In this document: in pieces, positions 1 to 64,000 of the stretch | Layout of the letters: every line of letters begins with the position of its first letter | Position numbering within the stretch: the stretch's first letter is position 1 | DNA from: Tribonema minus | Taxonomy: Eukaryota > Sar > Xanthophyceae > Tribonematales > Tribonemataceae | Assembly: GCA_017506865.1 (NCBI GenBank) | Contig: JAFCMP010000089.1 | Coordinates: 62,001-126,000 of the forward strand | Reading direction: 5' to 3' | DNA: 64,000 nt | Position numbers and translations under genes: made by a program | The notes under the pieces: generated by a model | Database searches by the model: none | The model's input: the letters and a program-made list of their open reading frames with translations, nothing else | What the model was told of the DNA's origin: nothing

Positions 1-162
1 TACAGGCGTTTAAACTTCAACTTCAACTTCAAAAGTGAAGCAGCTAAACCAGACACTTGTAAAACATAAATACAAGCAAACACACTTGAAAATAACATCA
101 TGTATGTGCGTAATTAGCCTAGTGTAGATATTGCCCTAGTCCTTCATCCCCCCATTTGCATG

Positions 163-2546
163 TTACATGTTGACAACCTCTTCCTCCGCCGCCTCCATCA
201 CTGTAAGCATGACTTCCTCATCTGTCTTGCGCTCAGCAGCCTTATCATTGCCTTTAATGAACACTAGCTTCTCACCACGCTCAAGTGCAAGCCTGCTGCG
301 GCACTTAGGGTACACATTGCCCCACAGGGACCAGTTGCGCTCGGTTGCACATGCAGTCACGTGGAACGACAGCAGGCGCACTGCCACCCGCGACAAATGA
401 GGAAAATGCTCGCGACCATAGGTCTGCCACCAGCCGCGGCGCATGCTGCTGTCAGCGAGCTCAACCTTGCCCTTAGGCAGCGATGTACGCTTGGTCAACG
501 TAGGCAACGCAGCCCACATGGGCTCGGGAAGGGGTGCAAGCTGCAACTTGACAAGCTCAGCCTCAACAGCCTCTGCATGCTCCCCTCCCCCCAGCTCCAG
601 AAAAGCACTCTTGCGCACCCTTGCTCTCTAGCCTGCTGAGTTTACTGAAAGGCAGAAACCACTCCCCATCAACCTTATAGGCGTAGACAGGGTCAAGCAC
701 ATATGCTGCAGGCCACGACTTGTCGAAGTGAGTGTTGTAGCGCCGCTCAAATAGTGGCAGCACAGGGGAGCGCTCGACATTGTCAATGTGGTCATCGAAG
801 TCTGCCGCATGCTGCAACAGCTGCTTCCAGATCGGCAGCATCTGACTCAACAGCGGCTTGTCGCTCTCAACCTGGTGAATGGCATCAGACACAGGCTGCA
901 CTAGCTACTTCAGCGCTGCTGCCTCATCGAAAAAGTAGTATGCTGCCGCCCGCCCCCGTGCTGGCTCTACTGTGGCTGCAGTCGTAAACGCTGCCGCATG
1001 TGTGGTGCCCTCAGACACTTTACCCCAGCTGCGGTCGCCAACCATCAGCTTGATGGCCTCCTCGGAGTCGAGCAAGTCGGAGCAGATGAAGTGCAGGATG
1101 GCGAAGCGCGTGGGGCAGTGAGAGCGGACGGCCTTGACTTTGCCGTACTTGAACTTCTGCTGCTCACGCAGGGCGCTGTGTATGGTCTCTGAGCCGTTGA
1201 TGGTGTTGGACATCATCAGCGCTTTGCCGTACGCTTTCTTGGACCAGTCGCATCGCGCATTCTTCTCGCCGTGTAGATCCTTGATGAGAAGGGCCAGTGC
1301 GTGAGCCTGGCACCCCAGAAGCAGCCAAGTCGGGTGCTTCTGCTTCATCAGGTCCAGCGCCTTACGATTTGCCTGCAAAGTTATTGCAGGTGATGGAAAA
1401 CATCATGAGGCACTGCAGGCATGTACCAAGATTTGCTCCAGTTTTTATGGCCACAACATGTGCATTTGCCAGCATACTATCAATTCCTGTGTGAGCTGTG
1501 CTACTAACCACGTGTCAAGCGAAGAAAGGGAGCATCTGGATAAGCGCGCAAGCGTGGGGAGCTGGTTGACTTGCTTCCATTCAATTTATTACAATGATAT
1601 GCTGCATTGCATGCACTGCTGGACTTATTGTAGCATATATTGCTGTCATTGCATGCAAATGACGCACTGGCAAAAAACTTTCACACACCGTAGCAGCTTC
1701 TACAGCAGCACGTACCTCGGTATTGTCCATGACCATTCCCAGCAGCCTGTCCAGGTTCCCCCTGGTGACCTTCTTCGCCCACCGCATGTGCAGCTCCTCG
1801 ATCCACTCCGCATTCTTGCAAACGCCTCGCGCTGGCTCCGTTGTCACGAAGTAGGAACCGCCCTTTGGCAACAGTGCGCAAAGGTTAACCAGCGGAGTGC
1901 CGTCTCCGCAATGCTTGCGCCTCCACCCATCGCTGGCAAGCTGGACGAGGTGCAAGGCATCGATCGCTTCCCAGACGTCGCGGCTGACGCGGTCGTGCTC
2001 CTTGTTCAGCATTGTCCCGGCCAAGGCTTTGCGGTTAGGCAGGTCGGCGCCAAGGGCAGCGAATGCTGCAACCAAGTCCTCCTGCTCAATCAGGTGGAAC
2101 GCCACCCCGGACTTGTAGAAGAAGCGGGCAAGGCTGTTCCGTGCTTGAGTTATCTGGCCTGATGTAGCCATGTAAGGTGTGATGCCAGCAGCACCGCGGT
2201 GGCGTTTAGTGCCAGTCACCTCTACTTCCTCCTCGCCATCGCCAGCAGCAGCAGCAGCAGCGGCTGCTGCTTCGGCAGCAGCAACAGCTGCTGCACTGGC
2301 AGCAGTCGCTCTGAGGCATGCCTTGCTCTTAAGATGGTCGTTTGCTGCGCGCGAAGGGTTGCTGGCACCTAGCTTGGCTGAACAACGAAGGCAAACAAGC
2401 CGCACCTCGTGCTTCACTGAGTCCAGCTCGACACTGAATGACCCCCACCAGCCCGCCTGACCTTGGCGCTTTTGATCACAACGCTTTTGATACAATGCTC
2501 TGGCCTGCTTGGCCAGGTCGGGGCCAGGATCGGCGGCATCCGCCAT
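163..2546 (-). pseudogene. hAT-superfamily transposase, decayed copy
   Basis: Read right to left. Exon 1 is 2546-1716: a BED-type zinc-finger-like Cys/His segment, an Ala-rich linker and a DUF659-like block (LVQLASDGWRRKHCGDGTPL). A GTACGT donor follows. Exon 2 starts at 1372 after a TTTGCAG acceptor, in matching phase, and contains HCPTRFAILH. The last piece has the hAT dimerisation-like segment ATERNWSLWGNVYPKCRSRL. These are typical of domesticated or mobile plant and algal hAT transposases, which cut and paste DNA in the nucleus. Two breaks are visible: an in-frame TAG at 905-907 inside otherwise continuous homology, and a reading-frame change near 600-655 beside a G run. The final stop is TAA at 163-165. 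I judge it a dead copy. The 5' start is the ATG at 2544-2546. The left end of the element is not in view. Confidence 0.75.
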
Positions 2547-2574
2547 GCTGCACTGCTCTGTGTGACTTGAAAGA

Positions 2575-2695
2575 AGGAAATACGGCAAAATACGAATTTT
2601 GGCGCGCCAGAAATTGACATACGGCGTAGATACGGCGTATATACGGATATACGGTGTATCTACGGAATACGGTGTTGCCAACCCTAGCCTTACAC
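2575..2695. repeat. Subterminal TACGG-type repeats and probable hAT terminal end
   Basis: The stretch upstream of the transposase start contains repeated variants of tacggcgta/tacggtgta and ends in caaccctag. Read on the minus strand it begins TAGGGTTGGCAACACCG, the style of a hAT terminal inverted repeat. Clustered short direct repeats just inside the terminus are usual for hAT elements. No matching inverted end is visible in positions 1-162, so the partner end must lie to the left of the window or has been lost. An 8-bp target duplication cannot be tested from here. Confidence 0.45.
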
Positions 2696-2699
2696 CATC

Positions 2700-4284
2700 C
2701 CGGGATGGGTCTACGACCCAGGACTCCGGCAGCGCAGCTGCTTTCCAGTGGAAGAGAAGATCATGCAAAGATAATGTGGAGGTGGCGAGCGTCGTCAAGG
2801 GCGGCTAAAGGTGTATGATGCGGCCATGCTGCAGACCATCATCGGCAGGCTCTAGCTGTGATGCCGTTGTTTGCGCGACGCGGGCACTGGCAGGACACAA
2901 AGGACGATTTCATATTTAATGCCACAAGTGTATACTTCGAAGGTGACAACTGCACGAGTGTCTCGGTCTTGTGTGCCGTTGCTGCTACTGCTGCTGTGCC
3001 TGCTGCTGGCAGTATTTGTGCGCCTGTGATACAAGCCCGGGGCTGCGCACACAACCGTTGATGCATTGGGCAGTAGGTGGGCATACGAGTGCTGACCTGG
3101 AGGCGCTCTGCGTCTATGCTGCTCGTTGCGCAGCAGGCCAGGCCGGGCGCAACTTCGCGACCTCACCTGCAATGATGACTCTGCTGATGCTTGATGCTCA
3201 AGCAGTAGTGATGCTCTGAGTGCTGATGCTGATGCTCTTGGGACACCTGTTGCGCACCGCGGCGGCGAGCGCTTGTGAGTGGCGACAGTCCGGCGGTGGG
3301 TGCCTGCCTGCGCCTGCTGCTGCTGGTGCTGCACGCGCGACATGTAACGTCTGCTGCAAGCAGCGCAGGCGTTCCAACGTATTATGATACACTGTTGTGC
3401 TCGGTCTATAGTCCTTGGACGTGCATTCCGAAAGGTAGAGGACGTCTTCATCAGACACACGCTGGACCACACAGGCCCCCAAGGCGTGTCTTGCAACAAC
3501 CCCACTAGGCAAACGCTGGAATGCTTGTGCAGCTTCACATGATTCAGAAGCTGCCGCCCATGTATCACGTCTTGGTTGAGGTGCGCAAGGCGCCATTAAT
3601 GACATTGAAGCCCAGGGGTTCAGTTACTGATTATCATAGCAGCCTCGTTGACAAATTACCCCCCCCCCCCCCATGGCATGCTCCCCTGCATTGCTGCGCT
3701 AACGCGACGTGCCTGCAAGTGACACTGCGGTCAGGACCCTCCCCCCTGCATCCTAGTCGGATGCAAGCGGTGCGGTGTTGCAACGCCCCTCACTCCGCAG
3801 CCAACACACCTCTGACTCCTGCTCGGAGATGAGGCTGCAGTGCCAAAGCGCGATGAGCAGCGGCGCAAGCAGCGCAGTGATCACAGGGAACATCGGCGAG
3901 CTTTACGTGAGTGGTCACGGCACCATGGCCTCTGGCGCCACGAGCCGCATGTCCGAAGCAGGTGAGCATTCTATTAATTTAATTGTCACGCTATTGATAA
4001 CCTTCTCAAATCCAGAAACAACTTGAAGATTTTCAATATCTACTCGTACACAAAAAAATCTTTGCAAAAATCTACTCGTATGTAAGTGTTGTCATTCACA
4101 GCTCGCACAGACGCTGCGGGGGGTCTACAAAGAGTTTGTGTTCAACAAGGGTGCATCACATGGTTGCACTGCCTCAGATGTTTTCTGGAAGAGAGCGATT
4201 GGAGTACTGCAATTAGCCCGCAGTGCCGCCTGTGCTGCTGCATCGATGCCATGACTGTGCGCCCAGGGGTCATTCATGTGACGC
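2700..4284. other. No supported gene
   Basis: About 1.6 kb of moderately GC-rich sequence. Open frames exist on both strands, the longest on the minus strand at 2852-3568, but none shows a recognisable motif, consistent splice signals or coding-like composition. A run of C lies near 3660-3672. Nothing else stands out. Confidence 0.5.
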
Positions 4285-4598
4285 TGCTCGGTACCTGTAC
4301 GAGACGATGCATCTCGGTACCTGTACAACATGATATCATACAGGTACCTACCAAGGTACGTTGCCTTGACACCATCAAGTAGTACAGGTACCGAGATGCA
4401 TGGCATCGACAACACCTGGGCGCTCGGTACCTGTACGAGACGATGCATCTCGGTACCTGTACAACATGATATCATACAGGTACCTACCACAGCCACAAGT
4501 GGAATATAATAAAAGTACCTACCAAGGTACGTTGCCTTGACACCATCAAGTAGTACAGGTACCGAGATGCATGGCATCGACAACACCTGGGCGCACAT
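4285..4598. repeat. Tandem duplication of a palindrome-rich GGTACC unit
   Basis: A unit starting gctcggtacctgtacgagac occurs at about 4286 and again at about 4423. Both copies continue through catgatatcatacaggtacc and end with the same gtaccgagatgcatggcatc stretch. The second copy carries about 31 extra bases (near 4492-4522). Each unit holds both orientations of GGTACCTGTAC, so it can fold into hairpins. The intact repetition shows a recent duplication. I do not recognise the element. Confidence 0.85.
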
Positions 4599-4957
4599 GT
4601 ATGTGGCCGGCGGCGCTTCGCTGGCAGCGAACTCTGCATTGTGGCTGTGCATTGTGCGCCATGTCAGTGCGCACAACAAGCACACTCTGACCTAAAAGCA
4701 TGCAGAAACCACTGCAAGGCGTATTGGCTAGACGGTGGCACAGCAGAAGGGGCAATTGCATGTGGGTGGGCACTGTGTGCAGCTGCGCAGGCGATGCGTC
4801 TTGAGCAAGCACAGGCGATGGCGACGTCTTGACATCATCACTGGCAGTCAAGACATCAACGAAGCAAAGCAAGCAGGCATCATAAACTCAGCCAGGCAGT
4901 GGCTGATTGCAGCACACGCAAAATGCGAAAGACCAACACCGTGGTGCCGAAGCGACT

Positions 4958-6472
4958 TCATTTACCACGGCGCCGTTTGCAGTCATTGCAACGGCTGCGC
5001 CGCTTGCCGTGGTCGCATATGCCTGAACCATCACACTCCTTGCACTGGTACCGCTCCCTGTTGTGCTGGCAAATGTCCGACCCCCCACACTGCTTACACC
5101 TGCGGCGCTCCCTGCCGTGCTGGCATAGGGCCGACCCCCCACAGTCCTTGCACATGTGGCGACGCCTGCCGTGCTCACAGATCCCCGCCCCCCTGCAGTC
5201 CTTGCATGTGCGGCGTCGCCTGCCGTGCACGCACACACCTGAGCCGCCACAGTCCTTGCAGCGGCTGCGTACCTTGCCGTGCTCGCATATCCCTGGCCCC
5301 CCGCAGTCCTTGCAGGAGTAAGCTCGCTTGCCATGCTGGCACAACTTGCGTTGCTGCTTCGGTCGCGGGTGCTGGGCACTGCCTTTGCCCTTCGCCTTCC
5401 CTGTCCCAGCTGCACCTCCAACGCTGCCAGTGGAAGCACGCGATCGCGACGCGCCAGTTGCGGCTGCTGCACGCTGGCGAGGGTTGCCGTTTGCGACACC
5501 GGCGATGCGTGCGCACTTCCTTGCCGGCTTGAAGTTGTTGCTGCTGTCGGAGTCCCCAGCATCGCTGCCAGCATCGCTGCTATCATCAGCGACCACACGC
5601 TCGTTGCGTGTGCCTCAAACATGCTCTCCGTTGTCGCTGCACACGTAGGTGCTGTCCGAGGCATCCGAGCCAGCGCTGCAGGCGTCACCAGTATCGGTGT
5701 GCGTCTCGCTTTCATGGCAGCTGTTCTCAGCCACCTCTTGGCTGACGCTGTCATGGTTGGCATCGACGTCCAGTGAGTGGATGTTGTGGTCATTGCCGCT
5801 GCAGTCGTCATCGCTTCCGCCGGCATCGCCGGCAGTCAACGCCTCTCCGACTGGTCTGGTGACGGCCTTTGTGTGAGAGATGCCACCGCCACTGCCGCCT
5901 GCAGTCTCTGTCGCTGGTATTTGCGGTTCGCCTTCTTCCGTAGGCGGTACCAGCGAGGACTGGCGGTTGACCCGTTCGTCCCCTCCAAGCATGCCCGCGC
6001 CCTGCTGCTCCGCCCCATGCGCTGTTCGCACCACGCCTGTTGCTTGACAATGCTGCTGCTGCTTGGCTTCTGAAGTGCGCCGCTGATTCGCGATCGTGAC
6101 CCTCAGCTGCCTGTTGTCCTCCTCCAGCTCACGCAGCCTGCCCTGTTGCTGCTCGCTCGCGGCTCGCTGCCGCTTGTTGTCCTCCTCTAGCTCCCTTAAC
6201 CTTTGCTGTTGCCGCCCGTTTTCCAGTTGCAGATCTCCATTTGTAAGGCGCTGCTGCCGATTTTCCTCCAGCTGCTGCTGCTGCTGCTCGTGCTGCTGGC
6301 AATGCTGCTGCTGACGCTGTTGCTCCTGCTGCTGTATTTCTTCCTGCTGCTCCCCCTTCTGCAAGAGCTCCGCCAGCTGCTCCATGATCGCCCTCCGTTG
6401 ATGCACCAGCGACTGGCCTTGTGTCCTGTCACGCGCTGACATTACGGCACCGTCACCCATCGCCGGCATCAT
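4958..6472 (-). CDS. Cys/His zinc-repeat protein, coding frame split by an in-frame TGA
   Basis: The frame opens at ATG 6470-6472. The first 285 codons are Gln-rich with a coiled-coil look (repeated RLRELEEDN) and end in an acidic Ser/Asp stretch. A TGA at 5615-5617 interrupts the frame. The same frame then continues in similar acidic sequence to the stop at 4958. The second part holds seven tandem 18-residue repeats of the form C-x-H-x6-C-x2-C, for example ICEHGKVRSRCKDCGG, probably each binding zinc. Repeats of this style occur in proteins of algae, oomycetes and large DNA viruses; their role is unknown to me. Because character and frame match on both sides, this is most simply one gene with a nonsense change, a read-through stop or a sequencing error. 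Two separate genes is the alternative. No introns are needed. Confidence 0.6.
4964..5340 (-). repeat. Seven 18-residue Cys/His repeats (coding)
   Basis: Tandem coding repeats of 54 bases with consensus [IL]-C-x-H-G-x5-C-K-D-C-G-G. Cys and His positions are kept in all seven copies while Arg/Lys positions vary, which fits selection for metal binding. The last copy ends in a basic tail (CNDCKRRRGK). Confidence 0.8.
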
Positions 6473-6649
6473 CTGCGCTGCACGGACTGTGGAAGATCAC
6501 ACCGTGGTGTCAGGCCGCCTCCAGCTACTGAACGCCTCAAAGCAGCAAGCTGCCAAAAAAAACTCAACGCTGAAGTTCAACATCAAGCTGAAGTGGGGAT
6601 CAAGAAAATCTGTGATGCCCCCGCGTCGTCGTATACATTGAACGCGCCT

Positions 6650-7140
6650 GCCTGATGGATGCTTGTCATGCCGACAAGGATGGGATGTCTAGGACTGAGG
6701 CCACCGAGGCGCTGCTTCATGGCAGGAACGACCATCTGCCCCTGACTCCCAAGCCTCCACACACGTGTATTCCATCGGTACTTGGAGGATGTGCTGCAAG
6801 GCTATGGCTATGTGCAGTTCCAGCCTGACAAGATCAAACTTGAGTTGCTGAAGCCTTGAGGGGTTAAGGTGCTGCGGCACGGCGGAACTGCAGAGCCCCC
6901 CTGAATGCCGGTATAAGAAGTCGGTGGTGCTGTAGCTGGCGACCACATGCTGGCTACTATTGCTGCAACGTCCACCTCCTACCAAGACGCCCTTGCAACT
7001 CATGGCAAGTCAGCAGTGAACAGAGTCGCTCTTCCCGTTGCAAGCAGTGCTTGTGAGCACAAGGCCGTTGTGCCAGATCCACAATTCGACCAGGGCCTTG
7101 GCAGCACCGTTGAATGCCGGTATAGGCAGGTGTGATGTAA
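6650..7140. repeat. Dispersed repeat, copy A
   Basis: Two segments are shared with later copies. The block near 6660-6800 (ccaccgaggcgctgcttcatg) matches a block near 8115-8250. The block near 6935-7100 (agctggcgaccacatgctgg, then gccgttgtgccagatccac) matches 7570-7735. The copies differ by many substitutions and small indels, so they are old. No intact reading frame runs through them. Probably a non-autonomous mobile element or an old segmental duplication. Confidence 0.7.
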
Positions 7141-7559
7141 ACTTGGCGTTCTTTTCCGGCTGGGGCAGATGCAGATGGTACAGCCCCACCGTCACCTGAA
7201 AACGGGGCACAAGTGACGGTGTGAGTTGAAGTCTGGTGACGCTCATGACGGGTGCAGTTGAAGTTTGAGGATGACTCATGCCGAAACGGCCGAGCTGAGG
7301 ATTGGTGTACAATTCAGCATATGTAATTCTGCCCCTGGCCGGTGCGCATGGGGGGCATCATAGAATTCCCAGAGGGCAGTGCATATTGCGCTGTGAGACA
7401 GTGCTCCAGATATTGCTAATGCAGCTGAAGCATGTGCCTTCGGTGGCCTCAGCGTACTGACCGCAGACGTACAGGCAGTCCAAGGCGGTTGAGGAGGCAA
7501 GCGGCAAGATTGCAACCCCAGCCCTGTCAAAAAGGCAAAGAAGTTGGTAGTGCAGTCGC

Positions 7560-7870
7560 ACATCTGCTGTAGCTGGCGACCACATGCTGGCTACGATTTG
7601 CTGCAACAACCACCCTCTGCCAAGACGCCCTTACAACAAGTCAGCAGTGAAGGAACAGCTCTGTTCACAGAGTCACTTGGTTCATTGCAAGCAGGGCTTC
7701 ATGAGCACCAGGCCGTTGTGCCAGATCCACGAGTTGGACCATATGCTTCTTTCAGTGCATGTGCATTTGCTTCCGCTTGAGGGGCGGAGACTCTTTACTG
7801 CACCACGTTGTATACATCACATATGCTCCTATTGAGCTTGTGCACGCCTCCATGCTGGGGGCACACACTG
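7560..7870. repeat. Dispersed repeat, copy B, with a related copy near 38.0 kb
   Basis: Positions 7568-7735 repeat the agctggcgaccacatgctgg block of copy A. The next part (cttccgcttgaggggcggag, then tatgctcctattgagcttgtg) is matched near 38048-38145 inside an intron of the coiled-coil gene, more than 30 kb away in the same orientation. This shows a dispersed family rather than only a local duplication. Confidence 0.7.
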
Positions 7871-8084
7871 ATATTCACTACTACCGTACTTGGAAGTATG
7901 TATTTCCGGAGCATCTGTGCACATGCAAATCCAGTTCAATTGATTTCTGGAGACGAGGTCTTCTCAAACAATTCCTCAAGCACTGCGCAGTCAATACTGG
8001 CCAGCTCAACAACGCACTTCAGTTCAACAACAAGGCTTGAAGTTCATGGGAGATGCCCCAGTGGACACACCCACCGAGTGGGTG

Positions 8085-8410
8085 CTTGTCGACAACGGTA
8101 AAGTGTCTAATGCTGACGCCACCGAGGCACCGCTTCATGGCAGGAAAGACCACCTGCCGCTCTCAAGAAGATCGACCAAGTCTCCATGGATCCACATGTG
8201 CACACACGTGTGTATCATCGGCACTTGGAGAGTGGTGTGGTGCGGCACAGCTTTTCAACCTTTAGTCGCTGAAGACTTGAGGGGCTGAAATAATGTCTTG
8301 CGGCGGGACTGCAGACAGCCCCCCAGCATCACCTTGAGTACCTTCAACTCGTCTTAACCGTCCCCCAGACACGCCCAAGTTAAGTCGTGGCAAGTCAGCA
8401 GTGAAGGAAT
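8085..8410. repeat. Dispersed repeat, copy C
   Basis: The block near 8115-8250 (cttcatggcaggaaagacca, then cacacgtgtgtatcatcggc) is a diverged copy of 6710-6800. The end near 8385-8405 (ggcaagtcagcagtgaagga) matches 7005-7020 and 7640-7655. No open frame is conserved between copies, so these are non-coding repeats. Confidence 0.65.
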
Positions 8411-9781
8411 GACGCCAATGAGGCGACTGAAAGAGGTCCCTCTTAATGGACAATTAGAGCATTGCTTTCCTGGCGTGCATCGGCTCCTGAGTGAGTGGCC
8501 TGCTTTGAGTAGCGCCGCTGGCTTGTGCGCCCTGGAGAGGGGGGGGGGGTAGGGGACACAGTTAGCAGCAACCAAGACATGTACTTATATGGGCTTTGCT
8601 GCCGCCTGCTGTAGGTAGCCTGGCCGCCCCGATCACGCCTGAGCAAACCTCAATGCAGTGGTGCACACCCCGACGCAGCTACCCACAACAAAGTGGGGAT
8701 ATATCAGTTCTTGTTTGAACTTCAAAGGCGCTCGCGACGCATGCACTAGGAATTAATTGCATTACGCCAGGCCTCTGCCGACACCGCGATGAGAGTTTCA
8801 ATACCCCCGTGCGGGTGCCGCCGTGAAGCTACAAGCACCGGGCAAGGCTTGCAGTGCCGTCGCAATCACAGGTGGCGCTCCAAGCCGCAGCCTTGTCATA
8901 TTGCGGCTCTATGCGCTCGCAAGCAGCCTGCGGGCGCGCTGTGTCACCAGTTGTGGCGCGTAGGTCAGCGGTGTGACCGAATTCCGCGAGTGCTGCGCGC
9001 TGCCATCATGCGGCGCTGTGCTAGTTGGAGCATCTGTGCGGGCACCGCACAGACGTGCCACAGCGCATGAGACGGCACTTTTTGCGGCGACCTCCTGGCA
9101 TCCTGCATGGACATGCGCCGCCGCAGCGGCGGCGGCGGCGGCGCGTTGGTGCTTCAGTTGACAGCATCACCGCTGCACTTGAGCGACGAGCACCGCAGGG
9201 GCAGTCGCAGCCGCGCACGGCACCCGCGCCGCCGCACGCAGCAGCTGCGGCGCTGCACGCGTGGACGCCGGTGGCACGCGCGTCACGCAGCAGCCGACAG
9301 CTCTGCTGGAACCGGGCGCTGCGCTGTCGCCGCTTGCAGATGTGATACTGGAGAGGACGGAAGCAGAGCGCAAGCGCACGCAGCACCAGCGCCCGCGGCG
9401 CAAATGGTGTGCCGCCGCTGCCGCCGCCGCGTGATTTGCTGCCTCGTGCGTCTTGCCGGACACAGTAAGGTGGTGCTTCGCTGGGGCTGTCTGCAGCAAC
9501 GCTAGTGCCGCGCGCCATTGTGCAGCCGGGCGGACGGTCGATGCGTAACTCGGTATCAAGGGCTGCGGTGCGAGCGCTGCTGCCACCGCCACCGCTGTGC
9601 TCTGACAATGCTGTGGTGCACAGAGCTCACGTATCCAGCAGCTGAAGGGCGAGGCGCAAGTTACAGCAGCAACGCTGCTGATGTGCTGCAGCCGCGGCCG
9701 GCACGCCGCAGCTCAGCCACAGTTCCGTTCAGACGCTGCCCGGGGCCCACCGGGCTGACACGCACGCATACGCGCTTGCCG
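8411..9781. other. GC-rich stretch downstream of the hydrolase gene, no supported gene
   Basis: Contains GGC-type repeats near 9117-9145 and several overlapping open frames on both strands. These are expected by chance at this base composition and none shows a motif. It probably includes the 3' untranslated region of the hydrolase gene, which ends at 9782 on the minus strand. No poly(A) signal could be assigned. Confidence 0.45.
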
Positions 9782-12700
9782 TCAGCGCTGCCGCTGCCGC
9801 GTGGTGATGTCGCGGCACGCAGCGCGCACGCACGCGCCGCCGCAGAAGTTGACGACGCAGCCCGTCGCGACGAAGTGCAGCAGCTGCAGCTGCGCGTCGC
9901 GGTCGTGGCGCACGCACAGGTGCACCCAGTTGAAGGGCGGCGGCAGGTCCGTCAGCGGCACGGTGGCGGCCTCGCGGCGGTAGTCGTACAGCGCCAGCAC
10001 GGCGTCGCCGCTGCACACCTGCGACTGCGCACAAGGGGGGGGGGGGGGGGGGGGCAAGAGTTCAGGCGGCGGGGAGGAGGGGATGACATCTGCAAGTACA
10101 GGCGTCGAGACACGAGCAGAGTGGCAGAGGAGTGTGGGGCGGTGTCTTGAATCTGGAAGTGCAAGCACCTGGCTCTCAGCGCATGACTGCCGAGACACGG
10201 ATGCACTATGCCATGTGCATTGGTGTTGGAACAAGGGAGGCGGCTGTGGGGCCGCATAGCGGTGAGCGGACGGCAGCCGCTGCTGCACAGCCGCTGCGCA
10301 GCGTACGCAGCACAACGCATCGGCGGGCAGATGACCGTCAGGAGACCGCTGGCGCGGCACGGCGGTGGTAACGTGGCAACATGAGAAGGGTTTTGTACAC
10401 GTAAGTATGATAGGATACATGCATACCTCTCCCTTCACTGCTGCTGGCATTGCGGGGATGTTGTAGAACTCGCCAACGAGCGGCGTCACGGCCACCGCGC
10501 CGAATGTGCGGGCCAGGATCTGGGACAGCAAGGCATGCAGCCAGCATAGGCGTGAGCGTCAGGAACAGGATAGGGGAACAAGGAACGCAATGTGGCATCA
10601 CTTTTGGGAGTCGGGGCCTGGCATGCGGGACAGGGGGGGGGGCACGGGCATTGACAGAGAGTCACGTCTTTTTCCAGTTGAAGTGTTTGCGAACGCTTTT
10701 GCGGTGCCGTTTGGCGTCTCTCCAAGCAACGCATAACGGGTGTGCCCTGCGCTTGCTGCTGCTGCACCCCCAGGGAGTGATGCCGCTGCCTGCACTCACG
10801 CCTTGCACAGGTACTTCTAAGAACATGCACAGCTGAACTCGTCGTACAACGCCGAGCATCGCATGGCTCAGCGACAACGCGGACTCAGCAGCCAGCGCCA
10901 CGTGGCACCAAAAAGCGGGCGAGCCGCCAGCTACGGCTCTGCACGAATGAGCATCTCCGGCCACCCCCCATCTGGTGACCTCACACCGCGCCGCCGCCGC
11001 CGCCGCCGCCGCCCTAACGACGCGCGCCACTGACGAGATCAGCAGAACGCCAGCAGCAATGCGACCGCGAGCGCCTCGTGTCAGCGCTCAGCGCACCTCA
11101 GCGCCGACCGTCGACACCTCCGCGTCGCCAAGCCCCGCCTGCATGAGCACGGGCACGCGCGCGCGCCGCCGTGCACCCCCCACGGCGCCCTCCGGCAGCT
11201 GAGCCGCCGTCATGGAGCCGCCCGTTGCGTGCAGGCCGCGGCGGCGCGTGCCGCCGGTGGGGTGTTCTTGGAAAGCCGTGGCAGCGTCGTATGCGAGCGC
11301 CGCCGCCGCCGCAGCGGCAGGGCCGTGCGCCGAGCGCCGCGCCGTGGGCGCGAGCGGCGGCACAGCGCGTTCATTGGCCGCAATGCCATCGCGCTGAGTT
11401 GGCATCGCGCGGCGATGCTTCGGCAGCTGCGCGTGCGAGTCCTCGCGCTGCCGCGGTTCTGCGTCCGTCGCGTGCTGATACTCACGGCCAGGCACAGATG
11501 AGCTCACCCAGTGCTCAGCAGCAGCCCAGGAGCCGTGCTGGCCCCGACCCGACCGCGCAGACACTGGCCGTTCGGGCGCCTGCCCGATCTGAGTGCGGTG
11601 CTGGCTAATCGAATCAGATGTCGGCTGCTGAAATTTGACCGGCAAGCGGTCCGGCCTCGTCAATGCCCGGTGACGGGGCTCGAGGCCAATCGGATCGCGA
11701 AGCTGATCCGTTTCGGCCCAATCAGGTGCCGCCCGCTGATCTCGTAATGTGTGCTGGTCCGGGCCTGGCTCATCTGCTGCCGTTAGCCGCGACACGCCGC
11801 CGACCGCATCGCCGTGCCGCCGCCGCTGCTGTAGCTGCTGCTGCTGCGGCGCGTCCGTCAGTGCGGCGGCAATCTGATGCTGCTGCTGCCGGTCTGGCGG
11901 CGCGGCTGCAAGCTGCCGCCGCTGCTGCTGCGGCGCGTCCATCGACGCGGCGGCGCGCTGCCGCTGCTGCTGCCGGTCTGGCGGCGCGGCGGCGAGCTGC
12001 CGCCGCTCCTGCCGCGGCGCGTCCACCGACGTGGCGGCGCGTTGCCGCTGCTGCCGCTGCTGCTGCTGCCGCTGCCGGTCTGGCGGCGCGGCGGCGAGCT
12101 GCCGCCGCTGCTGCCGCCGCGCGTCCACCGACGCGGCGGCGCGCTGCCAATGCTGCTGCTGCTGCCGCTGCCGCCACCGGTCCGGCGGCGCGGCGGCGGC
12201 CAGCCAGCCCGGCGCCTCCAGCGCATCGAACGCCGACTGTGCGACGGCCATGAAGAGGCGGAACGCGCGCGCGTCCGGCAGCGACGCGCGCAGCAGCGCG
12301 TGGTACGCGCGGAAGTCAAGCGAGCGCGAGAGCAGCATGGTGAAGGGCGCGCCGGGGACGCCCAGCGACGCGCGCTGCACGCGCGGCGAGAACGCTGCGG
12401 CGCGGGGGGGCAGAGGGTGTGCAGTGGGTGGGTGGGGAGGGGGGAGAGGGGGCGAATTTCTGCTAGGGCAGTATTCCGCATGCACAGGGAACGATGATTC
12501 AGGGGCGCAGAACTGACTGAGCAGACATTTGGGTGAGTTGGCGTGCATGGCTGCAGCACCAGAGCGTCAGCACGCAGCGGGGTGCTGAGAGATGCTGCGT
12601 GCGCGCGAGGAGCGTGGCGCGGGTCAAACAGGCGCAGGGATGCGTGCTCGAGGCAATGCGGCACGCGTGTATGGCGGGCGCAGTACTCATGTAGAGAGGG

Positions 12701-15700
12701 CCAGCCAGCGAGTGCGCTTAGGGTTAAGGCTACGTTGGCGTTGGCGCATCGCCGCCGGCACAGAGCACCGCTCGACTCTCGACCGACGCCACGCCGTCTG
12801 ACGCACCCGAGAAGCCGGCGCCGATGACGCCGCCCTGCGAGACGCCGTGGAAGACGCGCGGCGGCGGCGTGGCAGCGCTCAGCGCCTGCGCCTCTGGCGA
12901 CACAAAGTCGCGCCAGTGACGCTCCATCACGGCCATGACGGCGTCCATGTTGATGAAGGACTGCATGAGGTTGTCGACCATCGCCTCCATGATGGAGTCT
13001 GCGGAAGGGGGGGAGGGGGGGGGGGGGGGGGGGGGTAAGTACGGTGGGGGATGCTGCGCAGGGCGTGTGCGAGCGTGCCGCAGACGGTCCCGCAAGTGCA
13101 AAAAACGTGAATGCACGCGGCACACCGCACAACATACGATACCTGAAAGTATGATATTCATGTCATCGTACCATTGATGTTTACGCGAAGTCCGCCCCCT
13201 CACGCCGCAGCTATTCAAAATCTGCAGGGTCAGCGTCAGGTTGGGCGTCCCCTCACCATTACCCTCAAAGACCTACTGCTGCGTCCCTCGCCTGCATAGA
13301 TCGGTAATGTCTGCGCTGAGCTCTCGCTCAAGAGTACTCCTCCGGTGCTAATCCTAACCCTAGCCTTCTCACACACCCTGACCACCCCCTCGCACGGCCC
13401 TGACCTTAAACTCAAACCGCTCTCGCTCACGTCCCCTTCACGCTCAAGGCCACGGTCTGCAAAGGCTACGATCCGTGCAAGGTAAGGTGGCGCGCATGGC
13501 GCCACACATCAGCGCTCAGGCGCGAGGCACACCCACATGAGGGGTGGGGGCTGCACAGCTCACATCGACACAACTTCAACAGCCTGTGAGGAGTACCTAC
13601 ATGGGTCCGACAGCAGCCGAGCGCGCGCAAGGACTACCTACATAGCCACCCAAGTCCGAAAGCGGCGCGCTCCTGTCACGCCGCGCGCAGGCCAGGAGAG
13701 AGTCGCATCTACTCCATGACGGACGCCGCACAGCTCATGATGCAACTTCAAGAGGCCGCAGTACAGTACAGTACACACAGTACAGGGGTCCATCAGCGGC
13801 ACTTGCACCACGAAGGTAACGCTAGTTCTAACCTGAACCCGTGTGATTGATGCCTACCTGGATCGGACAGCAGTGCTCAGTACACTTCAAGTACAGTTCA
13901 CAGTACAGGCCCGTCAGCGGCACTTGCACCAAAAAAAGTCCCCCGAACCGGAACTGAACCCTTGTTGATGACACGTACCTGGGTCTGACAGCAGCGCTCG
14001 CGCCACGAAGATGAGGTCGAAGCGGCTCATGCCGCGCCAGTCGGTGGCCACGGTGAGCCAGCCGCCTTCGTCCGCTAGCTTGCCCAGGTAGCCATCCAGT
14101 AGCTCAGCCCTGAGGGGAAAATGGGGCCGAACTCATGAATTCGTGACAGTAGCGAGCGCGTGTACATGAACACACCGAGTATTTGAGTTGCGTGCATGGA
14201 GGACGAGTGGAGTTTCTCGTGAGTCGTTGTTTCACGCCGAGGGCGCAAAACAAGCCCGAGTGATCGGCAGGACCTTGTAGGGCCCGACGCGTCATCGCGG
14301 ACGGACGCCGTCAAGTGCTGCTCGTCGGCACGAGGCGCGACCCGCAAATACGCGCAAGGCGTACCGCACGCACCCATGCATACACACCGGCATAGGGCGC
14401 GGATGCTTCGGCGGGTCCGGCGCTGCGCGATGTGGCGGTGATGGCAAGCTTCCTGAGCACTGTACGCTGCCCACGCAAAGAGCACATGTGTCAGGGCTCC
14501 GCAGCAGTGCACATTCTCGCTGCCTACATGAGCGGATCAGGAACTTGCTCACAGGCGGGCGCTGGATACAGGTACTTCAACTACTGGAAGTGAGCATGAA
14601 GCGCCGCCCACCTGTCGCTGAAGAGGCCGCGATATTTCAAGTACATGAAGTACGCCAATAACCTGAAGTATAGACATACTTCAAGTACTTGAAGTATACA
14701 TCGCCGCCCACCTGTCGCCGAACAGGCCATGGCCGTACTGCACGACGGCCGTCACGCCCGCCGGCGCGGTGCTGTTGGGGGCCAGGCAGCGCGGAACGCG
14801 CACCACGAAGCCGACCTGCACGGGCGGCGACGGCGACGGCGGCGGCGAGCGCGCATGCATAGTTGACGGGGGGCGGGGGTAGATTAGGTGCTGTGAGATG
14901 GGAGTACGTGGGGGGTCAGAAAGCCTGCAGTGCAGAACGCTACAGTACAGTGCGAGATGCACAAGTGGCAGGCGGCACGCGCACCACGAAGCCGACCTGC
15001 GCGGGCGGCGGCGGCGGCGGCGGCGCATGCGCAGCAGATGGGGGGGGGTGGGTACTGAGACATCAGGGTATAGAAGTACAAAGGGGTACGAAAGTGCGCA
15101 GAGCACGAAGTGAGCTGCGCGGGCGGCGACGGTGGCGGGGCCGCATGCGCAGCAGACCGGGGGGCGGCGGTAGGTAATGAGTTATCAGGGTATACCAGGG
15201 GTACGAAAGTGCGCGGAGCGTTACACTGGACTGTGAGCGACACAGAAGATTGCGGCCACTCGCGTCATCTTCCCAGAGCAAAAGCAGGACTACCATGGCT
15301 GCACGCCACTACACTCTGTGTAAGCAGCATTGATCTATGCATGCGGCGGGCTCACAATTTCTCGTCACAATTCCGTCTTCCTTTGGACACATCGCGGGAG
15401 CAAATTAAGCCGGCGGCAAATTTTTTGGTCTAGTATCACGCCAAGGCGCCTAGACTCAGGTAGCGGTTGGCCCAGCCAGCCCGTGAACCCGCCCATCAGT
15501 ATTCCCACTTCAACCCCCGCACCGACCGAGCCAGGGTCACCACGCTCACCTCCAGAGCCTCTCCGCCAGGCCCGTGCCGCAGCATGTCGGCCGCGGCCTG
15601 CCGCATCGCTGTCGCATTGCCAATGTTGAGGTTGACGCTCCCGCCGTCCTTGCGGAGCGCCGCTCGCCGCAGGCCGCCCGCCCTGCTCCCAGCGTACGAG

Positions 15701-18700
15701 ACAGCAGGGAGACGTGTGGCAAGGGAGCGTCAACCTCAACACCGCCAATGAGACAGCTGAAAGACGGGAGTAGCTTGCTGGCAGGACAGGCAGGGGCGTC
15801 CGGGCGCGTGGCAGAAGCGACGGCGCCTGCGGCTTGTGGCAGGTAGCGGGGGTAGCCGGAACTTCATCGAACTTCATTCCGTGATGCCGTCCCTAACCCT
15901 GACACTAGCGCTTGCGGAACTCCCCGGCAGAAGACTAAATTGCACAGCGCAAGAGCACCGCTGCGCTGCGCATTGCCGATATCGAAGACAGGGGTACAAT
16001 CTGCGAGGTGCCTGACAGGGGATTGACGGGCGGGGAGAACAGGAGTTTTCTTCTTAGGCGACCGCAGCCCTGCAAGTATGTTGGCTACACTGAGCACTGC
16101 AATACCTGTGTGTGGGCGACACGTACGCGGGGACGGAGACCGTTCCCCAGAACGTTACGGGGACCACGCTCTGCGGATCCTCGTCCACCCTCACGATCTT
16201 GTACAGGGGCTCGACGGAAGCGGCGGCAGCGGCCTCAAAGCGCGCCGTCGCTTCCGCGCGCATGCCCTGCAGCATCCCCGTCTGAGGTGCGCACAGTGTC
16301 GATGGCGCAGCAGACCAGGGGGGGGGGACTGTTATGTTGGGGGGGGCGGGAAGCATTGACGTGTAAGCACAGCCACAGGACACCGTGAGTACAGTGGCGG
16401 CCGCCCGCTCACGTGCCCTGCGGGCTGCAGAAGCCCTCTTTTGTAGCGTGCTGGCGCAGGCAGACAACGCACCGGGTCGTTGATGTTCAGTGGGCGACTA
16501 ACATGCAACAGAGCTGCTGCGTTATGCACCCCGCAGATCGCTCACGGCGGGGGGGCGTTTCCCGGTGAGGGAGACATTCACTCAGTGCTTTTACGATCCA
16601 AGCACTGTGTCAGCACCTGCGCTTCCGCGGACGCCGTGGTGAAGTCCCACGCCAGCTGCAGCGCCCCGACGTCCACCCCCGCCGCCTCCAGCGCCGGCAG
16701 TATCTCCCCCACGAGACGCGCGCCGCTCTGCATCCCCTGTCCCCCCCCCTGCCCCCCCCTCTTCCCCTCCCCCGCCCCCTCCCCCCCCCCCGCCCCCGCC
16801 ATCCCCTCCGCCAGCAGCGCCTGGAACCCGCGCGAGGGCGGCAGCAGCGCACCGTCGGCCCCCGTGATGTTGAGCACCGCCACGATGTAGCGCTCGCCGT
16901 GCAGCAGGGCCTGCGCAGGCTGCAGCAGCGCGAGCGGGGCGCGCGCGTCCAGCGCGTCCAGCTCCGTGAAGTGCGCGACGCTGCGCAGCGGCGGCGGCGG
17001 CGGCGGCGGCGGTGGAGGCAGCGGCGGCGGCGGCGGGAGTGGCGGCGGCGGCGGCGGCGGCGGCGCGCAAGGCGTGGCCTTGTGAGTATTGCGGGTACGA
17101 TGTGGTTGTCGATGCGCGATGAGATGCTCTGTCACAAGGTACGTGTAGGTTCTGGTAGCGAGCTTGGTGTCGACCATCTGGGGTTGTTACGCCCAAAGTT
17201 AGAGCCATCAAGTGTAGAGTACAATGATTTGGGTGCGGCGACACGGCATCTCAGAAGGGGGGAGTTATTCTGTTAAAATGTGCACAAGACTCGTGACCCA
17301 GCGGGCAAGCCAGCCTCGTTGAGGCCGTTCTGTTGCAGAGTACAAGAAACCACCACTACACAACCTATTCACTGATAGATCAATGAGCTAGCGAAGTGAT
17401 GCACGTCTGTACACCAGTATGTACGCAGTGCTCACCGCTCGCCGGTCGCGGCGCGCACAAAGCACATCGTGGTAGGCATCAATCGCGACCGGCGCGCACA
17501 AAGCACATCGTGGTAGGCATCAATCGATACACATCAGGTACATAGGTAACAAATGCAGTGCTCACAACTTGCCGGTCGCGGCGTACACGATGCACATTGC
17601 GGTAGGTAGGTGCCGCTCAGTACACAGTAGGTACATACATAGCAACCACGACGCACGAGGCACGCCCGCCACAGGTAAGTACCACTCACTACACATGACG
17701 TACACAACAGGCACCCACATGCAGCGCTCACCGCTCGCCGGTCGCGGCGCGCACGAGGCACGTCGTGCGGCACTCGAGGCTGGCGGCGATGTTGCGCGGC
17801 GTCGGCAGCCCCAAGCCGCCCATGCCGTCCAGGTAGAAGAGTGCCGCGCCGAGCGTGGAGAAGCCGTCCATGGCGTTGAGGCGCGCTGCACGGTGCACAG
17901 CGCAGGCAGACCGTGCGCAGTCAGGGGTGTGGCGGGGTGACACGCCGCCGGCGTCTGACGCGTCGGATCGTACTGCACCAGGAAGCCCACATTTGGTGCT
18001 GACTCCAGCGGTAACCCCTGCCTACGTGTGTAACGTGAAGCCTCATGGCATACACGTGTAGCATGCACTGTGCGTCGCGGTTGATCTGGGCCGTCCACGT
18101 ATTGCCAGCAGCGGCAACAAGTGCTGCAGGCCATCTGTGTTGACAGCGCACCCTCCGCACTACCGGACGTTGGCACCACGACATTGAACTTGGACATCAG
18201 GGTAACCAGCAGCATTGGGCCCATGCTCGACCAGCAATGCATACCCATCATACTCATGGGTCGCCCAGGTGAGCTGCGCGTCCTGTTTCCTCCGTCAGAC
18301 TGCGTCGTCGCCAGCGTCTGACGAACCGTGCCAGCCTCGCCGCCAATCGCGCCTAGACGCGAGAGCAACAATGCCTGGAGGCGCGAGGAGACAAATTTCG
18401 CAACGCGCAGAGGATCGCACGCGTGCACGCGCGCACCCCCCGACGGGCGCTGACGGGCGCCATTCGTCTCAAGATCCCTCAGCGCTGCCGCGTGCGAGTT
18501 CAAACTTGGTGGTTTTACAGCATGCAAAACTATGGTGCATCTCAAGCTTGACGTTGACCACGAGGGCTTCTTCACGCATTGAGCAAAAACCAACATAACG
18601 TGCACAACGAACTGATCTTACGACGCGCGAAAAGCGCCCGCGCGCGCGCACCTGCGGACACGCGGCGGCCGCGCTGCGTCGCGGGCAGCGCGCCGCGCGG

Positions 18701-20300
18701 CATGCGCACGCGCACGCCCGTCGGCGTTGCGGCGTCGGGCACCAGGTACGCCGAGGAGGGCCACGGCAGCGCGCACAGGGTGCCGTCCAGGGGGTTGCAG
18801 CCAGTGATGCCATTGTCACCCTGCGGGATGTGATGCCAGAGGGGGGAAGGGGGGGGGGCATGGGGGGGGGGACGTGGTGACAGGCACGGGGTGCGGAGTC
18901 AGAGGGCGGTGTAGGTTGAGGGGCCCACCGGAGGATTCTGTCACGATGAGTGTAGACAGGAGCGGTGTTTGAGACAGACAGGAGCGGTGGTTGAGATGGG
19001 TCAAGGGACCCTCAGCAGTCTGTTGCCACGCGAATCGAATGCCAGTGACCCCTGATCAGTCGGCCTTGGTTGGAAAGGGCGTCAGGCATCGCACCCAGCG
19101 TGCTCATGGCGCCACTCAGAGGCTCGCTGATGGCGCAACAGTGCTCACCCTCGCCGCCGTCCGGCATTGAATTTCTACCGCAGCAGTGCTCACGCCGCAC
19201 AGTGCATGAGCCGGCGTCGGACACAGCTGCCGTCGCCATCGCTATGCAGTTTCCTCATAGAAAAAGAGCATGGTGTTCGAAGACGCCAACACTCCTTAAT
19301 GCTAAGTGGCGCAAAGCATTTGGTGACAAGATGGCAGTGCTAATCCCTGAATGCGCGCACTCACCCGCTGCAGCAGCACCGTGCCGGTGAGGCTCGCGGC
19401 CGCGACCGCCGCGACCGCCGCCGCCGTCGCCAGCGCCGCGCACGCCGCCCGCCGCAGGTGCGCCGCCGCCCACTGCGCCGCCGCCTCCCGCAGCCGCACG
19501 CGCTGCGCCATAACATCCCCCCCCTCGCAGCGCTCTCCCTCCAGGCAGCGCTCATCGTCGGGCGGCGCGGCGCGCGCGGCGGCGCGCAGCCGTGCGCGCG
19601 CCCACAGGTGCGCCGCCGCCGCCGCCGCGACCGCGCCGCGCGCCGCCGCCGCCGCGCGCAGCAGCGCCGCCACCGCCGTCAGCCCCCAGTGCAGGGCGCA
19701 CGACTCCGGGACGACGCGGCCGTCGGGCTCCACCGTAAGGAACCAGCGTGCTGCAACGATTATGTCAGCAGCGCTCAGCATCAGTGCCGCGGACGCTGCG
19801 GCATAGAGCAGCGCGAGCCACGGCGTGGCAGCGCGGCAGCGGCGGGCCTGCGCGTTGCTGTCGCCCACGGCGGGCGCCGCGAGGCTCAGCGGCAGCGCGG
19901 CGGTGAACAGCGCGGCGGCGGCGTCGGCGGCGGCGCACGCGGCGAGCGGCAGCAGCAGGAACCACGCGTCCAGCAGCAGCAGCAGCGCGAGCGCCGCGGC
20001 GCCGCCTGCCGCCGCCGTCGCCCCTAGCGCGAAGAACGACGCGGTGCAGAGCAGCTCCCAGCGCGCGAGCGCGGTGGCGTGCCGCGTCGCCACGCTCAGC
20101 AGCGCCTGCTGCGCCGCCGCCGCCGCCGGCGCATCCTCATCGCCGCTGCTGGTGCGGTAGTCGGCTGTCAGGCGCTGGAGCTCAAGCTGGCTGGCGCCAC
20201 CGCTGCCGCTGCTGCCGCCGAGCCCGTCTCGGCGCGCGATGTCTTCCGCTGCCGCCTCATTGAGCGGGGAGCGGCTGCCTCGCCACTTCGAGGCCTTCAT
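9782..20300 (-). CDS. Multi-pass membrane protein fused to an alpha/beta hydrolase, at least 11 exons
   Basis: Exons (minus): 20300-19365, 18820-18652, 17885-17732, 16980-16617, 16281-16123, 14815-14712, 14109-13979, 12998-12807, 12394-11097, 10519-10427, 10018-9782. All phases agree and the total is 1278 codons plus TGA. Exon 1 encodes about 312 residues with four or five Ala/Leu-rich membrane segments; the last sits just before the hydrolase part. The rest follows a bacterial (myxobacterial-type) secreted hydrolase family in order: PLDGTLCALPWPSSAYLVPD, MDGFSTLG, HGERYIVAVLNITGADGALL, LAWDFTTAS, QYGHGLFGD (about residue 620), a nucleophile-elbow-like GVSQGG (about 725), LGVPGAPFTMLLSRSLDFR, and a C-terminal VVNFCGGACV. 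I infer a membrane-anchored hydrolase; the substrate is unknown. The 12394-11097 exon holds a repeat that may hide an intron. Fusion of exon 1 to the rest rests on phase and a GTGAGT donor only. Confidence 0.75.
11200..12190 (-). repeat. Minisatellite inside the hydrolase gene (LAAAPPDR repeats)
   Basis: On the minus strand the exon segment GWLAAAAPPDRW is followed by at least three further copies of QLAAAPPDRQ separated by Gln/Arg-rich spacers, then low-complexity sequence to about 11200. In the bacterial relatives I remember, the flanking segments lie only some 15-20 residues apart. This stretch is therefore either a coding expansion or an intron made from copies of the exon end. The first copy alone has GACCG followed by GTGGCGG, a possible donor. 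The frame stays open throughout, but that is common at this base composition. A phase-matched acceptor was not found. Confidence 0.6.
13590..13979 (-). repeat. Donor-side echoes of the hydrolase DWRGMSRFD exon
   Basis: The real exon ends at 13979, with the plus strand reading cgtacctgggtctgacagcagcgct in two short halves. Degenerate copies of the same exon end and donor lie in the downstream intron at about 13849-13881 (tgcctacctggatcggacag) and 13590-13632 (gtacctacatgggtccgaca). Flanking intron sequence (cgtcagcggcacttgcacca) is repeated too, so the duplicated unit spans the junction. Confidence 0.75.
14595..15130 (-). repeat. Echoes on both sides of the hydrolase GHGLFG exon
   Basis: The real exon is 14815-14712. 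Its 3' end and donor (cgcccacctgtcgccgaaca on the plus strand) are copied downstream at about 14600-14625. Its acceptor and 5' end (accacgaagccgacctgcac) are copied upstream at about 14979-15000 and, more diverged, at about 15106-15125, each followed by the same GGC-rich stretch. One exon thus has echoes of both splice sites. Confidence 0.8.
17425..17732 (-). repeat. Donor-side echoes of the hydrolase MDGFSTLG exon
   Basis: The real exon ends at 17732. On the plus strand gctcaccgctcgccggtcgc recurs at about 17430, and a diverged copy (gctcacaacttgccggtcgc) lies at about 17560. A partial copy lies at 17484-17510. The best copy keeps the GAGCG/GTGAGC donor intact, so alternative splicing to it is possible in principle. 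Confidence 0.85.
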
Positions 20301-20676
20301 GGCGCCGGCAGCATCAGAGCAAAGCTGCCGTGCCGGGGCTGGTGGTGGTGTTGGCTGTGCTCATGGTACTGCTGCTGCCGGTAGCGCTGCTACAATGTCA
20401 CAGCTAGTGCTGTCTCACTAGCAGGATCCCAGTGTTAAAGTTTCTTGGCTCTGGATTACCTTGCGGTGCTTGCAGCTGCCTGAACTCTCCACGATGACGA
20501 TGGATCGCCGTGTGGCAGGCGACTGCTGACGCCCTGATCCCACCAGCCCACCTCCACACCTCCAAAGCCGAAACCTCAACAAAGATTGTGAGTTTTGAGG
20601 CGACTCGCCACTCGAAAACTGAGAGCGTCTGAAGGACAGGGTGGGGCATCAGAAGAATCCCCAGCACATCATCATC
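20301..20676. promoter_or_regulatory. Probable bidirectional promoter, hydrolase/kinase
   Basis: The 376 bp between the hydrolase start (minus, 20300) and the kinase start (plus, 20677) must contain both 5' untranslated regions and core promoters. No TATA box or named element could be identified. The stretch is less repetitive than the introns around it. Confidence 0.5.
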
Positions 20677-23600
20677 ATGGCAGTCACGACAGTGTTATAC
20701 ACGGACGCGGCGGAGCCTGCAGTGCAGGAGGCGTCCGGGGAGTACAACTGCTTTGAGGTTGTTCACGATGGTCCTCTCACCCTGCAGCATCTCGTCAAGG
20801 CCTTCCCAGCTGGTCCAAGGTGACTGCGCCACATTTTGTTGACCGCGATGCTTGTATGATGTTGCTATAAGAGATATAGCCCGTCATGGAACGAGTTGTA
20901 TTACGCAAGAGACCGGGACGCCAAATTTAACATCAACGCGACGACGTCCAACTCCATGGGTTTGTACTCGCTTGCATGCCACTACTGGTGTGAAAAAATC
21001 TGCAAGAAAGTTGCGAGAAATCGGTGTCGCCCTGGTTCCACTCCCACTGCGACAGCCAAGTACAACAGCAGCACATTCTTTAGTCGCACACATTACCGGC
21101 GCCACAAGTGAGGCTACCCGCAACCTGCTGACCGAGCACCCAAGCACCTACCGACCGCACCGCACTGTGCCCCTAGCACCCCCCCTTCCCACCAGCACAA
21201 GCACATCCATACATCCCGACCGTGGGCACGCACACGCCTCAATCCCACCCGCAATGACACACGAGCGCCCCCCCCCCCCCCTCCCCCCCTTGCGCGCGCA
21301 ACCCGACAGCTACCAGTTCAGCGTGCGCGACACCGCCTCCGGCGCGTACGTGAGCCTGCTCAACCCCGCGTCACGCGTCGCCGCCGTCGACGGCGTCGTC
21401 GTCGCGCGCGCCGTGCCGCTGGAGGCGCCGCCAATCGTCGCGCGCGCGGCCGTCGCGGCGGAGGCGCGCCGCGCCGCCGCGCGCCGTGTGCCTCTTGAGC
21501 AGCAGCAGCAGCAGCAGCAGCGGCAGCAGCAGCAGCAGCATTACCCGGGGCACTGGCCACGGCGGAGCTCCATGGAGCAGGGCGGGGCGGGGGGCGGCGG
21601 CGGCGGGGAGGAGGGGGCGGGCGGCGCCTGGCCGATAGAGTCGCTGGGCATCAACGTTCAGCAGATCAACAAGGTGATGCGGGAGTGGCTAAAGGACACG
21701 GCATTTGAGGGGCCCGGCACAGAGCTGCATGAGGGCCATGCCGTGGTGCGAGCGCGCTGATCAAATGAAGCTGGCCTTGCACGCGGCGCTTCGAGCGCCA
21801 CGTGCCGCAGCAGCGCACGCGCTGCCGCGCCAGGCGCCGACCGCCGCCGTCGCATGCGCGCAGCGGCTCCGCCCGTAGCCTTGCTGGTGGGGGGGCTGCG
21901 CCCTGTGGGGCCCCCTCCCCCTGATCAGAACGCGCCGAGGTGGTGCAGGACATGCGCTGCTGAGGCCATTTCCGGGTGTTGTCTATGCACAGTGGATCAG
22001 GTCACAGCCTTGGTGCTCACGCGTGCCCTCACGGCTACAGCCTTGCTGATCGCGCCGGCCCTTGTGGTGCCCCCCCCCCCCCCTCCCCTCCTTGCGCAGA
22101 ACGTGGCGAGCGCTGCCTCCGGTCTCATGAAGATGGTGGGCAGCGCTGCGCAGTGGGCCTCGGAGCAGATGGGCGCGGAGGAGTACGCGCTGGGGGCGTA
22201 CAGGGTCACCAAGGTGGGGCATTGCTCAGCGGGATGCCGTACGTCTGATTCATTGGTTGAACTTGAAGTGTGATTGAGGTTCAACGTGAATTGCCCATAT
22301 CAGATCAACCCTGCCGAGGCGCGCCGTAGCTCACACGGCAGCTGCGCTCAGGCAGGACGCAGCACGCCACCACCCCGCAGCGGCGCGCGGTACCCCAGCT
22401 CGATGTTCTCACACCGTTTGCCTTCAACTTCAACTTCAGCATTGCGGTGTCTTTTGTGGGACGGGAAAACTCTGAGAGGTTGAACTTGATGTCGAGCAGG
22501 GCGCTGCTCAGCAGGCTGTCACGCATCGCCAGCGAGGTTACCTAGCGGGATGTCGATGCTCGCAGTGCGCCGACAGTCTGGGTCGGCTCAGCAGGGTGCG
22601 CAGACGGCGACGCCACTGATGCTCTTCTCCTGCAACTGCCTGCATGCGGATGCGGCGCGACGCGCATGTGTGCAGCTGCTCCCGCCTGGGGCACTGTCGC
22701 CGCACATGTGCTGCGCACTGCTGCCGCAGGAGCCATTGCCAGGGTCCCCCGACATCTATCATCAATCTGCACACACCTGGTGGTGCTGGCGTCAGCTACT
22801 GCTGAGTGCCGCTGCCCTGCGCAACTGTCTTCGCTCGCAGTGCGACTTGGAAGGGGGGGGGGGGGGTGCACATTACATGTGAGACCCGGCCAGGAAAGGC
22901 TGGTCAGCGCGGAGTGCGCGCAGTGTGGTGCAGTGTCAAGCCCACTATGTTGGCGGAGCGGCGGTGCCGTGCTCTGCTGCGGCACAGGTCAAGCCGGAGA
23001 GCGTCAGCAATGCCGCTTCTCGACACCAGCACCGCATAGCCTGTGTGTTCAGCGCACAGGCGCTCCCGGCGGCAGCGCAACTGTCGTTCTCCGCGGCGTC
23101 GCCGCCGTTGCTCGCGCTGTGCGTGACTGTCCCACGCCTAGCCCTGACCTTGACCCTCGCGCGCTCGCGTGCAGGTCAAGCACATGGCCAAGGACGGCTT
23201 CAGCCATCTTGCCCGCCGCCGCGCAACAGTCCTTGCTCGCGGCGCGCATGCACATTGTGTATGGGGGGGGCGGATACGCGAGGCAGCCGTCTACCGTTCC
23301 CAGTGTCGTGGAGCGCATACCATTTGGCCCATGATTTGGAGCAGTCTGAAGTGCCCCGAAGTTAACGCGGTGACTGGCTTCGTGCTCTGGCGCTGCGCAG
23401 GTGAAGCAGATGGCGGAGGGCGGCTTCAGCAAGGTGTACCTGGTGCGCGACGCCGCTACGCGCCAGCCCTTCGCGCTCAAGCAGATGCTCTGCCAGGAGA
23501 AGGACGCGATACGCGAGGCATACAAGGAGGTGGAGGTACGGTTTGCCGCCAGTTGCTGTTTGTTTTTGGGTGTGTGTGTGGGGGTGGGGGGTTGCACACC

Positions 23601-24244
23601 CTGAGGTGCCTACTTCAACACTGCGCGGTACACGTGCTGCGTGTGTACTGCTCTGCGAACATTGAACGGCTCGATGAAAGCTGCAGAGCGGTTGCGCTCG
23701 GCGCAGGCATGGCCGTCGGTGGCGATACGACGCTCTGCTTGGACGCGCACCGGATGCGCGGGGCACGTAGGGTTAGCTCCTAGGGTGGCCAAGCTTCCCT
23801 TCGCCAGAGCGGCAGCATTCACGCATGAGGCGCGTGAGGCAGCCAACTCCGTGCTCACAGCTGCCCAACGCTATGACAGAGACGTCCTTCGCTACATACT
23901 TGCGGTGCCGCGGTACACAGCATAGCCGCCGCCGCGCCCCAACATGCACGTCAATAGCAGCCCTGCTCAGCTCGTTCTTTAAAATCAATTCAATCTGCAG
24001 ACTTGAAGTTGGTGACGCTCCCCCCCTCCCCCCCGCGCCGCGCCCCCCCAGGTCCTGCGCGCCATCGACCACCGCTGCGTCGTCGCGCTGCTCGAGCACG
24101 CCTCCGCCGCGTCGCGCACGCACCCCGGCGCGCGCGAGTTCCTCCTCCTCTTCCCCTTCTACGCGCGCGGCACCGCGTGGGACGCGATCGTCGCCGCCAC
24201 TGCCGCCGCCGGCGGCGGCGGCGGCGGCGGCGGCGCGAGCGCGG

Positions 24245-24275
<31 letters not shown>

Positions 24276-26920
24276 CGGCGGCGGCGCGTGGCCGTTCCCC
24301 GAGGCGGCGGCGCTGCGCGTGTTCGGCGACGCGTGCGCGGGCTGCGCGGCGCTGCACCGCGCGGGCTGGGCGCACAGGGACATGAAGCCGCTGAACGTGC
24401 TCATCGACGAGCGCGGCGGCGGCGTCGTCATGGACGTCGGCTCCGCGGCGCCGTGCCGCCGCGAGGTGCGCCGCCGCCGCCGCGTTGTCGGGCTTTTGCC
24501 GCCACTCAAGTAGAGCGATGGTCAGCGCTCAGACTCTATGTCGTTAGACGGTGCAACACATCAGTTCTGGGCACAGGAGATGTTGTGATGGATGTGGGCT
24601 CCGCGGCGCCCGTGCCGCCGCGAGGTGCGCCGCTGCCGCCGCAGTGTTGGGCTCGTGCCGCCACTCAGAGCGACGGTTTGCACTCAGACTCTGTGTTGTT
24701 AAAGGGCACAACACATCAGTTCTGGGCACGGGAGATGTCGTGATGGACGTGGGCGCCGCGGCGATGTGCTGCCGTGAGGATTGTTACCGCCGCCGCTGCC
24801 GCCACTGCAGCTGGCGCGAAGTCGGCGGGCGCGTGCTGCGCAGAGAGAGGGGTCGCAGTAAGGTCTTGTGTCAGGGTTAGGGTTAGGGTTAGGGTAGCCC
24901 TCACCCTAAGGCATCGAGCATAACACTACAGTGAGTCTAGGTATGCGCAGTGGTCACAAAGACATGGGCGCTCCCCATTGTTGGTGGCAATGGCGGCGGT
25001 GGCGGCGGCAATGGCAGCATAGTAAACTTGCGCTCCGTGGACTCTTTGTGCTCGAATAAGCCTTACTCATTGTGCGTGGCCGGTCATCGACTCGCTGCCA
25101 GGGCTGCCAACCTGCCTGCGGACGATGCCAGCCTTGATGCGCAGCACTCACCGCATAGATCAAGAAGTGATGGACGTCTCCCACATCTCTCCCTGTATTA
25201 CACTTTGAAGAAGTCAGGAGCGCTCCGCGCCCCGCCCGCGGTCCAGCGCGATGACTTCCGTCGCAGGTCACCAGCCGCCACGACGACGACGCGCGACAGC
25301 ATACACGCGCAATAAACACCTGTCGCTGTTTATAGTTGTTTGCGAGCGCTCATCGCTGCGCCTGCGGTCGCCAGAACCGCTGCTGCATGCCCGCCCCTCG
25401 CGCGTGCCCCCCCCCCCCTCCCCACGCCGCGAGCCGCCGCGATGACGCTGCCACTGGCGGCTGGCAAATTCTGCAGCACGTGCAAATGACGCCTATCCGC
25501 TTCCCGCTTTCGAGCACCCCTCGCAGCGCCCGCGGTCAGCATCGTAACCGCTGCGCGATCGTGTCCCTAACCCTCACCCTCGCGACGCGCGTGTGGCAGG
25601 TCACGAGACAGGACGCGCTGCTGCTGGAGGTCGGCGCAGGCACACAGTCACCTCGTGCGTGCAAACGCCCAAGCGTTACCCTAGATAGCCCTAACCCTAG
25701 CCCTCTCTCGCCGTGGACACACGCGTCCTCCGCCGCGCCGCGGCACGTAGCCTGACTGCTGCTGCACGCTGCGCGATCGTCTTCGCCCCTCGCACCGCGC
25801 GCGCGCGTGCGGCAGGTCACGAGCCGCCAGGACGCGCTGCTGCTGGAGGACGAGGCCAACGTGCACTGCAGCGTATATACATGCGTGATGATCGCCTTCT
25901 CGGATGTATGTTTGCCAGCGCAGCGCGCCGCGCCGTTTGTCATTTGCGCGCCCCCGCCCCCCCCGTTCCGCAGGTTACGAGCCGCCAGGACGCACCGCTG
26001 CAGAAGACGTCGCAGGCGCGCATCAGTCGCCTTGTGCGTGCAATCGCATAACCCGACCCCGAACCCTCACCCTCTCTTGTGCAATCGCCTAACCCTAACC
26101 TCTCTCGCCTTTGACACGCACGTTCCCCGCCGCGCCCGGGGCGTGCAGCGCAGGTCACGAGCCGCCAGGACGCGCTGCTGCTGGAGGACGAGGCCAACGT
26201 GCACTGCAGCGCATATACACGCGTGACGGTCGTCTTTCTCTGATGTATGTTTGCACACGCCGCGCGCCGCGCCCGCGCTCAACTGTTGCGCATGTTTCGT
26301 CCACCCCCCTTCCCCCCCCCGTTCCGCAGGTCACGAGCCGGCAGGACGCGCTGCTGCTGGAGGACGAGGCCAACGTGCACTGCAGCGCGCCGTACCGCCC
26401 GCCGGAGCTCATGCACATCAACCCCGGCATGGTCCTCGACGAGCGCGTCGACGTGTGGGCGCTGGTGAGCAGCGCTCAGCACTCGCTTTCACTTTCAGAC
26501 CACTGCTGTTCACTGGCAATGTTACATGCAGACCCGGAGGCATGTGTAGTCCGAGGCGTGGTCATCGACGAGCGCATTGTCGCGCGGGTGCTGGCGAGGC
26601 GCCGCGTGTACTCACGCGCTCGCAGTCCTCAGCAACGGATGCAAACTGGGATCAGGCACTCGTCTGTGCATGTGCAAACTGGGATCAGGCACTCGTCTGT
26701 GCATGTGAGAAGTTCCGCGGGTTTTGCGCGCGACTGGCACGGTGCCAGGCGCTGTGATGCGCTTCCGAATCACCACAGTGTGTGCTTCAAGCGCGTGGAC
26801 GCGCACGCGTGGCGCGAGTCCGCTTGCGCGCACGAGCTGTGCTCGGCGCCCATTAAGCAGACGCAATCACCAAGCGCGACTGCGTCTGCTTGTGCAGTTG
26901 GGTTAAAGTTAGGGTTAGGG

Positions 26921-26956
<36 letters not shown>

Positions 26957-28422
26957 TTAGGTCTTGGGAGTCCCCACGATGTGAGCACCATGGCAGAGTG
27001 TACTCTGGAGGGTCCTTTGCAGTCACGTGGACTGCGGCATGCTGTCGCCGAAGGCGTGGGTACGGGCTGTACGGTCACAGTGCTCAACGCCGCTTGATGC
27101 AGCGCCCTTGAAACTGCTACTGTCACGCGTCACACAAGTGCTCTGCGCCTGAAGCGCCAGCGCTGCCCCATTCGCAATGAGCATTGGGCGGCACGCACTG
27201 CAAAGTGCAGCATGCCGCCACACCTGGCATGAGTACAAGCTGCATGAAACCCGCGTAGGAGTAGTTGATCGTCAGCAACATGTTGTGCGGGGCTCTCGCG
27301 CTCGCTGTGCTGCCGCCATGACACCACGCGCGAGCTGGGTGCGGGTCAGCCGGGCCGACGCGACAGCCCATCCCCCATCTATGCAATGCGGATGCTCTAC
27401 GCCAAAGCCACGCGCATTAATTCTCGAAAGCCACTTGCAGCCACACGCGAGCACCCGCAAGTCACTTCCCCCCCCCCACCCCCTAACCCCCCCCTTCCCC
27501 TCTGCTGAGCAGGGCTGCACGCTGTACGCGCTGGCGTTCGGGCGCAGCCCCTTTGAGAGCCCGCGTGACGGCGTCTTGAAGCTGGGCATCATCAAGTGAG
27601 TGAGCGCTGACTTGAAATGTTGAAGTTCGGCACAGGGGGGGTGGCAATGTCACTTGGGGTGCTCAAGACGCAGACCCCTTGGTGCGAGCGTTGTGTTTGC
27701 AATTGGGGCTCGTGCGCGCTCTATGCAGCGATTAACAACAGTACGGTCGGGCGGAACACGGCATTTGCGGCGCGAGTGCGGGGCACTTGCAAAAAGGGGG
27801 ACGACACAAGCCCGCGGTGACCCCCATGACCGTGGCATCTGAGACTCCGTTGCACACGGCCGCAGACGACGCACAGTTGGCCTCGTGTGTGTGCTGACAG
27901 GCGCCTTGCGCAGTTGTGAGAACTGCTCTGGGCCTCGCGGATGCTGCACACGAACCAGGGCTCACATGCATCAGCCGCAGACCTCCGCCCCGCATTGGTG
28001 CGGTTTCACACACTCTTTGACTCGCCGGCAACGGCAGCGATCGCCCCACAGGTCCTCAAACGCCGAGAATCTGAGAGTCGACGCCGCTGATGGCACCAAC
28101 GCTCAGACAATTTCAGTCGACATGCATGTCACCGTACGCATGCGGCAGATGTTGTCAAGTTCATTCGATGTGCATGTGACCGTACACATGCGGCGGACCA
28201 CTGACCGTGCCCCCCCCTCGTCCCCCCCCCCCCCCCCCCTCTGTGCGCCGCAGCGGGCGCTTCGACTTCCCGCGCGGCAACCGCAACGCCGCCGGCTGCG
28301 CATACAGCGCGCCCTTCTGCGGCCTCATCAGCTGGATGCTCAACCCCGACCACACGCAGCGCCCGCACCTGCCGCAGGTGCTGGAGCGCGCGGCGCGCGT
28401 GCTCGATGCTGCTGAGCGATGA
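20677..28422 (+). CDS. NAK/STK16-like Ser/Thr protein kinase with N-terminal DIX-like domain
   Basis: Exons: 20677-20819, 21310-21745, 22100-22213, 23401-23535, 24052-24465, 26330-26464, 27513-27595, 28254-28422. All phases agree; 542 residues. Residues 1-85 (start MAVTTVLYTDAAEP) resemble a DIX domain in strand pattern, which is a guess. A Gln run and Gly-rich linker follow. The kinase domain starts near residue 225: glycine loop AEGGFSKVYLV, ATP lysine in FALKQM (about 258), HRDMKPLNVL (384), DVG in place of DFG (404), activation segment HCSAPYRPPEL, DERVDVWALGCTLYALAFGR, and a C-lobe ending in ISWMLNPDHTQRP. Spacing and the PYRPPEL signature match STK16/GAK-type kinases, which act in membrane traffic in other eukaryotes. 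A poly-Gly insert lies before the HRD loop. All catalytic residues are present, so it is probably active. Confidence 0.88.
23175..23216 (+). repeat. Acceptor-side echo of kinase exon 4
   Basis: After a gtgcag acceptor, positions 23175-23216 read gtcaagcacatggccaagga and then cggcttcagc, a diverged copy of the start of exon 4 at 23401 (gtgaagcagatggcggaggg). The predicted peptide (VKHMAKDGFSHL) tracks the true glycine loop (VKQMAEGGFSKV) but runs into unrelated sequence, so it is not a usable exon. Confidence 0.8.
24575..24785 (+). repeat. Donor-side echoes of kinase exon 5
   Basis: The end of exon 5 (tggacgtcggctccgcggcg, donor GAG/GTGCGC at 24465) is repeated near 24590-24625 with its donor intact, and again near 24740-24780 without it. 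Each echo is preceded by the same caacacatcagttctgggca block, so the later echo arose by duplicating the earlier one. Confidence 0.88.
24868..24899 (+). repeat. Telomere-like TTAGGG block in an intron
   Basis: Three to four uninterrupted ttaggg units within kinase intron 5, right after the second donor echo. Too short to be a chromosome end. Confidence 0.85.
25267..26330 (+). repeat. Five acceptor-side echoes of kinase exon 6 interleaved with CCCTAA blocks
   Basis: Exon 6 starts at 26330 (gtcacgagccggcaggacgc). Copies of this start, each after a CAG acceptor, lie at 25267, 25600, 25816, 25974 and 26154. The copies at 25816 and 26154 keep about 58 exon bases (through gaggccaacgtgcactgcag). 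Spacings are about 333, 216, 158, 180 and 176. Telomere-like cctaaccct or close variants lie between them (near 25565, 25690, 26060-26100). Only the last copy continues into the conserved PYRPPEL segment. Confidence 0.92.
26903..26962 (+). repeat. Telomere-like TTAGGG array in an intron
   Basis: About eight ttaggg units with one tttaggg variant and one shortened unit, in kinase intron 6. It is interstitial: coding exons of the same gene lie on both sides. Confidence 0.92.
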
Positions 28423-28780
28423 CGCGCTGCTGCGAGACGTCGTGTGCCTGCTCAGTCGGTGGATGTAATGTAGTGGAGTGCCAGAGAGGCTGGTCGTAGA
28501 TGTTGTTTGTTGTTTGCGGGGTCTGCTAGGGTGGTGGTGCACTTCAAACAGCACATTAATGGAGTGCATGCACACACGACACGTTGGTGAAAACTTGTGC
28601 CCCTGTTCTGTTGTGCACCTGTAGGAGGAACGTGCATGTGCATGGTAATGTTGCAGCCGTGCATACCCTCGTACATTGCTCTCAGATGTCAAATGAGTGC
28701 GCCCACTACAGTAGTAGAGGCACAACTCGTCAGGATTGGCACTGGTGTGGGGCAGGCTCCCCCAGAGACCTGCCCCCATC
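28423..28780. other. Downstream of the kinase, no gene seen
   Basis: Probably the kinase 3' untranslated region followed by intergenic DNA. Base composition is less GC-rich here. No motif, repeat or RNA gene was recognised. Confidence 0.45.
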
Positions 28781-28789
28781 ACGAGCCAG

Positions 28790-29010
28790 CGGTGCTTCAG
28801 CAGCGCTCACAAGGGCGAAGGGATGAGGAACCTCCCCACGCAGGCGCACGCCGCCAAGAGCCGGCGCAACAGCAACGACTGCGATGCGAACGCAACCTAC
28901 AGCGCCTCATGCATGGGCCGCGCTCATGGCAGTGGCCATACCGCCGACTTCATCAGCACGCCTATAGACTGCCAGCCAGAGCCTGGCTGCAGGCGCTGGG
29001 CTCAGTGAGC
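28790..29010 (+). repeat. One arm of an inverted, protein-like duplication
   Basis: The plus-strand frame here (HAAKSRRNSNDCDAN, CMGRAHGSGHTADFISTPID, QPEPGCRRWAQ) is clearly related to the minus-strand frame at 29557-29751. The conserved features are Cys residues, a GS-H motif, a P-x-D motif and PGC. Similarity at protein level with nucleotide divergence suggests a formerly coding unit. I do not recognise the family. Neither arm is a complete gene. Confidence 0.6.
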
Positions 29011-29556
29011 CAAAGAGACTGCGGCGCATGATTTTTTACGCACTGCAAACGCCCCACGCAGCCGGATGCAGCCCCCCTCAAGCACAGACACAATCGCGAT
29101 GCCCAATTGCCGCTGCCGCCGTTGCTGCTGCACCCGGTCTCACAACTATGCTGAATAGTCTGCTGTCTTCGCCACCTTGTTGGAGTGTTTGTGCTGCTGC
29201 TGTAGTGACAATGGCTGTTTTGTTAGTAGGTGTTTCGCTGGAATGGCTGCAGGCAGCGACAGCATCTGTTCTGCATCGCCGCCGATGCCGCTGCTGCTGC
29301 TGCTGGCACGCATCAACGGCTGAAGGCCACACCTGCTCCCAGGTGAACGTTGTTGATCCACTACCGGCTGCGGCGCGCGAGCGTAGCAGAAGAGGTCCTC
29401 TTGGGTGCGGTCACACATACATCAGCAAGGTGGTTGCAATGGGCACTCCGGAGCCGTCATGCTTGTGCCACTGCTTGACGGGGCTGCATCCGGCTGCTTG
29501 CTTTCAGCACCTCAACTTGCACTGCGTCAACTCATGCGAGGCGTGCTCTCTTCCTC

Positions 29557-29751
29557 TCACCGAGCCAAGCACCTGCACCCGGGCACAGCGCACTCCTGGC
29601 TGAAGTCTAAAGGCATGTTGATGAGCACTGCCATGTGAGCACTGCCATGAGTGGGTACCATGCGCGAGGCGCCGTGGATCGCCTTCCCCTCGCAGCCGTC
29701 GGTGCCGCACCGGGTCTCTGCGGCGCGCGCCCGCGCAAGGAGGTCGATCAC
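29557..29751 (-). repeat. Second arm of the inverted, protein-like duplication
   Basis: The minus-strand frame contains CGTDGCEGKAIHGASRMVPT, then HGSAHMAVLINMPLDF and CAVPGCRCLA. It matches the 28.8-29.0 kb arm in the opposite orientation. The Cys and His spacing could bind a metal, but that is speculation. It may be a fragment of a multi-exon gene. Confidence 0.55.
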
Positions 29752-29889
29752 GCCTTGTTGCTGGTGGGCGCTGCGGAAGCGCTACCTGCTTGCGACAGGA
29801 CGTCTCTCTGGGATGGCTGCCCGGTGCAGTGTGGGCGTCACAAAGGCGACGATGCTGGTGGCGGCAGCAGCAGACAGGAAGTGTTCGCG

Positions 29890-30261
29890 AGCTTTCTGCA
29901 CGCGACAAATGATCCCGACATCACGGTGCTCGAGTGGTGGACGCACCGCCGTGGCTGCCTAGTGGACTCTCTAGAAAGCCTCCGGGCGCTGGCGGCGCAC
30001 GCCGCGGCCTGCGCCGGCGCCGTCTGCAATGGGCACTTCCAGGCCGCGTGGTTCCTGCACGAGCACGGATGCCCCTTTGACGCGTGCGCCGCGGCTGCGG
30101 CCGGTGGCAGCACCCAGCTGCTCGCCTGGCTGCGGAAAGTAGTCGCTGCGAGCGCGCGGCGGCGGCGGCGGCGGGCGAAGCAGACGTGCGTTGCTCAGGC
30201 CGCCACGCCGCCGAGCTGCTGGCGAGGGACAGCGCAGGGCGAGCGTCGTCGCCTGGCTTGA
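29890..30261 (+). pseudogene. Ankyrin-like repeat remnant
   Basis: The plus-strand frame holds VLEWWTHRRGC, then NGHFQAAWFLHEHGCPFDAC and AAGGSTQLLAWLRK. This is the degenerate ankyrin-type repeat common in algal and protist genomes (GH-x-x-x-x-WLHEHGCPWD style), which mediates protein binding. Only about two repeats are recognisable. Afterwards the frame becomes Arg-rich and ends at 30261. No intact start or splice model is evident, so I treat it as a fragment. Confidence 0.5.
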
Positions 30262-31603
30262 GCGGCAGCTGGATTGCAATGGAATAGGTTGCATGCACGT
30301 GGGGAGGTGCGCGCAGACTTGAGCAGAAAGGTGCTGCACGCGGGAGTCTCGTGCGACGGGCTCTTGCACTGTTTTTTACCGCTGAACCCCGGCTGAGCAG
30401 GGGGGCTGGCGGGGAGCTCGTCACAATCTCTGGGCAGCCGAAACTGAGGTGCGCCAGCAGCAAGATTCTAGGAGAATCCCACACTAAAATTGATCCCACC
30501 CTAGACACCCCATCACCTGATCCCATGCAAGGTTGATCATTTTGCGAATGCAAGCTCGCAGAACCCCTGTTCAGCAAACCATACACAGGGCCACCAGCAG
30601 TGACACCGCATGCAGTGTGCACGACAGCATACATATACATACCCAATGCACCCCCCCGCAACATGCGGTCACAGGTCGCACTGCAAGGCGGTTCAGCAGC
30701 ACGAAATGCAAAAGCGTGGAAACTTGGCGCCGCAAACGTCGAATTACATTTAAACACAGACAGTCAGCAGCATTCCGCGCTGCAAAACAGCCGCTACGAG
30801 TGGCTCCCTCCTCTGCACCGAAAATAACAACAAATCACCGCCCCGTTGCAATTGTAGCACAATACTCTGGATTGTTTCCTGTCCTGCCGTTGAACCCCCC
30901 CCTCCCCCCCATCCGAGCCTTGGGGGGGGGGGGGGGCAGCATGGGGTTGAGGGGGCACATATGAAACCTGTCAGATGTGCCGCCGGTTGACAACCCTTAC
31001 TGCAACTCTTGCCCTACTTACTCTCCCGCCTCACACACTCCGAGGACACATAGGGGCAGCGGCGGCGACGGCGATCGTGAGTGAAGCCCCTATACAATCT
31101 GCACGAACTGGGCAAGCAACTCTCCGTATTGCCAAGGCAGTGCCTCAGTCGCGCAAACGCTTCGCTGAAGCCAACGCAGCTGCCCCCGGAGGGGGAAGGG
31201 CCAGGTCATGCCTGCCCCCCCCCCCCCCCCTCCCACCCCGCCCCTACCCCTTGCCCCCTTTTTGAGCAAGCTTCTTGGCCTCTGAAATCAACTCAGCAGG
31301 GGGCGAGAGGCGCCCGAGCTGCTTCTGCCTCTCCGTCACACACCAAGCACCTGCACAGGTGTCGGCCACCAGCTGTTGTACATTGCAACGGCAGCTGCCG
31401 CACAGCTTGCGTGCTCGCTGCGCCAGGCCCCCAGCGTGCAGCGCAGTACAGCGCATATTATGTATGCCGCTTTGCTGCCGCCGCCGCTGCTGCTGCCGCT
31501 GTTGCTGCCGCCGCCGCTGCTGCCGCCGCACACGCAGCCCAGGACGGCGCCGGCCGCGGCAGCCGCAGCAGCTACGCGCACCGACGCTTGGACATTGAAA
31601 CAT
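30262..31603. other. No supported gene; C and G homopolymer runs
   Basis: Runs of C or G lie near 30645, 30893-30910, 30925-30940 and 31209-31230. A minus-strand frame at 31244-31350 (PAELISEAKKLAQK) looks coding-like and could be an alternative last exon of the SRPBCC gene, but the connection was not established. Confidence 0.4.
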
Positions 31604-34600
31604 TCATGCAGCATTGCCGCCGCCGCTTCGCCTGCGCGCCACGACGGCGTTGGCCGGCGCGCCGTGCGCCCCTGCCGTCGCCGCCGCCGCTGCCGCCGCC
31701 GCCGCGCGCCGCGCCGCCTCGCGGTCGCGCGCCGCCTGCACGCGCTCGCACGCCGGCTTGACCCACGCCGTCGCACGCGGCAGGGCTCGCGCGGCGGCGT
31801 AATCGACGAGGAAGCCCGGCACGGCGCGCTGCACGCGCAGGCTCGCCACGAGCCAGACGCGCGAGACGCCGGCGCGCCCCTCGGGCGCGGGCTCGACGTA
31901 CCAGACGCCGCGCGCCTGCAGGGGTGGGGGGGGGTTGAGGAGGGGGGGGGTTGAGCGGGGGGTGGTGCGTGTGTGGCGTGGCGCGCACCGCGCAGCGCGC
32001 GGCGATGGCGCCGCGGACGTGCACGAGCACGCGCAGGCGGCGCCCGCCGCGTGGCGTGTCGCGCATGCGACGGCGCAAGTGCCATCTGCAGATCCACAGG
32101 GGTCCATGGACTGGGCGTTACAGACTGGGCGTTCCAGGGGTCTGCCCCCGGCCTGGCATGATGAAGTTAATCTCTCCAACTGCTCTTAGATCAGCGGGGA
32201 CTGCGGAGGCGATGGCCACGCCAGCAGGCGGCTGCGCCATGATGAGCTCTCACGGGGCGCTGCAAGGTCGTCCAGGTGAAGTTTGATGTGAGTGTCAGGG
32301 AAACGAGTAGATGATGCACGCGCCTCCACTGGAGAGCGTCACTCACCGGCCGCGACGCGCGGCCGGCAGCGGCATTGCTCGACTGCGCCAAAAGCGCGTG
32401 CGCAGCATGCGCGTGATAGAAAGCAACTACCTGTGCGACACCACCTAACTTCAACTCTGAGTTGAAGAGTGCCCTGCACGTTGCGTCGACGCTCGTGATA
32501 GAAGCAACTACCTACGCGACACCCACCCAACTCCTGCTCTGAGTTGAAGTACGCGAAGCGCGGTTGACGCACCTCTTTGAACAGCCCCGCGCCCGCCGCT
32601 GTGGGGTCGAGCTGAAACTCGACCGTGCCCGCGGACGGGCGCGCCGTGAGCAGCACGCGCACCAGCAGGCGGAAGCGGCTGATGACAAACTCCGCGTGGG
32701 TGGCGGGACCGCGCGCGCCGAGCAGCCGCACCTCGCGCACCGTGTCCATGAGGTCCTGGAGGGGGGTTTAGGGGGGGGTGGTGGGGGGATGGGGGGGGGG
32801 GGCGTGAGGTTTTGGGGAGCGGGGCTGGCGGAGGCTGCGATGGCACACACGGTGGCGTGGGCACCGAGAGCAGCTGCGCATCGTTATGCCTGCAGGTAGA
32901 GTCTCGTGAGGCGCGACCGATTCTGCGACGGCGCTGGCGGCTGTGAAAATGTGATGGTACAGTATTATGCTGGACTTACAAGACGAGACTGCAGCGGCGG
33001 ACACGGATTAACAGTGGGACGTGGCGGTGCGAGGACTCTGTTGCAATCATGCAGCGTCCAAGGAAGCCATGCCGGCACTGCTACCACTGCCGGCACTGCT
33101 ACTACGTGGGCAGTTGCCTTTGAGAGCAGCAGCTAGGAATATATTGGCGATGGCGTGCAAAAACGTGAAGCTTACTTGCAAAAGCGACCAAGGCAGGTAC
33201 AAAACTTTGGCTTGAGGAGATCCCTGGGATGCGCTCGATATGACGCGCCAGACCACTTTTGCGCCAGACTCCTTTTTGGTGAGGTTTCAGGCAAGAAGCT
33301 GGGGACTCTGCCAACACGGGCAGCTGGACCGAGACCAGAATAATGGCGACGCTCGTGAGCCAACACAACAGCATCCCACAAAAAATTGAGTACACAAATA
33401 GAATGCAGAAGCAGAAGCTGACTGCGCACCGCCGTGCCAGGGGTTTTAACATGTGCAAGACATCGGCATTCTGAGGTTGAAACAGCTGCCTGCTCCTCTT
33501 CTAAAAATTCCGCACTAGCACCAGTGGCAGTTGCAGGAAGGTTCTCAAAGGTAGATGGCACGTGCTGCTTCTGAGCCCTGATAATACAACAACATCAGAT
33601 GCTGCCGGTCAACTGCCACCTACGAACGACAGTAGCAGATGCGTCGGCTGACCAAGCAACGCGCTCGGCGCTCGCCAGCAGCAGGCGTGCATGTAATGAG
33701 AACCAAACGAGGTAATGTCTGTGCCATGTTCAAATGCTGTCTTCATGTAAATGTCCATGCGCCCTTCACCAGGTCTTAGCACCACAAGACATGGGTGCAG
33801 ACAGCGGAGCCCATCACAACCGTTTGCGCTGGGGTCGGCCGTGCACTCACCGCATACGCCGAGTAGCTCTGCAGCAGCTCCAGCACAGTGCCTGGCTCCG
33901 CCTTCACATCCACAGCAAAGAATCCGCTGCCCGCACCCCCAACACGAGTCTGCCGCTCCACTTTCTCCCCCCTCGCCAGAGCCTTCCTGTCCCCCAGCGT
34001 CAGCGATGGCAGCACTACCTCGCTGTTGGGAACCGGGGCAGGCCGCGGTTCCGTAGCTTGATAATCCTGATGGTACTGCTGTTGCTGCAGCTGCTGCAAC
34101 TGCTGCTGCTGAGCGCGTCGTTGTGCTGCGCGCCTCGCTGCAGCGAGGACTTCTGCTCTGCGGTCGCTGGACAGGACCCACAGCGGCAGGGAGCTTTTGC
34201 GGCTCTGCGAAACGGTGGTGAAGCGTCTGCTGGAAGAAGACTGGGCTGGCTCCGGTCGAAGAGGTGCAGCAGCGGCACGCCTCGGCGTTGCCTGGGCATT
34301 GTGATGACTTGGCAGATGCGTGAAGGCGGAGTGGCTTGCACGCCTTGTGCGAGGGCCAGCTCTCCCATGCGCCCGCCGCCCCAGCTGTCGTTTCAGATGA
34401 CGGCGCAAAAAGATTGGATGTGGGTCAGGCATTTCATTTGCTGCTCAATTATTGCTTGGCGGTCATGATGGACATTTGCAAGCCAGTCAGCAAAAACGAA
34501 ATGGTGCCATGCTCTAGTAAAAGATGATGACTGCACACCTCTGCATACGCGAGAACTCCGTCCGCGCACTCACCCAAAAAACTGCTTCCCCATGCACTGC

Positions 34601-34738
34601 TGCAAAGATGAGGCAGAGCAGGGCCACGGCCGACACCGACTGCAGGTATGTTGCGTTCCGGCTTCTGGACCAGCGCGCTCGACGCGCTGCTCCGTTTGAG
34701 ACCTCCATTGCAGCACCATCCCCCTTTTCCTCCATCAT
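31604..34738 (-). CDS. SRPBCC/START-like lipid- or ligand-binding protein with N-terminal membrane anchor
   Basis: Exons (minus): 34738-34574, 34204-33851, 32755-32573, 31915-31604. All junctions are phase 0; 337 residues, stop TGA. Exon 1 has one hydrophobic segment (VSAVALLCLIFAAVHG), a signal anchor. Exon 2 has a Gln-rich stretch, then RGEKVERQTRVGGAGSGFFA and DVKAEPGTVLELLQSYSAY. Exon 3 has DLMDTVREVRLLG and HAEFVISRFRLLVRVLLTAR. Exon 4 has GVWYVEPAPEG and a C-terminal helix near YAAARALPRATAWVKP. The order and patterns match polyketide cyclase/START-like (SRPBCC) proteins, which bind hydrophobic ligands in a helix-grip pocket. The ligand is unknown. The start of exon 2 is the least certain boundary. 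The C terminus after WVKPACERVQ is Ala-rich and may be extended by alternative splicing. Confidence 0.7.
32412..32555 (-). repeat. Tandem duplication within an SRPBCC intron
   Basis: The segment gatagaaagcaactacctgt (near 32415) and the segment gatagaagcaactacctacg (near 32497) start two copies about 82 bp apart. Both run into a ctctgagttgaagt stretch. It lies just downstream of the exon ending at 32573. Confidence 0.8.
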
Positions 34739-35124
34739 GAGCAAAGGCCTCCTCCAGCAGCAACACCCTTCACCGCCAGCCCGCCTCAATGCTCCAGCGC
34801 CACTGGTGCTTCCTAACAAGCAAGCACCCACAGCTACACACCCTGTAAGCAGCTAAGCTGCTTGTGTGCCGGGCTACTCGCGCAGCGGAGCTCAGGCCGT
34901 CACATCAAAAGGTTCAACTTCAAAGATCTTGTACGAAGTAACCGCTTGAAGTGTACTCGTAACGTCCAAACGCCAACGGCAGGGTCCGGATGGGTCTACT
35001 TCAACTCGCCGGGAAGGCGCGCGCCCGGAAGGAAGCTCTATTCTGCACACCTCGTGAACCGAGCAGAATAAAGAAGGTAGTGCTAGCTGGCCGGCGTGCG
35101 ACAGGAATAGATTGATCGGCAGGC
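34739..35124. promoter_or_regulatory. Probable bidirectional promoter, SRPBCC/coiled-coil
   Basis: The 386 bp between the two divergent ATGs (34738 minus, 35125 plus) must hold both 5' ends. It contains a ttcaacttcaaag word near 34914 but no recognisable core promoter element. Confidence 0.45.
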
Positions 35125-38100
35125 ATGTCGCTGCAGCGGTCGTCAGACCTGAAGGTGTTGCGAGTCGTGATGGCGGAAGCCATGCGCGATGGCGATACGG
35201 CTCTACTGGCGAAGCTCACAATGGACGTTCTTGCGCAGGTCAGCAACTTAGCTGCAATGCTGGTGAAGCCATTTGGTAGTTGTACACACGTCTGCCTCTT
35301 CGTATGCCTTCAAGCAAGGCCGTGAACGCTGGCCACCGCGAAGCGACTCACGGGCTCAGCAGGCGATCATGAGCCGAGGGCTTCGTGTTAAGCCCATTCA
35401 ACGAATCACAAGCTGCTACCGCTATGCATGTCTGGAGCTTGCCAGAGCTCGGCAATTGGTTGTGGACGACGCTGTGGGCGACGCTGTCTGTCGTGATTGC
35501 TTGCCGTGGCGATGGCTCTCCCTGCGTCATGTTTTTGAGTTCAAGCATGTTCGAGTTCGGCGTGCATGCAGGCCAGTGTATTACTGACCCGCCCTTGCTT
35601 AATGTCCCATGGTACCGCCGAGGCGCGCAGATGCAAAGGATTGCCGACGGTTGTCACTCGCCCACCAAGCCATCAGGGGCTAAGAGCCTCAGTCAGGCGC
35701 CTGTGACCGCGAGTGTCGAAAGCAACGAGGAAACAGGGGCCCTCCGCAGGTGTGGATGGACATTGCGTTGATAGTGCCACAGGGTACATTGCAGAGCAAC
35801 GATATTCTCCTATCGGAGAAGCTGAAACAAGCACGGCCACAACACCTCAGCACACATCAAGTCAGCATCCGCGATGAGTATTGAGTAGAGAGTTAACATC
35901 AGCAAATCGCAAGCAGGCCGACACTACAGTAGCAATTCATTGCTGACAAGTGCATGTCGAAGACTGTGAGAATTTGATCGCATGCATGCAGCAACAATGC
36001 CAATGTAGCAAAGCACTCCTCAAGCTCTCTAGTGCTTGTACACCCGCAGTCCACTGGATGCGAGCCTGCCATTCAGACTCCTTCTCCCTTGTGTGCCCGG
36101 GGCCATCCTGCCATGGCGTAGAGTCCCTGACGGTTCGCTTTCAACACCAACGATCAAATGCAGCAAGCGCCTTGAACTTGGGTACGTGGACGCACACATC
36201 AAGTGCGCCTGTACACTAAGCGAACCGCCGCTGCCTGCCGCCGCCAGGCGCGCGGCGCACGCGGAGGCCGCGCTGCGCACCGAGACGGCGGCGCGCCAGC
36301 GCGCGCAGGCGCAGCTCGCGGAGAGGGACCAGCGGCTGAGCGCTGAGACACTGGCCAGGTGGCGCGCGCAGCTGGCGCTGAGCGAGAAGGACGAGGCGTC
36401 GCGCGCCGCGCTGCGCGACGCGGCGGCGGCGCGGCAGCGCGTGGAGAAGCAGCTCGCCGAGAAAGAGAAGGAGCTGCAGACGGAGAGGGCAGAGAATGCC
36501 GAGGAGGAGGAGGATGTGAGTGCTGCGAGTGCGTCGCGGTGGCCACTTTCTGTTGCTGTGCGGCGCTGTGTCTGACTGAAAGCCACGCGACGACGTCTGC
36601 GCGCTGCACGTGGGTAGTTGACAGTCAGCCGGCGCAGGACGTTGAACCAATGTTCTGGACCTGCTTAAACCTGTCTTGCAGTGAATGCTGCACTAGCTCC
36701 ATCGCACAACAAAGAAATCACAACAAAGAAATCGTATGTTTGACATCGTGCACCGGTTTGGTATGGTGAGAGAAGTATGTAAACCCAAGTGCTCTGCCAG
36801 TCTCAAACTAGAGGTGTAGAACAAGGCATGCATGTTTGCGAATGATGGACGAGATCTACAAGGCCATGCGACGCACCGCAGAGGAGTGAGGCTGTACCGA
36901 GCGTCCTGTGAGCGCTTCCGCCGCAAGTTTCATGATGCTCAAGCATCTGCTTGACAGCACTGGTGATGCTACAGCTGCATCTTGAAGTCGCGCACCGCAG
37001 CCACTGCAGATGCAGGATTGTCAACTGCGCACCTGGGGTGGCCATGGTATGTTGAGTGCCTGCATCCGCAGCGCAGCATATGCGCTAGTTGAGTGCCGAC
37101 ATCTGCAGCGCAATATGCGCTAGTGGACGTGCGTTCAACCCACTAGCTGACCTGTTCTCAATGGCTGCTGTACTGCATTGCACTGTGTTGTACTTGCTGT
37201 GTGCCGCAGCTCGAGCAGCAGGTGGCGAAAGCAAAGGCTGAGGTGGGTTTGTTCACGATGTCATTGTATGTTGCGGTGACGTAATATTCTGCTGCCAGGA
37301 GCTGCAGTGTCGCTGCTGATGAATTACGCGGTGCTGCAGTGTGCACCCCGCTGTTGCACTTGAATGCAACAGTGGAAACTAGCCCTTCAAGTCTGATGGA
37401 TGTCCATTGAATGCCTTTAAAGCACTGTTTCATGGTGCTGACACTAATTGTCGCTCAATTCATGCTCTGAATGGATGCTGATAACACCACATCTTACATG
37501 GTACTTGCGTACAGTTCGGCATACGCAGGATCAAAAGTGACATACTGTAACTGTGAGGCAATTCGTGAAATTCGCATTTGCGTTAGGGCTTGATGTGAAG
37601 TTGGTGCACAATTTGAAGTCGCATCTGGGCCTGTAGCATGCAAGGCGTGAACCACCAGCGGGTTCAGCCGCCAACATGCACAGCTATGAATGATGATGAT
37701 TCTACCCTCTTCATTGGCACGCAACCATTCACAAATGAGGTCTTGATGATCTCACTGAGAAATCAGGCCTCAACAGTCTGTTGCGCAGCAGTGCACCAGC
37801 TTGCCTTACGCTGAGGACTTCATACCCTAGCTGGGGCGAAGGTGAGCGATGCTGCCGCGTTTTAATTGTGTTTTCAATCGAGGCGTTCTGTTTTTTTTCG
37901 CAGTGGTTTTAATCGTGCTCCTTGCTTTCATTGTCCCAGAAGGTCTCTCTCATCGTATTATCCGCAGTAGCAGTCAAATGCGCGGATTTCAATGGTACAG
38001 ACGACCATGTGTACTGCCGATGTGTACCACACTGAACTGTATTTTTATTCACTTCCGCTTGAGGCGGACACTCTATTCTGCACCACATCTTATACAGTAC

Positions 38101-39258
38101 GTATGCTCCTAGTAGCTTGTGCGCGCCTTCCCTGCTGGGATATCTCAAGCACACACGTTCACAAAGCTGCCCCTGTAGGGAGTTGCGTACATGTAGAGTA
38201 TGTGCAGTGTAGACACCATTCCATTGGCGACTGGCACCAGATGCGCTCAAGTGCACCCCCATCCCACCCAACTTGAACTGTAGCTGAACTGTAGCTGAAC
38301 TGTACCACACTGTACTTGCGCATCTCGCAGACGCAGAAGCAGACAAAGACCATCATGGCCTACGTCAGGGACCTCAGAAAGACGCACCGCCAGGTTAGCG
38401 CCGGCAATGTTCATGAAAATGTTGAAGCCAGGAAGCGTGAAGCTGTTGCGCGTGTATTAATTTTCGCTTAGGGCCTGAAAAAGCCCAGCGTTCATACTCA
38501 AAGTGCTCATATTCACACACGCCATCACATGCAGCTGTGTGGCAGCACACTTGCAGGATATGCACTATATAGGCTGCTGGTTTGTGGGGTGTGTGTGGTG
38601 ATGCGCAGACGCGAAGTGCCAGTGTGCGACCGGAAACCGCTTCTACAACGTCCACCGATTACTGCAATTAGGTGCTCCCGCACCATTTGCTTTAGATTAA
38701 GGGGATTAAGGGGGGGAGGAGAGGCATGTCCTGCTTCGGGCTAGGCATGTGCGTCACATCAAGCTTTTGTAGTTGAAGTTGACTGGCGCTTCACGGCGCT
38801 TCGCTCACACGCACCGTCCCGGCGCCTCGCAATTTCCGCAGGAGCTCGCCGCGCTGCAGCTGAGCGTTGACGCCAAGACAGCGCAGCTCGCCGACACGGA
38901 CAACAAGGCGACAGCGCTCAAGCAACAGGTGACAACGCTCAAGCAACTGGTGGCAGAGCTCAGCGCGCAGCAGCGCTCCGATGACCGTCCCGCCAGCGGG
39001 CCCGCATGCGTGCCTGACTGCAGCGCTGTCGCTGCTGCTGCCGCTGCTGCCGGCGCCGCCGCCGCTGTCACCGGCGCCGCCGCCGCCCCAGCCGCGACCA
39101 AGAAGAAGGCGGGCAAGGGCAAGGCGCGCAAGCGGCGCTGCGAGGCGGCGGCGCAGCGCGTTTGTGCGGGTGCTGCGGCCGCTGGGCCGAGCGCTGTCTC
39201 CGTGCAGTCTGTGCCGGCGTCGACGTTCGTGCCGCTGCCGCTCTTCTGGTGGCTGTAG
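35125..39258 (+). CDS. Coiled-coil protein with basic C terminus
   Basis: Supported exons: 35125-35238 (start MSLQRSSDLKVLRVVMAEAM), about 36248-36515, 37210-37242, 38331-38393, 38842-39258 (stop TAG). The last four join in phase 0. The first does not join exon 2 in phase, so at least one exon between 35239 and 36247 is missing or the exon 2 acceptor differs. Exon 2 is a long Ala/Glu/Arg heptad-like helix (AEKEKELQTERAENAEEEED). The third exon is only 33 bases (LEQQVAKAKAE). The last exon continues the coil (TALKQQVTTLKQLVAELSAQ), then an Ala-rich stretch, a basic KKKAGKGKARKRR cluster and the hydrophobic end FVPLPLFWWL. No family was recognised. It is probably a structural or scaffold protein; the basic cluster could be a nuclear signal. 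Confidence 0.6.
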
Positions 39259-41530
39259 CGGCGCCGTTGCTGTCGACGCGGCTCGCCATGCGCGCTTGCT
39301 ATGGTGCCGACTGTGCGATTGTCGTGCGACTGGGACGCGAACGGGCGCGGTGGCCCTGGCGAGCGCCGTTGTTCGCCGCGGAACGCCTGATGAACAGCTG
39401 CGCGCTCCCTGATCCTGAGTGTCTAGAACGAGGTCCGATGTGCATATGGCTACTAGCTGGTGAGAACAACGCAATGAGAATCAGGAGGGGGATAGGAGGG
39501 TATATGAGCAGTGGCAACAGATGTTGCACTTTGCTGCTGCAGCCCCCGGTATGTAAAGGGCGCATTGAGGTGGCGCGGACACCATTAACAAGACGGGGGC
39601 GCGCAAACTGCATGGGCCCATGATAAGCTTTGCGTGTACTTCAAAAGTATTGTAGACTGTTCGTATGTTGACAAGTGTCCGACCGGGGGAGCGAATGAAC
39701 GCGACAATGGGTTACGGTGCACATCTTGGCCCGAGATTTGGAGTTCACAATCTAAACCGCGTCCTGGAAGCTGCTGCGGCGCATGGCGGGTGTAACGACT
39801 GAAGTAATTGCTTGCACTGGCAGACCGCAGGCACAGGCTGTGCCTCTGTGCACAAGCTGGTGTGCCCAGTCAGCTTGTCCGCATCTGGCCATGTGCGACG
39901 AGCACACTGAATGCGCAAATATTTGCTGAGTTTGAGGCGTGCTGCTTTGCATTGAAAGTTTGCTGCTGCTGCATTACATGGACTCTGACAAGGCAGTCTG
40001 CATGTAAGCATCAGCACTCTTCTTTGCATGATTGAGGATTGCAATGGCCATTGGCGCTTCTCTGCCAAGGCATGCATCTGTTTGCTGAACATACCTTCAC
40101 CCCGGAAGTCCCGAGAGCATATCGGGTGCAAATGGGTGCAAGGAGCATGCAACACCATACATCCGCATGATGGCAGGAGTTCGCTCACAGCGTAATTTCA
40201 AACGAGACGCGCTGCCGTGAATAGGCATTCAGGCCTGATATCATGAATTTGTGCATGCTCTACACCAGCGTTTAAGACATGTGGGGAATGGCGCCCGGCC
40301 AGCATGCCATACATTGAAGAGCCAGGTGTATATGTGCACTGAAAACAGACCAGCGTCATGCGAACCACGATCGCAGATGGAGGCGCTGCAGCAGCAGCAA
40401 CGCGCCGCCGCTGCCACAGCACAGAATGCATAGAACGCAACTGGCGTACTGTCAGGACAAACTTTACGTGAACACAAATAGCGACCCAGCGTGGCGGGTC
40501 ATGCATGTCGTGCAGAAAGGCGCATGCGGCATTGGCAGTGTTATTCATGGCATGTCGTTGCCACAGTAGTGCGCACTGCCCTACTAAAACTTCGACTGAA
40601 CGAATGACGACAAAGGCGTGCATGTCGCAGAATGGCGCATTGCGGCATTGGCAGTATCATTAATAGCATGTCATCTGCGTGTGCGAATATGTATGTGGTC
40701 ACCAACGTAGTGCTGGCACGCGGCCGCCAGCGGCGCTGCTGCTGTCACATTTTCATCAGCGTCGTCATTCATTGATACGTCAGCGATGTGAGCAGCGATG
40801 GACTACACCGACCGAGATCATCAGCATGGTGTTCCATATAAGCGCGCATGCCGATGGGCTGCTGGTCGTGCTAATTGCTGACGTAGGCACTATCGCATCA
40901 GTCACACTGACGGCTGGCGCCTCTTGCGCCGCGGCTAAGCACATCGCGCGCTTGCCTGTCAGCGAGCACAGCATTCTGACACCAGAGGCTGCACGTAGCA
41001 CCGGCAGCACGTGGAGCGCTCGTGGGATGGCACCGCCGCTGAGCACTGATGTACTGCAAACGATGCCAGCTTGCGCGCGGCGGCGCCGCGCTGCCGACGA
41101 CGAGCGCGCGCCAGGCACTTTGGCTGTGCGGCCTGCGCGCTCCGTCATCGTGGGGAGGACTGCACGCGCCGCCGCAGAGCGCGCCTGCCGCGGATTCGGC
41201 TGCGGCGTTCGCTGCGTCCAGGGTCGCCGCGTGCCACGCAGCGGCAGACGCGCGCGGCGTGTCGCACGCTCAGGTGCTGCCGGCGCATTCGTGCTGTGCA
41301 CTGCAGGGCTCAGCCGTATGGAGCGCTGCGGCTTGCGCGCGTGCTGCCGCAGCGCCGATGCACCGGCAAGCTGCGCCTTCAACTTGGCATCCCAGCGTCC
41401 AGGCGGGCAAGTTTGCACGTGCCCGGTCGCCGTGCAGCAGCAGCAGCGGGCGGCGGCGGCGGCAGCAGCGGCAGCGGCGTCGACGGCTTGCGTGCACGCT
41501 CGCGATGCTTTCTCAGCGCCTCCTCTCGTC
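39259..41530. other. No supported gene
   Basis: Open frames of up to 433 codons (40679-41980 plus, 40780-41532 minus) overlap on opposite strands. They are Arg/Ala-rich without motifs, as expected by chance at this composition. A short tandem duplication is listed separately. Confidence 0.4.
40501..40680. repeat. Tandem duplication of about 118 bp
   Basis: The segment near 40505-40560 (cgcatgcggcattggcagtg, then ttattcatggcatgtc) is repeated near 40622-40676 (gcattgcggcattggcagta, then tcattaatagcatgtc). Confidence 0.8.
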
Positions 41531-41534
41531 AATC

Positions 41535-41990
41535 ACGATGAGTGGCCTGTTGAGCATGCTGGCCGCCGTGTAGTCAGGCGCCTGGCGCACGCGGCCAAGT
41601 CCACGGCTTGGCGCGCAGCGCAGCGCGAGGACGTTGGCAGCTGTGGCTGCGTTGCCCAGCAGCGGCGGCCGCAGCAGCACCAGCAGCAGCGGCGGTGGCA
41701 GCGGCAGAAGCAGTGGCGGCGGCAGCAGCGGCGGCGGCGGCAGCGGCGGCGGCGCCAGACGTGGCGGCGGCGGCAGCAGCAGCGGCAGTGGCAGCAGAAG
41801 CAGCATCGGATGCAGCTGAAGCAGCAGCAGCGGCAGAGGCCGCAGCGGCGGCGTGCCATCGGTCACTTACGCGCTGCGTCCACAGTGCAGCTCCCTCCTC
41901 TATCAGCGCTCAGATGCATGGCCTCTCGAACGCCCCCGTCGCCGCCCAGTCCGGCGCCGCGAGCACGCGCCCACAACTGATCACACAGCA
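41535..41990 (-). repeat. Echoes of the 3' coding end of the isoaspartyl dipeptidase gene
   Basis: The real gene ends ATGMFERPLV-stop at 42092. Downstream, 41905-41990 encodes a diverged copy (RVLAAPDWAATGAFERP) and 41535-41640 an even more diverged one (AASMLNRPLIV). Nucleotide matches include gagcacgcgccc and gcgcagcgcgagg in both the real copy and the first echo. Poly-Ala (CAG/GCG) repeats fill the spaces. Confidence 0.8.
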
Positions 41991-42091
41991 CAGCGCGAGG
42001 CCGACAGCGGCTGCGAGTGTGAATCCGTCAGCAGCAGCAGCAGCAGCAGCAGCAGCACCAGCAGCGGCGGCAGCGGCACTGCATATCCCTC

Positions 42092-45000
42092 TCACACCAG
42101 CGGCCGCTCAAACATCCCTGTCGCCGTCCAGTCCGGCGTCTTGAGCACGCGCCCGCCGCTCATCACGTAGCGCAGCGCGAGGCCGTCGGCGGGGTCGAGC
42201 GCGAGCAGGTCCGCGTCGCCGCCCACGCGCAGGCGCCCCTTGCCGCGCAGCCGCGCCGCGTCCGCGGGGTTCGCCGTGAACGGCGCCAGCGCGTAGCGCA
42301 GCGCCTCGCCGCCGCCGTAGTGCAGGCGCCGCAGCAGCGCGAGCGACGCGGACGGCGGCGCGACGCTGTAGCCGACGACCCTGCCCTGCGCGCGCAGCGG
42401 CGGCGGCGCGGCGGCGCGCGCGCGTGTGTGCGGGGGGGGAGATTAGCGGCGGTGCTCGGGAGGATGTGGCGCTGCAAGAGTGGGACGTACAATCGATGGA
42501 TGCAGAAGGTGCAGACGCCCCCTCTCGCCGAACCGTGGGAATGGTGCCGAAAGGGCGTATGGCGGCCGTGCAGGGCATGCGCTGCTGCGGTGATTCCGCG
42601 GCGACACCAGACTACAGCAGGTGGAGAGCTCAGCGACGGTGCGTGCGTCGCGCCGCACGAGCCCCCAGCAGTCGCGCCAGAAACCAACTCAGGCAAGTCC
42701 GACCGCGTGCGTCATATACGCACATGCGCGCATGTCAAAACTTCAGCTACTTGAAGTACCGCGCATGCGCGCGCGCACCTGCGCGTCGAACTCCGGCTGG
42801 CTGCCGTACGCATCCGAGGAGCACAGCATGCGCGCCGTCGCGGGTATGCCCTCGTTCCAGTACCCCAGCAGCGCCTGCTCCGTGGCGGGCTCGCCGGAGG
42901 TGAAGTCGACGTAGCCGCCCGCGCGCAGCCACTCCTTGCCCTGTCGCAGCGTGCGGAGGGGAGTGGGGGGAAGGGCAAGGGGCGGGGGGGGGGGTCCAGT
43001 CAGTGGAAGTGCCGGGGAAGATCAAAGAAGCCCCCACGTATCTAGAGCTCTTGAAGTACATCAGAGCCCCTTGACAACCCGCAAGAGTGGGGGGGGGGGG
43101 GGGGGGACATTGGGGGGTTTGAGCTGCTGGTTGGTGGGTCTCCAACTGGACTCCAACTGAACTGTCGGCGGCACCTGCCTCTTCGGTCAGCTGTGGGCTC
43201 CACGACATGCGGGCTTCAGCATGACACGGCCAATTGCGCGGCGTAAAACCTGCTGAGCGGTGACACGGTTTCTAACCTAGACCTCACCCTGACTTCAACC
43301 CCACACCCTTTCAGCACATACCCTAGACCTAACCCTAACCCCATACCCTAGACCAAACCCTAACGCTAACCCTCAACGCTTCCAGCACATGCCCGGCTTC
43401 TTTTCCAGCGACTCACCTCTTCGATCAGCTGCGGGCTGCGCGACATGTGCGTCGGTATCACGTTCGTGATGGGGATGTCGGAGGCGCTGGACCTGCCGGG
43501 CGCGACGACGTCCCACAGCGGCGCAAGGCCCGCCGGACCGGAGCCCATGTGGCAGTACATCACTCCAGCCTGTACGGTTCAGTAAGTACAAGTAAGTACA
43601 GTACAGTGCAGTACATCAGTACATCTGGGCCCACGTGGCAGTGTGGTGCAGTACATCAGTACGTGTGATGTGCCCGGAGCCCATGTGGCAGTACATCACT
43701 CCAGCCTGCACCGTACTGTACAGTACATCACAGTACATCAGTACACCGGCGCCCACGTGGCAGTACAGTGTTACATAAGTACGTGTGATGTGCCCGGAGC
43801 CCGTGTGGCAGTACATCGCTTCAGGCTGCGCAGTATAGAGACAGAAGATGTCACACTTTCAAGTGTTGGTTGGCAAAACGCGGTGAGTGGGGACTGGGGC
43901 GTTCATGCACAGAGTCCAGACATAGCACAGCATGAGCCGTTGTCTTACGGATCCCTTGGTGTGCGTGCAGAAGGAAGTGCTTCAAGACTTCAGGGCGTGT
44001 GGCGAGCACCCAACGAACAGCATACTCTTCGTCTCCGCATGGCTGCTCCATGCAGTATGAGGTATTGGACGCGGCTGCTTTGAGGGCTCAGACTGAGCCA
44101 TGCCAGCCCTATTGTCGAGCGCTGCCTCGCCCCAACTTCAATGTGGTGACCATCGCTCAGCCGCCCACGGGACGGCGCATGGCACACCAGTGCAAGGAGT
44201 GAGCATTTCGCCATTGCGCTCGATGCGAGCACTCATGAAACGGATTCTACCAACTTCAATGGGCGAAGCGCAAGCTTGCATCAATGCTCACATGCACTTC
44301 AGCCTTTGTACTTCAACGGAGCGCTGCCTCCACGTCCAGCTGCGGCCACAGAGGCGCCCGTGCAAGGAACAGCATTATTATACGTGTGAGTGTAAGCGGC
44401 ACGGTGGCCGGTTGACACGGCGCGCTGCGCTGGAGATGCATCGCCCCACGTTGCACGTGCGAACATGCAGGCTTTCCTGTATGGAGCCACTTCGAGCTCT
44501 GCAATTGAGGGGTTTGGCGCGTTCTCGCATCACGCGCACTGGGCGACTTTCCACCAAGTCAGATCTAAATTAGTTCAACTAACGGTGCTGCTGAGCAGCG
44601 CTGCCGCTCCTCGAACTTTGTTGTACTTTATGCTTTTACAGATATAATTCGACAGCAAGAGGTTGGTGGCAGAGATGAAGCTGAACTTGTTGACTGACCT
44701 TTGAAGTTTGATCAAGAAGTTGAACTACATGTATTTATTCGATGCGCACGCGAGGCAGCGCACCTTGCCGGAGAGCAGGCCCGCCACGCGCGCGTCGCTG
44801 GCGATGCGCCTCAGCTCGTCCGTCGTCGGCGCGGAGCTGCGGTGGTCGCTAATGGCGACCTGCCGAAGAGGGGGGTACATAGGGGGGGGTGAGGCAAGTG
44901 GGGTAGGTAGGTAGCATAAGGGTTACCATGGTGACGATGCGCACGTGGGCATGGGGCGCGACAGGCGCAGCGGTGAGTGCATGAGGGATGCAGCGTCTCA

Positions 45001-47357
45001 GCCTTGGAAGGCATCGGAAGCATCGAGCGTGTGAGGCAGGCGGAAAGTGCGAGTTGAACTTCGAGCAAATTTACGTGAAGCGTCATCACTTGAAGTTACG
45101 GGCAGTAGCAGCAGCGGCTCGCTTGCTCCCCACGCCGATGACCTCCTCCGCCGCCGTGTCGTCGCGCCACGCGCAGCCGTAGCAATCGCAGTCACTACAG
45201 AAGAACCTGAGCAGCACCGCCTCCGTGCCCGAGATCCCATTGACGGTCCCACTTCAAGTTCACAGCGGCGCAAGCGTGTGCGGAGCGGCGGCGCCTCACC
45301 TCCCGCACGCCAATCACCATCTCCATCGCCACGACATTGCGACGCGCGCGGCCACAGCACTCGAAGCAAACCACATGTACCTGCAGCGCCACCCTCCACC
45401 CCCCCCCCCATATATTATACTTCAAGTATAATGTATGAAGTATGAGCTTACTTCAAGTTGCAAGCGAGCGGGGCGCGTGGACGCGCGGAACAGCGGCGGC
45501 GCCTCACCTCCCCCACGCCGATCACCTCCTCCACCGCCATGACGTCGCGCCGCGCGCAGCCCGTGAGCGTCGGCGGCGGCACCTCCATCGCTGCGACTAC
45601 TTCAATGTTTTCTTTTGAAGTAGAAAGCGGACTGGTGGCTCACCTCCCCCACGCCGATGACCTCCTCCACCGCCATGACGTCGCGCCGCGCGCAGCCCGT
45701 GAGCGTCGGCGGCGGCACGGCGTACGCGCCCGTCCACATGTACGCGCTCAGCCCCTCCTCGCGCAGCGCCTTGACCTTGGCCAGCAGCGCCAGCGGCGCG
45801 CGCGCAACGGCGTCCGTGCCGAGCACGCCCACGCACGTCGTGATGCCCGCCTCCACGATCTCCGAGAGCTGCGCCTCGGGCGTGCGGCTGCGGAAGCCCG
45901 CCTCGCCGCCGCCGCCCGCGAGGTGCCTGCCGGGCGGAGGGGGAGGAGGGGGGGGCATAAGAATGAATAACACCTTCACACCTGTTTCCTGGGATCAGTC
46001 TAGGTGCTGGCCGCTTGCTCGCCACTGGTGGCCCTTGCACCACTGCCCCCCCCCCCCCCGGGTGCCCCTACCCCCTCCCCCCCCCTTCATCCCTCTCCTG
46101 TGGCAACAGGTATGCAAAGCGCCCCCCCACCTCCCCATCAGCGGGCGGTGAGCGGGGGAGGGCGAGGGTGGTCAGAACGTCACGACGGCCGCCTGCGGCG
46201 GATGCTGCAGCTCGTGCAGTAGGCCAAGTACTCTGAATGCTGCAAGACATATGATGACATTGCAAGGCAGCAGCGGAAGCTGTGACACTGGCGGCCGTCA
46301 CCAGCCGGGAGCGCCAGGTGAGGCTGGGCGGTCCTGTGCCGCCGCATGGCGGCCGTGTTTGCCTACATGCCACGCGCTTGGAGTGTGAGCAGCAATGGTT
46401 GGCCCTGCATGCAGTGCATGGCATGCGCGTACGCGCTCACGCGGATTTTATGCCTTTGTGCAGGCAATGCGTACATGGCAAACGGACGCACCTGCAGATT
46501 AGATCTGTTTGAAGTTGCCATACTGCACGCAGTAATGTGAAATCATGGACGCCAACTAGCGCTGCGCCTGACGCTGGCATGGCAAGCCGCCACATGGCGA
46601 TCATCACGTCATCACCGCTCGTGAATGTTCGTGAGGTGCTCATTGATGCAAGAGAGAGAGAGCTCAGGTAGCCCAGCAGTAAACGTGGCCTATTGACCGC
46701 GCAAGTGATGCCGGTCCACGTATCGTGGCGGATTGTGGCTGCTTACCAGCATGTGAGGTAGCTCAAACATTGCTTCAGGCAAAGTTCACTGCTGTCACTG
46801 AGTGGATTTCTCTACTTAAAGCTCATTTGAAATTCCCTGCGTCTGAATCCAATGACTGGGTTGGCACCATCAAAGGAGTTCCAACGTGTCGCTTGCTTGC
46901 GACTGCTTGGAGCACTTCTCGGAACTGGCATCAAAATTTAAAGGCGCAGGATCCGTTTTGAGTGCGCTCTTTGACAGTGAGGGCAGCTGCACGGTCCTCG
47001 GGTGCCAGTAGAAAGCAGCAAGCCGACCAGTGTAGGCAGCATGATCTGCAGCACTCCTCTAGGCAACAGCAACTCTCTCATTCGGCATTTTCAAAAGGCT
47101 CACATGTGTATGTCCACGAAGCCAGGCACGATGATCAAGCCAGATACATCCAGCACGCTGACAGACGGACCAGTCAAGGTGCTGCGGGTGCTGGCATCTG
47201 CGGATATCTCTATGATCTTGGTGCCCGCCACAACCACCTCCGCTCCTTCGCCGAGAGGCGCTCGCCCAGGCTCACAGTGCACTTCAACCGCTCCCGTCAG
47301 GCGTATTACTGGCTCAAACTCAGGCTGCATCCTTCGGGTGCCGCGGATTATAACCAT
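42092..47357 (-). CDS. iadA: Isoaspartyl dipeptidase (beta-aspartyl peptidase, amidohydrolase family)
   Basis: Exons (minus): 47357-47104, 45926-45644, 44859-44764, 43569-43417, 42940-42779, 42385-42092. All phases agree; 413 residues, against about 390 in bacteria. It should hydrolyse isoaspartyl dipeptides formed by protein ageing, using a two-metal centre. Order: VVAGTKIIEISADA, VPGFVDIHMHLAGGGGEAGF (metal-binding H-x-H, split by intron 1), SRTPEAQLSEIVEAGITTCV, GVLGTD, VKALREEGLSAYMWTGAYAV, VEEVIGVGEVAISDHRSS (conserved Glu and SDHRSS), VMYCHMGSG (metal His), ITNVIPTHMSRSP (metal His), SSDAYGSQPEFDAQ (catalytic Asp), and a C-terminal GDADLLALDPADGLALRYVM. All expected metal ligands are present, so it is probably active. 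No targeting peptide was seen. The family is mostly bacterial, so transfer is possible, but the introns show long residence. Confidence 0.92.
43165..43215 (-). repeat. Donor-side echo of dipeptidase exon 4
   Basis: The plus strand ctcttcggtcagctgtgggc near 43171 copies the exon end at 43417 onward (ctcttcgatcagctgcgggc). The predicted peptide SWSPQLTEE mirrors SRSPQLIEE. The GTGAG donor is lost in the copy. Confidence 0.85.
43300..43376. repeat. Degenerate telomere-like CCCTAA block in an intron
   Basis: Repeated acctaaccctaacc and accctagacc variants lie within dipeptidase intron 4 between the real exon 4 donor and its echo. They resemble the CCCTAA blocks of the kinase introns. Confidence 0.7.
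43600..43835 (-). repeat. Acceptor-side echoes of dipeptidase exon 4
   Basis: The exon start (plus strand catgtggcagtacatcactc, then cagcctg at 43569) is repeated near 43682-43712 and 43801-43830. Shorter copies with ccacgtggcagt lie near 43631 and 43751. In translation the echoes read GVMYCHMGSG or MYCHVGAG before diverging. They lie upstream of the real exon. Confidence 0.9.
45128..45590 (-). repeat. Three donor-side echoes of dipeptidase exon 2
   Basis: Exon 2 ends at 45644 (plus strand ctcacctcccccacgccgat). Copies lie at 45504-45590 (nearly identical over more than 80 bases, donor intact), 45296-45352 (diverged, donor intact) and 45128-45180 (donor lost). Similarity falls with distance from the real exon. 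The first two echoes also share upstream agcggcggcgc sequence. Confidence 0.93.
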
Positions 47358-47596
47358 GGTCACGCTAGATGATCTGCAAACTTAACGGCAACTTCATGTC
47401 GAAGTTACGATGACTTCAAGTGCGACTTTGTAGAACGACCGACCCCATCGCATGCTGGCAAAGATGACAGCTTGGTCGTAACAGCGCTGCCTGGAAAAAC
47501 TGGCCGCAAGCGCCCCTGCGTCGTCAGCGTTCCACAGCTGTAAAGGCTGAAAGACAGAAGCCGGATTGCACTTAGAAGGCTACATACAGAGAGAGC
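47358..47596. promoter_or_regulatory. Probable bidirectional promoter, isoaspartyl dipeptidase/mARC
   Basis: Only 239 bp separate the divergent ATGs at 47357 (minus) and 47597 (plus). No core element is recognisable. A shared regulatory region is the simplest reading. Confidence 0.55.
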
Positions 47597-49119
47597 ATGT
47601 CTTTTGAGTCCCTGAGCCACCTGCTCGGAGGGGAGGACCCTGACCTCACGCTGGTGGTCACGGGCGTCGTCCTGAGCATCTCGGTGGTGGCTCTGTGCTG
47701 GCTGTTCCCTTGCCTGCCAGATTCGAGGAGCTCCAAGAAGGACGAACCCTACTACGGCACCGAGGCAGCGGAGGTCACCAGCCTCAGAGTCTACCCCATC
47801 AAGTCCTGCGCGGGCCATGAAGTAGATTGCTGGGAGCTGACAAAGACGGGGCTGAAATACGACAGAAACTGGGTCGTGGTGGGCGCGGACGGGCGCTTCC
47901 GCTCCCAGCGACGGCTCCCCAAAATGGCAGTTATCACCCCCTCCCTGCCAACCTCCGACACCGACCCCCTAATCATTAAGGCCCCGGGCATGCCAGAGCT
48001 CGTGGTGCCCGCACGGCGGCGCGGCGATCCAGGCGCGAAGGAGGTCCCCGTCGGTGTCTGGGGCGACCAGTGCACGGGGATAGACCAGGGGGAGGAGACC
48101 GCGACATGGCTCAGCAGGTGCCTCGGCGAGCCGGGCTTGCGGCTGCTGCGGTACGACGACGCGTTCACGCGCGGCACGGACCCCGCATACGGCCGCGGCT
48201 TCTTCACGGCGTACTCGGACGGCTTCCCGCTGCTGCTGGCGAGCGAGGAGTCCCTGGAGGACCTGAACGCGCGCCTCGCGCAGCCCATAGGCATGGAGCG
48301 CTTCCGCCCAAACGTCGTCGTGGAGGGGATGGGCGCGTGGGCGGAGGACGCGTGGACCAAGGTCGCCGTCGGCGACGTCGTCATGCGCGTCGTCAAACCG
48401 TGCGACCGGTGTCAGGTGCCGACCATCGATCAGGTGCGCGTCTGGTGGCACGTTTTGCGGCTGACGATGCGCTTGCGGGCGCGCTCGTCGTTGCGCGGAA
48501 TGCATGTAGCTGGCTGGCATTATGGCGCATGCGCGCTGGGCGCGGCGCTTCTTTATTGAGAGGCTGAGCACTGTCGATTGTTGAGCGTCGCTGCGAAGCG
48601 CCTGCCCGCGCATGCGCACATGTCGGTGTCAGCGTGCTCAGGCCAGCAGCATCCCCTGTTTCACGCCACGTGTGGAATGGAGTGGTGCACAACTTCAAGT
48701 CTATTGCCGGCCACTGGCACGGCTGCTGCCGCTGAGCCAGCATCAACATTCTCGATTGAGGACCTGCTGCTGCATTCTAACATGCATATGCGAAGACCTG
48801 CTGCTGTAACTACCGCCTGTGCTGCCGCCGCCGCTGCCGCCGCCGCTGACGCTGCCACTGCTACCGGCGCCGCAACCCGCAGAGCACGGGTACCAAGACG
48901 GGCGCGGAGCCGACGGCGACGCTGCGCGCGTTCCGCACTGGCGCGCACCTCGGCATGGCCGACGAAAAGGTCGCGTCCGCCGTCTTCTTCGGCCAGAACG
49001 TGCTGCACGAGGGGGGGCGCGGCGCGCTGCGCGTGGGCGACCGCGTGGAGGTGCTGCGCGTGCGGGTGCGGCAGCCGCCGCCGCCCAAGGCCGCCGCCGC
49101 CGCCGCCAAGCAGGAGTGA
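47597..49119 (+). CDS. mARC-type molybdenum amidoxime-reducing protein (MOSC domain)
   Basis: Exons 47597-48433 and 48883-49119, phase 0, 357 residues. It starts MSFESLSHLLGGEDPD, then one membrane helix (LVVTGVVLSISVVALCWLFP), the usual N-terminal anchor. The MOSC N-terminal barrel begins VTSLRVYPIKSCAGHEVDCW and contains GLKYDRNWVVVG and RFRSQRRLPKMAVI. The MOSC core has FRPNVVVEG, and KPCDRCQVPTIDQ includes the cysteine expected to bind molybdenum. Exon 2 has PTATLRAFRTG, VFFGQNVLHEGG and LRVGDRVEVLRV. These proteins take Mo cofactor and electrons from cytochrome b5 to reduce N-hydroxylated compounds; in green algae they are also linked to nitric oxide formation from nitrite. Length, anchor and ligand are all normal. 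Only one intron, and no echoes at its borders were noticed. Confidence 0.93.
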
Positions 49120-51250
49120 GCGGCGGCGACGCCGGCGACGCAGCTGCGCATGCTGCCGCCGCCTCGCGGCCAACCGGCGTGGATGCCGCCGAGCGGGGGT
49201 AAACAGCAACAGCGCACGGACTGCGGCGTGTGCTGCTGCCGCCCAGCCGGCGCGCGCGTGCGGCTGCGGAGGTGCGAAGGGACCGCGCGGCGCCGTGCGT
49301 CAGGGCTCAGCCGCCGCCGCCGCCCGCAGTTCGCCTGAGCATAAATCGCCCCTGTGCGCGGTGCACTGCTGATGAGTGGACGGAGTGCGTTGCGTGCTCG
49401 CTGGACGCGCCCATCTGCGCGCGCAGCGCTCAGAGGAAGAGAAGGGGCGGGGCGGTGGACTGCTGGAGCGATAGCGTGGTTGGAGGGGGCTAGTGGTTCG
49501 GGGGCATTCGCGCACTGTGTGCGGGAGAGTGGCAGCTCCTGTGTAATATAGCAAAGGGGCATGCTTGGAAGTGTGTGTTGTGCTCGAAGGTTGTGTCAAC
49601 CTGAAGGAAGGTGCAATCAGGTTTGTGTCCGCCGCGAACGCAGCTCGCGGCGTGACAACTTGAAGTTGGCGCTGACATGGGCACAGCGACATCAGCATGA
49701 TTGCTTGTGAACTTCCCCAGCACGAACGGCATTCCCTCGTTATTCGTGCCGGTGTGCTCTCCAAAGCACAACTGCAATACGCAGCCTACGGTATGGAGCG
49801 TTAAATCCCGTTTTTAACACCATGAATTCCATCATTGCTGCCATAATGCTACCATGTGGTACATTGAAATACATGTTGGCGGTGTCATTTTGAACTGCTC
49901 GCCCATGCGCCTTCACTTCCAAGTGTTGGCAATACACATCATGTGGATTGTGGTAGCAAGCTGATTTGCCAATCTGGGCATTTTCGCTCTTCTACCCGAG
50001 AATGGATAAAATAGTATACTTCTATGTCTACAAGCGCACAAGCGAGTGACGTACATCAGTATGCTACGGACAGAGCAGATGTAGTGTGGGCTGAAGCAGA
50101 TGGCAGGCCAACAGATGCAGTGGCATTGAGGCATTGGGGGCATGGTGATGAGCAAGTTGATGAACAGCGCGAATCGACGCATGCAGAACAGCAAATCTGC
50201 TGATTCATGACGCAGATGCAGTGGTGAATCACCAATTTTGCCATGCGAGGCATGGGGCACATAGTCCAGCATATTGGAGCAGGTGCGCGCATACGCAGCG
50301 TGCAATGCAAGGCGGCAAGACCATCAGCAGGAACAATCATCACGGCGCACGCAGAGAGCAGGGGCTTTGTGAATTTTGCTGCGTGAACAGTGAGTGTGAT
50401 ATTATCATAAATGATGTGGTCAGTGTGAAGAATTGTGTCATTTGCTGGAGGGCAGTGCAGGTCCCAAGTAAAAAGTGTGTTCAAAACGCGCAGCCATGGC
50501 GCAACGAAGAGTGACGGCAGCTCCAGCATGTCGTTGCCAATGACAGAATATGTCAGGGACTCAAATGCACGGCGACCATTGTCACCGAGACCCGCTCTGA
50601 TGCTGTGATGGCGCAGTGAATGCCAGCATTGACATGCGCATGTACTTACAGAGTTCGCTCGTATACACAAATTTATGCATAGGCCGCACAGCTGCAGGGG
50701 ACCTGCAGCTGCTGACTGCATATGTAGTAGAGGGAGTGGTGTGCATCTCGAAAATTCAACGTGCACTACCTGCTGACAGAAACAGCCAAACACCAGCCTT
50801 TGTTGCTGATGCAGCATATGTGTTGCCAGCACGCAAGTGCAGAGTTCAGGACCGGTCGCGACGGCCCTATCGGTGACGGTCGCCCTGATGACAGCAGGTG
50901 TCACGCAATGCTATACGGTATGCATGCATCAGGGAACCATCCCCCTGATGGCTGCAGTCACGGCTGTGAAGTGCGGGGGCTGTTTGCCTTTCCCGCGAAT
51001 GCAGATGACCCGCCGCTTGTGCCGCCGCTGCAGTTTTGGCCGCCGCAAGTGACAGGCGGCCATGCCGCCAACGGAATATTCAAGCGCGGCGCACCGCGCG
51101 TTTGCCGCCGCCGCTTCTGCCGACACGCGTGCTGGCCAGTGACGAACCATGCACTACTGACTGACACAGCGTGAGCGTGTGCTGTAATGGGCTGTGCTTA
51201 TATATAGGAGCGGCAACGCGCAAGTGTTGCACGCAGAGTCCCGCGGCCCA
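49120..51250. other. Intergenic; one long unexplained open frame
   Basis: GC-rich just after mARC, then dropping to roughly even composition from about 49500. The longest frame is on the minus strand at 50056-50904 (282 codons). It contains GRRAFESLTYSVIGNDMLEL and a Cys-rich C-terminal half, with no family recognised. At lower GC such a long open frame is less likely by chance, but there is no other support for it. Confidence 0.3.
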
Positions 51251-52397
51251 TCAGCCGCCCGCAATCTTGCCGCCGCCGCCGTTGGCGCTAATGCCGCCAC
51301 TGCCATTGGCGCTGGTGCCGCCGCTGCCGCCGCTGGCGCTGGTGCCGCCGTCGCCGTCGCTGCTGCCGACGCCAACCACCGCTGCTGCTCCCATGCTCCC
51401 GCGTTCCTCGCTATACAGTAGCGCCGCGCCGCGCTTGCCGCGCCGCCGCGAGAGGTAGTACCAGAGCTCCACCAGCGCGCAGTTGAAGAAGACGCTCAGA
51501 AACACAACGTACGAGAACATGAGCTGGCGCTCCTCCTGCGTCAGCGCGCCCTCGTGCGCGGCGCCGCAGAAGCGCGCCAGCAGCCCCCCTGCCGTCCCCC
51601 CTCGCTCCGCCGCCGCCGCCGCCGCATCAAATACAGCCCCGGGCGAGGCAAAGGGGGGATCGAGAGCGGCGCCGGCGCACAGTGCGGCGCGCGCCGCGGA
51701 GCGCGCATTGAAGTAGACGCTCCGCGCCTGCAGCGCGAGGCGCTGCGTGCTGACAGCGTGCCCGATGGCGACGTGGTGGAGGGCGGCGCGGCGGTGCGCG
51801 GCAAAGGCGCGGCGGCGCGCGCAGCCTACGGCAACGGCGCCGGTCGCGAGGAAGGCGAGCGCGGTGAACGCGGTGCGCGCGTAGATGGCGGTCTTGTGCG
51901 CCTCGACGTGCGAGAAGCCGGCCTGGGGGTGGGGGGGGGGTGGGGGAGGGGGGGATGATGAACGCTGACGGATGCAGGATGTGGACACGCAAGCGCGTGG
52001 TGTAGGCGTACGCAGGTGCCGGCGACACATCCCCCCCATTTGAGCTGGACAGCGGCATGTATGTATGTATGGGTGTGCTTGTAGGTGAGCATGGCGGTCA
52101 CAAGCAGGGCCCTGCACGCGTCAGAGTTCTAGCGCGCGCTTGCTGAACCGCCGACCCTCATGGCTTCGCTCAACCCTCTTGGCCTGCCGACTGCCGCCGC
52201 AAAAACTGCAGTGAGAGGCGCTCCCCTCTTAGGGGACTGGCGCAGCGGAAGCATCAGTGCTCAACTTGTTGTGCACGATCTTGCAGGACCCAGGGCGGCT
52301 CCCATCAGCACGAGCACGCACTCCACATTAAGCAGTGCCGATGCTCAACTTCACATGTGTATGCAGACCCAGCGGCGTCCACCAGCGCAAGCAGCAC

Positions 52398-52429
<32 letters not shown>

Positions 52430-53320
52430 GTGCCAGGCATCAGGCAGCAGCGCTCACATTCTTGTACATGATGTCAAATACGCCGGCCATCATGACGACG
52501 TCGAGCAGCACGAAGGCGTAGCCGAGGCGCCGGTGCGCGCGCGGGCGCCGCGCGCGGAAGCCGGCGTTGAGCTGCAGCGCGGCAATGATCGACCACGGCA
52601 CCGCGAGCAGCATGTGCCCGTAGCGGCCGAGGGGCGTGCGGCCGTAGTGCGCGGAGAAGGGCACCTTGCTGTCGTAGAAAGGGACGTCGTTGTCCTGGGG
52701 GGCGGGAGAGAGCGGCACGCGGAGTTGGCGTGAGTGGTGCGGAGATTGGTGTGCGAGGAGGGGGGCAGTGGGGGGGGGGGCAGGTAGGACCGCAACTTGA
52801 AGTCGTAAAGGGTTACGTTCCCGACAGATCAGATATAATTCACTTGGCATGTTGCCTGAGCAGCAGCGCGGAACGCAGTTGGTCGATGTTGACACCGTGC
52901 ATGCGTCACCAGGGCTTACTGCACTGCAAAGACGTGGCGATTTGCGGGTGTTTGGTGGCAGCTCGAAACGAACAGGACAGCACGGCGTAGATGGGGACGC
53001 CGCCGCTTGCAAGCACCGTTTCTGATGCTATGCAGTACCGTGCAGTTCTGGACTAGAAAACTCACGAAGCACAAATGCATGCAACGAGATCGTACCTGAA
53101 GGCTGTGCGAGAACATGTAGGTCAGACGCGGCAGGACGCCAGGGAACGTGCCGACAAATGGGCTCCGCAGAAATATCGTGTGCAGCACAATGACGGCTGC
53201 AAATTGCCACAGCAGCCACGTCCCCACCCGCGCCATCCACCGCGCTGCTTTTGATTGCATGTCGCCGGCTTCAGCAGCCATCGTTGACAAACTCCTGACA
53301 AAAGCAAGCAAATAGCGCAT
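51251..53320 (-). CDS. Multi-pass membrane protein, DUF2306-like
   Basis: Exons (minus): 53320-53096, 52694-52458, 51922-51251. All phase 0; 377 residues, stop TGA. At least five hydrophobic segments: WLLWQFAAVIVLHTIFL, MLLAVPWSIIAALQLNAGF, LGYAFVLLDVVMMAGVFDIM, a segment after HKTAIYART, and YVVFLSVFFNCALVELWYYL. Exon 2 has RTPLGRYGHMLLAVPW and RRPRAHRRLGYA; the His and Arg spacing resembles DUF2306 membrane proteins, whose role is unknown. The C terminus is a Gly/Ser/Ala repeat (GGTSANGSGGISANGGGG), probably disordered. A second ATG at codon 14 (53281) could be the true start. Introns carry long G/C runs, including 30 C at 52400-52429 on the plus strand. Confidence 0.65.
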
Positions 53321-53891
53321 GGCTTAAAACACTTCACTTGTACAAGCTGCACCTGTGGCATCAGCAACGTGTTGCATGCATACCAGTTTTATCATCATGG
53401 TGTGCACGATCGAGTGCATATGTAGGCATACACTATGTGGCAACTCGTGTTGAAGTATGTTTGCTAAGTAGAGTTACACAGGCGGATGGCAAGTGAAGGA
53501 GCATTCTTGACATCGCCGTAGCGCATGCAGGCAGCAAAAACACTCACAACTTCAAGAGCTTGCAAGCAGCAGCAAAGCATCCGCTCTAACGAAGAAGGCG
53601 TTGACAAAAATCCGAGATCTGCTCATGCGCGCGTGAACTAACTCACTCTTTGATGCCCGCGGCCCGGCCAGAGGCAGGTGTCGAAGAATATGCAGTGTTG
53701 GAGGAGATGAGGTGCGAGCCTCCCTTCAACGGAGAGCACACAAGCTGCAATGCGTCGCATACGTACATGTACGTATCACCTTCTGCCACCGACGTTTTAA
53801 AAAAAAAAACGAAACCTCTGCGCAACCTCATGCTAAAGTCCATCATCACTTCTGTGAGCTAGCTCACGGCCGACACTCTCACGCTCCAGGC
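53321..53891. promoter_or_regulatory. Divergent intergenic region, membrane protein/GTP cyclohydrolase II
   Basis: 571 bp between divergent ATGs. The small plus-strand frame starting at 53653 (MPAARPEAGVEEYAVLEEM) ends in a GAG/GTGCGA donor-like site and could be a 5' exon of the downstream gene. Its phase does not fit the CCAG acceptor just before 53892, so it is left out. Confidence 0.4.
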
Positions 53892-54689
53892 ATGTGTGGG
53901 CACGGCAAGCTGAGCGACGTGCAGGTGCACTTCTTCGGCGGCGTGCTGAGCGGGGAGCACGCGGCCAGGTTACTGCAACATAGCGCTAATGCCACCTCGG
54001 GCAGCAGCGCTGGCAACACAAGCGCAGAGGAGAGCAGCAGCGCAGAGGAGGGCGCAGCAGTGAGGGGTGGCAGCGGTCGCATCACGCGCAAGAGGAAAGC
54101 GCAGACCTCCTTCGTGAGCGAGTGCGCCCTGCCCACCAGCAAAGGCCTTTTCCGGCTGCGGGCCTACCGGCACCAAGGCAGGAAACGCCATGAGCCTGTG
54201 GTCATGGTGGCGGGGGAGGCGAAGGGCGAGGGGGTTCACGTGCGGGTGCACGACCAGTGCCAGACCAGCGAGGTGCTGGGCTCCCAGAGGTGCGATTGCC
54301 GAGAGCAGCTGGACGCCAGCCTCAAGCACATTCAGGCCCACGGTGGGGCCGTGATATACCTGCAGCAGGAGGGGAGGGGCATAGGGCTTGCGAACAAGGT
54401 GGCGGCGTATGCCCTTCAGGACGGCGGCCTGGACACGGTGGATGCCAACCGGGCCCTGGGCTTCGGCGATGACGAGAGGAGCTACGAGTGCGTGCCCTTC
54501 ATCCTGGAGGACATGGGCGTAAGTAGCGTCAAGCTCATGACCAACAACCCCTTCAAGGTGGACTCCCTGCGCGAGCTGGGCGTCAACGTCCTAGGTAACA
54601 TCCCCATAGTCATACCCACAAACGAACACAACGCCAAGTACATTCAGAGCAAGGTGCAGCGCATGGGCCACCTCATCGACAGCCTATGA
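53892..54689 (+). CDS. ribA: GTP cyclohydrolase II (riboflavin biosynthesis)
   Basis: 265 residues from ATG 53892, no intron in the coding part. It converts GTP to 2,5-diamino-6-ribosylamino-4(3H)-pyrimidinone 5'-phosphate, the first step of riboflavin synthesis. The zinc site is visible: CQTSEVLGSQRCDCREQL has the three cysteines in the right spacing. Then YLQQEGRGIGLANKVAAYAL (conserved QQEGRGIGL), DTVDANRALGF and LMTNNPFKVDSLRELGVNV. An N-terminal extension includes a Ser/Glu/Ala-rich segment (about residues 35-65) not typical of the enzyme. No DHBP synthase (RibB) domain is attached, whereas plants usually have a RibBA fusion. No clear plastid transit peptide follows this start. The frame remains open upstream to 53712, so a longer protein or a missed 5' exon is possible. 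Confidence 0.93.
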   Translation: MCGHGKLSDVQVHFFGGVLSGEHAARLLQHSANATSGSSAGNTSAEESSSAEEGAAVRGGSGRITRKRKAQTSFVSECALPTSKGLFRLRAYRHQGRKRHEPVVMVAGEAKGEGVHVRVHDQCQTSEVLGSQRCDCREQLDASLKHIQAHGGAVIYLQQEGRGIGLANKVAAYALQDGGLDTVDANRALGFGDDERSYECVPFILEDMGVSSVKLMTNNPFKVDSLRELGVNVLGNIPIVIPTNEHNAKYIQSKVQRMGHLIDSL

Positions 54690-56488
54690 GCAGCGACCGC
54701 GCTACAGCCACGCCAACGGCGGGCCCCAGTGAAAGGAGCAGCTGTATACATTTTTTTGTTGGCGTAGTCTGTGTGATTTTTGCGACCACATACCTGTAGG
54801 CGACTTTTCTTCAGCTCTCAATTGCTGCCCTTTTTGTAGCAGGGAGTGCAAGGGTTCTTCATCATCAATGAAAGATTTGCACCTCCGAACAGCCCTAGAT
54901 ATGACCACGATCAGCTCCTCCTGATCTTGTGTGTTTGCTCCTATCTATCTATCATGGTGCTTTTGCAGTATTATCTCACCTTGCGCACCGCAACGCACGC
55001 GCTTTGCATGCGGACCCGGGCATTGGCATATGAACAGATTTGAAGTTCTGCAATTTCAGAGCAGGCGCATGTGTGGATGAGCAGGACTTCAGCTCTGCCC
55101 TCGCGCGCGTGACAACCAGAATGCTCAGGACAACAACCAAGCATGTTTGATGTGCAATTTGCGCAGTGGTGATTGAATTGGTGCAGCACATGCGCCACCG
55201 ATTGCATGTGCCGCATGACCAGCATGCAGAAGGCTGCATGCAACGTGTAGCTGCGAGCGCACACTATTGTTGATTGCTTCTGCGACGCAGACGTCCACAA
55301 AGAGCAGGTGCGCACATACGTTTTTTTGTCTTCCACTGTGAGCTGAAAAGCTTTGTAAAGCTCGCTTGCGGCTTCAGCCAGGCCTTTTTGGGGGGCACGG
55401 TTCAGGATCAAAACTCAGCACTAATGACAGGAGCGGCTTGTGTGATACCGCGTGATGTTGCCAATGCGGCTCAAGGTAAGTCACGTGGACATTGCCTTTG
55501 CGTGCCGTTGATGGGCTTCCACGTTACCACAAGCCTGTACTGAATATGGTCCGTGATTGGGGTGCGAACCCCCATAAGGCGGTGTAGACATTGCAGACTG
55601 CTGTGGCATGTATGGGGCCGTGACTGTTTGCTCTGTCAACAAGCTGGTTAAGCTCATCGCTCCCCTGTAGTGTACGCAGCCCCTTATGTAGACTGCGGCG
55701 CTGACAATGATGTCGACAGGATATCGCTCAGAGAGACCAGGGCACAGGGTCAGAACACACTGTCCGTTACACATGAGTACTGGGAAAGGGACTTGAAGTA
55801 AAACAGTTTTGTGGGCACACAGATCTGCTGTAGCCAGCTGAATAAGGCCGATGTGAGTGAATTACATGTTACATCTTACCTGTTTTTTCACTCGCGTCTG
55901 ATCGACGAATAAGTGCTTTCAAGCAAGCAGAACGTTCCGGCCCGAGAACTTGCATTACCGCACGTTGATGCTGTGCCGCATTGCTCGTCGTCGTGTGCAA
56001 CAGAGCTGATTTTCATCACTGCGTGCATGTTTTTTATTACCTGCAAGGAGTCTGACAATCGCCTGTAGTTTCCGGCATCGGGGTCCTTGTACTTTTTATT
56101 AATTCTCGCTTGGCAAGGGACACGACAAGCCCTATCTTTGGATGTGCACTCAATGCAACATTCCTTCTCCGAAGAAAAACTCAAACGCAAACAGGCTTCC
56201 CCCTCTTCACACTACCACCAAACACCCCACAACCAAACCCTTGTACTTCTCGGGATCATACTGCAAGCTGCTGCCGGTGCCTGCGCACAGTACGGGTAAG
56301 GCAAGCCAGGTTAATCAGCGATCAGAGTGGCCGTAGGTACCTGCGAGAGGCGCGCTCTCATAATTAGGTCAAAGCACAATCTGTCTGTATGGAGAAAAAA
56401 CGCTTGTCGCAGTCAAACTTACTTAGTTCAAGTTCCAGGCTTCAACTTGAGGATTGTGAGGAAAGCGTGGACAAGCTTGAAGGGAACG
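54690..56488. other. Intergenic, one weak exon candidate
   Basis: Lower GC than the flanks. The minus strand at about 55325-55400 (GLAEAASELYKAFQLTVEDK) looks like an isolated exon ending in a GTATGT donor, but no partner exons or family were found. The rest shows nothing. Confidence 0.35.
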
Positions 56489-59400
56489 ATGGCCTCGCTT
56501 GTGGAGCCTGCCAATTCACCAGCAGTGCGAAAGCTGGCTACACTCACCTACCGTTTTCCGCTGCCTGCGACAAAGGTTGGTTGACAAAAGCTACGCTGGC
56601 ATTACCTCTCGCATGTGTGCTGTTTCATGTCAGGTCGCGGTGCTCGTACTCATTATGCGTGTCCTGCTGTCTTGGTGTTGGTGGACAAAAATCGCACTCA
56701 TAAAGGTGTGCCGTATGTCTAGCCGTTTCAGGTGTCTGATAGAAAAAAGCTACCTTGAACTGCTGCTGCTGTTTTCTCAGCTCATCAGCTTCCATGCATC
56801 ATTCGAGTCTGGCAACCTCGGCGATCCCGTGACAGCCAAGGCAATCGAGCATATGGACCAGGCCAGGGAGGACATGGCAAGAGAGCTGGCTTCCGGCAAC
56901 CCCAACTACCAAAACGTCGTGGCAGGCGCACGCCGCTACGTGCCGCTGATTGCACAGACTCTATACTCATTGGAGCAGGTGAAGGCAATGCGCATGCTCA
57001 ACTTGAAGTTTGCTGTACATGGCCCAACTGGTGATTGCAGCCGACTGCAACTAGGCAGTCTAGCAACTGCAAGTGCGTACCATCATCACTTTTGGCAGGC
57101 CTCTCGAGCCGCAGCCTTTTGAGGAGGCGACTGACTGACGTGCCTGTGCATTGCATTGCGCTGACTGCTGTTGGTGTACACGTGTAATAGTCATTTACGC
57201 GCTGAGTCCCTTATCCGCCTTGTGCTGATGCAAGCGTAAGCAACAGCGAATCGCTTAACAAAACTTCAACATGCCACACTTGTGATGTGCTCCGCTATTC
57301 GCACAGGCAACGGACCCCGTGTACTTGGAGGCGCCGCTGCGGTTTGACTGGGCATCAGGATTAGGGATCAATCCAAGGGTCACTTGGATCTCAAATCAGG
57401 TGCGGCCCCGCGCCATTCGGCTCAGTCGCATGAGGTCGATCTTGCAAGTTTTTTTGGTGGGGTGCTACTGCAGTCTTGTTGCGAGCAAGCAGTATGAGTA
57501 CGCGGTGCCACAGCAGCTCTGCCCTTCTGCGCGCTGAGCATTGCTGTAAGTCCACTCTGCAGAAGTTGATGACGCGCACGGTGTCCGGCGCCGCAGTCGC
57601 CCTGCTTGGCAGCAGCAGCAGCAGCAGCAGCGCTCGTCCGAGCAAGCAGCCCCCTGCATCAGTTACATCACCACTAGACGCGCTGAAGCGCGCCGCAACT
57701 GGACGGTGCACTCTGCAACGCCCCGTTGCTGTCCTACAGCGTGGCGGCGTCGCGGTGTGGCACGTATAGCAAAGGGTGCGCGCAGTTGACGGCCCCACGA
57801 CGAGCGCTGCTGCGGCGGCGTCACTCTCAAGCACGGGCAGCCCCGCAGCTTTAGCGTCCCCAGCGTGATTCACCCCGCTGCTCAGGTCCTCCACGCTCGT
57901 GCCCTCAAATCCAGACCAAGCTGCAACCGGTCTTGTCAGTCTGGCGCGGAGCATCGCCAGCTACGCCTGTGCGCTGTCTGCAGCCGTTTGTCAAATGCTG
58001 CGACGGTGCAGCAGCTCAGCTGTTGTCTTAGCTGGAATGGCACAGCTGCTCAGAGTGTGCTGCACCGCCGTGTGTGACATCCACATGAGCGACGTCTCGG
58101 GTCTTCCGCCTGCTGCCCGGTGTGCATGCCCTAGTGTAGGGCACGGGCCCACGCGCGATGCGCTGGGGGATGCGACCTGTGCCAGGGGCTCCACTGATGC
58201 TGCGCTACTGCTACTAGGAAGCGGACATGGAAACTGCAACTTGAACTTCCGCTGTGCGCCGGCGGCGTCTATGGCGCTCGCGTCGCCGGCGCCGGCGCCA
58301 AGTTGCCGGTGGCTGCAGCGTGCACCTCGTACGTCAAGCCGAGAAGGCAGACAGTATCATCTGCCCTATGTATGCTTTTCACTTCCAGCAGAACGCAATG
58401 AGCAACTGGCTTCTGCAAGGGGTCCGCAAGTGCAAAGGTACTCCACCAAGCGTCGCGCCGCGCCCCGGCAACTTCATCTTCAACTTCAGCTCTGTGCCCC
58501 CTCCGACTCCTACTGCAGGCAGTGGTGTGGGACAAGTGCATGGCGCTCATCTCGCAGGCGCTCGCGCACGCGGACAGCGTGTACAACATGGTGGGCGCAG
58601 CCGCCGGCGGCGACGATGCCGTTTACGCCGCCGCTGGTCGCGAGCTGCGCACCGCTGCGGGCGTGCTGGCGCACACGGCGAGCGAGGAGCTGCCGCGGTG
58701 CGTGCCTGCGTGCGAGCGAGCGTCTGTGGCGCTAGTACCTTAGGTCACGCAGTATAAACCCCCCCCGTTTTAGCACGCTGTGAGGCCCGTTTTCGGAAGA
58801 CGGGGGGTCTTATACAACGTACCCCCCTTCTTGCACGTGCGTGTGAGGGGCTGCGGTAGCATATATCGCATGATATATACTGCTGCACACAGCTACCGCA
58901 AGCAGCAGGCCACAAGTGAACGTTCTGCAGCTCCTACCCTAGCACGCCTGGTTCAAACGCGGGCGTGCTGGCGCACACGGCGAACGAGGAGCTGCCGCGG
59001 TGCGTGCGTGCGCGCGCGCGCATTGTCTCGTCTGTGTCATGAGCAGTCGCTCTGCAGGTAGCTGCTGCTGTCGGCAGCTCGGCGACGTCTGAACGCATGA
59101 CCAACGAGGGGCTGCTCCAGTGCGCTCTTCCGCGTCATGTGTCTGCGTGGTGTGTAACAGCGCGTGCTGCTGCTGCCGCTTGTAACGCACAGGGACATGA
59201 CCTCGCCGCATGCACTTGTCCTCACTCCGAGTAGCCGCAGCGCATGTTGTTGCACCGCTCCGAGCGTGCGTGTTGTCTGGCGGTGTGCGGTGGCGCGGCA
59301 GCGCTGGTGCGGAGCGCTGCTGTGGCGGCGTCCCAGCGCTCAGCTCCTGTGGCGCCCTGCCGCTGCTGTGCACCGCCGGCGACCAGCTGCTGTGGTGGCT

Positions 59401-60924
59401 GACGCAGCGCGGACAAGCGGCGCTGGCCGTGCTTCCGCCGCAGCCACAACCTTTTTTCATGGCTACTACCAAAATATGGATTGCAGATGGTCACCCATCG
59501 CCGGTACCTGAACGGCGACTCGCCCAGCCCCGTAAACGCATGTACCTCACATGGAATGGGGGGATTCATTTATGAATCTCCGCGTGCATTCTTCCCGCGT
59601 CAGGTGGGTGGGGGAGACAGCGAAGGGCGAGCGGCCGCCGGAGGCCGTCCCCGGCGTGTGCGAGGCGCTGTCGACGCTGTGCCTCGCGCAGGCGCAGCAG
59701 ATGGCGCTCGGCAAGGCGCTGGCGGGCGGCAAGACGCCGCCGACGCTGCTGGCCAAGCTGTGCGGCGGCGTCGCGGACCAGATGGACGCCGCGCTGTCGA
59801 CGCTGCGCGACAAGGTGAAGTAGCGATTATTTGCACTTCTTGAAGTATTATTACTTGAAGTTGTTGCATCAGCCAAGCTGCGCGGCGGCGGCGCGGACCA
59901 GATGAGCGCCGCGCTGTCGACGCTGCGTAACAAGGTGAAGTAGTGATAATGTGTTCTGCGAGTGGAAGTGAACAACTAAGTAGTTGTGATGCGTCGCTGC
60001 ACATAGTTCAAGAGGGTCATCGGCGATGGAGGGGATTCGGATGGACACTGTGCTGTCGATGCTCGTGAGACCAGTTGATGTAGTGATTCTATGGACTCTT
60101 GCAGCATTGTAACTGAGGTGCTGTCCCGGGCTTTCCTCGTGTGCACGTAATTCAAGAGCTTTACCAGCGCTGGGAGGGAGAGGATCAGATTGACGTCACG
60201 CTGCCGACGCTCCTCCACTTTACGTTGTTCAAGTGCATTCTTCAAGTGATGACGCGAATGACGTGGATGCCGTGCTGTCCAGGCTGTGACACGGTCATGT
60301 GGTAATCTGGTCATGTTAGTATTACAACTTCACTCGACCGCTTCGTCAAGAACTTCAAGGCCCGCTGTACCGCTGGTTGCTGGCGCTACGCTTCGCTTCT
60401 ATTCACATGCTCCCCCCCCCACCCCCCCCCCCCCCCCCGCGCCCCGCGCATCGCAGGCCGGCGCCGCCTACGCGAAGCTCGCCAAGCCGCTGCTCGCGCA
60501 CGCGGCCTTCCAGGCGGCGCTGCAGCGCGCGCTCGCGCACCTCTTCCTCGCCTCGCACGCGTGGGCGCGCGAGGCGTACGGCGCTGCCATCGCGCACCAG
60601 CGGCGCGGCGCGGCGCTGCTGGCGCGCCTGCCGCCGCCGCCGGACGCACCGCCGCCGGAGCTGGCGGCGCTGCGCGCGGAGGCCGCGGCGGCGCTCGCGT
60701 CGTACGAGCGCGACAACGGCGCGATATACTACGATCCCGTGCCCGGGGAGCCGGCCGCGCCGCCAGACGGCGTCGTCATGATGAAGCCGGAGCCGTACAC
60801 AGTGCCGCCGCTGGTGGCGCTGCGCTTCCGGCCGCCGCGCACAGGGGGGGAGCCGGAGGACGTCGACGTGGCACTCGCGGCGGAGGCGGAGGCGAAGCTC
60901 AGCACAGCCAACGGCAAGAGCTAG
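56489..60924 (+). CDS. BRO1-domain protein, plant endosomal-targeting type
   Basis: Supported exons: 56489-56575 (start MASLVEPANSPAVRKLATLT), 56781-56978, 57307-57399, 58519-58697, 59604-59814, 60457-60924 (stop TAG). All phases agree; 411 residues, near the size of plant BRO1-like proteins. Order: YRFPLPATK, SGNLGDPVTAKAIEHMDQAR, YVPLIAQTLYSLEQ, LRFDWASGL, AAGVLAHTASEELPR, GERPPEAVPG, ALSTLCLAQAQQMALGKALA, TLLAKLCGG, HLFLASHAWAREAYGAAIAH, then YERDNGAIYYDPVP and the closing MMKPEPYTVPP. BRO1 domains form a helical boomerang that binds ESCRT-III on endosomes. A helix that relatives have between exons 3 and 4 (rich in F-E-x-G-x-x-L) was not found, so one exon in 57400-58518 may be missing; the gap is phase 0 on both sides. 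The first methionine is plausible but not proven. Confidence 0.83.
58955..59010 (+). repeat. Donor-side echo of BRO1 exon 4
   Basis: Positions 58959-58999 (gggcgtgctggcgcacacgg, then cgaacgaggagctgccgcg) copy the exon end at 58659-58697 almost exactly, including the CG/GTGCGT donor. Confidence 0.92.
59873..60295 (+). repeat. Donor-side echoes of BRO1 exon 5
   Basis: The exon end 59751-59814 is copied at 59873-59934 (ggaccagatgagcgccgcgc, then aacaag/gtgaag, donor intact). Weaker copies are suggested near 60035-60075 (gatggacactgtgctgtcga), 60185-60215 and 60255-60295 (gtggatgccgtgctgtccag). Each later copy is more diverged. Confidence 0.8.
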
Positions 60925-61090
60925 TGGCGGCGGCGGCGGCTGCAGCGGTGGCAGAGGCAGCGGTGGCGGCTGTAGCTGCAGCGGCAGCGGCGGCGGCGGC
61001 GGCTGTAGCAGCGGTGGCGGCAGCGGCTGTAACAGCGGTGGCGGCAGCGGTGGCGGTGGCGGCAGCGGCGGCGGTGGCGGCGGCGGCGGC
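60925..61090 (+). repeat. GGC/GCA trinucleotide repeat after the BRO1 stop
   Basis: About 165 bases of imperfect ggc/gca/gta triplets start right after the stop codon, in the probable 3' untranslated region. No protein is implied. Confidence 0.85.
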
Positions 61091-61750
61091 GAAGGCGACG
61101 CGCCTGTTGTGTGGTGTTCTTGTATGTAAACAAATGTGCACTGCTGTGTAGATCACTTGTGAATATAAGTAGAGCTTGCAATTTTGGCTGGCGGCGGCAG
61201 GCGCATCGTGCGCCAGTTATCCCTGTGAGGTTATGTTGTTTGTTGGTTGGCATTTCTATGCTTGCAGCGCCATTCCCGTATATCCTGCTGCTGGTTTAAT
61301 ATGCACATTCTGTTCTGTAGCTCAAATGTCAGTGCTCGCTGTAGGTTCCTGAGCGTTGCGTGCGTGTGCACATGTTGCGCATTCCCAAGCGGCTGTGTGT
61401 GTGTGTGCTGGTGCGGAGTGCCACGGCGGCACCGGGAATGGTGGCACTGCACGCATGGCATTTGTTGGGCAATGTGGGTACGGTGTGTGCGCATTGCAAG
61501 CTTGTGACTGCGTAAGCAGTGTCTTGCTGATGGTGCGGGCTGTGCTGATGACACATTACACACACACTGCATGATAGTGGCCACCATCGAAACCACAACA
61601 GCGAACCTTCAACTTCAACAGCAGATGTAACGGCCACTTTATAAAGCGGATAGAAAAGAATGCGGTTGTTGGTTGATGTAGCGTGTGGACGACATGGTTA
61701 CTGGTCTATGTGACAACTGATAGCACCATTTGCCGTTGTACTGGATCAAG
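61091..61750. other. Intergenic, nothing recognised
   Basis: Lower GC than its surroundings, with a short gt run near 61396-61408 and a ttcaacttcaac word near 61607. It probably holds the 3' end of the BRO1 transcript and the promoter of the next gene. Confidence 0.4.
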
Positions 61751-62646
61751 ATGGGGTTCTATACGCAGACTCGAGCGGTGAATGAGGCCGACAGAGAGTT
61801 GTCCACTCATGGCCCCGAGTCTTCTCTCGTGCCCAGGGTGCCAGTACGACGTTGCAGGAATGGTGTGGAGGCGCTCAAACAGTTCTATCCTGCTGGATTC
61901 ACGGTCGGGCGGCCACTGTATACAGCGGTTGCATGCGATGTTACGGTGCCGCAATGCTTCGAGGCACCGTTGTTCCACCAAAGCGTGCGATCTGGCATCT
62001 GCATGCCCAGCTTTAGCAGCTCGGCAGCAAGGGAAGTCAGAGTGACGCAGATACTTCTTGGCGCCATTGCTCGCACCAGTGAAGGCTCTGCACAAAGTCA
62101 GCTGCAAGGCGGCGGCTCCCTGGATTCCAACTCCCAAGAACTTGAAGACCTCATTAGCATCGTAAAGCGCTCCCCCAAAGGCCCGCAGCGACACGCGCCA
62201 GACAGTCTCAGCAGTACCTTCAGATCCCCAAATCGCGACGAAAGCGGCGGCGCTGCAGGCGACGACCAGCAGCAGCCGCCGCCGACGCCCTACGGCGACG
62301 AAGAGGACGACACGCTGGAGGCCTACATGCACGCGCACGCCTGCGATGATGAGCAGCTGACGCCGCGCGATCAGGACCCCGTCGTCACCGTGCCGGACCC
62401 CGCGAACCCCAAGTGGCGGCGGCAGCGGCGCCGCCACTTCCTGCAGAGCCGCCCGCCGCACACGCGCCACCCAGAGCACCACTACCGCGGCGGCGGCGGC
62501 GGTGCGGAGGAGGACGCCGCGGCCGCAGCGCTCGCCTGCACGCCGCCGGCGCGCCGCGCCTCCCGCGCGTCGCCGCCCTTCACGCCCATCGACTACCGCT
62601 GCGCCGCCGCGTCGGACATGTCGCTCGGCAGCGGCGCGCTGCGGCA

Positions 62647-62677
<31 letters not shown>

Positions 62678-63056
62678 CGCTCGCCGCGGCTGCGCTCCGC
62701 CGCCGCGAGCGACGTGACCTTTGACGGCGACGGCGCGTTCGGCGACGGCGGCGACGACTCAGCAGCAGCAGCAGCAGCGCTCAGCATTGACAGCGGCGGC
62801 CGCCGCGCCGTCAGCGCAGGCGCGCTGGTGGCGGGCTACGCGCGCCTCGCGCTGCGCCGCAGCGGCGGTGGCGGCGGCGGCGGCGGCGGCGTGCTGCTGG
62901 CGGTGGTGCCGCGCGACGCGCTCACGGCGTGCGCGGACGCGGCGGCGCTGCTGGAGCTGCGCGCGTCAGCGCTCGGCGTGAGGGTGTCGCTGGGGGCGGG
63001 GCTGGAGGACGTGCGGCAGGCCATCGCGGGCTGCGCGCTGTTTGGCGGCGGCAGCA

Positions 63057-63097
<41 letters not shown>

Positions 63098-64000
63098 GGC
63101 GAGGAGGGTGTGCAGCGCTGCGGACCGCGTGGGCTGCCGCGGCTGGAGTACTTCGACAAGCCTGCCGGCAGGTGAGGTGATGCTCGCCTCGAAATAGGAG
63201 CACCCTGCACTGAAATAGGAGCACCCTGCACGCAGTGCGCACACACGTTCAGTGTGGCATGCGGTGCGTTGCGAGCAACGGATGGCGATGAGCAGCTGCC
63301 GCGTAAGTGGCAGCGCGAGAGGCCGGCGCTGGCTCTCTTAGCGATGTGGGTTGCAGTGAGAGTGCAGTCCGCTGATTTGTATTTGCGAATTATGTGGCGG
63401 ATGCGTGTGAGGCGCGCCCCCCCTGCTGCAGCTGTCTCAACCTAGTTTGTGACCCCCTGATTGTTGTTCAGGTGGCAGCGGTTAAGCACGCAGGCAGAGT
63501 GGCGCGCGGCGCTTGGCAGCGGCGCCATCTTTGCGGGCACCGGCATCTACTTCGACGCGCAAGGCGCCCTCGACGCCGGCGGCAGCGGCGGCGCACGCAC
63601 GGAGGAGGCGAACCTGCTCATCGCAGCGCGCATGCCTCGCAGCAGCGGTCAGCGCAGCCCAGTGCGCAGCGGCGCGGCGCACCGTGGCGCGCACAGCGTG
63701 ACGCCGGCGGCGCTGTGGCAGCTGCACGCTGCGGCCGCTGCGCGCAGTAGCAGCGCTGCGGCGGCGGCAGCGCTGCCATGCAGCGGCAGCGCCGCGGCCG
63801 CCACGGCTGCACCTGTGACTGCAGCTGAGCGTACTGCTGCGACGGCCGCCGCCGCCGCCGCTGTGGCAGCAGCGGCGGCAACGGCGGCAGCAGACGCTGC
63901 GGGCGCGGCGGTGGCGGAGGCGCCGCGGCGCGTGCTGAGCCTCTGCGGCAGCGGCACGGTGCGCTCCGGCAGCGCGGCAGCGGCGGCGGCGGCGGCGGCG
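61751..64000 (+). CDS. Unrecognised Ala/Gly-rich protein, cut by the window end
   Basis: The frame runs from ATG 61751 (MGFYTQTRAVNEADRELSTH) to a GGCAG/GTGAGG donor at 63172. It resumes at 63472 after a GTTCAG acceptor in matching phase and stays open to 64000. The N-terminal 150 residues are mixed in composition. The middle has DEEDDTLEAYMHAHACDDEQ and a basic RRQRRRHFLQSRPPH stretch. Further on, GVLLAVVPRDALTACADAAA and LGAGLEDVRQAIAGCALFGG look like folded sequence between Ala and Gly runs. Across the splice the sequence is LEYFDKPAGRWQRLSTQAEW and FAGTGIYFDAQGALDAGG. I do not recognise the family. The N-terminal part could belong to a different transcript, because no acceptor was tested inside 61751-62260. 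Confidence 0.5.

Follow-up and report, generated by a model that had tools for sequence, protein, structure and literature searches.

Exon-border echoes in the introns of Tribonema minus: probable relics of short direct duplications

The DNA studied here is a 64,000-nt window of the Tribonema minus genome (GCA_017506865.1, contig JAFCMP010000089.1, positions 62,001–126,000, forward strand). Four of its genes concern us: a hydrolase-like gene, a kinase, an isoaspartyl dipeptidase and BRO1. In the introns of all four, as the initial annotation had reported, copies of exon borders occur on the same strand as the borders themselves. We call these copies 'echoes' (Table 1). Some of their borders were placed by the ends of tblastn matches and others by exon prediction (all of them in BRO1), and two, 43405 and 43572, are approximate. 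The name alpha/beta hydrolase, given earlier to the first gene, is not supported: a Pfam search of it returned 0 families. Searches for tRNAs and for Rfam families gave no matches.

Kinase donor 24465 is followed by echoes at 24582–24640 and 24737–24796, which belong to a tandem unit of ~155–158 nt present in 2.3 copies (81% identity over 227 nt at a spacing of 158). At the kinase acceptor, the start of the exon occurs five times, with first exon bases at 25600, 25816, 25974, 26154 and 26330, of which 26330 belongs to the real exon; the annotated kinase P0121 contains one copy. Over 54–58 aligned nt, identity of the other four to the real exon is, from near to far, 98, 72, 98 and 81%. Dipeptidase donor 45644, on the minus strand, has three echoes (99, 81 and 92% identical to the real exon, in order), of which the first ends at 45508 and the second at 45300. 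Similarity was said to fall with distance; in neither gene does it do so steadily. A worn copy of the last homologous part of the dipeptidase is also matched by P0131 in tblastn. The hydrolase-like gene has repeat pairs near 13979, 14785 and 17755; at the second, 14785–14844 pairs with 14967–15025 (92%) and 14985–15104 with 15104–15219 (78%). In BRO1, donors 58697 and 59814 have echoes, and that of the first is a flank of 72–78 nt duplicated around a fragment of a dispersed repeat. The left end of this repeat is common to 12 of the 12 copies fetched, and repeats of its type occur in two other contigs, C1 and C2.

Table 1. Exon borders, their echoes and associated repeats in the window
Feature	Position	Strand	Score or evidence
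Hydrolase-like gene: two tandem copies at a spacing of 119, overlapping predicted exon 13979–14109 by 21 nt	13759..13999	-	
Hydrolase-like gene: three copies near predicted acceptor side of exon; exon end uncertain	14785..15219	-	
Hydrolase-like gene: donor echoes of predicted exon 17755–17885	17425..17767	-	17425–17471 with 17721–17767, 91%
Kinase: exon end at donor border 24465, echoed twice downstream	24424..24465	+	own-intron score 89, control maximum 40
Kinase: tandem donor echoes of border 24465	24582..24803	+	spacer homology z 14.9
Kinase: acceptor echo E1, worn	25596..25633	+	sequence comparison
Kinase: acceptor echo E2, 57/58 exon sites as in real exon	25806..25873	+	sequence comparison
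Kinase: acceptor echo E3, worn	25970..26001	+	sequence comparison
Kinase: acceptor echo E4, 57/58 exon sites as in real exon; matches E2 at all 58	26149..26212	+	
Kinase: real exon E5, the copy present in annotated P0121	26330..26464	+	tblastn P0121, P0122, P0125; own-intron score 123
Kinase: weak donor echo of border 26464, placed by eye	26545..26590	+	own-intron score 43, control maximum 28
Dipeptidase: worn copy of last homologous exon part (42102–42192); splice border uncertain	41920..42010	-	80% over 91 nt
Dipeptidase: donor echo 3	45128..45178	-	92% to 45647–45697
Dipeptidase: donor echo 2; 16 intron-side nt common with echo 1, absent from real border	45284..45353	-	
Dipeptidase: donor echo 1; 74/75 exon bases plus GTGAG	45503..45582	-	
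Dipeptidase: exon with donor border 45644	45644..45926	-	tblastn P0131, P0133; own-intron score 125
BRO1: border flank, 41 exon nt to donor 58697 plus intron start; left flank copy	58657..58728	+	own-intron score 102
BRO1: dispersed-repeat fragment between flank copies	58736..58961	+	at least 39 other places, 78–93% identity; 12 copies aligned
BRO1: donor echo, right copy of duplicated flank	58959..59036	+	
BRO1: donor border 59814; echoes at 59872–59953 (89%) and 60040–60114 (75%)	59752..59833	+	own-intron score 113

Exon-border echoes are real. The comparison of borders with their own introns against controls, proposed in the initial annotation, bears this out: among 26 exon borders of the four homology-supported genes, 9 match their own intron at a score of 43 or more, the highest control reaching 40 and the highest reverse complement 30, and exon-interior stretches of the same genes are copied in 0 of 170 cases. 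A wider survey covered 294 kb of DNA from T. minus alone, the window plus 23 sampled 10-kb stretches. Exons in this sample were mostly predicted, by a custom gene finder with a rough Chlamydomonas codon-usage prior, and the border counts leave out those with scores up to 12 or lengths below ~45 nt. An intron-side copy accompanies 28 of 212 predicted borders, where a shifted annotation gives 9.0 ± 2.9; the border counts are slightly inflated, because some retained exons are themselves echoes (45508–45582 in the window and, probably, 2415–2510 of L026 and 2825–2905 of L021). On the exon side, copies are no commoner than expected (8 against 9.2); echoes of donors are found downstream and those of acceptors upstream, as first described. 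What is copied is contiguous across the border rather than drawn from anywhere in the exon: at a score of 40, 22 of 170 borders are copied against 3 of 600 exon stretches at least 80 nt away from any border (0 of 600 at a score of 50), and reverse-complement matches were found at 0 of the 170. In 20 kb outside the sample (L004 and L005; contigs C1 and C2), where few exons are predicted, there were zero border echoes. These two contigs had been set aside as perhaps non-algal, but since both carry the dispersed repeat seen in BRO1 they are probably algal.

Echoes form part of a wider population of local direct repeats. In a self-BLAST of the window (E 1e-6), 26 pairs fall off the diagonal; 25 of them are local and direct, 1 is local and inverted, and 0 are separated by 4 kb or more. 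Across the 294 kb, pairs less than 1.5 kb apart number 180 direct against 12 inverted, pairs within one family being non-independent, and 23 of the 180 are near-exact tandems with units of 61–375 nt. The smallest spacing among these pairs is 61; BLAST can miss repeats close to the self diagonal, and shorter tandem repeats, such as those at 17449–17526 and 26640–26707, fall outside the counts. In predicted introns, 10,544 of 78,885 bases (13.4%) lie in local direct repeats; in unannotated DNA, 11,149 of 176,403 bases do (6.3%). To speak of introns 'built from' border copies is therefore too strong.

Echoes are probably what remains of short direct duplications that spanned an exon border and left their inner copy in the intron. 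Such duplications, mostly ~60–250 nt, would arise along the genome, probably through fill-in and rejoining of staggered-end breaks, the two copies either adjoining or parted by filler DNA; one study reports small tandem duplications from fill-in repair (PMC8355091). When a duplicate spans a border, splicing through the outermost site would yield the old mRNA, so splicing would be unchanged and the extra copy tolerated downstream of a donor but upstream of an acceptor. One-sidedness, as the initial annotation had cautioned, then reflects no more than the arrangements that keep the mRNA intact. The inner copy would stay intronic and decay freely and, because selection holds the real exon, border pairs would remain recognizable for longer than pairs lying wholly within introns.

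Several observations agree with this. The spacer between a border and its nearest echo is homologous to the sequence beyond the echo in 10 of 21 testable cases (p ≤ 0.02), as plain tandem duplication predicts; in the other 11, either this homology has been lost or filler lies between the copies. Where exon divergence exceeds 8%, 9 of 16 cases show the homology, and simulation with frequent indels gives 63% and 40%. Nearest echoes differ from their exons at 34, 26 and 54 sites in codon positions 1, 2 and 3 (of 356, 355 and 356), and a set of 55 pairs at 70, 62 and 123. Echo copies decay without coding constraint, positions 1 and 2 changing freely, and the extra changes at position 3 are the expected addition from synonymous change in the real exon; these counts give no support to functional duplicated exons.

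Uniform tandem duplication with neutral decay, simulated at several indel rates and ages, fits the orientation of the repeats, their contiguity, the codon-position pattern and, for cases of middling divergence, the spacer homology. It also yields part of the border excess, because a conserved exon copy stays recognizable longer. The real border copies nonetheless exceed the simulated ones in frequency, in similarity and in how often they are spaced apart. Among repeat families in 87 introns, 20 touch a border and 18 of 38 are wholly intronic; simulated border families amount to 27–28% overall, and to 55% only for old copies (0.15–0.20 changes per site). Our pair list, cut off at 88% identity over 40 nt, holds 25 pairs, of which 19 are spaced and exon-touching. 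Simulated counts are 2 of 216, 8 of 139 and, at ages of 0.05–0.10, 12 of 88; at 0.10–0.15, the proportion rises to 6 of 10, but only 10 of 900 events are then that similar. The two nearest echoes with less than 3% exon divergence have no spacer homology, where simulation expects it in 87%. A purely uniform process was rejected on this misfit, and a border surplus remains unexplained beyond the effect of conservation. The initial claim of a genome-wide border-copying habit thus survives in part: local copying recurs beyond single loci, but spacer homology, the intron-only families and the share of the excess due to exon conservation leave a habit specific to borders unsupported.

Border-prone breakage, or correction of the copies from the exon, might possibly supply the surplus. 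Under correction, which would add to duplication rather than replace it, gene conversion from the selected exon repeatedly rewrites the exon-derived portion of each intron copy, which would persist and look young while its flanks drift. The kinase copies are mosaic: E2 and E4 agree over 58 exon nt, one site off the real exon, with flanks of 69% identity upstream and 80% downstream, and E1 and E3 are worn; the predominance of exon-bearing sequence among similar, spaced pairs points the same way. In many pairs, however, the first intron nucleotides past the border match about as well as the exon part, so similarity does not generally drop at the junction, and a single recent duplication with filler explains the dipeptidase and BRO1 cases. 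We consider correction possible, but rather doubtful. That breaks or template switches favor borders over intron interiors we think unlikely. Such a preference would account for the excess over shifted annotation and for own-intron matches at 22 of 170 borders against 84 of 1540 one-sided intron-interior stretches at a score of 40 (11 of 170 against 15 of 1540 at a score of 80). Yet the excess is partly conservation of the exon copy, the sample is small and its exons mostly predicted, and perfect short tandem repeats, below the spacing of the BLAST pairs, do occur inside introns. The two ideas can be combined, with duplications seeded preferentially at borders and their exon parts corrected, so that exons serve as master copies and introns grow from their edges inward, stocked with near-perfect decoys; this we offer only tentatively, and with considerable doubt.

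Insertion of mobile elements or introners, with duplication of long flanks, is very unlikely to have made most echoes. The BRO1 spacer, lying between two flank copies, is what such an origin would leave, but it alone is dispersed: the echo introns of the dipeptidase, the kinase, the hydrolase-like gene, L014 and L010 match only themselves or their own locus, which led us to reject an introner origin for these five, and 12 other copies of the BRO1 repeat, with undefined right ends, have no clear flanking direct repeats. Intron gain of the AGGT type was rejected as well, since the echo should then abut the acceptor. In the dipeptidase and BRO1, the only genes checked, it does not: the next exons start at 44862 and 59604, respectively. 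It seems highly improbable that echoes are in use, as alternative exons or as selected decoy splice sites. GT or AG is kept in 19 of 23 best echoes (one per border), in line with the initial annotation, although the figure is biased upward because most alignments reach the border; many echoes retain the splice score of the real site, and E2 and E4 are nearly perfect. The copies, on the other hand, change freely at the first two codon positions, and the annotated kinase has its exon once. Least credible of all, to judge from the sequences, would be an assembly artefact: the copies differ from one another, as do their flanks, and they span many levels of divergence and many contigs.

A literature search for duplication of splice sites or of parts of exons, with at least three of the chosen terms required, found no paper. 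The nearest known systems resemble the echoes in part. The tandem duplicate described for potato RdRp (PMC4974935) likewise spans an intron end and the start of the next exon, splice signals included, but there one event made a new spliced intron, whereas in T. minus many borders have seemingly silent copies in existing introns. Gao and Lynch (2009), as cited by later work, similarly describe short internal gene duplications with splice sites; here, the echo lies inside an existing intron and no new intron arises between the copies. Fill-in repair (PMC8355091) gives short direct duplications of the flanks of a break, but that study made its breaks experimentally, in mammalian cells and with 43-nt overhangs; T. 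minus units are mostly longer, and their mechanism is our inference. Introner elements (PMC9860276) resemble the echoes as repeated intron sequence, and one T. minus spacer is a dispersed repeat, but echoes are local to each gene and not common between genes.

Border-straddling duplications hidden by splicing would be a measurable route to longer introns and to decoy splice sites, and most likely the process does lengthen introns and leave decoys behind. Conservation of the exon copy makes every echo pair a fossil that can be dated, and a single genome could reveal, through such pairs, at what rate and over what spectrum small duplications occur. Should the border surplus hold genome-wide, border-prone breakage or exon-templated correction would be indicated.

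The initial annotation held that introns in this part of the Tribonema minus genome contain copies of the exon borders that adjoin them, and these echoes are real. In the kinase, dipeptidase, MOSC and BRO1 genes, up to 60 nt of exon edge plus 20 nt of intron were compared with the border's own intron and, as controls, with other genes' introns (300 comparisons per border) and the reverse complement. Nine of the 26 borders, including dipeptidase borders 43405 and 43572, whose exon ends are approximate, scored 43 or more against their own intron, where no control exceeded 40 and no reverse complement 30. Two further borders at p < 0.01 are left out of the nine, their score being only 23. A GTACA simple repeat adjoins border 43572. 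When the window was compared with itself by BLAST (E 1e-6), 26 off-diagonal pairs were found—25 local and direct, one local and inverted—and none 4 kb or more apart.

The assembly that holds the window (C89:62001-126000) comprises 158 Mb in 554 contigs. Full identity of the product of 47597-48433 to a T. minus protein marks the window as xanthophyte DNA. Support was obtained for genes encoding a MOSC protein, GTP cyclohydrolase II, a kinase (annotated T. minus protein P0121), isoaspartyl dipeptidase and BRO1. The gene first called an alpha/beta hydrolase gave no Pfam match; it is putatively 'hydrolase-like' by its motifs. Within 47597-49603, the EukProt transcript protein P0002 tracks the MOSC exon to 48232 and then follows 49311-49603 rather than the annotated second exon, reflecting either an alternative transcript form or a strain difference.

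Features of the window and of one other stretch (L017)
Position	Feature	Remark
4980-5314	Repeat array	54-nt units
11828-12198	Repeat array	Units of about 84-102 nt; in predicted exon
17449-17526	Perfect tandem duplication	41 nt unit; predicted intron of hydrolase-like gene
24873-24895, 26900-26961, 43317-43380	Telomere-like arrays	AGGGTT / GGGTTA / ACCCTA; in gene regions
26640-26707	Perfect tandem duplication	33 nt unit; predicted kinase intron
28794-29093 / 29463-29780	Local inverted pair	Sole one in window at E 1e-6; 69% over 321 nt
47597-48433	MOSC-coding stretch	Product 100% identical to T. minus protein with MOSC domain
58736-58961	BRO1 spacer	Dispersed repeat fragment
L017:2515-3265	Tandem duplication	375 nt, 98% identity; touches predicted exons; longest young one in sample

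Echoes recur elsewhere. In the window plus 23 further 10-kb stretches drawn from elsewhere in the assembly (other contigs), with exons predicted by a home-made model, 21 of 170 predicted borders matched their own intron at a score of at least 40, against a rate of 0.75% for other introns, and none matched in reverse complement. Matches on the intron side of borders numbered 28 among 212, compared with 9.0 +/- 2.9 when the annotation was shifted along each stretch (300 shifts, none of which gave 28); the exon side had no excess (8 observed, 9.2 expected). By a stricter definition 23 of the 212 borders carry one to four echoes. Border echoes are recurrent and one-sided, yet absent at most borders.

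What is copied is contiguous with the intron, and whole exons are not sampled, which favors short duplications across the border. Scores of at least 40 against the adjacent intron were reached by 22/170 borders, 84/1540 one-sided intron-interior stretches and 3/600 exon-interior stretches (80 nt or more from a border); at a score of 80 the counts were 11, 15 and 0. The same contiguity, with exon interiors almost uncopied, disfavors mRNA as the source. The 180 local direct pairs include 23 near-exact tandem pairs (units of 61-375 nt), 26 overlapping arrays and 131 spaced pairs. The two perfect tandem duplications in the table, young intron-interior events, fall below the spacing that these BLAST counts cover.

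For a border and nearest echo that arose by tandem duplication, the spacer between them should resemble the sequence that follows the echo. Compared beyond the first 25 nt, it did so in 10 of 21 cases (p <= 0.02). When indels were frequent in the simulations, this homology persisted at rates of 63% for exon divergence of 8-13% and 40% for 13-25%; when they were few, the rates were 83% and 75%. The 9 of 16 observed at 8-25% lie near the frequent-indel values. Below 3% divergence, both cases lacked the homology, where simulation predicted it in 87%.

In BRO1 the cause of an echo can be seen. The spacer is found in at least 39 other places, at 78-93% identity among the matches listed (at least 40 with the window copy); the 12 other copies fetched (L029-L040) share its constant left end and extend past the point where it stops. 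It sits between two flank copies of 72-78 nt, the flank starting 41 exon nt ahead of the donor, and the BRO1 echo is thus flank duplicated when the repeat fragment entered. Dipeptidase echo 1, which retains 74 of the 75 exon bases followed by GTGAG, resembles this in form, and its 61-nt spacer (GTGAG included) matched nothing but itself in the genome. Past the donor, the first 16 nt of echo 1 match the older echo 2 rather than the real intron; this would follow if today's border were a new copy and echo 1 the original one.

Uniform tandem duplication does not account for everything. Among 87 introns, 20 of the repeat families reach a border and the other 18 lie clear of one, whereas simulations that placed duplications uniformly and kept the exon under selection yielded 27-28% border families overall (24, 36 and 55% with rising copy age). 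An old cohort of copies would match this count but would not account for how similar the copies are. Among the 25 pairs with 88% identity or more over 40 nt, 19 (about 15 families by our count) are spaced and exon-touching, compared with 2/216, 8/139 and, at age 0.05-0.10, 12/88 of similar simulated pairs. At age 0.10-0.15 the proportion rose to 6/10, when just 10 of 900 events were that similar. Border hotspots could explain the surplus at borders, and introns may turn over faster than simulated. In the kinase, E2, E4 (two of four acceptor echoes, numbered from far to near) and the real exon agree with one another at 57-58 of 58 sites, although the similarity between the flanks of E2 and E4 is 69-80% and the other two echoes, E1 and E3, are degraded, a pattern that a single tandem history does not give. 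Repeated conversion of echoes from the real exon would yield it. All three processes are possible, and the present sample does not separate them.

Published work describes small tandem duplications from staggered-break repair (PMC8355091), the origin of introns through tandem duplication (PMC3443670) and, in potato, one duplication across an intron-exon boundary (PMC4974935). In searches of a mostly open-access literature, no account was found of silent copies of exon borders recurring across a genome.

Between exons and their nearest echoes, differences at codon positions 1, 2 and 3 number 34, 26 and 54 (356, 355 and 356 sites). Positions 1 and 2 change freely, so coding constraint is absent on the copies; the surplus at position 3 is the amount to be expected from synonymous substitutions in the real exon. 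In the annotated kinase this exon occurs once, and tblastn with its relatives P0122 and P0125 matched the full exon only at 26327-26464, with shorter matches at E2 and E4 (P0122) or E4 (P0125). The initial annotation suspected that one-sidedness reflects selection, and consideration of which arrangements preserve the mRNA supports this. A duplication spanning a donor would give the order exon, donor, intron start, exon end, donor, intron; the mRNA would stay intact only with the first donor in use, leaving the visible extra copy downstream, and an acceptor-spanning duplication would be the mirror image. On this reasoning, no directional mechanism would be needed. Because GT or AG is kept in 19 of the 23 best echoes, these copies are potential decoy splice sites.
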